The notes beneath the pieces are model-generated. The model worked only from the letters and a program-made list of their open reading frames with translations, ran no database searches and was not told the DNA's origin. DNA of 64,000 bases, taken from assembly GCA_963969365.1 (NCBI GenBank), contig OZ017756.1, positions 186,001 through 250,000 on the forward strand, read 5' to 3'. Of the stretch, positions 1 through 64,000 are shown one piece after another; the stretch's first letter is position 1, and every line of letters begins with the position of its first letter. The position numbers were made by a program, and so were the translations under genes. The DNA is from Asterochloris sp. CNOR1 (Eukaryota > Chlorophyta > Trebouxiophyceae > Trebouxiales > Trebouxiaceae).

Positions 1-53
1 CATTGCTGCTGGACTAGGCACTCCGCATAAGCTCCACACCCACCGCTATGCAG

Positions 54-3000
54 AGCAGCAAGACGCTGAGGCTGCTGGCGGAGTCTGTCGCTCTCTGGGG
101 GGCCTTGCTGCTGCTTCTGGACCAGCACCTGCCAGCAGCGGCGCGTGAGAGGGCGGTGGTGGCTCACGTGCGTGCAGTGTTGGCCTCCACCACTGAAGGG
201 TCAGATGCAGCGCAGCGGGTGGAGCGCGGCCTGCCGGGGGTGCTGGCCCTCATACGGGGCTTGCCGGGGCAGGGAGCAAAAGGCGGTGCCTCAGCAGGTA
301 AGTGATCTGCATGTCAGCTGGCAGCCTGCGCTGATGATGAGAGGGCGCTGCCTCAGGAGGTCAGCCGATTTGCTGACCAGCATCTGCATGTCAGCTGGCA
401 GCCTGCGCTGATGATGAGAGGGCGCTGCCTCAGGAGGTCAGCCGATATGCTGACCAGCATCTGCATGTCAGCTGGCAGCCTGCGATGATGATGAGGAGGC
501 GCTGCCTCAGGAGGTCAGCCGGTGTGCTGACCAGCATCTGTATGTCAGCTGGCAGCCTGCACAGATGATGAGAGGGTGCTGCCTCAGGAGGTCAGCTGAT
601 AGCATCTGCTTGTCACCTGGCAGCCTTGCAGATGACGAGAGGGCCTCAGGGCACACAGAGCTGCTCCGGCTGTTTCTGCCTGGCCCACGCTGGGGTGCGA
701 CCAGGCCAAAACGGCTCCATCAGACAAGAGAGCCTTCCCTGCTTTCAGGCCAGGCAGACCAGCTGTTTGCGCGCGCTTCTCTGCCGCGCCCTGTCCTCCT
801 GGCCGTCCTGCGCGGCCTGGCAGCGTCAGAGGCCCCGCAGCCGGCCCACCCAAACCCCCTAAACCCTAGCGCCCCACAGGGAGCGCTGGACATGGCGGAG
901 GCCGCCCTGCAGGGGCAGGTGCACCTGCTGCTGCACTTTGTGCCTGAGGTGCTGCACCGGGACCAGCAGCTTATGCAGGTGGGAGCCATGTGCAGTGTCA
1001 CTGACACTGAATCCCTCAAGCAACCAGCTATACACGCGTATTGAGGCAGCCTGCTTGCTGGAAACATTGATGAGGCTGAGCTGGTCCCCATGTATGAGAG
1101 TTATTGGCCCTGAGCACATGATGGCCCCCTGCCACACCATCCCGCTGATGCGAAGACATCTTTCAAACTGCATGTTCTGTTGCAGGACATAGCTGGCCGC
1201 TTCTTTGCCAGCAGCTGGGTGGTCGAGTGGGCCCCTGGGCACTATGCAGATGTGGCACACTCCTGGGAAAGCTATCGTGCTGCCCGCGGAGCCATGGCAG
1301 CCGTTCAAAGTGTCCAGCAGGTGAGGTTTAGTGTGTCCACTCTTCTCAGCTGCTCACTTGTGCTGGCCAAGTCTCCATGCTGGGCTCAACAGGTCCCGAG
1401 CCGTGGCAGCACCGCAGGGTGTCCAGCAGGTCAATCATTGTGTGACCAGCGTGTCACACGGGTTGATAGGCTTGGATGATTACCTGAGCCTGATTAGCTG
1501 AGCTTGGAGTGTAGTTTCAGGAGACAGAGCTCTTGGTATATGGCTGGCCAAGACTGCTTCTGGTCTGCTGCTGTTGGCGCAGCAGGATCAATATGCCCCT
1601 CTTGCAGGGCACCTCTCCTGCAGCTCGCTGCTGTAGCGTGGCGGCTGCAGCTTCAGGACCCTTCCCTGCCACCCTATTATAGCCGACAGCACAATGCAGC
1701 AGCTGCGCAGCTGATCTTCCCTTTTTGGCATGCATGATATTTCAGGACAAGCTGTGCTTATAGTGCCTTTTCGTCAGGCTTGCAAACATGCAGAGCTGTG
1801 TAGTGCTTGCTTAAAGTTCAGGCTTGCAGATAATGCAGATCTTTGTCAAACAGCACAGTTTTCGTTCTGCAGGCCAAGGATACAGCAGCCCGCCACATGA
1901 CCGAGCTGCGCCAGCTGCAGCAGCAGTGCCAGGCTCTGCTGCTGCATGAGAGCGCCTTGCAGGTGTGCTGACATGCAATCTTTCTGCCTCTTTCCCAATC
2001 TGACTGGATGCACTTTCTGTGAGGCAGTCATTTTCATTCCTCGCGCATGGTCAGTAAGCAGCAGCAGCATGGTCAGGCCCTGCTGCTGCACGTGAGCGCC
2101 TGCGAGTGTACACATTGTGCTGACTAAGCACCCCTTTCTTTTGCAAAGAACTAGGGTAGTGCAAGGCTTGGGTTGTAGACTTGCAGTTGGCCACTGCGCT
2201 GTCTGCTGCTGTCTAGTGGCCGCCAGCACAATGCAACAGGACGCCTTCATGTGCCTCATGCTGACACCTTGGCAGACCCTCATTTGTGATGTGCAGGGGC
2301 CAGCACTGCTGGCGCAGCTGCCAACCCTGCTGGACTGCCTCTCAGACTGCTGTGCCAGCCTGCGCTGGCTGCTGCTGCACGCTGGCAGCCAGCATGCCAA
2401 GCTGTGGCCTGCAGTGCGGGGCCAGATGGGAGACCTTAACAAAGCAGTCACCCTGCTGCCAAGTGTGGCCACCCTCAAGCAGCAGGTAGGTCAGTTTGTT
2501 GGCATGAGATGGTGAAGCATGTCCGCAAGCAAAGGCAACATCATCATGGCCGTGCTTCCCAGCTGGACCAGCCAGTGGGGATGCATGGAGATGCACAAGC
2601 CGCCTGAGCTGGACATTTTCTGCTTAAGTCAGGCCTGAACTCCTGAGCCAACCAGCGGCTTTTTTATCACTGAAAAGGGAAACAGGCGCAGGATCGTCCT
2701 ATCTGCATGTGAGCTGTGCTCTGCCGCGGCGGCCAGGGATCAAGTTGCTTGGTGCCCAAAACTTAGGGGCCATGGCTTGCGCGGTGCCTTATCCCTGGAG
2801 TGTGTGCAGTGCATTGCTGTGAATGTCACAGCAGTCTGCTGGCTTGCTGACCTCTTTCTGCAAGAGCTCTGAAGCCGCAGTCAAGGCTTACCTGGCAAAG
2901 CAAAGCGGGGGCCGTGCTTGCTTGCAGGCCACGCGTGCTCCTTGCAGATGTAAATGATGCTGACCAAGCACAGCAGAGCAGCCAGCTTGAACCCACGCAC

Positions 3001-6000
3001 ACCATGTGCGTGCGGTCACCGGTGCAGAGGGATGCTGATTGGCCAAGGCAGAGCAGCAATCCTGCACATGCAATCACTGTCTGCCTGCATGGGTGCTCCA
3101 CAGGCGCAGTGGCATGGTGACCTAGCAGAGCAGAGCAGCCGGTTTGCACCTGCAATCATTGTCTGCTTGCAGGTCACCAGGGCTCTGCAGGTGCAGTGGG
3201 ACACGGACCTGGAGCAGCAGACCAGCCGTGCTGCAGCCATTCTGCGAGAGATCTCAGCCGGGCTGCCCAGCCCCTCACCCGGCCGCTCAGGTGCAGAGCA
3301 GCCGCACGCTGTGCAGGGAGTGCCTCAGCGTCTCATGGTGGCTGCCGACCAGGTGAGGCAAACAGGGCCCGTGGAAGGCAGGCCATTGACTGTGCGGCCT
3401 CAGTTGTGCCAGTGGCTGCAAGCCCTCTGCTTGGCTGCTCGACCTCCACCCTGGGGCCAGAGCAGCCAGGCTCTACCCAGGGGATGTCTGTTTGCCTGAT
3501 GCAGCCCTTCAATTATGTGAGGCACTGCCCGACAGCACCGGCTGCCTGCTGCCCTGCTTTAGCTTGAAGTATCAATCTGATGCGTGCCGTTTGCATGGCT
3601 GCTCAGGTCCTGCCTCAAAACTGCAGGGAGGCCCTGGGCAGTTTCTTTCTGAGCTCTTGTTGATGTCTGCTAACCAGGTGTGGCTGCCTCGCACCTGCAG
3701 TAGTGAACATGGCGCAAGCAGCATGTAGATCATTTTAAACACCCAGGGAACTGGGTATGCTGCAAGCAGCACGTAGTTCAAATGAGATCCCAAGGAACTG
3801 AACATGCCGCAGCAGGATGTAGGTTGTTGACTTCCAGAAGAGCCGCTTCACAAGCTTTCACAACAGCGCCAGCCACAGCTGTGCTGTTGCCAGACAATGT
3901 GCAGCACTCTAGAGGCACAATGCCTGACTCAACAGATTGTGCACCTGTTTGCAGGTCTCCGAGGCGCCTGCAACTTCAGCTCAATCTGTCATTTGAGACA
4001 GGCAGTCCCAGGAATGAGCATGTTACCAGCTCTATGCATTGTCATGTTGATGTGGGGTTCCAGATGCTTTCCTCTGTCTCCAAATGCTGCTACTTGCCTG
4101 CAGTTGGGCCACCCAGGCTGCACTGGGGTCCTGGACGAGACGCTGGACCTGCTTGCGATCCTGAGCCAGCCTCAGGGGACACCAGAAGGGTCAGCAGGCA
4201 GCAGTGAAGGCACCAGCCCGCCGAGGGATCAGCAGGTGTGGTTGCGCAAGACCATGCTTACACACGGGTGGCACCATGCATTCCTGCAGTTGTGACCTTC
4301 AGAGGGTGCACCTGTCCTGTTGCTTATAGCCTCCGCCAGAGAGGCTGCCAGCTCTTCATGGGCAGCATTGCAGATGCAGTGGTTGCTGTCTGCCATTTGT
4401 TTCAGGGTCTTTGGAACCCTGCCGTCAGTCATCTTGGCAAGCTCACAGAGCTAGCTGTGGAAGCACCGCATGAGCGGGTGCACATCATGAGAGGTGTGCT
4501 GGACTGTGCATGTCTGCAGGATTCCTCCAACTTGCAGGCTGATCCAGGAGGGGTGTTGAAAGGGGGTCCCAGACTGACCGTTGTCTGCAGGACTCTGACA
4601 TGTCGCAGCCTAAGTCAGAGCCTGCTGGTGCTCCTGGACCTGCTGAGGTCCCAGCTGCACTCTCCCCACAGCTGTGGCGTGCCCAGCAGGCGCTCCAGCA
4701 GGTGCGCACCTGTCTGCTGCCCAGCAACAGCCGGTGCTGAGGGACGTCACACACCCCACAGCTGTGGTGCTACATGCATCAGCCGTCAGGGTGTTGGCCT
4801 TTTGGTGCATCATTCCCGGCAACAAAGACTTGAAAGGACAACAGCCATGCACAAATCAAGTTTTTTGCACAGCTTGACCTCTGCTACCCACTTTCTGTGT
4901 CGTCAAGTGCCTACTCTTCATGTTAAGTAGTAGATGTGGTGCAGGTGCTTGCTTTCTGGCATGTAGCTGCTGGGCTGACAGGCAGCTGCCTCTGATTGGC
5001 TGCAGCAAAAGTGGCAGCAGTGCTGCACTCTCTGCATAATCTGTCAGTGCAGGCCCCAAAAGCTGAAGGCCTGCTTCAGACCTGATCAGCTACTCTCGTC
5101 CTTCCTGCATTGCAGGTGGCTGCCCTGAGACGTCTCATCTGGGATACACAGAGCACCCTTGACTGCAGCTGCAGCATGGGCTGGGTCTGGGGCCTTCTGC
5201 CACGGCACGTGGCCACGCTGCAGGCACAGGTAGGAATCCCTGAAACGTAAAACCTGCACTGCGACAGGCAATAAGAATGCCGCCAGCTCTGTGCAATGCA
5301 TCAGATACGAGAGGGCGCAGGGCAGCCCTGCTCAGAGCAGGGGCAGGGATCCACTGTCTGAGAGCTCTTGTTCCGAAAGCGCATGCCCCCAGGCTGGCCT
5401 CTTTGCCAGGCTGCAGTGCTAACAGATGGCAGTCTGTGTGTGAATCATCAAGTAAATGCCACAAGTCCTCACCTCCTAAGCTGGGGCAGGCGCATCTGAA
5501 CCACTCATGTCTCTTGACTAGGTTTAGGCAAACCCTGAGCACCCTACAAGCATGGCCACCCTCCCTTTCTTCTCCCTTTGCAGCTCTTCAATTTGCAGAA
5601 GCCCGCGCTGCAGCTGTGGGCAGACCCTGAGTGCCTCTCATGCGCCACTGCCCTGCTTATTGAGGCCGCGAGCGCAACTGTGCAGCTGCTGAGTATGCAG
5701 CTCATACCCCCCTGCAGGTTCAGGCAGACCCTGAGAGTCTCCCTGGCCTTGCTGCCCTGCTCCTGGAAGCACGCAGCGTGATGAATGAGCCCCACCTGCG
5801 CCTCCAGCAGGCTGCCTCATCGGCACCAGAGATTGAAGATGGAGCGGGGAGCATTGACCCGTCCGTGGTTGAGCGCTGCCATGCTCGTGCGCTACACCAG
5901 CATGCCAGCGAGCTCCTGCAGGTGGGCTGAGGACTGGCCCCACCATGTTCTGTGGGGCATGCTTGAGGTGCTGTCTGCAGTTAGGAAGCACCATCTCCAC

Positions 6001-9000
6001 AGCATTGCCTCCCATCATTGGTGAAGCACACGTACACCACTACACGGCAGCAGCATCTCTGAGAGGACTGGCCTGTCTAGCAGCAGACACCCATGCTGAT
6101 GAGCTGTACACCTGTGAAGCTTGAGCCATATTGGAACCTTCCGATCAATAGCCTGCAGGGCAGGAGGGACAGGCCAAAATTCTTTGAAGGGCAACACCAG
6201 AATGTTTGAGGAGGCCAAGCTGCGATTTACCCTTCATTCCATTTGTGCAGGCTGCCAGCGCACACGTGGTCGCATTGATGCTGCGCAGCGCCGACCTGGA
6301 GCTGGCCGCGAGCACTGCAGCCGAGCAGCACGTGAGGCTGAGCAGCCGCGAGGCACAGGCAGACCTGACGTGGCGCCTGGGACGCCTGTGCGCAGGAGTA
6401 CGCAGCTTCGACAGGTGGGCTTACAGGATGAGAAAATTGTCAAGTTTTGCGTCCAGCATGTGGCATGTGCAAGGTGACTGCTCTGTGAAACAAAGCGCGC
6501 TCACTCTGGCAGTCACAGGCACCGTTGGCTGTCAATCAGGCTTCATTCAAGATCAACCCGGTACAGTTTGCTGCAGGCAGGTGGCGGTCCCCTATGACCT
6601 GGACTCCACCGCCATCCTGGCTGACACAGTCAGGGAGCGCCTGAGGCGGCAAGTGGCCACGCTGTGGGTGGACAACCTGGTCTTTGCCCACAAGGGGCCT
6701 CCGCTGCAGCTGCAGTGGCAAGACTCTGAGGCTGGGCTGGCCGGCGTGTTCCGCTGCGGCGCAGCAGCGCCGGCACACATGTCTGACAGGTCAGCTGCCT
6801 CCTGTTGTTGTGTCAACAAACAACAACAAGACATGCAAGCAGGCTGGCAGCTGGCACCCTCCACTCACAGGTATGGCAGGTGAGTTGTTTCTGACTGGTG
6901 GTAAGACAGTGTCACTTCACACAGAGAGGCTCCCATGATGAGCTGGCAGCTGCCCTTTTATGCAGCCCACCAGCCTCACTCTGAATCCTAACCCTGTCTT
7001 ATCTGGCAGGTAGGTGGCCCCCAATGTTGTTAATGTTGTGCTAAGCCTGTTGCCCCATGAGGCCCGCAAACTGTCTAGGGATTGTACGTGGTTGTTATGG
7101 AGTGGTGTGCACTGTTCTGTGCATTGTATCTCGGCATGGCCTGAGAAGTTGAGCTGCCACCTCATACCATATGTCTGCCTGAGCTCTTCTTGCTTGCCCT
7201 GCAATGCTGGTGCATCCATGCAGTGGCAGGGGAGAGACAAGTGCCAAGCTGGAAGCAGCTGCCCCAGTCGAGTCACAAGTGTGCCAGCGCCCTTCTTGCA
7301 GGGGCGAGACGACCACCAAGCTGCAGCAGCTCGCCTCCCGCGGGCAGGCCCTGCGCAGGACGCTGCTGCGTCTGCAGCCCCAGGTCAAGCTGCCCCTGCA
7401 CCAGTTCTGGCATGCGGCAGTTGGCGCCACTGTTGCAGCCAGCCTCGAGCAAGACCTGACACGTGTCATGTCGCTTCCATCCTGGAAGCAGTCCAAAGCT
7501 GGTGCTGGGCAGCATGCGGATGCCGTCTCTGACTCAGATCTGGCCTCCGCAGATGTCTCAGGGCACTCGGCAGATGCCAATGTGGGACGGCCCTCAGACG
7601 CTGCAGGGCACCTGTCAGAAGCCGAGCCAGGGCAGCCTGCAGAGGCTCCAGAACCCAAGCCAGAAGCTGGAACAGCCAGGCAAGTCACCGCTGTGCAGGC
7701 CGGAGGTGTGGATGCGAGCGTGCAGCTATCAGCTGCTGAGGCTGGCGTGGGTGGCTCACCAGCCCCTTCTGAAGCAGCAGAGAAGCAATATGAGGGGCTA
7801 CCAGCACCACCTGCTGCTGACGCTGCTTTGCCTGTCAGTAAAGTTTCGTCGGCAGTGGCTGGGACAGCAGAGCAGGGTGAGGGCCATGCAGACGCCGGGG
7901 CAGCCAGCCCTGCCGCGGCTGAGGCACAGAGTGCTGATGCTGCAGCCAGGCAGGCTCTGCATGCGCACAGGAAGCAGGCAGGCCAGGAGGCAGGCGCCCA
8001 GGTGGTTGGCACTGCCCCTGGCGGATCACTGCCGCCACAGGGCACCAACAAACCTCATTCTGAGACAATACACGATGTACCTGCCGGGGCAGGGGGCTCT
8101 GCCGAAGCAGCGGAAGCAGCAGCAGGCTTGCCTGCCTCCACCAGCAGCAACACCAGCCCAGCCAGCAGCCCAGAGCTTGCTGTGCAGGCACCCAGCACGC
8201 CTGGCAGCAGTGGGGAGGACACCCCAGCAGCAGAGCCCACCACTCCACAGCACACGCAAATTCCCTCTGACAGCCTGGGGGCCCAGATGCTTCAATCGCC
8301 CGCACTGGCCGGTGCCAGTCCCGCAAGCCGTCAGGCCAGCTTCAGCGGAGGCATTGGTCAAGACAAGCCCCCAGAGGCAGCTGGTCAGCAGGCACTGCCG
8401 CGTGGAGCGCACGCAGGGGAGGCACCTTGCGGGCCTATGGGATGCCTGCTTCAGGTGAGGTGGGGCAATGCCCTGGGTGCTTGGCCAAGCGTACGCAAAC
8501 CTGCGTGCGACCTGGTGAGGTAGCCACAGCACTCTGCGCAGGCAGTGCACTGAATGCCAGTTCCAGGTGAGGCAGGGCAGTGCCAGTCTTGCTTGGGCAA
8601 GCGTCCGCAAAACTGTGTGCACAATGCCTGGGCCACATTGGTCAGCTGCAGCAATCCCCTCTTGCTGCACAGCAGCAGCGCCGCGCATGGCAAGAGATTG
8701 TGCTGCAGCTGACTACTGCAGGGGAGGGAGCATGCGGCCTTGAGGGGTGCCTGCCAGAAAGACTACAGAACATCTCAGGCAGGGCTGAATCATCCCTCTT
8801 GGCAAAGCTTCAGCGCTGCTGGCGCCTGCCTTAAGCAGTGAGCAACTCTGTCTGGGCACAGATTTCAGGAAGCCTGTGTGCTGCTTTGCGCAGGAGGTGC
8901 TGCCGCTCCAGAGCCTGTTGCCACGGTGTCACAATTGTCATGCAGGTCAGGGAGCCTTCAAGGAAGTGGCATGCACTGTTTCCCTCTTGGGTGCTGTCCC

Positions 9001-12000
9001 ACTCACATGCACTGCGCTGTGCAGGAGCTGCTGCGGCTGACCAGTCCCTGGCAGACCACCTTCAGTGCATCTGGGGCAAGCTGGCGCGATGGGGAGGGTC
9101 AGGCAACCCTAGCTCCTTGGCACTTGCAGGCAAGAAAGTGCCTATCAGAGTGCTCCGTGCATGTAGCTTTGTGTGGATGACTCAGCTGTTGTTGGAAAGC
9201 CTGGATCCCAGGCACTGCGTCCAGGACGGTGCCAACTGCAAGTTATATGGGCAGTGATGAGCAGGGCCCCCAGACACTTGCAAGCAGGCCAGCACTATGT
9301 GCAGCAGACATGCTGCAGTGGCTGGCAGTTTGGCAAGCTATGCTGGGCCGGCACCTGCAGGCAACGTCCGTCTGTGACAACACCGGCTGCAGCATGCGGG
9401 CTCAACGGTTGAGCAGTCCTGGTGGCTGGGCGGCCCCACGCCAGCCATAATCACCTGCATGCACGATGCATGAGAGGGGTAGTTGCAATGCTCATCCCTC
9501 GATGGTGGCAGGCAACGTCTGCTGCTGCTAAGTCTGCACAAGAAATTGGCTGATGGACTTTTGGACTGTTGCTGTTCCCTGATGTGAGGCACATGTATCA
9601 TGGAGAGTTGTCAGGTGTTGTCGGGTCCCTGTTTTGCTTGCAGACCTGACATGAATGCGGTGCGACCTTTGCAGCCATGCCTGAACTGCAGCACAAGGAA
9701 ACACTTCGTGCCTCACCCATGAGATCTATCTGGAGAAACCATTTACCTGCAGGAGGTGGGGAGAGCGGTGGGCAGGGAGGGTCTGCAGGCACTGGAGAGG
9801 CTGCTGCAGGCCAGGGCTGCCTGGGGGGTCATGCAGCTGCTGCAGGCGGTGCGCAGGCTGATCCCGCCAGGTGGGTTTTGTGCTTACATCATCTGAAGCA
9901 GGCACCCCAATGGAGGCTGGCTGTCCCTGTTCTGCAGCTGCCGCAGGCCCTGCACAGGCTGGCGCTGCCAGCTGATGTCATCCACACTCTGCTACCCTTG
10001 TCAAGGCGCATCAGAGCGCAGCTGCTGGGGGACTGCACAGCCTTTGCATTGAGTAGGCTCCTGCTGCTGCTGCAGGGCAGTTGGTGCAGTGGCAGGCCTT
10101 GTTTGCCAGCCCACAGCCCAGCCCCGGGAGCTACCATTCAGCTCTGAGGAAAGGCAGCGCTCTGTGGCCAGGACTCGCTTTCGCCCTGGTGGGGTTGGGG
10201 CAGACTCAGATGCTGCGCCAATGTATCGCCGATGAGCTGCAGAGTGCCACACGGTGAGTCTGTGCCTGGACTGCTCCTTTGGCTACTCAACTGATACTGT
10301 GCTAAACTAATAGTACTGCAATTGAAATTTGCCCTGTTATGTTTGGGGCAGACTGACCTGCTGCGGCCATGCACTGCTGATGAGCTGCAGAGCGCCATGC
10401 AGTGCCTGCAGGTCTGGGTTACGTCATCTTGTCCATCACAGAGGCACCGCCCAGGACCTCTGCACCTGCCTGCAGGAGTGTATCATCCCCACAGCTGTGG
10501 GCTGCACTGGAGGCACTCAGCCCCACGACTGCAAAAGCAGGCAAAGACAGGGCACAGGCTGCTGGAGGGACCTCCCAGCTGCCGCAGGCCCAGCAGTCCG
10601 CAACGATGTCACCAGCTGGCGCAGCCTTGAAGAGTGCCTGTGTCAGCACTGGCCTCTTCCATCCGCTGCAGGTGAGTGCGCCAGCAGCATGCACCGCTGC
10701 AGGTTCTGTGCTGCCTGCCTCGTGACAGGGGGCATCAGGCTCTTGGAAAGAATGGAAGTCGGAAGCAGATCTTTTGAGTCTGTCAGGTCTGAAGAAAACC
10801 AGATGGCTGACAAATTGCTTGCAGTCAGGTTTGGGATGCTGCCCAGTGCAGAACACCAAGCTTGCATGGCTATACCAGAATCGACCAGAATTGGAGAGAG
10901 CGAGTTGGCTGTGATAGAGCTGGTGGCAATGCACATGTGATGGCACCTTGCGTGGGTGAGGCACCCATGTGTGCTGCAGTGATGGCTGCCAGCCTGAGCT
11001 GTAGCAGCACATTGTACCGCTCTCAGCATCAGCAGCACTCTGAAATGCAAGCGCTGCAGCCTGTTGGAGTTCAAGGTGCTTGCATGGCTGCGCATATTGT
11101 TTGAGAGCATGACTCGCACTCTGCAGGAATGTTGGAGGGCAGCTGGCCTTCCTCTCGGCTTGTTAGCCGCCCTTCAGCTAACCCTTCTGGTCGCAGGCCA
11201 GCCTTGCAGACAACACACTGCACTGCCAAACCAACAGACAAACTCTCCGTGATGCAGCATGCTTACAAAACCCTCCCTCGGACCCCTCTGCCCTCCATGT
11301 TGCAGGAGCGCTTTGAGCTGCTCTGGTCTGACGGGCTTTCCAAGCCCTGCATGCCTTTCCGTTGACTGCTGGGACACACTTTTTAGCAGCTGAATCAACA
11401 TGCTCTCTGTGATTCAGCATGCTGAGTTAAGACTACCCTCTGCCTTGCAGGAGTGCTTTGAGGGGGTCACCCCGCCAGCCGGCCTGGCTGCAGCCCTCCT
11501 GCTGACACTGCAGCGGGAGATGCCAGCCTTCAAGTGGGACCGTGCTGGCAGTTGCCTGAGGCTGCCTGTGGGCAGGGCAGGCGCAGACCCGGCTGCCCTG
11601 CTTGTGGGGGTGCAGACCGTGCTGCAGCAGGACGCGCCGGGCATGCTGCAGGTGAGCCTTTGGTGGGCTCCTGAACGGTGGTGTGAAGCTAAGTGAAGGC
11701 TGTGGCCCGCCGTGTGCGCCTCGCATGTAGGCAGAACGGGTGCTGACCCAAGCGCGCTGCTTGTGGGGCAACTGCAGCAGACAGCGTGAGGCAGGCTGCT
11801 GGTGACACTCTGCGACTCATCCGAGCTCACTCACTGCTTGAGGCTACTTTAAGAGCTTGTGAGCCAGCACTCTGCATCTTGAGGGTCTCCACTGACCTGC
11901 TGCACTGCAACAGCAGAGCGCAGCAGCGGCAGGTCATGAATCTGAAATTCTGCTTGCGCAGGAGCTGCTGCATAGTGCAGGCACCCTGACGCTGTTTGCT

Positions 12001-12715
12001 TTTACAACAGTGGCCCAGCCACTGCTGTGTTCTTAGGAGGTACCAGGCGGTCCCAAAGAGCTTCAAAGCTGTTAATGCTGGCCGTAGGAGTTGGCTTCTT
12101 CTCTGTGTGCAGGAGCTGCTGCAGAGCGCAAGCAACGTCGTGCAGACCTACGTCGAGGCTGTGACTGGCTCCTCTGCTCACCAGGTGCCTGCACACGGCT
12201 TGTGCTGATGACTGCCGCTGCTGCAACCATGTGCTGTGCCCCACAACACATGTCAGCTGTCCTGGCTTCTGCTGAGAGTTGCCTCCCCAGCTGCCGCTGC
12301 CAGTTTGTTTGCAGGAGTTGTTGCGCTCATTAACTCCATGCAGCGTGACCTGAATGTTGCCCCTTGTCAGGTGTTGCCACCAAGTTGCTGAATTTCTGGT
12401 GCACATCAACCTCCTGGCAATGTGGCCTCATTATACCCCACTCTTGCTGCAGGTGCAGGCAGTTTGCATATTGCTCCACCAAATGGATGGGATTTGTTGT
12501 GCACATTGATTCTTTGGTGTGGTCTCATTGTACTCCACTTGTGGCTGCAGGTTCAGGCAGTCGGTATTGACGTCGCCTTACCCTGGGAGGCCAGCCAGCT
12601 GCTAGCAGTGCTTGAGCAGCTTGCACAGATAGGCAGGGTGCCTGAGAGTGTGCTGGATGCGCATCTGCCCATCTTTCTAAGGCACACGCGCCTGTTCACA
12701 TCTGCAGCTGCATGA
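54..12715 (+). CDS. WASHC5: WASH complex subunit 5 (strumpellin), 5'-partial
   Basis: Strumpellin is a core subunit of the pentameric WASH complex, which activates Arp2/3 on endosomes. Exons read: 54-297, 749-978, 1186-1320, 1873-1962, 2297-2485, 3191-3352, 4104-4235 (weak), 4591-4701, 5116-5229, 5718-5921, 6251-6414, 6577-6789, 7302-8454, 9025-9129, 9753-9870, 10076-10253, 10476-10671, 11451-11651, 12113-12184, 12551-12715. Phases join, giving about 1391 residues. Matches to the animal protein as I recall it run in order along its length, for example LAESVALWGALLLLLDQ, then LLDCLSDCCASLRWLLLHA, then GLGQTQMLRQCIADELQ, to a C-terminus with VPESVLDAHLPIF. The first roughly 150-180 residues lie upstream. 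ATG 48-50 is not the start: it sits in the acceptor TATGCAG. About 315 low-complexity residues are inserted around 7481-8430. The donor after 9129 is GC, not GT. A TGTAA lies at 12825. Exons between 3352 and 5116 are the least certain. Confidence 0.92.
298..600. repeat. 77-bp tandem array of a splice-donor echo in a WASHC5 intron
   Basis: The exon ends at 297 in ...GCCTCAGCAG followed by GTAAGT. Four copies of a related unit containing CTGCCTCAGGAGGTCAG follow. The CCTCAG core starts at 289 in the exon itself, then at 351, 428, 505 and 582, so the last three intervals are exactly 77 bp. Units also share CATGTCAGCTGGCAGCCTGC. The unit spans the exon end plus the intron start, so the array descends from the junction. 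Confidence 0.9.
7481..8430 (+). other. Low-complexity insertion coded inside WASHC5 exon 7302-8454
   Basis: This stretch is read in frame with no stop and codes about 315 residues rich in Ala, Glu, Pro, Gln, Ser and Gly. It lies between a segment like strumpellin (LEQDLTRVMS) and the next conserved segment (GPMGCLLQ, joined to ELLRLTSPWQ). In animal strumpellin the same place holds a short linker of roughly two dozen residues. It is probably disordered. The alternative, a retained intron, is less likely because an intron would not be expected to stay open for 950 bases in the correct frame. Confidence 0.75.
8440..8625. repeat. Splice-donor echo after WASHC5 exon 7302-8454
   Basis: The true donor junction at 8454 (CTTCAG then GTGAGG) is repeated 112 bp downstream as TTCCAG then GTGAGG at 8566. 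The following intron sequence is also repeated: GCTTGGCCAAGCGTACGCAA against GCTTGGGCAAGCGTCCGCAA. Confidence 0.85.
11110..11480. repeat. Two splice-acceptor echoes before WASHC5 exon 11451-11651
   Basis: The true acceptor and exon start are CCTTGCAG then GAGTGCTTTGAG at 11451. Decayed copies sit at 11306 (TTGCAG then GAGCGCTTTGAG) and 11127 (CTGCAG then GAATGTTGGAG). The upstream flank with a GCAT core is also repeated. Exon-like text continues past each copy before hitting stops. Confidence 0.8.
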
Positions 12716-12824
12716 TGCAGCTGGGGATGCTGCCTATGATGCACACATGACCTCTCCCACATGCCCCCTGAAGGCAGCCAGCCAGACGTTTGCATTTGCC
12801 CTCAATCTCAAGCACGAGTGATTA

Positions 12825-12829
12825 TGTAA
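12825..12829 (+). terminator. TGTAA poly(A)-type signal of WASHC5
   Basis: TGTAA lies 110 bp after the strumpellin stop. TGTAA is the usual chlorophyte polyadenylation element. The convergent gene on the other strand has its stop at 12882, so the 166-bp gap holds both 3' UTRs. Confidence 0.6.
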
Positions 12830-12881
12830 CCACTGTGCCATATCTGGTTTCAGGCTACAAAACATGCGTTTTGTGGGGGCG

Positions 12882-15800
12882 TCATTGATTGGACAGCCTG
12901 CTGAGCGCTGTCAATGTCTCCCGCCGAATGTCTTCAAGCCTTTCTAGCTGGGGGCTCTTGCCCTGCATCTGCTGCAGCTCTGCTTGCATGGCTGCAATGC
13001 AGCTCAGCAGCTTCCCTGGCCTCAGGATGTCATTTGAGCGCCGCTTGGTCCTACACAGATGCAAGGCAGTCAGCGCTGGGCACTGGCCTCCACAAGAGTA
13101 ATGACCCTGTGTTCCTGGCAGCATGCAGCCGCTCAGCAATCTGAGGGCCAGTGACTTGTAAGTCAGACCTCAGCAATGCAGCATGCAGTCGTGGGTGAGT
13201 CCAATGGGAAAGGACTTTCTGCCAAGGCAAAAGTGAACTCTCAATGTCTGTAGTCTTGCTGGCTGCACTGACATTCACATTCTCTCAACATCCTCTCACC
13301 TGGGTCTGCAAATGGGCTGCCCAGGATGCCAAGGCTCCTTGAGAACATCCATGATGAATGCCAGCCTGCAGGGGTCAGACACCAATGAAAGCGTGCTCAC
13401 AAAGCCCCATCAATGCAATTCTTCCACCAGCAAAGTGAGCCGCGATGCAGACCTTGACCTCTGGGTGAGGTTTGGCGCCTGCATAGCCGCTGGCAAGCCC
13501 TTCACATCACCAGTGATATATGACACAAACTGGGCGAGACTTCACACATGCAACAGCCTCTTGAGGCCACATTTGCTGCAACTGTATGCTAAGTTGCATG
13601 AGGGCAGACAAAGCAAACAACTCCCACTTGAAAGCAAAATTTTCAGGCCTGCGTGGGTTGTGACACTCAGCCCCCCTGTCAAGGCTCTCACTTAACAGCC
13701 CGTTTGCTGCCCACAATGGCACCAGCGTCCCAGTCACACCGCCTGAGGCTCAAGTGCCAGCACCAGTACCCTGAACCACTCCCAAGCAGCTGATCCCTCT
13801 GTGGGCAAACCAGCTCGCAACCCTGATAGCCTGACAGGCCACGCGCAGATCACATTGCCCCATGGATGTAGCACCCCAGCCTCTTCACAGCCACCCAATT
13901 GCCTCTTATTCTAGAGAACATCGTTGGGCCGCCATGCCTCACCGCCGTGCGGGGTCTGACACACCCAGCAGCTCCTTCACGAAGATGAGGGCGCTCTGAG
14001 GGACCACCTTGGTCACTGCCATCATGTCCTGCACATCCACTTTGCCGTGCTTCTCAAGCTGCTCCTGGGCTGCTGCATCTGTGATGGCTGCACGAGCCAG
14101 GCAGACTCTTGCAAGCAGGCTCCTGCATAACATAATGGCCCCGTCGCATGCAGGAGCAGGGCACTCCTAGTCTCGCTGTCGCGGCCAGCGCACAACTGCA
14201 CCGACTGATGCTGCACATCAGACTCTTTGCACAGGATCTCAGCGCCTGCTGAGGGGCTGCTGCTTCTGTACGGGCTGTGTGTGTGTGGTCAACCCCTAAG
14301 CCCCAAGCCCTGAACATTTAAACCCAGAAACACGGGGTTGCTGCATGTGGACTGACTGTGTGAGCACCGCAGACGCCTGCAAGCAGGCCCCTGCCCAGCA
14401 CGTGACAGGCCAATGTAAGGAAGACAAAATGAAAGGCAGAGGGCTACCGCCCAAGCAGGGGAACACCTGCATCAGCCCTTCGCACTGCAGACAGCTTGCA
14501 CAGGATCTCAAGAATGCTGCAAACGGAAATCGGATGTAGGCAAGATACATGATGGCTGTGTCAGCCAGGTGTGTCCACATCGCCAGGTGTCTGTACAGCA
14601 GACGGGCGCTTTGGCAGGGAGAGGCAGGCAACCTAAAAGCTAAACAGATTTGTACGAGGAAGACACAGTGCCAGATTCAGAGGTCAGCACAGGCCTCAGT
14701 CCCCTTCGCATTGTCCACATAACTGGCTGGGTGTGGCGTGCAGCCCACCATGCAGGCGAATTTGGCTTCTGTGTGCATGCTGTGCATTGCGCGGAGGAGT
14801 AGAGATGACTCACAGATCGGCGTAGGCCTCAGTCTCCTCCATATCATCGACCAGCTGGCTGGCGGTCGCTTGCAGGGTGTCCATGTCGCATTTGGGGACC
14901 TCCCCCGCCGGAACGGTGGTCGTGCCCACTTGTAAAGACCCCTCTGCAGGCGATGCAGCACTTCTAGTCAGCCTGCAGCTATGAAGCTGACTTTCTGACT
15001 TATCGGTTGCCTCAGACGTGGAGGTACTCCTCTGCAGGCACCAAACAGAGAAAGTTGTCGTGTTCAGATGTCCACTGCAGTGCGAGACCTGATCCCCACC
15101 CAGCAATACTGCAAGCGTGGCAGAGGGCACAGTTACATATTTGACCAGTCCCTGACCGCTTCAATGTGAAGCCAGCTTGGATATCCCATTGCCGGCAAAA
15201 AGCTTGCACAGGCATACTGTTAGTCTAACAGCAGGGGTTGCCAACCTGAAGGTACACCTTTTGCAGGTACAGCAGCTTGAGATATCACAAAAGCTGCCTG
15301 TCTAGACTGCAAGTTACATACGCACATTGAGGCCCACCTGGCATTTCCGCAGGCTCCCCAGCTTCTGCGCTTGGGTCCTCGGGCAGGGCTCTCTCCCAGG
15401 CCTGCTTCCTCCGGACACCACTGCGTGCTCTCCGCTCCTGTAGCAGGAACAATCCTCTCAAGTCGCGTGCACCGCCTCCAGTATACCACTCTAGAAGAGC
15501 ACTGTTCACCAGCGGTCTTACAAGATGCCTCTGCAGCTGCACAGTTTCTTGATCAAAGCAAGCAGCAGCACATAGCTTCTTCAACACCATACAAATGACT
15601 GAACAGGACATCATCACTGAACAGGACAATATCAGAACAGACATGTTGCCTCCTCCCTCATGGCACAGGTGCACCCCAGAGAGTGTTATGGCAGGGCCCA
15701 ATATTGATGCCAGCAGCACTAACCCTCAGGGTTTCTTCCTCCTCCAGAACACCGCTGTAGCCCACAGAGTGCTCCAGCAGGGCCCCCCGCTGCTGGGGGC

Positions 15801-16934
15801 CCGCACAGCGCTGCAGCAGCTCCAGCAGCTGCATCTCGGGGGGCAGGCGCGCTGCGATCTGGCGCAGGACCTCCTGGCGCAGCGTGCTCAGGCGGGCTGC
15901 GTGGGCAGTGGGGCATTGTAAGGCCCTTGTTGACCTCACAGGTGCAGCAGGAGGGCAGCGACAAGGGGCATGACTTCCCAGCAGAGCGCCAGAAGACGGG
16001 TCCTGATGGGTCGACCCCCATGTAGAGAATTGAAGTACTCAATGCCCACCTGGTGCTGGACACTTGCTGAACTGGGACTGCGCCATGCATGCCTGACACA
16101 GTTGCCCTAGCCAGGCCAGGAGGCATGCCAGAGCTGCTGTCCAGGCAACAGTGAGGGTACCAGCCTGCGCCGGGGGGTGTCTGATGAGCTTCACAGCAGT
16201 ACACCTGTCGTGGATTTCCATGTTGGAATGCATGAAGGTCTGCCAGAGAGGGTGTCAGCACCTCTGCCCACCTGCCAGAATGGGATCCTGCTGGGTGGCT
16301 GCCTGCGCATACGCGCCCAGCGCGGCCAAGAAGGTCTCGTCCATCTCGTCCAAGCGCTCAGCCACCACCTTCTGGTAGGCCTCAGGGGCGTTGGGGCGGG
16401 GCATGCCCGCTGCACACAGGCTGGTGGGTGTTATAAGCATGATGTGTTAAAAAGGGTTTTGATTTTATGCAGATGTATGCTCAGCAAAGATGGCAGCCGC
16501 CTGCGTCAATTTGACCTGCCAAGCTGGCTGCTTGATGATGCATTGCCAGCATCTCTAGTTGCCTCAGTGCTTCATCAAGCAACGCAGTTGGCACACATGT
16601 GAGCAGATGATGCAAGCGGTGCAGCCATGCTTGCCTGTGACCTCTGTTACTGCATCATACACATAGAGCTCCCTGGCCACATCCCTGACCATCTGGTCTA
16701 TCATCACAGCTGCTTTGTCCACTCGCTCGGCAATCTCTGCATGCAACATCAGCAGGCCTGCCTGCAGGGTAGATCATCAGCAGCAAGAAGCAGAACTGCT
16801 GTAAAACCCACCAGCTTCATTCTGTTGCCGCTGGCTCTGGGCCTGGACCTGGGCCTGAGCAGAGCATCCAGATCTGCTTGGAATGCTGCTCCTGCGAAGT
16901 GGATTGCGACATGCCTTTGTTGCCTGCCCCGCAT
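12882..16934 (-). CDS. Conserved plastid-type protein of unknown function
   Basis: Exons in transcript order: 16934-16812, 16761-16635, 16409-16272, 15896-15724, 15437-15338, 14943-14814, 14107-13943, 13050-12882. All phases fit and give 374 residues. The start at 16934 opens an Arg/Ala-rich segment (MRGRQQRHVAIHFAGAAF) that could be a transit peptide. Later segments are helical and charged: PEAYQKVVAERLDEMDETF, then LRQEVLRQIAARLPPEMQLL, then LQATASQLVDDMEET, and a C-terminus with LRPGKLLSC and LEDIRRETLTALSRL. From memory this order resembles an uncharacterised land-plant chloroplast protein with a motif like LKEEVWDQISSLLPEEVQ. I cannot name the family. Intron 2 has a GC donor (ACAG then GCAAGC). 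Existence of the gene is fairly sure, the function is unknown. Confidence 0.65.
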
Positions 16935-17412
16935 GCCGGGCACAGTCTGGGGGTCTATGCAGCATTGTGTTGCACATCCCGGCCTGCATAACGACGTCAA
17001 GGACTGCTGACCTAGAAGTTGCCGTGTCACAGGCTGACTTGCTTAAAGTACAGGCACACTGAAAGAGCAACAACAACAGCGAGCTGTGATTAACGACGAT
17101 GTGGAGTCACCATGACTTGTCCTTTGCCACTCAGATGGCTAGGGGTGCTGTTGCACAGCACGCAACCGGAGGCTGAATTAGGCTTGCAAGGTGGAAGGAG
17201 TTCCCTGTGTGGCATGCAGAGTGTCCATGCAGGGGAGCTCATTGTCTGCTCTCGAACAAGGCCTTGAAGATGATCGCCATGGAGCTGCATGCTTGGCTTG
17301 CTTCATCCCAGGAACAACAAGTCCAGCAGCCACATGTTATTGTGCTGGGGAAGCTACTCTACAAGCACTTCCAGGTCTGGCGCCTTCCATTTCACACAAA
17401 GTTTCAAGCACT
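16935..17412. other. Intergenic: RSP4/6 3' UTR and promoter of the plastid-type gene
   Basis: 478 bp between two genes read leftward. No open frame with good splice sites is seen on either strand. No TGTAA was found in the expected orientation near the RSP4/6 stop. Confidence 0.5.
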
Positions 17413-20400
17413 TCACTCGGCCTCTTCTGCTGGAGCCTCCTCCTTGACGGGTTCAGGCTTGACTGGCAGCTCTGCCGACTCCACCAGGGCCTGGTCATAC
17501 TCCTTTGCCACAGGTGGGGGTGGCAGGGGCACGAACGGCGCTGTCTTGGCAGCCCAGCCCACATATATGTTGGTGAAGGCAGACCCAGACCCCACTGCAA
17601 CTGCGCCAGGCCACAAGTTGCTGCGCACGCCGGCCACCTGCACGCGAAGGGCGCACCTAAGTTGTTGGCCACAGCAGCTGGGCCGCCTGATGCCTATACA
17701 CCTTTGGCTTTGTAGCAGGGATCACTTTGGTGGGCACAGCTGCCTGCACAAGCCGCCAGATGGGCTGCAGTGCTGCTGCACTCCTTCGAGGCTGGCTGTA
17801 CTTGGAAGTAACAAGCTGCCACTGGGCTGTGCGGGCCTCTATCTCTGGCAGCTTCAAAAGCTGCCTGCATGAGGTGGCCTGGGTGAGCTGTGAAGTACAC
17901 TCTTGCTGATAAATGCTGATCTTATGGCCTGTGGTGGGCAATTTATGTCCCGGCTCAAATGGACCAGGCCAGATGGAGCTGGTCCTCTTGTGGCCATTCC
18001 TGGTGGAGTAGGCGCTGTCAGGTTCATCGAGCCACAAACCTGCGCAGCTGGCTCCTGACATGCTGATGCTGCAGCTCTGGAGCTGAAGCCAGTGGTGTCC
18101 CGCCCCCCTACCTAGGGCAGATGCAGCCCCACAGCCCACGCAACCCTGCCTTCCTGCTGAGATTGCTGCTGCTGTGTGAGAGTGCTGGCTGCTTACAGGT
18201 GGCCCTCACAACTGCATGCAAATGCTGCACCAGTGCTGCAAATGAGCCTGCAGCCCCGCTTCCACCAGCCTATGTCGCATGCATGGTGTATCTTCACGCT
18301 GGTGTTGTTGTAGCTGCACAGAGGGGTTCGCACCATGCAGCAACTCCGCCTACGACTGCAAGCATGCAGCCCCATGCCCTGCAACCGCAGGCCCATACCT
18401 AGGAACTGCAGCCCCGTTCACCTGGTTCTTCACGCTGCTGTTGCTGCTGCTGAACAGAGGGGTCCAGGCCTCCGCGCCCCCCACTTCAACATCCTTCTCC
18501 ACTGTGCTCAGGGGCTCAGGCCCCTGCTCCGCCTCCTCCTCTGTCGGCTCTGGAGCATCCTGCCCCTCTTCGGGCTCCTTTGCAAACACGACACATCTCC
18601 CTGAAGAGAGTGGGGTACATGTCAGTTCAGTCCCCTTCGCAAACACAACAAATCTCCCTGGAGAGAGAGGCATACATGTCAGCTCCGTCTCCTATACAGC
18701 AACAACACACCCTCCTGCAGAGAGAGGCGTACATGTCACTTCAGCCAGCGCTAGGTGGCAAAGCTTTCATGTCAGGCGGTGGGACGCAGAGATGCTCCTT
18801 CTGGGGCTGTTGCAAATTGCACAGCCACTGGCACCCCCACAAGGAAGATATCAGCATGGACAGGATCATTTGTGTGCATCAGGCTCTGTCCTGCAGCCAT
18901 GGCACGCAGCCAGGTGCAGTCATGTTCTGCCTGCTTCACTGGCTGATGCTGCCAGGGCACTGCGCCCCAGAGTAAGGCTACATTTGCCAGATCAGCGCAG
19001 ATGCAGTCTTACACCAGGACAGCACATTTGCAAAGCTCAACAGATGAGCATGCGAAGCACCGCTGCACCGGCGCGCACCATCGGCATCACAGCGCTGCAC
19101 CATCTGGTGGCCAGAGCGTGCTGAACGCTGCAGAGGTGGAAAGGTGCCAGCTACAGTAACATCTGTAGAATTTGGTGCTGAGATGTTTTCACTCATGAAC
19201 TGCAGGCTGGCGATCTTGCAGCAATTGCACCGAGCCCGGCGCACCCTGCTTCTTGACGTGGGGGTATCTGTGTGCCCATGCGGCTGCTGTGCCCAGCTCT
19301 GTGGCAGCCACCGGTGTGTACTCCTCTGCCTTGTCCAGGCCTCCAGACTGCAGGCACAACGCTGACGTCAAACAGATGCCCTGACAACAAGGCAATGCTG
19401 GCAGCGGCAGCACAGAGCAATCTGCCCCATGCCTGGCCAGCTACAGGCGCCCAGGCTGCCAACCAGCTGGTGTCTGGCGTCAGTTGCAGGCTGCTGTATG
19501 GCGTCATGCCCCCGTGCCATAATGTGTGGCTGTAGATTAGCAGCACATGCAAAACTCTTTGGCCCAAGTCAGGCCTCCACATTGTGGGCCCAGAAATGTA
19601 GATGTAAACACAGCAGTTGCACCAAGGACATCCAGTAGAGGCAACCAGGGAGCAGCTGCACAGGCCAGTCCGCCTGCCCCATCTGCAGAAGGATGCCAGC
19701 TGGTGCAGCCCCTGCAGGTGACTGCAGACAGCATACCTTCAGGCCAGGTTGCTGCGGGCTGAGCGCGCGTGCAGCAGACTAGCAATTTCGAGCATGTTGG
19801 CGATGTGCTGGTCACTGTCTGGCAAGCAGAGGGCAGTCAGACGCAGCTCTACGACCTCATGAGCTGCCAGAGGAGATATGAGACTTGTGACCACACAGTG
19901 CCCACACTTGAGCCTGGCAACAAGACTGTGAATTACACGCCAGGCACAGTCCAGCTCCCCACAGCAGCCCATGTAGCCCCAAGAGCAGGCACACCTGACT
20001 ACCTCGTTTGGCAGCCCAAAGTAGAATGCCCAGAACCCATCTGCAAGACGGCACCATGCACGCATGTTGCGTAGCACTGGCCACATTGCCCAGAGCAGCT
20101 TACCTCGTTGGCTACAAAGTAGCCTGCTGGGGACAGGACTGTGGTGGCAGCTATCCTGGCCAACTGCGCTCGCAGGAAGCTGGCCTCATTGCCTGGGAAG
20201 GGAGGATAGGCTGACACCTGCATGCATCAAGATATCAGTCAGCGCCCCCTGCCTGCAAATGTTTCTGCAATGCCACAGGTACGAGCTCTGTCGGCGCAAG
20301 CCAGTCCACACCCCAGGCTGGCCACGCTGCATCAAGCAGAGTAACACTGCTGATGCAAGGTGGCGGTGTGTGGTCGCCCTGAGCTGGATGCAGAAGGGGC

Positions 20401-23400
20401 AAGTGCTGTCACAGCTGAAACATGAGCAAGCAGCCAAGACCAGCCGCTAAGCCCAGATTCCCCATTGTCAGATGCTCCTCAATGCTGCGCAAGCTGCCCC
20501 GGCAGTAGTGCAGTCCCCTGATGGGGCAAGCAAGCAAAAAGGCCCCCGACATTGGCAGATGCCAGCGCACAATGTTCCCAGGATCGCATGGCACAGCTGC
20601 TGGTGCCCCTGCCCTGACTTGCAGGCGCACTCCGCATGGAGCAAGCCTGTCCAACCCATTCCAACGTGCCACAAGAGGCCAAGGGCATCTGAGGCATGAT
20701 TGTAGGTATGTTCTGCTGAAATGAACAACTGCTGCTGCTTGGCACAGGTTGTGTCCTGCTCAACCAATCACTGCTGCTGCTGCTTGGCACAGGGTGTGTC
20801 CTGCTCAACCAATCACTGCTGCTGCTGCTTGGCACAGATATTGATGTGTTCTGCTCAAGCAAATAGCTGCTGCTGCTTGGCACAGGCTCACCGTAGCGTC
20901 CAGCTTCCCTGTGAGGTACTTTTTGATCAGACGGGCAGCCTTGATCTGCGCAGGCTTGACTGCTGGCAGCTTGGCAAGCGGGCCCCCCAGGCTGTTGCAC
21001 ACAAAGTAGGTGTACCCGTTGGTGCCCCCACCCTTCTCTGAGGGCACCTCGCCGGCACCTGCAGAACAGCAGCTTGCTGGTCAGCCTTGAAGCAGCAATG
21101 AATCTGGGCATATGCCTGAAATCAACCGTCATTCCTTGAAGGGCAGGCTGCTGCACACACAACACACTGTGGCTGTTCGTGTTTTGGAACTCTTGGGGCG
21201 TGTGCCGAAATTGTCCGAAGCTCATAGCTGCAGGTGCGCGCAAGCTTTGCATGCTGCCACTCACCCACTGTCTCCTCCTCATCTGCCTGCTCCTTCAGCG
21301 TGGTCTCAAACACATAGTAGTCTGCATAGATGCCTAGCACCTGCAGCAGGCAGGTGTGCTGTTGGCTGTCTGTCTGTGAAACGCTCAACACCTACAGCCT
21401 GAAGCCTGACGGGCATGGATGGACCTGAACACCTGCAGCAAAGGGCAGCTGCAGCACTTGCTGGCTGTGAGATGCCCAGCATCACCACAGGGCAGCAATG
21501 CTATAGGTTGGCTAAGGAAGGCTCAATACCTGCTGCTTGATGACATGCCCAATGCGTGCAGCTGGCAGCTGCAGCACTTGCTGGCTGTGAGGTAATGCTG
21601 CTTGCTGCTCAGGCAAGGTCAACACATATAGCTTAATGTTTGACCATTGATGGGCAGCTGCAGCATGAGGTGTGCTGTTGGCTTGCAGTCCTCAAGACAC
21701 GGGGAGCCAGCAGGAAGTGCGTGAATGATGCAGAGATGCTCAGTACCAGGTGCACACCAGCCCACCTTGCCAAAGAAGCGCACAGTGGCCACCCCCAGCT
21801 TGGGGTCCTCCCCGATGCGCTTGCAGGCCAGCATCGCGCCGTACATCTCCTGCCGCCCCAGGCCTGCGCCGCAGGCGTCCAGCAGGGCCGAGTCTGCCAG
21901 CACGTTCTCGCACTCGTACTGCAGGCAGTGTGGGCACAGTATGTGGGGCTCCCACTGCAGACCAGGGAGCAAGCTCAGACCCTGCAAGCCTCCTGCATCT
22001 TAAGTGCTCTTTCTGCATATAAGCGTCCTCCCAAGCCCGGCATTTGTCCAACGAGCCTCTCACACTCCTGCCGCAGGCCGGGGATGGGGACAGAATGTGC
22101 ATTGCGTGCTCTGCTGCAATGGGCTCTGACAGTCCATCTCTGCTGGACCAGTGAAATGGAGCTACTGCAGGCCTCCAAAACTACCAGAGGCACCTATGCT
22201 ACAGCCGTCCACCTCACTGTATTGCGTGGCTGCACCTCCTGTGCTCTGGCATCAGTCTGGAGCAAGCAGGACTTCTGTGGCCACCATCCAGACAGATACA
22301 GTGCTGACAGCTACACATAGGCATGGTTGCTTGCCACTGGCGGTGGCACTCCACCACATGCTCAGCCGGCCTCTCATTGGGTGGCCGCAGCTCCACTGTT
22401 CCTGCTGCAGGTTGGACCAGACCCAACCTTCCAGAATCACTGAACAGCAGCGCTGTCATTAACAGCAGTGCCAGGCAGCTGCCGTGCTGCAGCCACCCAG
22501 CTCACCTCATTGGGTGGCTGTGCCTCTTCTGGCTCTCCAGTCTCTGGGTTGATGGGCACCTGGATCTCCCTGCATGCATGTTATAGCAGTTGTGTCAATG
22601 CACAGCCAGCAGCCGCAGGAAGGCACAGTGCTGGCAGACACGATACAGGAAATCAGTCAGACCACAGCCTGCATCACATCGTCAGGACTGGTTCACCCAC
22701 AGTGGCATCCAACTCATCAGACAAGCAGCTTGTGGGCAAGGGCAAGGTCGACCGGCTGCAAGGCGCTGACGGAGAGAACGGCAGACACCTTGCTGGCAAA
22801 GCACCCTGCAGCGTGTCGCTCACCCAAAGAGCCTGGTCACGGCCGCTGAGCAAGAGGCCTGCGGCGCCACCTGCAGGCAGGCTGGCCACGCTTTACATGG
22901 GCCACACAACTGACCCAAGAGGGGGCAGTCTGCGTGATCCTGTGCTGGGCCCGACATCGCTGCAATCCTGTTCCCTGCGAGGCCACAAGCCCTTGGGGCT
23001 TTTGAGCCATGCCTGGCTTGCGCTGCAGGATGCCTGGCCTGGAAGCAGAGGCTATTCCTGATGTAGGCTGACAGGAACAAACAAGACGACTAGCCAGCAG
23101 CAGTTGTGGTTGCCAGTCCAACACCCTGCAAGCCAGACTTCTCCACAGTGTGCTGGTGCGGCCTGTACTGTTTGCCTGCCTGCAGCTGAGTGCCGCACTT
23201 ACAGCAATGATTGCGATTGACCACATGTTTCAGGCGTACCTGTGTGCAGGCGGGGCCCTGCACCTCTTCCCTTCCGGCTGCAGCTGAGCGCTTGGCCAGC
23301 ATGGACATCTGCAGGAGATCCACGCCATCTGCCGGGCGCTGTGCAATGATCTGCAGCCAGCCTAGCACATGTAAGCAGCGATTTTGAGCATGTTTTGCCA

Positions 23401-23656
23401 GGCAAGAGGCATGTCCACTTGCGCTGCCAACATCTGGCCAAGCATCCTGTGGGTCTGGCAGTGGGTTGCTCAGCATCTGGGGATCCTGAGGGGTTGCACC
23501 ACATGGAGGTGCCCGTGAGCTCTTTCATGCCAATTGGCCAGCAGTGGCACTTGCCTTGCCAACAAGTTCTGTGAGGTGGTCATAGACTGACCCTCCAGAA
23601 ACCTCATTGCTCTTTTGCAGCAGGGCGACAGCCTGGTTGACGTCCAGGCTGTTCAT
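17413..23656 (-). CDS. RSP4/6: Radial spoke head protein RSP4/RSP6 family
   Basis: RSP4 and RSP6 form the radial spoke head that signals between the central pair and dyneins in motile flagella. Exons: 23656-23555, 23350-23240, one unresolved exon, 22569-22506, 21918-21766, 21340-21265, 21058-20892, 20217-20104, 19818-19737, 18600-18422, 17637-17413. The N-terminus MNSLDVNQAVALLQKS is followed by YDHLTELV, as in the family. Family hallmarks appear in order: VRFFGKVLGIYADYYVFE, then YTYFVCNSLG and AARLIKKYLTGKLDA, then AYPPFPGNEASFLRAQLARI, then SNLWPGAVAVGSGSAFTNIY. The acidic tail ends EEAPAEEAE. The resolved exons give about 424 residues against about 460 for the Chlamydomonas proteins. The gap between 23240 and 22569 needs an exon of length 2 mod 3. 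Intron 1 has a GC donor (AAG then GCAAGT). I cannot tell RSP4 from RSP6. Confidence 0.95.
18601..18735. repeat. Splice-acceptor echoes in the RSP4/6 intron before exon 18600-18422
   Basis: Read on the minus strand, the true acceptor is CTCTTCAG then GGAGATGTGTCGTGTTTGC. About 58 bp upstream is CTCTCCAG then GGAGATTTGTTGTGTTTGC. Another 57 bp upstream is CTCTGCAG then GAGGGTGTGTTGTTGC. The nearest echo keeps the reading frame FVVFAKG, parallel to CVVFAKE in the real exon. Confidence 0.92.
20720..20892. repeat. About 47-bp tandem repeat next to an RSP4/6 donor
   Basis: Four units built on GCTGCTGCTTGGCACAG and CTGCTCAACCAATCACTG run from 20720 up to the donor at 20892 (minus-strand ACG then GTGAGC). 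The unit next to the exon starts inside the donor region, so the array abuts the splice site directly. Confidence 0.88.
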
Positions 23657-23845
23657 GCTGGGAGGCTCAGGTGGTGTGAGTCTGTCCCTGTGCCGACTTT
23701 AGCTGCCCCTCTGCAGCACGCAGCCGTTCAACAATTCAACATGTGAGATGGGACAATAAAACAGAACTCTGGAGGCCCCAGACTTCCTTCCAAGATCAAG
23801 CGCACTGAGTGAGTCCTAAGGAAGTGGGTGGGGCCGGTGGGAGAG
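23657..23845. promoter_or_regulatory. Divergent promoter, RSP4/6 and MYND gene
   Basis: 189 bp separate the two start codons on opposite strands. No TATA box stands out. Sharing one short region suggests the MYND protein may be co-expressed with a flagellar gene; this is inference. Confidence 0.55.
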
Positions 23846-26800
23846 ATGGCTAAGTGAGTCGGTCAGAATGCTGGGCAAACAAGTTGCAGCTTATTGGACA
23901 GGCAGATTGATCCTGCCTCGGGTGGCGACCGTCCATTCTCAAGCTGTTGACATGCAGGTGCTGCAATGAGGGGTGCCCACAGCCCAGTGTGCCAGAGCCA
24001 GACCTGCTGCGCTGCGCAAGATGCAGAAAGGCAAGCCTCTGCACCGGCGCATGTTCTCAGTGCTGGGCAACCTGAGAGTGACATCATGTTCATTGCTGCA
24101 GACCGCCTACTGCAGCAGTGCTTGTCAGCGAGCGGATTGGAGGGCAGGCCACAGGGACATTTGCAGTCTGGGTAATGCCGCCAGCGCCCCTACACCATGT
24201 GGGTCCCTGCAGCTGCCTGCCTGCACACATGTGGAGGCTGAACGTCCCAGCCCTGCCAAGGCTGCACAGATGTGGCAGTGCAGGTTGCTGCCGCCTGCTG
24301 CAGCCGCCACGTGGCACCTGCACCTGCACCTGCACCTGTATGCAACCCACATGGTCCATGCGGCTGCGCTGCCTTGAGGCCAGCACCGGGGCTTTCATGC
24401 TTTCAACTTCTATTGCTGCCTAGCTGTTTGGCTGCATGCACAGCCGCCACCTGCAACCTTGTGCATATCATAACATTGCTGCAGATCATGCTGCCCCAGC
24501 AGCTGCCTGCGCTGGCGGCCCAATACAAAGTATCAAGCTTGGCCATATAGGCTCGTATAGCATGCATGCTGGCATTCATAAGCAGGCAGGCATACACTCA
24601 GAACTGCCTCCTGCCCACAATCTATGCCTTCATCCCTACCCGTGACGTCTACAGAATGACAGCAGTCCTTCATTGTTAGTCTGCTTTGGCAATGTTGGCA
24701 TCCAGCTGGGTCTGCATCCAGCATTTCTGGGAATGGAGTCTACAGAGCGGCCAAGTGAATTCAGCAACTGCTGCTCCTGGACATGCTCCTGGACTTGCTT
24801 TTGCAGCCTGGCAGGGTCCCAGGGACCTGTTACTCGGTGGAGCTGAACATGAATTCTGGCACTGCGTTTGCGCGGCCTCTTTACAGTTTGTCACTGCCTC
24901 TTGCAGCCCCAAGACCTACACTGGCATCAGGACATCCATGTCTCTCATCTGTAAATGTCAGCTGACTCCTGATATGCTGCATCCTGCCTGTTTGTGCAGC
25001 CTGGCAAAGCCCGAAGGACTCGCCCTGGCCCCAGCTGTCCTTCCCCTTCAGCCCAGACGAGCTTGATGACCGCTTGCCTGAGGTGCTGAGCCACCTGCAG
25101 CAGCACTGCCAGCAGCTTCTGGCCTTCAAGCTCAAAGGTGGGGCTGCCGCAGTGCTGCCAGGTTGCTCTGTTACTAGGCTTGTGCTGTGCTGGTCTTCCC
25201 CAGGCTCTGTGCCCCATGCACTGAGATATTTTGTTAATGCTGCTGACCCTTGGTGAACCCACACTGTGCTGGTGTCTGCCTCCAGGCCTAGTGGGCTGAA
25301 CCCTGGTGCAGCGTTGTGCCCTTCAGGTGCCGAACGTTCCCCAAGCTTTGCGGGGTTTGCGGGCTGGTAATCGGAGGGACACACGCTGCTGGTGTCCTCA
25401 GACTAGCAAAGCATGGTCAAATTCACTGACATGTGGTGGGCCATGCCTTGCAGGTGCCATGGCCCCCTAAGCAGGCCACCGCACACAACCACAGACTTTC
25501 AGAGATTTGATTGGGTACAGTCACTGTTTGAAGCTCATATGCTGTAGGCGTCATCCCTTCAGACTTTGTGACCACTGAGCTGTACCTGGTCTTCACGTTG
25601 GCACCCTCTGGGAGCGCTGCAGAGCACAGCAGCAATGGCCCAACAGTCACCCACCACAAGGCAAGCTAATCTTTGTCATGCGTGCGTGGGGTGCATCACC
25701 ATGGCACCCTCTGGGAGCGCTGCAGACAACAGATAAAGAAGAGCAGGCTCATGGTCAGCCGTGACAAGCTCTTCTGCTGGGTGGGGGCTTCATGTGGGCA
25801 TTTGTTGTGCACAGCTTCTTGACAGGGGACAAGGGCTTGCTGCAGTGTGTCCACAAATGTCCAGATATTTGCATGCTGCCTTGATTGGAAGCATCATGCA
25901 AATCAGGCCTGGGTCCGCACGGCAAAGGACCCTATTTCTTTCAGGGTCGACCCCTGAGTGGGCCATGCTTCCTCAGGGAACTCAGGCCTGGTTCTGGTAG
26001 GTCGTCGCAACCACCCATGACGTGGGCTCAGCAGTACCAGTGTCAGCCACGTTGCTGTGGGCTGCACACCACACTGCAAGCATTCAGGCACAGAAGTATA
26101 CTTTGCCTCTTGTCAAATGAGTCGACTACAGTGCATTCTGTGCTGAACCTGCTGGCTGCTCTGCCTGCAGCTGGACCTGCAAGACAATGAGCAGCAGCTG
26201 GCCTTCAAGTCGACGTGGCTGCAGTCCAGGCTGGTTGACCCCATCCAGGTGCAGCGTATGTGCACTCATCATGTGGCCTGCAGGAGGGCAACAGGCATCA
26301 CTGGCAGCTCTGTTGCGATGCGGTTGTTGTAAGCTTGCATCTCTTGGGCGCTGTGGAGCTGTGGTTTCCCTTTTTACCTCTACACTCAGCAATCACATCA
26401 CAGGTTGCAAAGCATCCCATCCCTGTTGGGCCTGATCAGCCTCGAATACACAGCAGCACCATCTCCTCACACCAGCCGCTGCCTTTACCTGCAGGCCCAC
26501 GCCCTAGTTGCTGTTGCTGATTGTGACATCACGAGTCCCACCACCGGCGACAGAGTGGCAGAGGGCATCGTGGTGCAAGTGGGCATTGCCTTTGACAACT
26601 TTCTGGTCATGCATCATGCCTTCGGACGGCGCCTCGTGCAGTTGCTGTGCATTGAAGAGGCAAAGCTGCAAACCAGGAAATGTAGCACAGACAGGCTGGG
26701 ACAGGCAAGACTGCAGCTGCAAGCCACATAGGCAGCATGAGCAGGCTGCGTTGTGCAGTTGACAGCAACATCATCGTAATGTTTCTGCCAACTGCATGTC

Positions 26801-28177
26801 GTTCCCTGCTTATGCTGCCTGATGTTCCAGTCAGTTGCCTGTCCCAGCCTGCTTCTCTGCAGGCAACAAAACGGCGGAAGGCACCTTGAGGTGCAGTTGG
26901 GCTGTGAAGCAGGGGTGTATGCAAGTGCATCAGCTGCAGGGGTTGTGCTGCCAATTTGTGATTGGCATGCTTGTTCACTTGTAGGTAGGGCCTCAGAGCT
27001 GCGGGGCATAGGAAGGAGGTGAAGACCAGTGCGCCACGACAGGCAGTCCCCATTGGCCACGTGCAGTGATGCCAAAGCAGGAGGCAGCAGCTGTCACACA
27101 TGTCTGCGCTTCATGGCCTACCTCTCATGTATGTTAGCAGTGCCTTTGGTGCATACAGCAGGCAAGGGAGGCTGCCTGAAGTCCCCAGAGCACGTTTAGA
27201 TGTCCTCATTGGGACATGGGCTGCTGTCTTCCGCCAGCAGGGGCTTGGAGATCAGTCGCAGCAGCGCCTGCCAGCGCAGCCAGGCTACTGGGTGCTGGCA
27301 TGGCCAAGGTCCCCTTCGGTGTTGCATCCCCTGGCATTTCTCCGTGATTGTTGAAGTCAGGAGGAGTCATGGGAAGGAGGCACAGCTGCTGGGCCCAGTG
27401 CAAATTCAATGCGGTCCGCAGTGCTGGTTGTAAGAGATGGGGGATGCAAAGCAACGGTGCCGTCCATTTCAGAAGATGGCTCCACTTAGGTGGCCCAGTG
27501 CCGTCTGTGCTGCTGAAGGTGGCAGCCCATGGCGTCGACAGAGTGTTCTTCATGGACACAGGGAGAGCTGGGCGCCAGAATGGGGTCCCCATGCGCGTGG
27601 AGCCGCCAGTCCTTGTTCAGGTAATCTTAGGTGTTGCGTCCCACTTGGGCGTCCCTGCAGCTGGCTGGCTCAGCCCAAGTGTTCACATGACATGTGTCCG
27701 CCAGATTTGTGCTTTTTTCTGCTCACCTCGGCCAGCGCCTGAGGCTCTGTGGGCCGATTGAGCTTGGCGGCTGCCACATTTCTGATTCAGGCGTGCTAAG
27801 GCCTGGACCTGCCCCAGGGCTGGGGCCAGCCAGGCATGTCTCAGGATTGAGGCATGCATGCACCAGTGGCCTGCCTGGCAGTCTGTTCTCGCTGCAAGGC
27901 ATTGCTGCTTCCCTGCTGGGGTTGTCGCTGATGCTCTGTCTGTCAATATGTTGCCGCCCCCCAGGCATTTCTTCCTCCCCGTGGAGACTGCCTCTGATGA
28001 GCTGTGGTGTTGAGTCTGCCTTGTCTTGCGCAGGACTACTTGGTGGCAGCAAAGACAGGGGAGCAGGTGCCCTTCCAGGCCAACTCCCTAGTTGATGCTG
28101 ACGGCCTGAGCTGGCACAGCAGCGACAGTCTGCTCCGACCAGATGCATCTGACATATTTGACCGCATCGCCTGGTGA
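23846..28177 (+). CDS. MYND zinc-finger protein of unknown function
   Basis: The first coding exon is only 8 nt (23846-23853, ATGGCTAA, donor GTGAGT). It joins 23958-24030 and 24102-24171 to give MAKCCNEGC at the N-terminus, then LLRCARCRK, then TAYCSSACQRADWRAGHRD and IC. That is a complete MYND finger with the CxNxxC opening common in green-algal members. Intron 2 has a GC donor (AAG then GCAAGC). Further exons: 25000-25137 (WPQLSFPFSPDELDDRL), 26171-26248 (DNEQQLAFKSTWLQSRL), one from 26495, 27490-27620 (LLKVAAHGVDRVFFMDTGRA), 28034-28177 ending DIFDRIAW. At least one linking exon after 25137 is unresolved. MYND fingers bind proline-rich partners. I do not recognise the rest. The downstream exons could in principle belong to a second gene, but the last two join in phase. 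Confidence 0.7.
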
Positions 28178-28639
28178 CAGCAGCACCTGTAGGACTGGCC
28201 CTCCTACGCCCCTTGACCGACCTGCTCAGTGATTGCAGGCATGCATCATGAATATCACTGCCGATGCCGCACCTCATCACAAGCAATCAGGGAGGTTGCC
28301 CACTACCATTGCCAGGCCTGCCTGTGTGGTCATTTCTGGCACTACGCACCATGGCTGCCACTGATCGATCAGCAGATGTGAGCACATAATGAGTAGTACT
28401 AGGACTTGGTTTGAGCCCGCTAGCAGTGTTATAGTTGAGGGCTAGTAATGCTCAGTGCCTTAGTTTCTCATGTATAGGTGTTTGCTTGAGAAGTTCAAGC
28501 TGTGCATATGGCATGACCTGCATGAGGCAAGGTGCTGCATTTGCAGCTATTTCAGTCTTTACTGCAACTTGGCAAACTGAACCACAGCCATGAAGCCCAG
28601 GCAGCATCACTATCATGAAATGGTAGTAAAGCAGAGTAG
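28178..28639. other. Convergent 3' intergenic region
   Basis: 462 bp between the MYND gene stop (+) and the methyltransferase stop (-). It should hold both 3' UTRs. I see no gene, RNA or clear repeat in it. Confidence 0.5.
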
Positions 28640-31600
28640 TCACGAAGGCGTCCTTATTGTGTCTCGAAGGCTGCTTGTCTCTAACAGCATGACCTCAATG
28701 TCGTGCCAGCCGTCCATGTCCACACTCATGCTTTCTTGAAGCGCCAGTTGCAACCGCTGCCCCTTTGCGTTTTGCACCAGGTCAAGGAAGCGATGACGAT
28801 TCTCCTCAGTGCGGGTGGCAGGGTCGGCCAAGGCAAGCTTGCCACCATTGCTATACAGCAGCTTGGGCACCACTGTGGCCACAGGCTTGACTGAGAAGTT
28901 CTCGTATAGTACATCACTACTGAGCACCACGTCAAAGTGCGGGCCGCTGAATGGCTGGGACCAGTCAAACAGGGCTGCAGTCACCTGCACAGCACAGGAG
29001 GTGGGAGTGTGTGCCGCTGATGGGCTGGGTGACATGCCTGATCTGAGGGCTTTTTTTGGCTGAGCAATGTAACAGGTCAGCCCATGAGTGTCAGGCGTGG
29101 GGCTTGGTTGCAGACACATGCAAAGTGCACATCACAGCTTTGCATCAGTGTGCAAGGCCTGGACATTTTATGCATGCGTATGCTTGGACTAATGCTGGCA
29201 GCAGCCCAAGCCCAGGCCATATCCCACCAAGCCCTGCTCCCCTCAGAATGACAGAGGGGGGGGGGGGGGGGGGGGGGACCTGCGGGTGCCTTGCGTTTGG
29301 CAGCACAGGCCCGCACAAGTTGCCTGGCAGAGCACTCTGCAGCACGCACAGCCGCTGCAAAGGTTTTCCAGAAGGCAAGCAGCTGCATGGCATGGTTGGC
29401 CTGAGGGCCTGTGCAAACCCTGGGAAGGTTGTCCGGAGGAGACAATACTGCATGGCAGGCTGGATTGAGAGTCTCACCTGCGGCTGAGGGGCGCCTGGTG
29501 GCACATTGACTTCTGCTGTCAGGCCACAGGCCTGGGCACTTTGCACAGAGCACTCCAGAGCCAGGGGCTCGCGATCCAGCATGACCACCTGAGAGGCGCC
29601 TGCACAACAGCAGGGAGACTGGGAGTATGTCAAGAAGCCTGATCACAGTGCTGCAGGGGCTTCAGCTGCAGGTGCTTCAGCCGCGCAGCCCGCAATATGC
29701 AGCATGGGGCCGCCCTCCCCTGGAAGGCACCTGCACAGCAGTAGCGACACAATGTTCAAGCCACCACAGCGGCCGGGATAGATCCCCTCACTGTGCCTGG
29801 CTGATGCAGCCTGCCTGCAGTGCTCCTCTTGCAGCGCATGCCCTACCGCGGTCTGTGCCACGCTTTACAATGCAACAATGCAATGCGCCAATGCACCTGT
29901 CAGTGCCGCTGCAGTGCCTGCAGATCCTCCGGCAAGGCATGTGGTGCCGCTATTTGATGCAGCAATGCCCACAGCTCTCTACGCGCAGCGTATTGGCCCT
30001 GTGCATGTGCTGAGGCCAAACTTACAGACATGATGATAATGCTTATGGCACCCCCAGCAAACAACACTGCATCAGTGTATGCGCAGCAGTGCATGCCAGC
30101 AAAACCACCAAATGATGCATGTGTCAGCATTGCCAATAATTGCTGCAGCTGTACATGTCATGAATGTGCCTGAACCGCCATTGGCAGCGCTGCATCGGTT
30201 GCAAAGGGATTCTGCTGCTGCCACCACAAGTGGCAGCCAAGAGAGTAGTTGGCCTGGGGTTCTTGCAGTATCCCAGCTAAACAATATAGGCTGCGTAAAT
30301 TAGCAACACCCACCGCAGAGGTGGCCAGTGGATGCACAGCTCTCCTGCCAGCGCTACAACAATGTCATGGAGCCTTTGCACAGAAATGCCGGATCCAGAG
30401 CTGGCAATCTAAATTTTTTCGAACTCACGTGCCCCGCCTGCCCCTGCCAGCGCTGCGTGGTAACCGTGGATGCCCCGCCTGCCCCTGCCAGCGCTGCGTG
30501 GTGACCGCGGTCTGTGCCACGCATCAGCCTCGCTAAGCAACAGGAGCGGTCACCCTTCCCTGCCAAGCACAGTCTAGGAGCCTCATCAAAACGATGTTGC
30601 TGCGACACATCGACTGTTTCCCAGGCACACCTGCTAACGCTGCCGCAATGCCAGCGATCCCCAGCCCTGCCCCCAAGTCTGCCACGCGCTTGCCTCTGAC
30701 AAGCTCAGGGCGCTGCTGCAGCCACTCTGCCAGGGCAACTGCCGCTGGCCAGGGCCGGCACCAGTAGGGGTCTCGCTCCTCCTGTCCTGCACCCTGCACA
30801 GGGTTTTGGTCAAAGGAGGGCGCTGGCAAATCCCTGCAACTGAGGGCCTGCCTGCAAGGTGGGTTAGTCCTTCTGTCCTGCACCTGCATGGGCCCCTGGT
30901 CAGAACGAGTGTACAGCCTGTTTGTGGCAAGGGTCAGGCTGACGGCTAGAACCTCACTTGGGGGTGGGGGTGCTCTGCATGCAACACTGGCCGGGCAGCT
31001 TGCTGTGCTGATAAACAGCTTTGTGAGCTGCTCATGGCATGGCACCTCAGCAGCTGCCGGCAGGAGCCCCTGCGGAGCAGGTTCGCATGCTGAGACAGTG
31101 TATTGACATGGTCCAGCAATTCAGGCAGCTGCCAGCAGCTGCCAGCAGCAGTCCCTGTGCAACTGACCATGCATGCTCAGGGTTCTGAAAGGATGCTCAG
31201 GAACAAAGCCTGTGCAGGGCGCAACATCCCAGCAGCTGTCAGCAGCAGGCCCTGTACAACAAGATGTGGCCAGGCACACTAGGGCAGAGGAGCCACAGGC
31301 AGCTGCTGGCACGGCCTGACACTGGTACAGCGACGAGGCCTGAACACAGCAGAAGGGTTGTGTTGGACATGTGAGTCAAGCTGGTGCTGTGCCGCTTAGG
31401 AGCAGCCAATCATGCCGCCAGAGCCACCAGCAAGCCAATGAGGGGCGCAGTCCCATTCAGCTGTCTTGCCATTCTGATGCAGCCTAGTATGAGTTCAGTG
31501 ATGGCTAACAAGATAACGGGTTGCCTCAAGCTCTGGTTCAATACCATCTTGGTGCAAAGATGCACCACTCTTACCTCGCTGAATATTCATGTTCATGACT

Positions 31601-31967
31601 GCTATGCCGACTCCACTGCAGGCAGTCCATGGTACACCTAGCATTCAGGACATCAGCCTTCTGACCCTGCAGAACAGCCCCTGCCGCTCACATGTCTGTG
31701 ATTGCATGATTAACTGCCAGCACCATACAGCCACAATATTTGTGGTGTGCCATGCTGTGCTGTGGGCCCCAGGTCCCCACCTCGCTCGATGTACATGTCC
31801 ATGACTGCATCGACGTCAGCTGGGACAACCAGCGTCAGGCTCAGGTGGCCCACCCTCACGACTTGGTGCATGAGCTGTAGCCTTGGCCCTATGGTGTCTT
31901 GAAGCAGCTTCCCCCTGTCCTCCGCACTCCTGCATGGCAGGAGCGCTGTTGGCACCTTGCTAGCCAT
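28640..31967 (-). CDS. METTL21-like (Methyltransf_16) lysine methyltransferase
   Basis: Exons: 31967-31781, 30786-30631, 29599-29478, 28984-28640. Phases fit and give 269 residues. The joined region YIERGQEERDPYWCRPWPA leads to SAM motif I VADLGAGLGIAGIAAAL, the acidic loop VVMLDREPLALEC, and the class signature DVVLSSDVLYENF. This is a seven-beta-strand SAM-dependent methyltransferase of the group that methylates lysines on chaperones or elongation factors. The substrate cannot be told from sequence. The start at 31967 is the first Met of the open frame and gives a normal-length N-terminus (LVVPADVDAVMDMYI). Intron 3 carries a 22-nt G run. It diverges from the MFS gene at 32399. Confidence 0.9.
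29256..29277. repeat. 22-nt poly-G run in a methyltransferase intron
   Basis: An uninterrupted run of 22 G on the plus strand. It is C in the pre-mRNA of the host gene, inside intron 29477-28985. Confidence 0.95.
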
Positions 31968-32398
31968 GCGATTGCCTTGCAGCTGCCGCCTGTTGCATTA
32001 GTCATCATCACAGGGTGGTAGCTGCAATATTGTGAAGTTGACAGCTATCGTATCGGTGCCACCTGCATGGCTTGTGGACACTTTGAAAAGCACCTTAACA
32101 TGCTCCGGTAACCTGAATGTATCTGCTGACCTGCTCTGCCCTGGGGCGTTGGGTAGCATGCTGTTGAGGGTCTCAGAGGGTGCGCTGCTGCAGATTGTGC
32201 GCCATCCGGTGGCAGTCCTGCAGGTGGCCTTCATGCGGCTCAAGCCAAGGGCTCCGACGTGCCGGTATGGTTGAAGAAGTCCCTGGCATCCCAGCATCTT
32301 TGGTCTTGTATGAAACAACTGTGAAGTTTACACACTGCCCTCCCACGTGATTTTGTCACGCATCATTGAAGTAGCGGATCGTGAGACTACCGTGAGCG
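31968..32398. promoter_or_regulatory. Divergent promoter, methyltransferase and first MFS gene
   Basis: 431 bp between opposite start codons. The last part, including CACACTGCCC and TGATTTTGTCA at about 32330-32360, recurs upstream of the second MFS gene (about 39505-39535). The MFS promoter was therefore copied with the gene. Confidence 0.6.
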
Positions 32399-35300
32399 AT
32401 GAAAGAGAAGGGAGATGAACACGACACCCGCCTCAGTTCTTATCTTAGACTCGTCACCCATAACCCAGCATTCGGCACCCTGTTCGTAGGGGAGCTGATT
32501 GACAATGTGAGTGGTCAGTAGCAATCCATAGTGGATTTGCATGTGCTGCAGGTGTTTGCATGCCGCAATGCAGGCAGCAGCACCTCCACATGGTATTGCT
32601 GTGCCTGACAACTGATGCTGTGAGCAATTTTGGGGTCCCAGCTGCCTTGCAGCTTGTGCTACGGACAAAGCTGCACTGACCAGCCCACACAACAGTTCCC
32701 ATCAGCTCAAACTTCTGCAGATTGGTAGCTGGTTCAACTATGTTGCGTGTCTGGTCCTGGTGCAAACTCAGGGCGGCAACAGCGGAGTCTTGCTCGCTGG
32801 AGTGCTCATCATAAGGGGGCTGCCTGGCTTTTTCCTCTTCCCCATCTGTGGAGTGGTGGCTGACAGGTGATATGGGCCCTGCAGGCCATGCTGTGCAAAA
32901 GCTCTCAGCTGCGACTGCAGCTCAGCTGTGCTGTGAGCAGTGCTGGGGCTCAGATTGGCTTCAGGACCTTAGCTGAGCTTTCAGCAGTGCTGAGGCTCAT
33001 GGGACCTGCCTGGCCGTACCTTGCTTGTCCGACCAGATGTAGCTGCCATTGCGCTCGGGCTTTGAGCCAGGTCGGATCTTTTGTGTGGTCTGCAGCTCTG
33101 CTGGTTTTAAAACACTGCAGGCCTCAAATTCACATGCAATTCCTGAGCTGGGCATTGGTGGTGTGGCATCCTTCCCCCGCTCAAGAACCGCAGGCCTCGA
33201 ACCACGTGGCTCTTAAGGCTTCTGAGCAGCATGTGCAGCCAGTCTCGGTTGCGCATGTCACCCTAACATCCTACACCCTCATGCTGCAGGGTGAATCGCC
33301 CCACAGTTCTGTTGGTCACATGCGTTTTTGATGCTGTGCTGGTGGCGGGCTTGGCACTTGTGAGAACCAAAGCAGACCTCTGGTGGGTTGCAGTGTGGTC
33401 CATCGGGGTGTTGGGAGGCATCTGCAGGTCACCTCAATGCTGGACCCAATCATCATGCCAGGTTGACTCACAGCCCTTAGCTGGTTTGCAGTAATGCCTG
33501 GCAGCCCTTGCGGGCAGGGTTGTCTGTTGTGAAAAGCAGGTCAGACCAGGTGTAAGTGCCCAGTTAGGCCTTGGGGAAGTGGTTTGCAAAGCATGACGTC
33601 CATGTGTGGGGCTAGCGCGCCATTTATGCTCACAGGCTGGCATGCGCATTGCTGGCTGAAGAGACAGGTGCACCAGCCCTCATGTGGCTGCCCCACGGCC
33701 TCATAGGGCTCACCAGGTTGCCATGCTTGCACTTCACCTCTTGCCAGGACGTCTAGTTGCGCCACACCTGCCACGCTGGAGCTGGTCAGGGGCTGCGGCA
33801 GGGGATCCCATCACTTCCAGGCCTCAGCAGCTGCTCACGGCTGCAGGCTGATGTACCTACTGCTCTTCTTGCAATACTCAGCCACAAGCTTCTATGATCC
33901 TGCGCGCCGTGCTCTGGAGCCTCAAATTGTACCAAAGAAGGTGGGAGTTGCATGTGCTTGGCCCAGTACACACTGTCTGCCCTTGCAACAAAGGTAGCCC
34001 TGGGTGTACAACAGCTCTTGGCCACATCAGCTACCAGGTGTGCTTGCAAGGTCTGCCACCATTCAGCAGAGGTGTGCATGCACTTGCTGGCCATCTGCTC
34101 TGCGTCGACAGGCAGTCCCCAGACTGTTGGTGCCGCACAGGTGCACTTGCTTCAGGTCCAGAGCTGCACCTGTCGCTGTCCGCTGTGAATCAGCTTCAGA
34201 CATGTTGTGACACCATCAAACTTACACTGGGAAGTTGAGCATTGTCAATGTACAAGTGTGGTCAGAACCCCTCAACAATAACGTCCTGGCTAGGACTCTG
34301 GACATGCTGGCATCTCTGGACATGCTGGCGTCTCCATTGGCTCCACGTCCTCCCTGCAGGGGCCTTCAGACCTTGTTCTCATAACTCTTTGATGTCTACG
34401 GTGCAGGACCTACACCTGGCCACAACTCTGGACACGCTCGCCTGGTCAGTGACGCTGGCCTTTGGTGCCAGCCTGGGAGGGGCAGCGGTCTCCAAGCTAG
34501 GCACCACCACCTGCTTCCTGATTGACAGCGCGACCTACGTCGTGGCCGCCCTGTGTGCCTGGCGGCTCCAGGTGGGCGGCTGCTGTACGATTGACTGCGC
34601 AACAATTTTGAAGCATCATCAGGCACTGCAGCATGACTGGCACCTTGCAGAGTTCTCAGCACCCACATGGGTACAAAGGCCCAACCTTGAGCAGATAAGC
34701 AGGGTCTGGACCCTGCAACGTGCCTACAGGCACCAACAGGTGTCGGGCTGGTGCTAAGCCCAGCCTGCTGTGCAAGTTCATTATCATTGCTGAACACCCC
34801 GCCTGGTGCTGCCTGCAGACCATCCTGAAGCGTCCAGGCGCCTACGAGGCCCTCAGGGGCACAGAAGACAAAGACAAAGACAGGGACACAGACCAGGAAA
34901 GAGCCCACCTGCTGGCGCCTGAACCATCGTCTCACCAAGGCGCTCAGCTGGGTAGCAGCGCCCAGCTCGGACAGCAGAATGGTCCTGGCCATGGCTTGGA
35001 GGACACGAGTCAGCTCGGGCTGGGCAGTGGCAGCCAGCGCAGCCAGCGGGCAGGCACTAGCACTGACCCTAGCAGTAGCCCTAGCAGTGGCCTGGAGCCA
35101 CCTGCAGCAGCCGCGCAGGGGCCGGGGGCGCCTCAGGAGGCACTTGAGCACATGCCTGAGGTGTCTCAGGTTGCGGCCCCCAACCCTGTTAATGCAGAGA
35201 TCCGCATGGGACAGGTGGAGGCTGCCTTTCAGGTGGGCAGCCTGGTTTTCGCTAATGAGGTTCATTGATTGCCTAGCTACTATAGCGTCTTGAGCTCATT

Positions 35301-38300
35301 GGTGACGGTTCTGAGGCTGCTGGATGTGGCGGCTTGCATCCAAAACAGGCACAGAAAGAGTTGGCTCTGCAGGTGCATGATTGCTGCATCGGCCGCGGTC
35401 GCAGATGGGCTGAAGCACTCTTATGTCCGCGTGACCGCAGTGCAGGTGCACAACATGCGTCTGCGCCTCAGTGGTGCCTGCACCGGTCAAAAGAGCTGTG
35501 AGGCTCCATCAGCAGCAGGCTGCCGCTGGATTACCTGGTGATCTGATCCCTGCTGCACATCCCACTTGAAGTCTGCATTTCAGGTTTCCGCTTCTGGGCT
35601 GCAGGATGCAGCATGTCCTGGAGCGCAGCACACCAGCATCCACCTAGAGCCAGGCAGCAGCAGCGAGGAGGAACTGCACAAAGGCAGCCCTCCCTGGTGG
35701 GACAGCAGCAGCCGGCCCCCGTCAACTGATGAGCACCCGAGCAGCCCTGTGGACAACCCTATACACGCGTGGGCAGAGCTGAGAGCTGCCTCTTGTTGGG
35801 ATGCCTGACCTTGCAACTGACAGCTCTGCTAGTCGGCTGATTCAGCAGCCTCAGGCTACCACCGTACTGCCTCCTGATGCAGGCAAAACCCTGCAGCAAA
35901 TCTTCAGGGTGGACTGGCTGGCAGCAAGGCGGACTCTGGGGCTGAGACCTCAGAGTCTCGCAGCGCTAGAAGAGAGCTCGCGCTTGCTGTGGCAGAGGCA
36001 GTAATCAGCATCAAGGAGGGGTTGGCCTACATCATCAAGAAGGGGAACAGGCAAGCTGGTCGCAATCTGCCATCTCACCAATCTGCCAAATCTCAGCAGC
36101 TGCAGCCTCTGCCCTCCATTTTACCTGCTTGCGATGGTTTGCATGAGGATTTGCATCTGCATGGAGCTGCGTCCTTGTACAAAGGACCATAGCCTGAGCA
36201 GAGGTGCTTGCTTCACCAGGCTGGGTTCCTCTGACAGCATGCCCTGCTCAAAAAGAAACTCCCCTGCATCTGGCGTGCTCCAGGCGGGCCTGCCTGGCCT
36301 TGACTGGGGCTTGACCCTGGCTGAGGGTGATAAGTGGATCCGCACAGCTTGCCTGATGGGACCTGCCTGCATCCTCTCCCCCAGGGTCCTTTGCTCACAT
36401 TGACACCTTCTTGCCTGCAGGACACTGCCTAGCTGGAGATGCCTTCAACTTGTGCTAATGGTAACTTGCTCAGATCAAAACTTCACTGTCTGCAGGCGCA
36501 CCGCCTTATGCTTGATGCCTGCAATCCTGCTAGAGGTCCTGTGCTCAGATTGAAACGCCTCTGCCTTGCTGGGGCGCTGCTTGACAGATCATGCCTACAA
36601 CTTCTGCTGAAGGTGCTGTGCTCAGATTTTGTGTTCCACTGCCTGCAGGGACGTCGCTTGGCTGTGCCTGATCAAGGCCAGTGGCCTATTGTCCATTGGG
36701 GCGGCGGACGTCCTTCAGGTGAGCTCAATCCTGTGCAGTTTTGCAGCAACAAGCTCAGGTCCTAGAACCACTACAGCATGGACAGGCCATGCGCATTCTG
36801 CTGACTCCAGGCATGTACAGATTGGCAGCAGCCCAGCAACAGTAGCAAGCACCAATGAGCGGCATCTCAAATGCTCTAGGGCGACAGACCACACTTTGTC
36901 TACCAATGCTGATGGATGTGAAACAAAGGATGCTGCAGGGCAGTCTTCAACCTGGAGGTGTCTCAACAGATGCTTCCCAGTGCTGTGAGTGCGCTTCAGC
37001 TGCCAGAGACGGAGAAGCTGAGGCTTGCCTTGCAGGCCCTGGGATAGATTGATTGACATGCAGCTGAATCTGGCAATCATCCATCATGCAGATGCTGGTC
37101 AGCTATGACAATGCAGGTGCGCTTCGGCAAGCTTACAACTCTTCTGTGATGCAGATGCTGAGGGTCGCCCTGCTGGCCCTCTGTTGTGCTGAGAAGTGCC
37201 CTGCAGCCGCACTCTGGCTACCTTTGCAAGATGCAGTCATTGGGGAAGGGCTGCAGGTGTCGGGACAGGCCTGAGAGATGCTCCACTTGCCTCTGCAGGT
37301 GCGCCTCTGCGAGCTCCCTGAGATGCAGTCGCTGGGGGACAGCAGCCAGACGCTGGGCTTCATATTTGCCTCTGTGGGCGTGGGCTGCCTGGGGGGCCCC
37401 GTCCTGATGAATAAATTCACGCCACCCAGGTGCTAAAAGAAAGAAAGAAGGTCTATGATGTGGACAAGTGACTGCAGACAGCCTGAGGTGTCGCCTGGCA
37501 GGTGTTGCTGTGGCTTTCTTGGGGCCAGTGCTTGCTGCTCCGTCTGGGGGCGAAGGGGTAGCATTGCTTGGGGAATATGAGGCGCGGGGAGCCCCCAGCT
37601 GCACTGTGATGGCTTGCACTGATGCATGCATCATTGTGGCGAAACCCCACGTGACAGGGACCCCACGTGCAGCTGGAGAGGTACCTTTGCAGGTTTGCTC
37701 ATGTGGCTGGCTTGTGCACGGCAGGGCGCTACCTGCCACTAGATCTGGGCTGACAGGCCCCATTGCAGCTGTTTTCTCAGGACAGCCAATCCCTTGCAAG
37801 CATACGGCGTGACTGCATGGCCTGTGAACAGCGTGCCTACAATTGTGAACATCACAGCATGCCCAAGCGCTGCAGCCCTTTTCAGGAAACCAGAGTTGTT
37901 GAGGAGCACGGCCATCTCCTCCCTCTGTCTTGTGGCTGGCTACGCCTGGTGAGGCCGGCTGTGTCCATCTTGAGTCGTGCAGTGCAGCCTGAAGCTGGTG
38001 CAGGAGCATTGGAGTGTCGCGTCAGGCCGGAAACGCAGCTGCCTGTTTGCGACACAAGCATTGCTTGCCCTTGCCTGCCTGCCTGTCTGCTTGCAGCACA
38101 AGCATTGCTGGCCCCTGCCTGCCTGCCTTCCTGCAGCACAGTCCTCAGTCCTCCTATCTGCTGCAGTATATTGTCATTCAGTTTTCTGGTCTTCCTGCTT
38201 GTCCTGCAGCACCATCACTATGCACATGTGTGTGCATGACTTGACTCTTGTAGAGAGATTTACATGACTGTATAGATGGCCTCTACCCGGTGTACATAGC

Positions 38301-39207
38301 AACCCCTGTCCCCCTGCACGAACACACACACCTTTCCTCATGTCATCCCGCAGAACTGGTGCCACCTCGCTTCATTACAACAATTGCTGCCGTGTCAACT
38401 GCAAGTGAAAGCCAATATTCCCTGCTGCAGCATGATCATCGCGCCCAACATCCTGATGGTTCTGGTGGCGACAGCCGTGCGCAGCGCGGGCAGCGCTGGG
38501 CTGTATGTCTACAGCACCCTCCTGCTGCAGCTGCAGGTCCCCAATGAGCTGCTGGGGAGGATCCTTGCGCTGGAGATGGCCCTGGCCACGGTGACTGCCG
38601 CCAACAGCCTTGCATCTCTGGCTGTCCCTATTGCAACTGCTTGGCTCCAGCTGGGCCTGCACTCTACTCAGCTCCAGCTGCTGGGGAGGATCCTGGCGCT
38701 GGGAGATGGCGCTGGTTCAGCCTGAATGTCACCATCGCTGCTTTGGCTGGCTCTCCAAAGTTTTTGTGCTGGGCGCAACTCAGGTGCCACCAGGGCTGCT
38801 GTGTGGAGCTCGAGGTGCATGTGCACTCCTCCATGGCTCCAGCTGCGAAATCTGGCGCTTGAGATGGCCCTGTTCATGGTCATTGTCGGTAGTTAGACGC
38901 CACGAGCCACCAGCAGCAGCAATTGTGGGGCACACATAACAATTCAATGATATTGTCTGCTGTGCAGGTTGCTGACTCCATCAGTGCCATTGGAGGTGGT
39001 CTGGCCTTTGACGTAGGTCACCTCAGCGTGCGCATCGTCTGCGCGGCGATGACTGTCCTGGTCAGCGGCGTTGCAGCGGTGTGGGGCTGTTATGCCAGCT
39101 ACATCTGGCGCCAGGAGAGGTCCAGCAAAACAGCACAGCTGCCTCAGAATTCTCTAGATCCGAATCTAGATTGCCCTCTCTTGGACCCCTGCCACGCAGA
39201 TGTCTGA
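32399..39207 (+). CDS. Major facilitator superfamily transporter, copy A
   Basis: Exons: 32399-32506, 32721-32866, 33290-33382, 33847-33940, 34407-34571, 34819-35232, 35605-35768, 35883-36050, 36649-36718, 37299-37429, 37886-37948, 38431-38590, 38968-39207. Phases fit and give 671 residues. The start ATG follows an in-frame TGA. The chain reads like an EntS/MFS_3-type carrier: HNPAFGTLFVGELIDN, GVLIIRGLPGFFLFPICGVV, YDPARRALEPQIVP, GFIFASVGVGCLGGPVLMN, a short segment TAISSLCLVAGYAW, and LALEMALAT leading to SISAIGGGLAFD. A hydrophilic loop of about 230 residues (exons 6-8) splits the two six-helix halves; it is Ser/Gly/Glu-rich and has SIKEGLAYIIKKGN near its end. Substrate unknown. The donor after 36050 is GC. 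Copy B follows in tandem. Confidence 0.9.
38570..38885. repeat. Splice-donor echoes after MFS-A exon 12
   Basis: The real end of exon 12 is GCGCTGGAGATGGCCCTGGC, then CACG and GTGACTGCC (donor after 38590). Echoes occur around 38697-38730 (GCGCTGGGAGATGGCGCTGG) and 38858-38890 (CGCTTGAGATGGCCCTGTTC). Copy B has echoes at matching places, so the duplication of the junction is older than the gene duplication. Confidence 0.85.
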
Positions 39208-39582
39208 CAGCTGGGGACCCTGGGGATGTAGGCCTTGGTGGGCAACCCCTTGGTCGAGGGCGACGTGCTGCTGCAGGAATGCAGTGGCCTGGCCTGCAGC
39301 CAGACACTGCCATGGCGGCATGGAGTCAGTGCTGGGCCATCAGGCGCACAGAGGCAGGCACAGCAGCGACGTCCCAATGTTGCTGCCGCGGGCTGCTGGG
39401 AAATGTTACATACCAGTGTTGCTACCATTGAATCATAAAAAATCACTATATGTGTGTGTATATCTATCGCTGCTATCCCTTATCTCTGGCATGTATCAGT
39501 TCCACACTGCCCACCCCTATGGTGATTTTGTCAGGCTCCCCATCACTTGATGACATCGAAGCGAATGATGGAGGTGTGAGCC
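39208..39582. promoter_or_regulatory. MFS-A 3' UTR and MFS-B promoter
   Basis: 375 bp between the tandem genes. The last about 80 bp resemble the promoter of copy A. No separate gene is visible. No clear TGTAA was found after the copy-A stop. Confidence 0.5.
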
Positions 39583-42500
39583 ATGAAAGAGAAGGAGGAC
39601 GAACATGACACCCACCTCAGCTCCTACCTCAGACTCGTCACTCACAACCCAGCATTCGGCACCCTCTTTCTAGGGGAGCTCATTGACAACGTGAGGGGGC
39701 AGTAGTTCCCAAGTGGATCTACATATGCTGTGTTGTGCGTACCGCATACAGGCAGCACAATCTCGACATGGCAATTTTTGTGCCTGTCAAATCTGTTGCT
39801 GTGAGCATTGCTGGGGGTCAAGCTGCCTTACAGCCTGTGCTGCAGAGCAGCCTGCACTGACCAGCCCACACAATGCCTGCAGGTTGGTGGCTGGTTCAAC
39901 TATGTCTCGTGTCTGGTCCTGGTGCAAACTCAGGGCGGTGGCAGCGGCATCTTGCTCGCTGGTGTATTGATCGTCAGGTTGCTGCCTGGCTTCTTCCTCT
40001 TTCCCATTTGTGGAGTGGTGGCTGACAGGTGACATAAGCCCTGCAGGCCATGCTGTAGCATAGTGCTCCCAGCTGCGACGGCTATGCTGTGAGCAGTTAT
40101 GACAAGTTGCTGCCGTTGCGCTAGGGCTTTTGAGTCAGGGGCCTATCTGGCTAATCTGCAGCTCTGATGTTTTGAAGCACCGCAGGCCTCAAAACTACAT
40201 GCAATTGCTGAGCTGGGGCATTGGTGTGGCACCCCTCATCTGCTCAAGAACCGCAGCCTTGGACCTAGTGGCTGTGCAGGTTTGTTAAGCAGCATGTACC
40301 ACGTGCAGCCAGTCTCAGTTGCCCAGGTGCCCCAACCTCTAAACCCTAATCCCTGATGCTGCAGGGTCAACCGCCCCACAGTCCTTTTGGTCGCATGCGT
40401 CGTTGATGCTGTGCTGGTGGCAGGCTTGGCCCTTGTGAGAACCAAAGCAGACTTATGGTGGGTTGAAATGCAGTCCATCTGGGAGTTGGTATGGCATCTG
40501 CAGGTCACCTCAATGCTAAAATTACCAGGTTGCCGTGTTGCACTCCGCCTGTTGCCAGGACGTGTTTAAGGAGCCAGACCAACCACGCTGGAGCTTTAGG
40601 ACTGCTGCAGAGGGCCCCAAAACTTTCAGGCCTCAGGAGCTGCTGCCCTCTGCAGGCTGATGTACATCCTGCTCTTCCTGCAATTCTCGGCCATCAGCTT
40701 CTATGATCCTGCGCGCCGCGCTCTGGAGCCTCAGATTGTGCCCAAGAAGGTGGGAGTTGCAGGTCCTTGGCCCATTATACATTGTCTGTCCTTGCAACAG
40801 TGGGAGCCCCGGGTGTACAACAGCTCATGGCCCCATCAGCCTTCAGGCAGCCCTGCGTGTGCAATGGGTCATGGCCCCATCAGCCACCAGGTGCGCTTGC
40901 AAGGTCTGCCACCCCTCAGCAAGCCTGCTTGTGCGCTTGCTGGCCTGCTGCTATTCATTGTCAGGCAGCCTGCAGACTGTGGTTGCTGTACAGATGCACT
41001 TGCTCCTGGTCCAGAAGTGCACCCATTGCTGTCCGCTGTCAGTCTGCTCCAGCCTTACAAGCGCAGTAAACACCATAAACAAAATGTCAAACACCGGGCT
41101 GTTTGTACGCCGTCAGCATACAAGTGAGGTCACAACCCCTCGAAAGTTAAATGCCTGGCCAGGACTCTGGACAAGCTGGCATCTCTGGGCATGCTGGCGT
41201 CTCTGTCTGCCCTACATGCTCCCTGCAGGGGACGCACAATTTATTCCTCGTAACTCTTTTGTCTCTGCGGGGCAGGACCTACACCTGGCCACAACTCTGG
41301 ACACGCTCGCCTGGTCAGTGACGCTGGCCTTCGGTGCCAGCCTGGGAGGGGCAGCGGTCTCCAAGCTAGGCACCACCACCTGCTTCCTTATCGACAGCGC
41401 GACCTACGTCGTGGCAGCCCTGTGTGCCTGGCGCCTCCAGGTGGGCTGACCTGCATGTGGGAGGCGCCTGAGCACCACCACTGGCTTTACAATTGACCAC
41501 CTAGGTTCAAGGTGGCTGTTCGAGCATCTGGGAGCTGCATGCAAACCGGGTGCTGCTGCTCCTCGGGTCTTCAGGTGCTCTGCCCTGCAGTCTCTTGCAA
41601 ACAGGGCCGCAGACAGGGCTGCGGCATGCTGCGCTGCTGCAGTGCTGAGAGGCGCCCTTGCAGCCTGCAGGCATGTTCCAGTGCCCACTTCTCTGATGAA
41701 TCGCATCAAGCTGCCGCTGGTGCCTGCAGGATTGCTGCAGTGTCCAGACCCTGTATAGCTGCTCAGGGTTGAGCCTTCATGGAGCTGCTGACAGCTCTGC
41801 GAGGTGAGGGTCATGCTACAGCGCCCAGGCCCTGCCAAGGCCCTGAAGGGCATCAGAAAAGGGCTCTCACGCAGTCAATGGTATCCAGAAGGGATCTGCT
41901 GCTGCCTGCCGGGCCGGTGCTGAGCCCAGCCTGCTGTGCGAGCTGGCTGTCCCTGCCAAGTCCAGCTTGATGCTGCCTGTAGACCATCCTGAAGCGTCCG
42001 GGCGCTTATGAGGCCCTCAGGGGTACAGAGGACGAAGACGAGGACACAGACCAGGAAGGAGCCCACCTGCTGGCGCCTGAACCGTCGCCTCACCAAGAAG
42101 ACGCTGAGCGGGGCAGCAGCCCCCAGTCTGGACAGCAGAGTGCAGTTGGCAATGGACTGAAAGGCTCAAGTCAGCATGGGGTGGGCAGTGGCAGCCAGCG
42201 CAGCCAGCAGGCAGGCACTAGCAGTGGCCCTGGCAGTGGCCCTAGCAGTGGCCCAAAGCCACCTGCAGCTGCGCAGGGGCCAGGCGTGCCTCAGGAGACG
42301 CTGTGGCACCTGCCTGGGGCGCTGCCTGAGATGTCCCAGGTCCTGGCCCCCAACCCTGTGGATGCAGAGCTCCGCATGGGACAGATGGCGGCGGCCTTTC
42401 AGGTGGGCAGCATGGTCTTCATTCAAGTTGGTGTTGGTTGGTAGCCTGATTACTGAGATTGGTTGGTCGAAGCTTCAAGGCTGCTGATTTCGGTGGCTTG

Positions 42501-45500
42501 CATCCGAAAGGGGCACAGACAGGGTCGGCCCTGCAGGTGCATGGTTGCGTCTAAGCCTCACATATGCCTGCACCAGTCACAAATGAGCTGGGAGGCGCTT
42601 TGTCCAGCATGGGCTGCAGTGGGAGTACCTGATTATCTGGCTCCTTGAGCGCATGGCCCTGCTGCACAATTTTGCTTGAGGTCTGTGAGTCAGCTCGCTG
42701 CTTTTGGGGTGCAGGATGCAGCATCTCCCGGAGCGCAGCACACCAGCACCCATATGCAGCCGGGCAACTCAAGCAGCGACAAGCAACTGCACCAAGCCAG
42801 CCCTCCCTGGCGGGATAGCAGCAGCCGGCCCCCGTCAACTGATGAGCACCCAGGCAGCCCTGTGGACGACCCTTCACATAAGTGAGCAGAGCTGGGAGCT
42901 GCCCCCTATTGGGATGCTTCAGCTTGCAGCACGACAGCTTTGCTACTTGGCTGACTCAGCAGCCTCAGGTTACCACAGTGGTGCTTCCTGATGCAGGCAA
43001 AACCCTGCAGCAGACCCTCAGGGTGAACCGGCTGGCAGCAGGGCAGACTCTGAGACTGAGGACCCAGAGCCCCGCAGCGCTAGAAGGGAGCTTGCCCTGG
43101 CTGTGGCAGAGGCGGTAATCAGCATCAAGGAGGGGTTGGCCTACATCATCAAGAAGGGCAACAGGCAAGCAGTTGCCAGCTGCCGTCACACCAGCTTAGC
43201 AAACAAACACCTGCAGCCTCTGCCCTGATCCGCACCTCATAGCACTGGCTTGGCTGAAGGTCTGTATGTGGATGAAAGTGCAGGTCTTGTTCGTTTGGCT
43301 AGCCTGAGCAGATGTGCTCTTCACAGGTCCAGGTACCTCTGGCAGCATGCCCTGCTTAGACTCCACTGCATCCAGCATCCGCCCTGTTTCAAACCTGCCT
43401 GCTCGGCCTTGACAGGAGCTTGACCTCGGCTGAGGATGGGGATGTGAGTCAGCTCATCAACCCTGCAACTTCTGCTGATGGTGCTGTGCTCAGATCAGTA
43501 CTCCCCTGCCTGCAGGGACGTCGCCTGGCTGTGCCTGGTGAAGGCCAGTGGTGCGCTCTGTTGGGGGGCGGCTGACGTCCTTCAAGTAAGCTTGACTGCT
43601 GTGCAGTCGTTGCAGCAACAAGCTCAGATTGGAAACACTGCAAGAACACCTCTTGCAGCAGGCTATGCGCATGCTGCACGCATGACTTGGCATCAACCAG
43701 CAACAAAAGCACTTTGAGCACCAATGAGCGGCACCTTAACTGCTTGAGGGAGACAGGACACATTTTGTCTGCCACTGCTGGTTGACATGGAACAGAGGAT
43801 CCTGCAGAGTGTTCTTGAAGCTGGTGTGATCCCAACCAGTGCTTCTCAGTGCTGTGGGTCTGCTTCTGTCAGCTGTCAGAGATGGATGACATGAGGCTCG
43901 CCCCACAGGCCCTCCTTTGGATTGGGGATAGACTGCAGCTAGATTCCAGCAACCAACCCAGCATGCAGATGCTGGTCAGCTATGAGAGTGATGCACTCAA
44001 CTTCTGCAGCGCTTCAGCGAGCTCACAAGTCTTTTGCTATGCAGCTGCTGAGGGTTGCCCTGCGGGACCTCTGTCGTGCCAAGAAGTCCCCTGCAGGTGC
44101 ACTCTGGCTACCTTTGCAAGATGCACCTTTAGGGGACAGGCCTGAGAGATGATCTCCTTGCCTCTGCAGGTGCGCTTCAGCGAGCTCCCTGATATGCAGT
44201 CGCTGGGGGACAGCAGCCAGACGCTGGGCTTCATATTTGCCTCTGTGGGCGTGGGCTGCCTGGGGGGCCCCGTCCTGATGAACAAATTCACGCCACCCAG
44301 GTGCGAGCTGAAAGTAAGACAAAAGTCTCTGATTTGGACAAGTGACTGCAGACAGGCCGAGGTGTCGCCTGGCAGGTGTTGCTGTGGCTCTCACAGGGCC
44401 AGTGCTTGCTGCCCCAGATGTGGCTGAGGGTTGGCATGGAATTCTTTGCACAAGGAACATGACACGCTGGGAGCACCCAGCTGCACTGTGGTGCACTGCA
44501 CTGATGCATGCATTGTTGTGGCATAATCCCACGTGACAGGTGACCCAGTGCGGGCGGAGAGGTGCCATTGCCGCTATGTCTGTTAGGCTGGCTTGAGCAA
44601 GGCAGCACCCTACCTGCCACTGAAGTTGGGCTGAGAGGCCCATTGCAGCGGTGTTGCCATGCTGGGTTCTTGCAAGTTAAAGCAGATCACTTGCAAGAAC
44701 CCAGCATGACTGCCTGGCCTGTGAATTGCGTGCCAACATTTGCAAACGTTACAGCATGCCCAAGCGCTGCAATCCTGCAGGAAACCAGAGTTGTTGAGGG
44801 GCACGGCCATCTCCTTCCTCTGTTTTGTGGCTGGATATGCCTGGTGAGGCTGGCTGTGTCCATCTTGAGTCACGCAGTGCATGGCAAGACTGGTGCCGGA
44901 GCAGTTTGAAGAGTCGCGTCAGGCTGAAACTGAAGCCGCCTTCCTGTACCACAAGCTTTGCTGGCCCATGCCTGCCTGCTTTTCTGCAGCATAGCCCTCA
45001 GCCCTCCTGTCTGCTGCAGTACATCGTCCATGCATGCCCCTTTTCCTTGCTTGTCCTGCAGCATCATCAACTTGCAAAGTAATGTATACAGAGGTGGCCG
45101 CAAGCCAGTGTGCATGGCACACCCCCCCTTTCCTAACCCCCTCCTACCTCTCCTCGTGTAATCCCGCAAAACCAGTGCCACCCCGCTCAGTCATCCAACT
45201 AATTGCTGCCCCGTCATGTGCAAGTAAAAGCCACCTTTCCCGCCTGCAGCATGATCATCGCGCCCAACATTCTGATGATTCTGGTGGCGACAGCCTTGCG
45301 CAGCGCAGGCAGCGCTGGGCTGTGGATCTACAGCACCCTCATGCTGCAGCTGCAGGTTCCAAACCAGCTTCTGGGGAGGATCCTTGCGCTGGAGATGGCC
45401 CTGTTCACGGTGACTGCCGCCAAGGCCCTTGCATCTTCAGATGTGACCAGTGCAGCTGCTTGGCTCCAGCTGGGTGTGCACTCTTCTTAGCTGCGTGGGG

Positions 45501-46034
45501 CTCCATCTGCTGGGGAAGCATATGGCGCTCGTGATGGCCCTGCATATGATGACCGCCACCATTGCTGCCTTGTTGCTTGGTCTCCAAAGCTGCATTTGTC
45601 TGGGTGCAAATCGGGTGCCATCACAGCTGCTGTGTGGAGTTCCAGGTGTGTACACTCCTCGGAGCTGTGTGGGGCTCCAGCTGCTCGGGCAGACTGTGGC
45701 GCTTGGGGTGGCCCTGTTCATGGTCACTGTCGCTAGTTGAGTGGCCATGCAGCCCCCCTGCCACAAGCAGATATGTGGACAGACCAGAATCAAGGCTATT
45801 GCTGCTGTGCAGGTTGCTAATTCCATCAGTGCCATTGGAGGTGGTCTGGCCTTTGATGTTGGGCACCTCAGCATTCGCCTGGTCTGCGCGATGATGGCGG
45901 TCCTGACCGGCGGCGTTGCAGCGGTATGGTGCTATTATGCCAGCTACATCTGGCGCCAGGACAGGTCTGGCCAGACAGAGAAGCTGCCTCAGACTCTTGA
46001 CCGTGTTGAGAGCCAGCTCGCTGCCCTTTCTTGA
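39583..46034 (+). CDS. Major facilitator superfamily transporter, copy B
   Basis: Exons: 39583-39690, 39883-40028, 40365-40457, 40656-40749, 41276-41440, 41983-42402, 42715-42881, 42997-43164, 43516-43585, 44170-44300, 44781-44843, 45250-45409, 45813-46034. The product is 668 residues. All 13 exons match copy A in order and phase. Nine have identical length and the rest differ by whole codons or by shifts inside the central loop. Conserved blocks include TLDTLAWSVTLAFGASLGGA and VSKLGTTTCFLIDSATYVVA. The central loop (EDEDEDTDQEGAHLLAPEP and later) is the most changed part, and the C-terminal tail is shorter. The donor after 43164 is GC, as in copy A. Both copies appear intact. Confidence 0.9.
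45390..45740. repeat. Splice-donor echoes after MFS-B exon 12
   Basis: Real junction: GCGCTGGAGATGGCCCTGTT, then CACG and GTGACTGCC (donor after 45409). Echoes: GCGCTCGTGATGGCCCTGCA near 45525 and GCGCTTGGGGTGGCCCTGTT near 45700. Positions relative to the exon are close to those in copy A. Confidence 0.85.
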
Positions 46035-46194
46035 TCCCCTGCCACTGCCCTCACATGTGCATTGTCAAGCTGCAGAAGCCCCATTCTTTTCATACTGGTG
46101 TAGATTTGAATTTGTTTGAGTTACGTGAGGTTCACATGACGCTGCGAGTCTTGACACATGACTAAGATACAGAGACTGGTGCAAAGACAGGCAG

Positions 46195-47641
46195 TCATGC
46201 CTTGTCAACTTGGGAGGTGATGTCCTTCTCGGTGTCTCCCAGGCCTGCCACAGTCACCTGGAAGCAGCCAATTACAGTGATGGGTGGACAGCAGACCCAG
46301 GTGAACACATTGGATGGGAGGTGCACTGCAGCTCTGCCACTTGTCGACAGCAAGAGCAGGGAGTGGCAACAACAGCACAGCTGCCAGGCGTTCCACCTCA
46401 GAGCAAAGGGGCACCTGACAACAACGGCTGCTAGGAGCCCTAGCTCAGGGCAGAGCTCGTTCACCACAAAACTCCCCCAACTTGGATCAGGCAGTGATGC
46501 TGAGGCCAAGGTACAGGCAGGTGCCAGCGCATGACGGCAAAGGCAACCACTGTTGCTGACTCCCCACCTTGTCATAGGTGGTGTTGGCTCCGGATGCAGA
46601 TTTGACCTGGCCCTCAGGGGCGCTCTGGACGTTGGGGTGGATCTCTGGGTTGTCCTTGCCGACCAGCTTGGCCTTCTCCTCAGGATCCCTTGGGAAGTTG
46701 CCAGGCCTGTTCTCGCCTGCAGGCAGAGCCTTGGTTTCAGCTGTGGGCATGCTTGGTGGGGCCTGTTGAGTACGATGTGCACCTCTGCTGCCCAGCTCAC
46801 ATTTTCTGACAAGCTGCTGCAACATGCATGTCTTCCACACCACAGTTAGCCTCTGTGAGGCCAGGTCATGCACCAATGAGCTCACATGTTGGCAGTGGGA
46901 ATTTCCCCCCTCTGTCTTATGAATTTTTTGTCCCTGTGGGTAGCCAAGGTGCAAGCATCATCAGGCACCCCATCTTTTGTGCGTCACCCTGAGCTCACCA
47001 GTGGCAGCGTGGGTCTCCAATGCTGATCACACCACCTGCCTTCAATACTGCCTGCTAAGCTGTCAATCCTGGCTGTCCAGCAGCCCCCACTTCCAACCCA
47101 GGTTCCCACAGAGCGCTGGCGTAGCAACGCACAGCAGCAGGCAGTGGCTGACCTGGTAACTTTTGGTGGGTCTCCTACATTGTTTGGCAGAGCAAGCGGC
47201 CAGGGCCGGCCTGTGGTGCCTCTAAGGGCCAGGCAATACCACAGCAAGACATCACTGGCACAGTCTGTCACCCAAGTCCACCTCAGGCAACGTCAACACA
47301 TCAACCAATGTAAGACTCCTGGGAGTGGAGGGAAGACCTGGGGCAACAAGAACCATGGCACAGCGTGCCGACCCAAGGCTCACCTTGGCTCCCTTCTGCC
47401 GCATGCTACCCCAGCCATGCAGCTTACTGAGGTGCTAACCCAAGCCAAGAAGTGGGGTTGTGTGGCACACCATTGGCGAGGTCACCTCACCTGTGGCCAC
47501 ATGAGTCTCCTTCTGGATGTGGGGCTCCTGAGACTCGGGGTGGTTGTGGCTCCCTCTGAGGCCCTTGGGGGTGTCGCGAGCCTGCTTCTCCTCTGTCGGC
47601 AGCTTGTGAGCATTGATGCTTCCAGCCAGCCCCTGCGGCAT
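46195..47641 (-). CDS. Small hydrophilic protein of unknown function
   Basis: Exons 47641-47491, 46716-46568 and 46257-46195 join in phase (ACAG then GTGAGG donor; CTGCAG acceptor) to 120 residues. The protein starts MPQGLAGSINAHKLPTEEKQ and ends DTEKDITSQVDKA. It is charged throughout, with few hydrophobics (for example KLVGKDNPEIHP), and is probably disordered. It has some look of a stress/LEA-type protein, but I do not recognise a family. It lies tail-to-tail with MFS-B, whose stop is 160 bp away. The model rests on splice sites and codon-like composition only. Confidence 0.5.
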
Positions 47642-48279
47642 GACACGACGATTTCAGCCAGGGTCTGGGGCAGCACGGCAGGGAACTCCTGCGCCCTTTG
47701 TATACGGAACAGTCTCCAGGGCTGGGGATTTGTGGAGCTGACCAGACTCTGCAGGATGGCAGAGCAAGCCTCTCTGGGCAGCATGGCATAGGTTCACAGG
47801 CTATGCTGTCTGGGTGGTGACTGCCAGGCCACATCCCTGCAGCTTGACAAGGCAAACTTGGTATACTCTTGAGCGACAGCCCGGGCCCCAGCGCCAACAA
47901 GCTTCTGCTACATGACACATGGTGAGATGGCACTGTTCCATGAATGCCTAATTTAGCTTCAGTTGCTCCTTGGTGTTGTCATGCCAGAGCATGTGATGAA
48001 GCAAAACCAGGAGTGTAGACATCTGCAGCTGGCGAGGCAGCCAAGCCAGCATCTGCTCTATGGAGGTTTGCAGCATCAGATCTGACATGCCTGATTGACT
48101 GCAGGTGGGTAGAGCAGAGGAGCCTGTACTGCCTCACCTTGTTGTCGACCACCATATTGAGTTCGCTGCTAGCTCCGTCAAGTAGCTAAGGGTGATCTGA
48201 TCTAGTGTAGCTCGTGCGATGTGGTGGCTGCCCTATAGGTTTGCATGCATTGTATTTTTCCGTTTCCACAGTCTATCAT
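47642..48279. other. Intergenic region without visible gene
   Basis: 638 bp between the start of the small hydrophilic gene and the stop of the DedA-like gene, both on the minus strand. Short open frames exist on both strands but none has supporting splice sites or recognisable protein. Confidence 0.45.
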
Positions 48280-50683
48280 TTAGATTGTCTGAGGACCATA
48301 TGGAGGTGGGGTCCCAGCAGGTGTTGAGTTTGGTGCAACATCTGAACCAGGCTGGCCCGGCTGTCCCTGCTTGCCAGCCCACCAGAAGGAGAACGCAGTT
48401 GCCAGCGGCCCCGCAATGTGTCCCACAAGATTGGGGCCTGACACCAGGGCTAGTGCAGCCAAGTAGGCATTGGGTGTTGTCCTCAGCAGGTAGCCCTGCA
48501 GAGCACACACTTAGGGCCTGTCAGTCTCCCAGATGAACACTCACTGCTCTCACTCACTGCTTCTTCCAGCACTGCTGGCAAGCAAAGTTGCCAGGCAGGC
48601 AGCAATGCTGCCAGCTCTGAGCATGCACAGCTAAGCTGGCCAACCCAGATCAGCAAGCCAAGCCTTGGATGTCCTACACACATCATTCTGCTGGGCGCCA
48701 GGGAAGTTTGCTGCATCACAGAACAGCTGTGGGGTCTCACCGCGGCAATCTGCAGCGCCATAGTCCCCACAGTCCCCACTGCCACTCCAGAGGCAAACAG
48801 CTGTGGGGAGACGCCGGTGAAGCCGCACACCAGGCACAGCGGGCCCCTGAACCCTAGAGAGAACCGCTGAACCGTGCCTGCGGTCACAGGAGCCCCACTG
48901 TTACTGGGCAGCTGGAAACCAGGGCTCAGGGTGCCAGGCTCTGCAGTTGTGCCTGGGGGATTTGACCCCTGCTCCCCACCAGCGTTTAGACCCTCAGCTC
49001 TTGTATCAACATCCTTTCAAACGCTATCAGACGCATTGGCAGAGGTGCTTCACAGGAAAGCAGCAGAGGTGCTTCACAGGCAAAGCAGCTGAGGGTCAGA
49101 ATGCTTGGACTGTGCTCTGATGTGGACGGGGCCAAGGACTGCACCAGATGCGGCTCATGCATGCATGCAATGGCGGCTGTGTGCCAAGACCAGTCGCGTG
49201 GCCTGGCCATCTACAGCTCAGCCAGGCTCTGACCACCAAGACCTCATGGAACACAGCGCAGCTGCGATTGCAAACCTGTTGCTGCTTAGTGCGACAAAGC
49301 GCATGCCACTCAGTCCAGACTGCCACCTGCGCCAAGCCTAGGAATGCACTATTGAGAGGCTGGGGCTGCCGCAGGCCACATCAAGACACAGCACTGTTGC
49401 AGGCTAACTTGAGAGGCAGTACCTACACTGCCAGACATGCAGGCTAGGAGTGCTCCTGGGTCCCTTTCAGGGTCGAACCCAGCCAGCGACACCCCATTTG
49501 ATGGCCTCTCCAAGCATGGTGGTCTAAGGACAGGCACTGTTTGCTGCCCTCACCTATCCACCTGCCCCACCGCTGGATCTGGGCCACTGCTCGCTTGAAG
49601 CCATCTCCACTGCAGAGGGAGTTGCACAGAGCTTGTTGGTCATCACATGAGTGTTTAAAAATGGCCACAGAGTGCAGCTGACCTGAGAATTTTGACACTT
49701 TTGGCATTAAGAACTCCAGCTCTCAGGGCGGCGCCAAGCCCAAAGGTAATCTGCAATGCACAGAGGACAAGCTTGTGTTGGCTGGCACGGATTTGACCAG
49801 CATGAGACATGGAGCTGCCAGACAGCGGCTGCACGATGTCAAAGCAGAGCCCTAGTGCAAGGCAAATCTCACAGCACTGCTGCCACAGGTCTTGCAATCC
49901 ATGGCTCACTGCCTCACTGCCAATGATAAGCTGTGGTGCGCCACCTGAGTCAGAACGGCAGTCAGACCCTCACCTACATGCAAGGCAATGCCACCAATGA
50001 AGATGCCTCGCAAACTGATAACCCAGCAGCTGGGATGCAGGTCAGGGACACTGTTGCTTACCATGTCTGACACAACTACGCCAATGTAGATGATGCTCAA
50101 CACGCTGGCAATCCCTAAGCGGCTGCCATATGCGCCGTTGAACATCTGGGCTCCAGCCCAAACCACAAGCGCATCCTCACTGCACTGGCGGGGGTAGGGC
50201 GGTCAGCAGGGCTGTCTCCTTGCACTGCAATCAGCGTTGTTTGGGTTCATTGTACCATTGTACATTCACAGGTACAAATGTATGGAGGAATGGCATGTGC
50301 AGTCACGTTGACTTGTGGATGACAGTCAGCATGGCAGGTGCGATGACTGTTGACAATCACTGCACAGCTGGCAGGGGGATGGCACGGGATGCTGCTTTGC
50401 CACATCGAGAGGGCTGCAGGTACGCTGAAAGCGTTCTTGAGATGCTGCATCTCAAGCCAGCTCTCAAGCCAGCATCTCAAGAGCATGAATGTTCTGGCAG
50501 GGGTGCTTTTGCTCCATACGGCAAGCAGATCTTGGAGTCAGTGCAAAGGGCCAGCATAGATGCAGGCTGCAAGGCAGCACATGCAGCTCTCACAGGGAGG
50601 CCAAAGCCTGCTGCCACCATGTAGACCAGGTAAAAGGGAGGTGGGACTGAGCTGATCAATGCTGAGATGGATTCTGCATTGCC
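48280..50683 (-). CDS. DedA/VTT-domain (SNARE-associated) membrane protein, partial
   Basis: Exons: 50683-50594, 50184-49974 (a GTAAGC at 50062 may split it), one ending at 49683 and starting near 49890, 49609-49554, 48877-48741, 48495-48280 (stop). Hydrophobic segments alternate with loops: FYLVYMVAAGFGLPCSEDAL, then LGIASVLSIIYIGVVVSDM, then QRFSLGFRGPLCLVCGFTGV joined to SPQLFASGVAVGTVGTMALQ, then GYLLRTTPNAYLAALALVSG. The pattern of a GLP(x)SED turn, a Gly-rich helix pair ending in SD, a later basic R-F-x(2)-G-x-R motif, and a closing GYLL helix is like the DedA/VTT fold, which is linked to lipid scrambling. The tail ends TPPPYGPQTI. N-terminal exons right of 50683 are not resolved. Confidence 0.6.
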
Positions 50684-51070
50684 CTGCAGCATGTAGCAAG
50701 GGCCTCAGGCAGGCATCAGAGCAGATGATATTGTGATAGCGGCCCAAGCTTGCCTGCAGTTGTGAGACTGCTGCCAGAAGGTCTTGGGGCCCTGCTTTGA
50801 CACTGCTAAGCAGGTCTGCATGCTTCCTGTGCCTCTGATGAGGGTGGCAGCTGCTTGATGGGGTCCTACTGAGAGTTGGCCAGAGCAGGCTGCTGCGACC
50901 TGCATGGGCCTGCATGGCATCAGTCAAACTGATGCGCAGGAGATGCAGGCAACTTTGTTTGGTCAACTCTGCCACTTCCTGTCTTGCAGCTCTGCTGAAG
51001 ACAGTAGCAGCTTGCTGCTCCTCCAGGAGAAGAGTCTGATCAGCATTGCTGTGTCGATCTGGAGCTGCAG
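50684..51070. other. Unresolved 5' ends of two divergent genes
   Basis: The missing N-terminal exons of the DedA-like gene (-) and of the DUF2279-like gene (+) must lie here or overlap here. An open frame from about 50918 (MASVKLMRRRCRQLCLV) on the plus strand looks like a targeting peptide, but no splice path to 51071 was found. Confidence 0.35.
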
Positions 51071-51566
51071 CTTGACAAGCTGCTGCACTTCAGCATTTGC
51101 ACCTTGATTGTTCCTGTGGTCTACACACTTGGCAGCAACTGCACAAAGCATCCCCTGGCAAATTGGCGTTTGCCTTTGGCAGCTGGTGTCTCCCTGGCAG
51201 TTGGAGCACTCAAAGAGATTGGCGACGGCCTGCACTGGGTGGCCTGGGGCGGTGGACTTGGCCGACCTGGTGAGCCATGTGCATCTGGCACAGCAACATT
51301 GACACCAGCGTGCACTCTTGCATGCTTGGCAGCCACATGGTGCCCCTCATGTATGCAACTTGTGTGCGATGCGCAGTGGTCATAGCAGTGCCCGCCCCAG
51401 TAGGAACGCTTGCAGGCTCTTCAGTCGCATGGGTCCCTGATGTCTGCAGGCAGCCGACACGGCAGGAACTTCTGTGGGCACTGCTGCTGTCATACTGCTG
51501 AGGCTGCACAGGCGCAGCTTATTGGGAGAGCAGCCACAGGCATTGCCACAGCAGCCGAGGGTCTGA
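51071..51566 (+). pseudogene. DUF2279/YfiM-like gene, partial, with a reading-frame conflict
   Basis: Exon 51071-51269 starts after GAGCTGCAG and reads LDKLLHFSICTLIV, then LAAGVSLAVGALKEIGDGLHW. The next exon, 51450-51566, reads AADTAGTSVGTAAVILL and ends at TGA. The DKxxHF, then KExxD, then D-x(3)-D-x-A-G order is that of the DUF2279 (YfiM-like) family of small membrane-associated proteins. The frame reading GLHW and the frame reading AVDLADL, which leads to the good donor GACCTG/GTGAGC, differ by one base in the run CTGGGTGG (51235-51242). Either the gene is broken, or one G is an assembly error, or splicing uses CACTGG/GTGGCC and skips VDLADL. The start is not resolved. Confidence 0.5.
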
Positions 51567-51854
51567 AGCACGCTGCCAACTGACAGCCAGCACCGATTGG
51601 AGCCTGGCCTGACCCATACTGTCGTCACCACACACTGCTGCACAGGGGGCCAAGCTCAGCCTCACAGCTCAGACCTCAGCTTCAGCGTGGGCAGCTCAAG
51701 TCACATCTGCAGGGCCTCATCTGTGGACACTCTCAGGGTCGCCCATTGTCAGGCGACATAGCTGCTGAGACCAGCATTTCAACAAGGTTGCCAAAACCTC
51801 AGGGTAGCGCTGCTACTGCTCACGCCAGCATCTGACGGAGCTGCAGCCGCAGGC

Positions 51855-54138
51855 ATGGCCCTGGTGCCCTTCAGGGTGTTGGGAGCTGCAGCAGATCAGG
51901 ACATAGAGCAACGGATGCTCCAGTTTGGCGGTGAGGGCTCCTTGATGACTGTGCACCACATGGTGTCAGATAGCCACTTCTGCTGCGCAGCCATGCACTC
52001 CACTGCATGGCCTCAGCTGAGGCCAGGGACTTTCAAAGCTCAGCAAAAGGACCAAATGAGGTTTCAGACTGCACCGTCAAGGACCTGCCTGGCAGTTCAC
52101 TCCAGCCTTGTGGCAGGTCAAGACAGCCCTGTAAAGCCTTTGCTGCACTCATTCAGCATCCTTTGCAACCCCGGACAGCTGCGGGAAGCCTTTGCTGCAC
52201 TGTGCAGGAATGGCCATCACAGTGCGCCAGATCCCCAAGCACAGCGGCAGCGTGGCCCGAGCAGCGCTGCCTCCACAGGCAGGTGACTGGGGCTGCCCTT
52301 GCAGGAACAGGACTGACTTAGCACGTCTTTTGGAAATTGGTGACCACAACTGCCCTTGCATGCACAGAATGCCCTTGTCTGAGCACTTGCAGGCAGATCA
52401 CTTCAGCTGCCTTTGCAGGCCAAGCTTGACCTTGCTGCAGAGCCCACGCATTTTGTGCTGATACAGTGCTGGGTCAACGAACCAATGTAAGCCCCTGCAA
52501 AAGCCAACACACCCAAGCCCTGACCTGCTGCAAGGCAAGTAGAGGCAATACAGAGACTGCCTTGGTACAGGCGATGACGACAGCAGCAAGCGCCCATCAG
52601 AAGACCTGTCCAACGTCGGGCTCGTGGTCTGGCAGTCAGCCTTCATGCTGGCTGAGTTCCTGTTGAGGGCACCGCCATTTGGACAGTGGCACGACGTGAG
52701 GGTTGTCGACCTCGGCTCTGGTACAGGTGCGCTGCATGTCTGTTTGCTGACGTGCTGCGTCACCTGTGTTGCCTCATCTTTTGAACCGTGACGCGACGTG
52801 GGTTTCATGAACCATGGCTTTGAGGCAGGTGCATTACATGTCTGTTTCGTGGTCTGCTGCAAAGTCTGAGTGGCAGTGGCGCAAGGTGAGGACCAAGGGG
52901 GCGCTGTGTTTGCCTGCCCCCTGCACCAAGCTCTCCACATCACTCTCACCTGTGCTGAAGGAAGCTATAGCAATCGCAGCCTGCACAGCTGCTTGCTGCA
53001 GAGTGGTGACACTGCGCTGGCCAGGAGTTGCAGTGGGCTGGACCTCGGTCAAATCAACACTGGGCTGCATCTGCGCTGCCACCTTTACAATGCTACCTGA
53101 GCCCTTGCTACAGGGGTGGTGGGCAATGCGCTGGCCGGGGCAAGCACAGGACCGCAGCTTGGCCAGATAAGCCTTGAGCCGCAGCTGGGAGCTTGCCTCG
53201 GTGGTCTTACATGCTGCCATGCTGCAGGGGTGGTGGGCATTGTGCTGGCCAAGGCTGGCGCAGATGTGGTGTTGGCAGACCTGCCCCACATCACGCCCCT
53301 GACTCAGGCAAATGTGGATGCCAACTGCCAGAAGCCATATCAAAGGACCCAGGCCAGTGTACCTTCCTGCTGATGCAGGGCTCTCGCCATGCCTGGATCT
53401 TAAGATGCCTGCACTCGCCAGCATATGCTGTGCATGTGCCTCCCCCGTCATGCGGCATGTAGACATGCTGGTGGTTAGGCGCTGCTGAGCTTCCCGCAAA
53501 GCTGAAACTACATTGAGGTTGGGCTCTGTGACTAACTGTGCTTCGCACTTTACTGACTTAAATCCCTGAGAGCTTATGTCAAGGCTGTTGCTTACGTTGC
53601 AGGTGGTGCAGCACGCCTGGGGGGAAGACGTGGGTGTGCTGGGCAAACAAAAGCCAGATATCATTGCTGGCGCAGGTAATGTTCTCTGAATGAGCCAAAA
53701 GCAGCCTGTTGGTGTCGACTGCTATTTGCCTATTTTTGACACTTTTCCCCTCTTTAGACCTGCTTTATGCGGAGACCTCATTTCCTTCACTCGTCAGGAC
53801 CCTCAGTGATCTCAGCGCTCCCCACACCATCACTTTCCTGGCATTCAAGCATCGAGGTGAGAATGTGTCTCAACTCGTGTTACTTGTTGTCATTGGTCAC
53901 TTTGAAGGGAACAAGTTTTCACCAGTGGTGCCTCTTCAGGACAGCCCCTGTGTTGAAGTGCACATGCTGCTCAATGCACTCAGCAGTTGTCCTTTCTGAC
54001 ACAGGCAGGGGAGAGACTTCCTTTCCACAGATGCTGGCAGATGCCGGCTTTGCAGCGGACATTGTCCCTGATCATGAGCTCCATGAGGAGTATCAAGGGA
54101 CTGACTACTGCCTGCTGAGAGCTTGCAAACTAAGCTAA
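51855..54138 (+). CDS. METTL21-like (Methyltransf_16) methyltransferase, second gene
   Basis: Exons: 51855-51930, 52208-52282, 52571-52726, 53228-53358, 53603-53675, 53758-53856, 54005-54138. Phases fit and give 247 residues. The N-terminus MALVPFRVLGAAADQDIEQR is followed by GMAITVRQIPKHSG. Motif I is built across an intron: VRVVDLGSGT with GVVGIVLAKAGADVV. Then come VLADLPHITPLTQANVDANC and the signature PDIIAGADLLYAE. This is a SAM-dependent seven-strand methyltransferase of the METTL21 type, substrate unknown. It differs in exon structure and sequence from the one at 28640-31967, so they are not a recent duplicate pair. The donor after exon 4 (AGT then GTACCT) is the weakest splice site. 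A TGTAA lies 92 bp after the stop. Confidence 0.88.
52680..52865. repeat. Splice-donor echo after exon 52571-52726
   Basis: The junction region GGTACAG/GTGCGCTGCATGTCTGT is repeated about 105 bp downstream as GAGGCAG/GTGCATTACATGTCTGT. The preceding exon text ACGACGTGAGGGTT recurs as GCGACGTGGGTTTC. Confidence 0.85.
52990..53260. repeat. Triple splice-acceptor echo before exon 53228-53358
   Basis: Real: CTGCAG then GGGTGGTGGGCATTGTGCTG at 53228. Echo 1: CTACAG then GGGTGGTGGGCAATGCGCTG at 53114. Echo 2: CTGCAG then AGTGGTGACACTGCGCTGG at 53002. Spacing is 114 and 112 bp. Echo 1 is close enough to the real site to be used by mistake. Confidence 0.93.
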
Positions 54139-54229
54139 ATCTTTATTGTTGCCTGCTGGATGTTGCTCAGATATAGACCCCAGTCCACAATAGCAGGAAC
54201 AGTGTGCCCAGCCCCTGGAGAGCAGAGCA

Positions 54230-54234
54230 TGTAA
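54230..54234 (+). terminator. TGTAA poly(A)-type signal of the second methyltransferase
   Basis: TGTAA lies 92 bp after the stop at 54138. It is only 9 bp from the stop codon of TMEM258 on the other strand, so the two transcripts very likely overlap at their 3' ends. Confidence 0.6.
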
Positions 54235-54242
54235 GCTTGAGC

Positions 54243-54665
54243 TCACACAGAGCTGTTGTCTCTGTCTTGAGGCTCACCATGAGAGTGCCAAAGCAAGTAC
54301 TGTATGATGAAGCTCACTAGTGAGATGGAAGAGATGCCGCCGAGGAGGGCTTCTTCTGAGAGCTTGCGGGTGTGCCTGGTCTTTGTGACCTCATATCTGC
54401 AACAGCATGGGCAGGCGTGATGCAGGGGCAGCGGTTGCTGCAGAGCCACCAGGGGAGGGGCCACCCACATGAAGAATCCTACTGTGCTGAGGATGCCAAA
54501 CAACAGCAAAACAGTGGCAAGGGTGGGGTAAAGGCTTTGTGGCACCTGCAGGTCAGAACAACAGCATCCTTGGCACAGGCTGAGACAAGGCATGATGTGT
54601 GTCTGCCTGAGCTAGTAGAAAAGTGAGCTCACTGGAGAATATAGTGGAATTGTCGGTGCCTGCAT
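54243..54665 (-). CDS. TMEM258: Oligosaccharyltransferase subunit TMEM258/OST5
   Basis: Small two-helix subunit of the ER oligosaccharyltransferase, which transfers N-glycans to nascent proteins. Exons 54665-54633, 54545-54469 and 54396-54243 join in phase to 87 residues. The N-terminus MQAPTIPLYSP leads to VPQSLYPTLATVLLLFGILS, then FFIYEVTKTRHTRKLSEEAL, then the second helix SLVSFIIQYLLW. The FFIYE join is made across the 72-bp intron and matches the FF(I/V)YE motif of the family. The tail HSHGEPQDRDNSSV is a little longer than in animals, where about 79 residues is normal. An in-frame ATG at 54683 would add six residues. Confidence 0.93.
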
Positions 54666-54683
54666 CGCAGTATGCACCAACAT

Positions 54684-54871
54684 GTTAGCTCTAGGTAGGC
54701 AGAAGTATACACCACACGGCATCAGCATCTGATCACCATGCTTTTCACAGATCGATCCTGCCTTGTAGTATAGCTGAAGGAGTTCGCAGAAGTGGGATCC
54801 ACAGTGCCCTCCTCGTGTCGCGCCAACACAATCTCTGGAGCTTCACAGCTGCGGCATTGCTTTAAAGCAGC
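54684..54871. promoter_or_regulatory. Divergent promoter, TMEM258 and WDR92
   Basis: 188 bp (206 if TMEM258 starts at 54665) separate the opposite start codons. No obvious TATA or repeat. Confidence 0.5.
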
Positions 54872-57800
54872 ATGATCGATGCAGGAGACCAGCCGCAGAT
54901 CCTTGAGCACCTCTGCAAAAGTTTGGTGGTGACAATCTATGACACCAGGCAGGCCCCTTTCCTGCATCCTCCACACTGTCGCTTGCAATTTTTTGTAACC
55001 ATGCTGACACCGCCTGTGCTGCCTGCAGATGGGTGCCAAGCAGCGCCAGGTTTGTGGCGCTGGGCTCACACGCTCGGAACACAGGGTGCCTGCAGGTGAT
55101 CCCCTATTGCTTTCACAAAATGAGTGGGACTCTCAGCTGCTTGATGGCAACGCATTGCAGAACCCTCTCATAGCTGTCCATGTGCCAGTTGCTGTGTTGG
55201 GGATCTGCTTGGCTTGCCAGTTGTGGCAGCTCCAGGGTACCAGGGCTCACCAGTCCGCTACTGCTGATGGTATCGCTTCCTGTCACTGGAGCAAACTGAT
55301 GTGCAGGCATGACAGCTGGACCCCCTGCTGCATTGCTGCTCTGTGACGGGTTCATGGCAGTGAGCTTCAGCGGTCATTAGGACTGAAGTCTTGCCCAACA
55401 TGCAGCTCCCAATGCGCCCTCACAACTCACTGCTGCACTGCTGCAGATGTGGCAGCTCCAGCTTGAGAAGTCAAGCAAGGGACCCCCACACAAATGCAGA
55501 GCACTCAATGCTGCATACTGCAGGCTGACTCCACGAAAAGCAACCTGACTTGGCGCCCCAATGGCTGCTGCAGGGAAAAGTCCTGTGCTGCCTCTGGTGT
55601 GGCAACTTCAAGGCAGTAGCCCCAAGCTGGCAAGGAGTGTGAAGGCGTAACACCCAAGTGCACACTCACAAGCTGTCACTGCCATGCTGCAGATGCAACT
55701 TCTTCAAGGCAGTCACAATTGCATAACAATCTGCTGTGGGCATGGCTGCTGGGTGATGCAGTCACTCAGAGAATGCTCCAGAGTCAGCGTCCCCACAACA
55801 GCTGCTGACTGCTCACTTGTGCGGCTGCAGGTGTGGCAGCTTCAAGAAAACGAACTCAAGCTGGCGGCCGAGAGGGAGTACTCCCATCCCCTGAAGTGCG
55901 GCACTTTTGGAGCCTCCAGCCTTAGCCAGCGACACCTGGCGACGGGCAACTTTGAGGGGAAACTGCAGATCTTTGACCTGGAGCGCTTGGCGGTGCCCAC
56001 CTTCAGCACGCAGGCACATGCCGGCATCATCAACCAGATTGATGGTGCTGGGGGGAAGGTGAGGCAAGGCAGGTCAGCCCAGTCTGGTGGCAGCTCTGTC
56101 TGCAGTTTCCAGTGGAAAGACCTGAACGGACTTTGTCTGGCAGCACACACCTTCACAGGGGCGCCATCAACCAAACTGATGGTGCGGTAGGCAGATCAGG
56201 CAGGATAGCTTTGCCAGGCATGCCCTCACGTCCAATGCGGCCTGCCGCTGACACAGATCATCCAGGCAGAAGTCAGCGCAGAGCAGCAACAGCAGCCTCT
56301 GCAGGCAGCCAGGCACATGGCCGCCGATGAGCATCAGCCAAAACGTAACAGAAGCGACATTTACAGGCACTGCAGGTGCAAGGATGCACCTCTCAGCCAT
56401 GCAGCCTGCTTGGAAGGTCCTGCCGACCCTGCCAGCCTCTCTGAGTAGTCAGCTCAGTGCTGCAGCCAATTTTGACAGAAGGGAGGCTGGTGGGCGTCGG
56501 GGCTGCTGCAGCATACCGGAAAATCCTTGTTTCTGTATATATGCTGGCATGAACATTTCGTCATCTGCCTGACAGCAGGCATGAGCCAGATAGACAAGTG
56601 CCGCAGCAGCCTGAGCCATTGGCTGCTTCGGCTAGCTGCTAGCCAGGCAGTGCCCCCTGCAGGCAGTGTTGCCCGCATGCAGATGTCTGTGGGCCGCCCG
56701 AGGTGGCCGCCCTTGCTGCACAACTGCACTGGACGCTGCCTGCAGGCAGAGGTCTGTGGGCCGCCAGAGGTGGCCACCTGCGGCAGGGACGGCGCAGTGC
56801 GCGTCTGGGATGTGCGACAGCAGGATGCGCCTGTGGCAGCCTTCGAGCCAGCACCTGGCGAAGAGGTGGGGTGTGCTCCAGCATGTACACATATGGACTG
56901 GTGGCGGCCGCCTGGCCATCCTCTTATGAAGTTACGGGGATCTCCCAACTGCTGCTTGGGCTCACATGGTGTGGCGACCTTCGAGCCAGCGCCTGGGCAA
57001 AGAGGTGGGGCTCAGACTCCTGCTGCTGCATGTGCTTATGGGCAAAGATCGATCCTCTCCGCTGCCGCCAGCTCACACCTTTCAGATATAGTCTCCTTGG
57101 CACCTGTAACGGCAAGGTGGGGCTCATCCTGCTGCTTCGTGCGCTCCCTTGTTGTGGCAGTCTGTCAGCCAGCCTCCAACAAAACGGTGGGGTGGAGTCC
57201 TCCCTGCTGGTGGTGCCTTGCAGGAGCAGTGGCCGCTGATTGTTGCAACCTGCCTGTCTTGCAGATACAGGACTATTTGGTGGCCGTAGACGCCTTTGAA
57301 CCATGTGGCAGTACAGGTGCTGCACTGCACTCGAATCGAGGCTGCCTTGCAGGCGTGGCGAAAGGCTGGCTTGATCTCAACATCAGCTTTGTTGAGTTCA
57401 GATTATGTGTCTCAGACCGGCATGAGCTAACCTGCAGGACCAGGCCTGCTGGGCAGCAGTCGTGCGCAACTCATCAACACCAATGCCACCTGCACACCAC
57501 TGCACAGGAGCCTATGCTGCTCTGCATGTGCAAGCCGCTGGGCAGCGGCCATGGGCGACCCTTTCACTTAAGCCGCCTGCATTACATCGCACAGGAAGTC
57601 ACGCTGGATTGCAGGTGAGGGACTGCTGGGCGGTGGCCGTGGGCAACTCCTACAACGATGCTGAGCGCTGCGTGCTGGCAGGGTATGACAATGGGGATGT
57701 CAAGATGTTTGACCTGCGCACCAACACTGTGCGCTGGGAGGGCAACGTGCGCAACGGCGTGTGCGGAGTGCAGTTTGACAGGTGGGCAGAGCGCACTTGG

Positions 57801-59548
57801 GGCTCTGAGCAGGTCGTCACACAACTGCACAACTTGATAGACTTTCCAGTTCAGCCGATGGGCGAGGACAGGCAGGCAGAGCTGCATGTGGGCTGTGCCG
57901 AGGGCACTCACCTGGCTGCATGTCGCTGCAACAAGAGCACTGCCAGTGGACAGACCTGCATCTTGAAAGAGCAACGTGACCGCAGCGTCAGCCAGGTGCA
58001 CTACGACGGGTGGGTGGACTTGGCGAATTGTGGGCTGCAGCTGGTGTGATGCTCTGTGTGACAGGCCGCAATGCGTCTGGGTGGGAGGCCTGTGGCCGAC
58101 AGGGCATCGTCTGCGGCTTGCACAGTGACGACCTGACACCTGTTGTGGGCAAACACGAGAGCCTTCATGTCTTCCAGCAGGTTGCCTGCTGGGCCAGCGC
58201 TACGCTGTACAGGGGAACGGCATTGCTGTCAGGGTGCAGGTTTGTCACCCTGCACTATCGTGGCTTGCCCATTGCATTGGTGCCGCTGCGTGCCCTGTGC
58301 ACTGCAGTGTCTTGTTCTCTGAGGTGCACTGCAACTGCCTCTGATGGTCCAGCCGGCAGTTGCAGCGTCTTAAATTCTGAGGTGCACTGCAACTGCCTCG
58401 AATGGTCCAGCTGGCCGCTCGCTTGCTGCCTGTTGAGCATCAAAAGGTTGTACCTGGAACTGCTGCAATGCTGTGACACATGCTTCTGTCACTTGTCCCC
58501 TGCAGGCCAGACATCCAGATGAACAAGTTCGTGGTGACCTGCCTGGAGTCACAGTTCCATGTGTTTGATGCGCGGACGCAGCACCCCAAGCAGGGCTTTG
58601 CCAGCGTGGCGGAGAAGGTCCCACATGGGGCCACCCTCTGGCGCTCTCAGGTGGGAGCTGCTCAGCATCCATCCAGAGCTGGGCTCAAGGCGGCCTCACT
58701 GCATGTGGCAGTCTGGGGATTGCTCCGCCTGCTGCGGCAGCTCGCCTATGAAGCGTCTGCAGCATCAGTTCTGCAGCATCGCCAAGAATGTGCCGCGCAG
58801 GCCTCTCTCTGGTGCGTTTTGTCAGATGCCAGGAGTGCACAGTTGCCAACTTCAATTGAACACAGCTGTGAATACTGGAGGCCTTGACCTGCCAGGCTGT
58901 CGGCCCTGAACTACGCCAGCACCCTTGTGCTGGTGAATGAAGCAGCCATCAGTATAGCTGCCTGCCTGTGCAGCATCTGCCCCAGAATTGGGACATCTGC
59001 ATGATCACTGGTCTGTGCCAGAGTTTTAAGCACGTCTCCAAGGCTCCTTTGCCTGCTATGCAGCATCTGCTCTGCCAAGGACCCTGCTTCATCTGCTGCA
59101 ACAGACAGCATGCATTGCTTAGTTTGTCTTCTGCCCACCTACGCCTGCAGCATCTGTCTGGGAAGGGCTGTGCAAGCCACTCAATCTCTCCTGTCTGCTA
59201 TGCAGCTCCTTCTTGCCTGGCACTGCCCTTTGGCTGAGGCAAATCGCCAAGATGCTGCTGCCTGCCCTGCAGCATCTGCCCCAGAACCGGGAAGTCTGCA
59301 TGATCACAGCTGGCGATGGCCGCATCAGCTTGTACAGATACAAGTACCCCGACCAACGCAAAGTCAAAGACAGCAAAGGAGTTGAGATGGGGGTGGCAGG
59401 GACCATGCACCTCAAGGCAGAGCGTGAGCTCAGCACGCAGCCAGTGGTGGCTTTTGATTGGTCACCTGACAAGGAGGGGCTGTTCTGCACGGGCTCCTTT
59501 GACCAGTGCGTACGCGTTGGCTTTGTGACCAAATTGAAAACCATCTGA
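54872..59548 (+). CDS. WDR92: WDR92 / DNAAF10, dynein axonemal assembly factor
   Basis: WD-repeat cofactor (Monad) that works with the R2TP chaperone machinery to preassemble axonemal dynein arms in the cytoplasm. Exons: 54872-54948, 55029-55095, 55831-56058, 56746-56865, 57615-57781, 58506-58650, 59273-59548. Phases fit and give 359 residues against 357 in human. The start [14 protein letters not shown] aligns with the human N-terminus. Family blocks: [115 protein letters not shown], and the end [17 protein letters not shown]. Intron 1 has a GC donor (CCAG then GCAGGC). The gene is complete and looks functional. Confidence 0.97.
56670..57015. repeat. Echoes on both sides of WDR92 exon 56746-56865
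   Basis: Acceptor side: TCTGTGGGCCGCCAGAGGTG in the exon is preceded 63 bp upstream by TCTGTGGGCCGCCCGAGGTG. Donor side: CTTCGAGCCAGCACCTGGCG then AAGAG/GTGGGG recurs 139 bp downstream as CTTCGAGCCAGCGCCTGGGC then AAAGAG/GTGGGG (junction at 57004/57005). One exon therefore has copies of both edges. Confidence 0.9.
58960..59300. repeat. Chain of acceptor echoes before the last WDR92 exon
   Basis: Real: CTGCAG then CATCTGCCCCAGAACCGGGA at 59273. Echoes: GTGCAG then CATCTGCCCCAGAATTGGGA at 58974 (nearly perfect, including CATCTGCATGATCAC), then shorter ones at 59064, 59151 and 59206. Spacing is 90, 87, 55 and 67 bp. The best copy is the farthest, so the order of decay is not simply by distance. 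Confidence 0.92.
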
Positions 59549-59706
59549 AGTCCTGTTTGTGATCACTTCAAGCGCCCTGAGTGGCTCTGCCTCAAGATTG
59601 ATCAATTTGAACTTTCAGGTTGCTTTATACAAAACAAGTAGAGGTTTTTTCAGGATATCAAGAGCCACTGTGGCTCAGCACACACTGCTGGTCTGAGGGC
59701 AGCAGA

Positions 59707-62700
59707 TCATGCGGTAGCAACAAGGTCACCCGCAGGCGGCAAGTGCTCAAAGGGGAGGCTCTGAAAGCCAAGCTGCCGGACCGCCTGGGCCAAACTGTTC
59801 TGCAGCCGCCGGTCTGAGGTCCTCCACTGCAGGTCTTGCAGGACAGGAGCCGCGCCGTGCAGTGCCTGCAGGCAGGGTGGGCCATGTCAGCACTTTGCAT
59901 TGCCAGCAGCAAATGATTTGAACCTCTACACCATAGCAGCCTTAGAGGCGGTGCGGCCATGTGGTGCTCTGATGTGGCCCACCGAGTGGTGAGCTCGTGA
60001 AGCCTCATAGTCTGACCTGGCGCCCAGCAACCCAGTTTGCTAAGCTCGGCCAGTCCCTGCAGACTGGCCGTGAGCTGAAGCAGACAACTCCTGCTGTGGT
60101 AAAGGGAGAGCTCTGCCACCCTCCTGACCAGCTTCAGCGGAGGCAGACGCAGAGCCTCAAGCAATTCAGTGTTGTGCTGGGGAAGCAGGCCGCTACCACA
60201 GTGCGGCATCCACCAGGGCTGTGCCAACACCATGGAAAGCAGAGGCAGAGCCACATGCAGTGATGCCTGTATTGAAGAGGGTGGTGCCTACCTTGCGCCC
60301 TGCAGGGAGCTCTGCAACATTGCTGATCAGCTCCACTAGAGGCAGGCGCAGGCTGGGGGCCTCCACGTCCAGCAGCTGCAGAATCAGGTGGCAACCACCG
60401 GAGACATCTGCCTGCACACACAACCAGGCCAGATCAGAGAAGGCCCCTGGAATTTGGACAGCATGTGTCCCATGTCTGAGGTTGAGAGCTTTCAGAAAGG
60501 CCCTCTAGGGAACCCACACTCTGTATGGATGCTGTTGCCTCTGGTGCCTGCCTGCCAGCTGATGTCTGCTGCAGCAGCGCCGCCAGACTTCACGCATTGC
60601 AGTGGTCAGCTTCAGCAGAGCAGGCCAACACCCACCAGGCAGCAGCTGCTCTGCTGTTTGCTGGCGGTCTTTCAAGGCACCTATGCAGTGCTGAACTGCT
60701 GGCTCACCACTACCTGACTGCCTTGGATCATGCTGATGACCAGACCAAACCAAAATGAGCATTGATGCACACCACCTGCTCAACAGCAGTTAGCGCTGCA
60801 GTATGCCTGATTTCCACTTCTGCCGCCAACAAGCGGCCACCCGTGCCGCAGTTGCTCCAAGAAAGTCAAGGATGCAAGGTGCACTGCCTCACCACAGCCT
60901 GCTTGCCCTCCACTGCCACTGTGATTGCCATCAGAGCCTCTGCAGCTGCGCTGGCCAGTGGCAGCCACCCACGTCCCAGCTGACCCAGCAGAACAGGGAC
61001 CTGCCTGCAGCAGGACAGATACCACATCTTTTATATGATGGCACGAGACCAGCTACACGTGCCCTGCCTAGGCGCAGGTTGCTCATGGAACCCAGTGGCC
61101 CTGCCACTCAATGGTAGAGACCCGCGTCCCTGAGCCAGAAGAAGGAAGGTGCATGAGCATCGCAGCAGCTGCACATGCATGCAGATGCAGTGCTCGCCCA
61201 GGAAACGCAGCGGCCCTCCCACTCATGCTGCTGCACCAGGCGTGGGTGTCTGAGCACGGCCTGCATCATACAGAGCCATCAGCCCAATGACAGACCACCA
61301 TAAGAGCAACACTGCATTAGAGGTTTGTATCACTGCGGTCAACCAGCTCTGGTAACAGCATGGGCCATTGCAGCGGCAAGAGCAGAGGCTTTTGCGTCAC
61401 CAGTTTGGCAGTAGGGCCTGACACCACCTCACCTGCACGTGACGGCTTGTGTTCGAGTGAAGGGCTTGGTGCACAAAGCTGCCAGCAGGCAGGCAGCGGC
61501 CTGCAGCACAAAGGAGGCGGCTTCTATGAGGATGGTGCACAAGAGACAAAAATTGGTTAACCTGCATTCACATGAAGAGGGCACCAAGGAAGCATGCAAG
61601 GCAGCTGCACTCACATTAAATGCGAATAAGGCAGATTCTGTGCGGGTGTCAAGGCTGCCACCAAGTGGGAGCTGAGGTGCAAAATGAACTTATTCAACCC
61701 CCGCCAGGCAAGCACACCGGGCTGCGGCATAAGCTGAGGGACGTGGGGCCAGGTGGCCACTAGACATACAGACCGCCCAAAGTCGCAGGCATGGTGGTAT
61801 GGTCTTTTTATCTGCAAATTCTGAATGCTGAAGCACAACATCGCATGGGGTGGCACATGGGAGGCACACCTGATGTACTGCCCAAGCTGCCAGCAGGGCA
61901 CATCGCTTCTTGGGCTTTGCACGGGAGGGATTGTGCCACCTGATTGCTCTTCAGAAGCGAGAGAGGTCCAGAGCCAGCCACCACCGCACGCAGGGCTCTT
62001 CAGGCGGCCTTGTGCTGCTTTGCAGAGGGCACTGGACCCTGGAAGCACATCAGCATGTGCGGCCTACCTGCTGCAGGGGCACGCTGCTCTGTCCGCTCAG
62101 CAGAGGGGTGATGGCCAGAACTGCGTTGACGTCCCCCGTCAGCTGCTGCAGCGCATCCTCTCCGCAAGCGCAGCCTGCAGGCCAACAGGTCAGGCTGAGT
62201 CTGGGGAGCAGGCAGCAACATGTGATGCTGCAGCTGCCCAACCAGGGTCCAACAGGCTGGGCTGAGTCTGGCAGTGCTGGCAGCAATGTGTGGTGCGCAT
62301 TGGGTGCAGCTTTATAAGCAAGAGTCAACAGGCTGAGCTGAGTCTGCCAAAGCTTGCAGCAACGTGGGGTGCCTTGAGGAGTTAGGTACTGCAGCACTCT
62401 CGCACAGGGAATCTGGCAGACCAGCATGCTGCTGCGCTACAAGGGCTGATGGTACCAAGCACAACAGGGTCAAACAACAACCAACCAGCTGCATGGGCTG
62501 GTGATGTTGTGAAGGCCGGGTCTGGTTCAGGTTGCATAGGCTGCAGCGACTGCATTGCGATACGTTCAAAGCCGCACAAAAGTGAGCGTTCTGACACAGA
62601 TGTCGTTTGCACGCTGCGTGGCTGAGTTTGTATGACACCGCCTTGAAAGCTGCTGTCTGCTCTGGCGCCCCAACAAGGTTGCACGACGCAGAAGCATGGC

Positions 62701-63107
62701 AAATGCTTGCCTCTCATGTCAGCTACCATACCAGCGCAAAATGCACATACCTGCGCCCCTCAGGCTACCCCTCAGGCTCCTGCCCTGAGATCGGCACGAC
62801 TAGAAGAGTTGGCAGCAATAAGAAACATGCTCACGCAGAGGCTGACGGTAGCTACAGGGCTGCCCACTCGACTCGATTGCCAGAGCCAAACTCTGGCAGC
62901 CGCTTCAAAGCATGCCGATGCGTTTGCTGAGGGAAAGTAACTGCCTTACGCAGGGGCCGCGCCGCCACTGTGAGTCCCAGGGCTGCCCTTTCAGGTTCCT
63001 CCGCCAGAGCAAGCTTGAAGATGGATGGCAGGACACGGGCGACCACCAGGGCCGTGCACCAAGCCTCAAAACGGCTGGCTTCTGCCATGCAACCATAGGC
63101 AGCGTCC
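59707..63107 (-). CDS. RSPH14: Armadillo radial-spoke protein, RSPH14 (RSP8/RSP14) type, 5'-partial
   Basis: Armadillo-repeat protein of the radial spoke. Exons: 63107-62950, 62174-62068, 61500-61433, 61004-60893, 60411-60292, 59826-59707, joined in phase to about 228 C-terminal residues. Segments align in order with human RSPH14 as I recall it: RVLPSIFKLALAEEPERAAL, DVNAVLAITPLLSGQSSV joined to AAACLLAALCTKPF, then VPVLLGQLGRG and AAAEALMAITVAVEGKQAV, then LDVEAPSLRLPLVELISNVA, and the last helix LQNSLAQAVRQLGFQSLPFE. Each block has the helix pattern of an armadillo repeat. A short exon before the last one may be missing. N-terminal exons lie right of 63107, perhaps beyond the window. Which Chlamydomonas spoke protein it matches (RSP8 or RSP14) is not decided. 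Confidence 0.85.
60050..60170. repeat. Decayed copy of an RSPH14-like exon
   Basis: On the minus strand this reads LRLPPLKLVRRVAELSL, a degraded copy of LRLPLVELISNVAELPA in the real exon 60411-60292, about 235 bp further into the intron. The copy still includes the exon end but no good donor. Confidence 0.8.
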
Positions 63108-64000
63108 CTACAGCGCAGCAGAATCAGTGATGAATGAGCGGCACTGGGTGTTGGCAGGTGCTCACACTGCAGTGACACACGCTGTCCAGCTTTGACAAAC
63201 CTGCCAAAATGCTGCACATGCTGTGGGCCGCATGTGATGCCCAGTTCTGTGGTGTGTCGTAAATGGATGGCAGGCAGCATGTCCTGTAGGACATCAGGCC
63301 CGACAGAGCCATGCACTGCACTCTGGCAGCAAACCCCGGCTGGCCATCCTCGACTACTTCGGTGCACCTCACCTGATGGGAGGCAGCATATCCTGCAGCA
63401 GGACTTGCACTCCCACTCCCACGCTGAAGCAGAGGTGGGCACAACAGCAGTGAAACCAGGAGGGCCAGTTTGTGCTGCAGCAGTGCCTCCAAAGCCATGA
63501 GAGCTGTGCACCTCATGCAGGGCATGCAGCAAATGCAGGGCATGCAGCAACCCCATGGCTGTGAACCTGTGCCACCTTTGGTGCGCCTGACCTGACAGCA
63601 GTCAGCTCGTCCTGCAGCAATGTCACCCAAGCCACAAGCCCGATGTCGTGCAGTCTGGGCAGCAACGCCCTGACATGAGATGCTTGCTACACAACCCTGA
63701 CGGCGCGTCACTTATGCTGCACCCACTGCTGCCAGAGCTGCCAACAGCCTGCATCCCGGAGCTTACATGCTGGCCTCACCTGACGGCCGCAGATTCTACT
63801 CAAGGTACGCCACGGAAGCTGCCGGCCTGGTACTTTGGGCAGCGAAAGCCCGACAGGAGATTCCTGCTACACCCATCTGACGGCAGGCAGCCAGTGTTGG
63901 CCCCAGTGCCGCCAGAGCTGCCAACAGGCTGCATCCTATGGCACCCTTGCTGCACCTCACCTGACAGCAGGCAGCTTGTTCGTGAGCAGACCCGCTAGGG
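63108..64000. repeat. Donor-echo region at the 5' side of the RSPH14-like gene
   Basis: On the minus strand, versions of GCTGCC followed by (C/G)(A/T)CAG and GTGAGG or GTCAGG occur near 63975, 63785, 63600 and 63370, with looser forms near 63870 and 63290. Versions of GCAGG(A/G)CATGCTGCC precede several of them. One of these is presumably the true donor of the exon before 63107, but I cannot tell which. No complete exon was fixed here. Confidence 0.6.

Follow-up and report, generated by a model that had tools for sequence, protein, structure and literature searches.

Introns of Asterochloris sp. CNOR1 carry echoes, defined here as worn copies of the adjoining exon's edge inside the intron. 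The echoes are real and gene-specific, affect a fraction of the introns and not nearly all of them, and belong to a wider population of local tandem duplications, some of which are wholly intronic. Sampling covered 324 kb of the 56-Mb genome and 737 introns, of which 381 were taken for the edge-echo test (both edges of at least 40 nt, intron of at least 100 nt). An edge echo was detected at p ≤ 0.01 in 51 of these 381 introns, with about 2% expected. The first-pass annotation of the window, the whole stretch of 64,000 nt analysed, had ascribed echoes to nearly every well-resolved intron, which was overstated: they were found in 18 of 79 introns within the window and in 33 of 302 elsewhere (p ≤ 0.01).

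Distribution of the exon-edge echoes

Of the 50-nt probes taken from exon edges, those from the end of the upstream exon were found again in their own intron in 44 of 461 introns, and those from the start of the downstream exon in 46 of 457 (p ≤ 0.01, 1% expected), with exon edges from other genes as the control. Junction similarity is thus in excess of the control comparisons, and copies of 5' and 3' edges occur on both strands and in unrelated genes, as had been proposed. In the same test, exon-interior probes gave 4/336, 5/200, 7/328 and 2/195, and intron segments 21/485, 19/485, 18/385 and 12/385. The probe profile, restricted to introns of at least 260 nt and exons of at least 100 nt, peaked at both edges (25/199 and 26/199; 30/196 and 30/196) and was lower inside introns (61/1177 and 65/1154), an edge/intron ratio of about 2.9 after subtraction of the 1% background.

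The eight regions cited at first pass were all self-similar. Scored with 150 bp added on each side, each had a direct repeat score above those of all 60 size-matched random locus pairs (highest control per region 25–36). Best strict scores were 385 (298-600), 59 (8440-8625), 32 (11110-11480), 101 (18601-18735), 49 (52990-53260), 59 (56670-57015), 71 (58960-59300) and 62 (38570-38885). The weakest of these regions, 11110-11480, has a 22-bp core.

Two genes of the window, WDR92 and RSP4/6, had exons checked by homology. Echoes at p ≤ 0.01 were present on 5 of 15 testable edges in the WDR92 neighbourhood (introns 54231-59272) and on 2 of 20 in that of RSP4/6 (introns 18069-23554). WDR92 introns 56059-56745 and 56866-57614 have echoes at both ends. 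The echoes of the WDR92 neighbourhood are the following:

56004..56215, + strand, WDR92 5' edge 56004-56079, echoed at 56141-56215; exon supported by the 3i2n alignment
56670..56778, + strand, WDR92 3' edge (acceptor 56745/56746) with an echo 67 nt upstream
56832..57194, + strand, chain of 5' edge echoes: 56832-56871 recurs at 56970-57010 (88%) and more weakly at 57153-57194, with GTGGGG in every member
57432..57661, + strand, 3' edge echoes of the exon starting at 57615
58957..59307, + strand, 3' edge (acceptor 59272/59273) with an 88% echo 300 nt upstream

Other echoes of the window are:

263..644, + strand, exon edge (donor 297/298), then about 4 copies of a 77-bp unit in the intron (TRF 305-601: period 77, 3.9 copies, 92%); the exon edge at 263-346 itself resembles the unit (263-346 against 555-644)
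1289..1448, + strand, 5' edge 1289-1339 (donor 1320/1321), echoed at 1398-1448 with GT retained
1913..2109, + strand, 5' edge echo: 1913-1966 copied at 2057-2109, an insertion altering the copy's donor region
8442..8620, + strand, 5' edge 8442-8508 (donor 8454/8455), echoed at 8554-8620
10180..10404, + strand, 5' edge with a 77-nt echo (74 nt of it exonic) lying 148 nt downstream, 77% identity
11238..11462, + strand, weak 3' edge echo (acceptor 11450): 66% over 80 nt, 22-nt core, strict score 32 against a control maximum of 26
52992..53263, + strand, 3' edge (acceptor 53227/53228) with echoes of period roughly 112

Unit number is not the same in two tandem copies of an MFS gene, which nevertheless have older echoes in common:

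36364..36669, + strand, 76-bp unit in about 4 copies (63% match) in MFS copy A, crossing the acceptor of exon 36649-36718
38541..38888, + strand, 5' edge (donor 38590/38591) and its two echoes, 38676-38734 (GT to CT) and 38833-38888
45360..45733, + strand, paralogue of the preceding edge (donor 45409/45410) with echoes at 45503-45561 (GT to AT) and 45677-45733

Positions 36330-36570 of MFS copy A correspond to a 241-bp gap in copy B. Of the gaps of at least 20 bp between the copies, 4 of 10 resemble their flank (p 0.005–0.015 against 200 places, 20 comparisons). Two echoes lie at corresponding places in both copies and share one derived base, read by eye, and they therefore appear to predate the MFS gene duplication.

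Repeat classes, young arrays and splice sites

In the 324 kb, 164 strict local direct repeats were counted, and none of that score in the cross-locus control. The search covered spacings of 25 to 400 bp, with short-period repeats removed before counting. Spacings were distributed as 26 at 25–80, 78 at 80–150, 32 at 150–250 and 28 at 250–400 bp, and the earlier figure of about 50–180 bp was roughly right. Smith–Waterman search was used in place of BLASTN because BLASTN self-comparison loses short spacings (none below 75 bp, although TRF lists periods of 41–57). The class counts rest on strict scoring, since permissive Smith–Waterman scoring, in whose set 36 of 284 repeats were discarded as low-complexity, was judged to over-extend alignments.

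Pairs joining an exon edge and an intron numbered 74, with 41.3 expected (sd 5.7; maximum of 300 relocations 54), a 1.8-fold excess. Intron/intron pairs were close to random placement (44, 47.5 expected) and exon/exon pairs were depleted (3, 13.5 expected); the remainder were 42 other repeats and 1 touching intergenic sequence. The edge-to-intron excess is about 1.9-fold, which lies within the factor of 2 argued for one frozen copy.

In the youngest cases the units lie head to tail and span a splice site, as in four arrays:

Locus L013, 545-748: 68-bp unit, 3 copies, 94%
Locus L008, 6914-7157: 119-bp unit, 2 copies, 86%
Locus L005, 5648-5849: 106-bp unit, 1.9 copies, 77%
Window 18569-18744, - strand, radial spoke protein gene: 57-bp unit, 3.1 copies, 76% match, crossing the exon edge at 18600

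Older echoes are decayed, and in many the intron side is no longer recognisable. The proposal that each copy spans both exon and intron sequence holds for several young arrays but not in general, as in the blind test intron-side similarity was found in 9 of 27 cases at 5' edges and 10 of 31 at 3' edges. The duplicated splice signals are retained in many echoes and lost in others. In the blind set the donor GT was retained in 7 of 29 and the acceptor AG in 13 of 28, whereas in junction-spanning alignments the values were 20/32 and 23/40; simulated GT retention was 105/137 and 110/170. Since retention differs between the blind set and the spanning alignments, selection on the decoys is only a possibility.

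Origin of the echoes

The echoes are probably produced by small tandem duplications that are filtered by selection, with the exon copy frozen. Frequent small duplications, most often spaced at 80–150 bp, would hit the genome; those wholly within an exon would mostly be purged, and those in an intron or across an exon/intron edge would be tolerated, presumably because splicing at one copy still yields the old message. Selection on the protein would hold the exon-side copy nearly constant while the intron-side copy decays, so that edge duplications would be recognisable for longer than purely intronic ones and would show as worn echoes with degenerate splice sites. The 1.8-fold excess may be due to this freezing of one copy as coding sequence.

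Some data fit this explanation poorly. Forward simulations, in which the exon/intron rate ratio comes from a single pair of paralogues and the duplication rates are guesses, gave an edge/intron ratio of only about 1.0–1.5, against about 2.9 in the probe profile. The junction peak was higher than simulated, the fall-off of echoes into the exon was steeper, and intron-side similarity was rarer than the simulated 112/148, 128/184, 132/186 and 140/208. Observed/expected ratios by identity (≥0.90, 0.82–0.90, 0.76–0.82 and <0.76) were 1.76, 1.80, 2.08 and 1.47 for edge pairs and 1.18, 0.92, 0.61 and 1.17 for intron pairs. The edge excess showed no clear trend across these four bins, in which numbers are small; this counts against the explanation, because an excess from a frozen copy alone should rise with age.

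Copying directed at the junction itself, by splicing- or transcription-linked breakage or by motif-driven slippage at CAG|GT or CTGCAG, is unlikely, with a small but real chance of being correct. The probe peak is centred on both edges and exceeds the simulations, the edge excess is already present in the highest-identity bin (6 edge pairs of 19, 3.4 expected), and many copies appear exon-bounded. On the other hand, young tandem arrays were not enriched at junctions (8 of the 19 arrays at the main cut-off, 8.6 expected), and intron/intron pairs were near random expectation. Splice-like intronic motifs drew almost no extra echoes (42/934 and 19/503, against 93/2592 and 79/2135 at other intronic sites), and motif-driven duplication at such sites was rejected. 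Of the junction-copying process first put forward, the local and gene-specific character, the lengthening of introns and the splice-like sites left behind stand, but its aim at junctions is unsupported and at most a small possibility. It is likewise doubtful that exon edges are preferentially copied into the adjoining intron 80–150 nt away, besides tandem duplication, and that duplicated donors are then selectively broken. The copied pieces would be short and would stop at the splice site or immediately before it, and the process would be splicing- or transcription-linked. If true, this would account for the sharp edge peak, the steep fall in the exon, the missing age trend and the absent intron-side similarity.

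An artefact of gene prediction, in which tandem repeats of coding sequence or pseudo-exons would have been called introns, is improbable. The gene finder did place micro-exons inside echo copies or next to them (RSP4 21425-21432 and 21645-21657) and overran one WDR92 donor. However, some of the echoed edges are backed by the 3i2n alignment, exon–echo mismatches have little codon periodicity (400/1607, 368/1592 and 443/1605), and the repeats themselves are independent of annotation. A pure gene-model artefact was rejected on the homology-supported edges and the periodicity.

The Rogers model, in which introns are created by tandem duplication of exonic AGGT segments and the echoes represent both halves of the duplicated piece, is very improbable. 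It agrees with the similarity to exon edges inside introns and with the strong CAG|G motifs of the two splice sites, but it predicts that the upstream exon is echoed at the opposite end of the intron, at a distance equal to intron length. The junction lay within 5 nt of that end in 2 of 39 (5') and 0 of 49 (3') echoes, and this geometry was rejected for the bulk; 3/39 and 5/44 echoes stopped no more than 25 nt from the end. Few echoes extend into the opposite exon (0/31 and 2/30), which also led to the rejection of copying from spliced RNA. A few introns may have arisen by exonic duplication, e.g., L008 7327-7701.

A dispersed introner or transposon family, its copies matching exon edges by chance, has hardly any likelihood. 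Among the 737 introns, 21 cross-gene intron pairs (32 introns) were found, but with at most 3 partners per intron. In a genome-wide place search, which scores the best candidates only and skips very common words, the 301-bp array matched only its own place, and this array and a 9.2-kb echo-rich gene had no other place except for one 51-nt stretch. Such an origin was rejected, as in these comparisons the units are not common to unrelated genes, in agreement with the first-pass view that the pattern is not that of introners or transposons.

Related systems and significance

Introners and introner-like elements are sequences common to introns of different genes; they resemble the echoes as repeated sequence in introns and differ in being common between genes. 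In the sections available of two reports, which cite Hellsten 2011 and Gao & Lynch 2009, introns are created by small internal tandem duplications carrying splice signals, as in the echoes, but the new intron has the size of the duplication, whereas existing introns seem to be lengthened here (PMC2891723, PMC4974935).

The pattern had been thought to have no described name. However, tandem duplications of exon/intron boundaries are already called 'mirages' in amphioxus (lancelet), according to the portions available of the reports (PMC3087553, PMC3902484). These affect 5' and 3' boundaries, with units of 10–160 bp, variable copy number and AG/GT kept in many but not all copies; unit number is unstable between haplotypes and regular splicing is undisturbed (PMC3087553, PMC3902484). 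The echoes agree with them in the head-to-tail units including the boundary, in both boundaries being affected and in splice signals present in many, not all, copies. As far as those portions describe them, mirages were reported gene by gene and are young (BflGb6 copies, 81–100% identity), whereas the algal echoes were sampled across the genome and are mostly decayed; unit number differs here between the two tandem MFS copies, a comparison of paralogues and not of haplotypes. The echoes look like products of the mirage-making process, seen at several stages of decay, and not like a new kind of element.

Gene finders may set false micro-exons within echoes, for which a warning is given. Intron length is visibly built from small nearby tandem duplications at several stages of decay, with the exon edge as a lasting reference, and comparison of exon copy and echo is a way to date the duplications. 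The echoes are useful for studying intron growth, and allow measurement of how spliceosomes ignore duplicated sites and tests of whether selection disables decoys. 'Mirages', described for amphioxus only in the literature as available in part, are extended to an unrelated lineage.

Frequency of exon-edge echoes

The genome comprises 56.4 Mb in 21 contigs, 18 of them of about 2–4.5 Mb each. The analysis covered the window (bases 186001–250000 of contig C11) and a further 260 kb drawn from those 18 contigs, 324 kb in total, and a self-trained gene finder predicted 53 genes with 737 introns (median length 242 bp). The GC content of the window was about 58%. The genome is intron-dense, with the splice consensus CAG/GTRAG ... 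CTGCAG/G. Homology searches served to check two gene models, those of RSP4/6 (PF04712, E 3.5e-91; nearest solved structure Chlamydomonas RSP4, 7jtk, E 3e-110) and WDR92 (3i2n, E 7e-111), and the majority of their exons agreed. Intron density, splice consensus and the RSP4 match together point to a probable green alga.

Echoes, decayed copies of exon-edge sequence inside the adjoining intron, were assessed against exon edges taken from other genes. At p ≤ 0.01, exon edges recurred in their own intron in 44 of 461 and 46 of 457 cases, nine to ten times chance; under the same control exon interiors recurred 1–2.5 times and intron pieces 3–5 times chance. A sliding 40-nt probe peaked at both junctions (13–15% of introns), with about 5% inside introns and 2–3% at 60–100 nt into the exon. 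In the two homology-checked genes, 5/15 (WDR92) and 2/20 (RSP4/6) testable edges carried an echo. The pattern is real and widespread, affecting about one intron in eight by a conservative test (51/381 with an echo at either edge, p ≤ 0.01). The first-pass annotation, which placed echoes in nearly every well-resolved intron, recognized the pattern correctly and overstated its frequency; the eight regions that it named were confirmed as self-similar, the best self-match of each exceeding all 60 random locus pairs. The rate in the window (18/79 introns) was about twice that of the other sampled stretches (33/302).

Repeat units and related systems

The youngest cases are head-to-tail duplications across a splice site.

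Young duplications spanning a splice site (L005, L008 and L013 are sampled stretches outside the window)
L013, 545–748: 68 bp, 3 copies, 94%
L008, 6914–7157: 119 bp, 2 copies
L005, 5648–5849: 106 bp, 1.9 copies
Window, 18569–18744: 57 bp, 3.1 copies

By eye, the breakpoints in L008 have an imperfect 11-bp match in common, and others a few bases. In another sampled stretch (L012, 6184–7000) an entire predicted exon is repeated together with adjoining intron sequence, as a 387-bp unit present in 2.1 copies at 81%.

The copied unit was gene-specific, as first proposed. A 77-bp array matched only its own locus in the genome, and a 9.2-kb echo-rich gene, in a search scoring the best candidates only and skipping very common words, matched itself and one 51-nt stretch. 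Only 21 cross-gene pairs were found among the 737 introns, with at most three partners each. This near-absence of matches elsewhere speaks against the echoes stemming from an introner or transposon family. Similar sequence occurs in a few introns belonging to different genes (stretches L002, L007, L013 and L015), perhaps as a dispersed element.

Intron gain by tandem duplication, as described in the consulted parts of PMC2891723 and PMC4974935, is related but differs in geometry; the expected geometry was found in only 2/39 and 0/49 cases, and this source was rejected for most echoes. In the portions of PMC3087553 and PMC3902484 consulted, amphioxus mirages (tandem duplications of exon/intron boundaries) match the echoes in unit size, in the involvement of both boundaries and in partial AG/GT retention. 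Splicing of mirage-bearing genes is stated there as undisturbed. The phenomenon is therefore already named, and the initial claim that it had no described name overstated its novelty. Among the open-access matches listed, none described boundary repeats of this kind in green algae, as judged by title or start of abstract, and the echoes represent what looks like a new lineage for it, at several stages of decay.

Placement at junctions and decoy sites

A strictly scored Smith-Waterman search returned 164 local direct repeats at a score reached by no cross-locus comparison. Compared with random relocation, 74 paired an exon edge with its own intron (41.3 expected), 44 lay inside one intron (47.5) and three within exons (13.5); the remainder were 42 other combinations and one touching intergenic sequence. 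The commonest spacing was 80–150 bp (78/164; 25–400 searched).

Duplication is probably not aimed at junctions, and the earlier reading of junctions as the target is likely, though not certain, to be mistaken; here the analysis is at its weakest. Young arrays lay on junctions in 8/19 cases at the main cut-off (8.6 expected by random placement) and in 11/19 (9.5), 15/27 (13.9) and 5/14 (6.1) at other cut-offs. Splice-like motifs within introns had almost no echo excess over other intronic sites. By our argument, a duplication with its exon-side copy frozen by protein selection would remain recognizable for up to double the time of one in which both copies decay; in the data, the excess of edge pairs relative to intron pairs was about 1.9-fold. 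However, that account predicts an edge excess rising as identity falls, and the observed/expected values from highest to lowest identity bin (1.76, 1.80, 2.08, 1.47) showed no clear rise, which counts against it. Also against it, the edge/intron ratio of the probe profile was about 2.9 in the data versus about 1.0–1.5 in simulated neutral duplication, and similarity on the intron side survived in simulated echoes at about twice the frequency seen in the data. What is left over may come from introns eroding faster than in the simulations, from selection that removes functional decoys, or from a genuine preference for junctions.

In junction-spanning alignments GT was kept in 20/32 cases (120/287 for the same dinucleotide elsewhere in them) and AG in 23/40 (222/403). 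In a second set, selected on its exonic sequence only, the values were 7/29 and 13/28, below simulation. The two sets conflict, and thus support neither retention nor removal of decoys.

Tandem MFS genes and gene annotation

Two tandem MFS transporter genes of about 5.5 kb each (window, 33593–46034), copies A and B, share 88% identity across their exons and 74% across their introns. Four of the ten gaps of at least 20 bp between them resemble their flank (p 0.005–0.015; 20 comparisons), one lying within a series of 76-bp units at an acceptor that copy A has and B lacks. Another intron holds exon-edge echoes at two matching places in both copies, with one derived base, identified by eye, common to both; these echoes therefore appear to predate the gene duplication. 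In the first of these echoes, the donor GT has changed to CT in one gene and to AT in its partner. A piece of copy A of about 110 bp also matches a copy B region inverted (about 41718–41825). The pair is a useful natural system for dating intron changes.

Some predicted micro-exons look false.

Predicted features within or next to echo or intron sequence that the alignments contradict
Window, 21425–21432 and 21645–21657: micro-exons, contradicted by RSP4
Window, 57782–57887: overrun donor, contradicted by WDR92

Repeats of this type may therefore mislead gene annotation.
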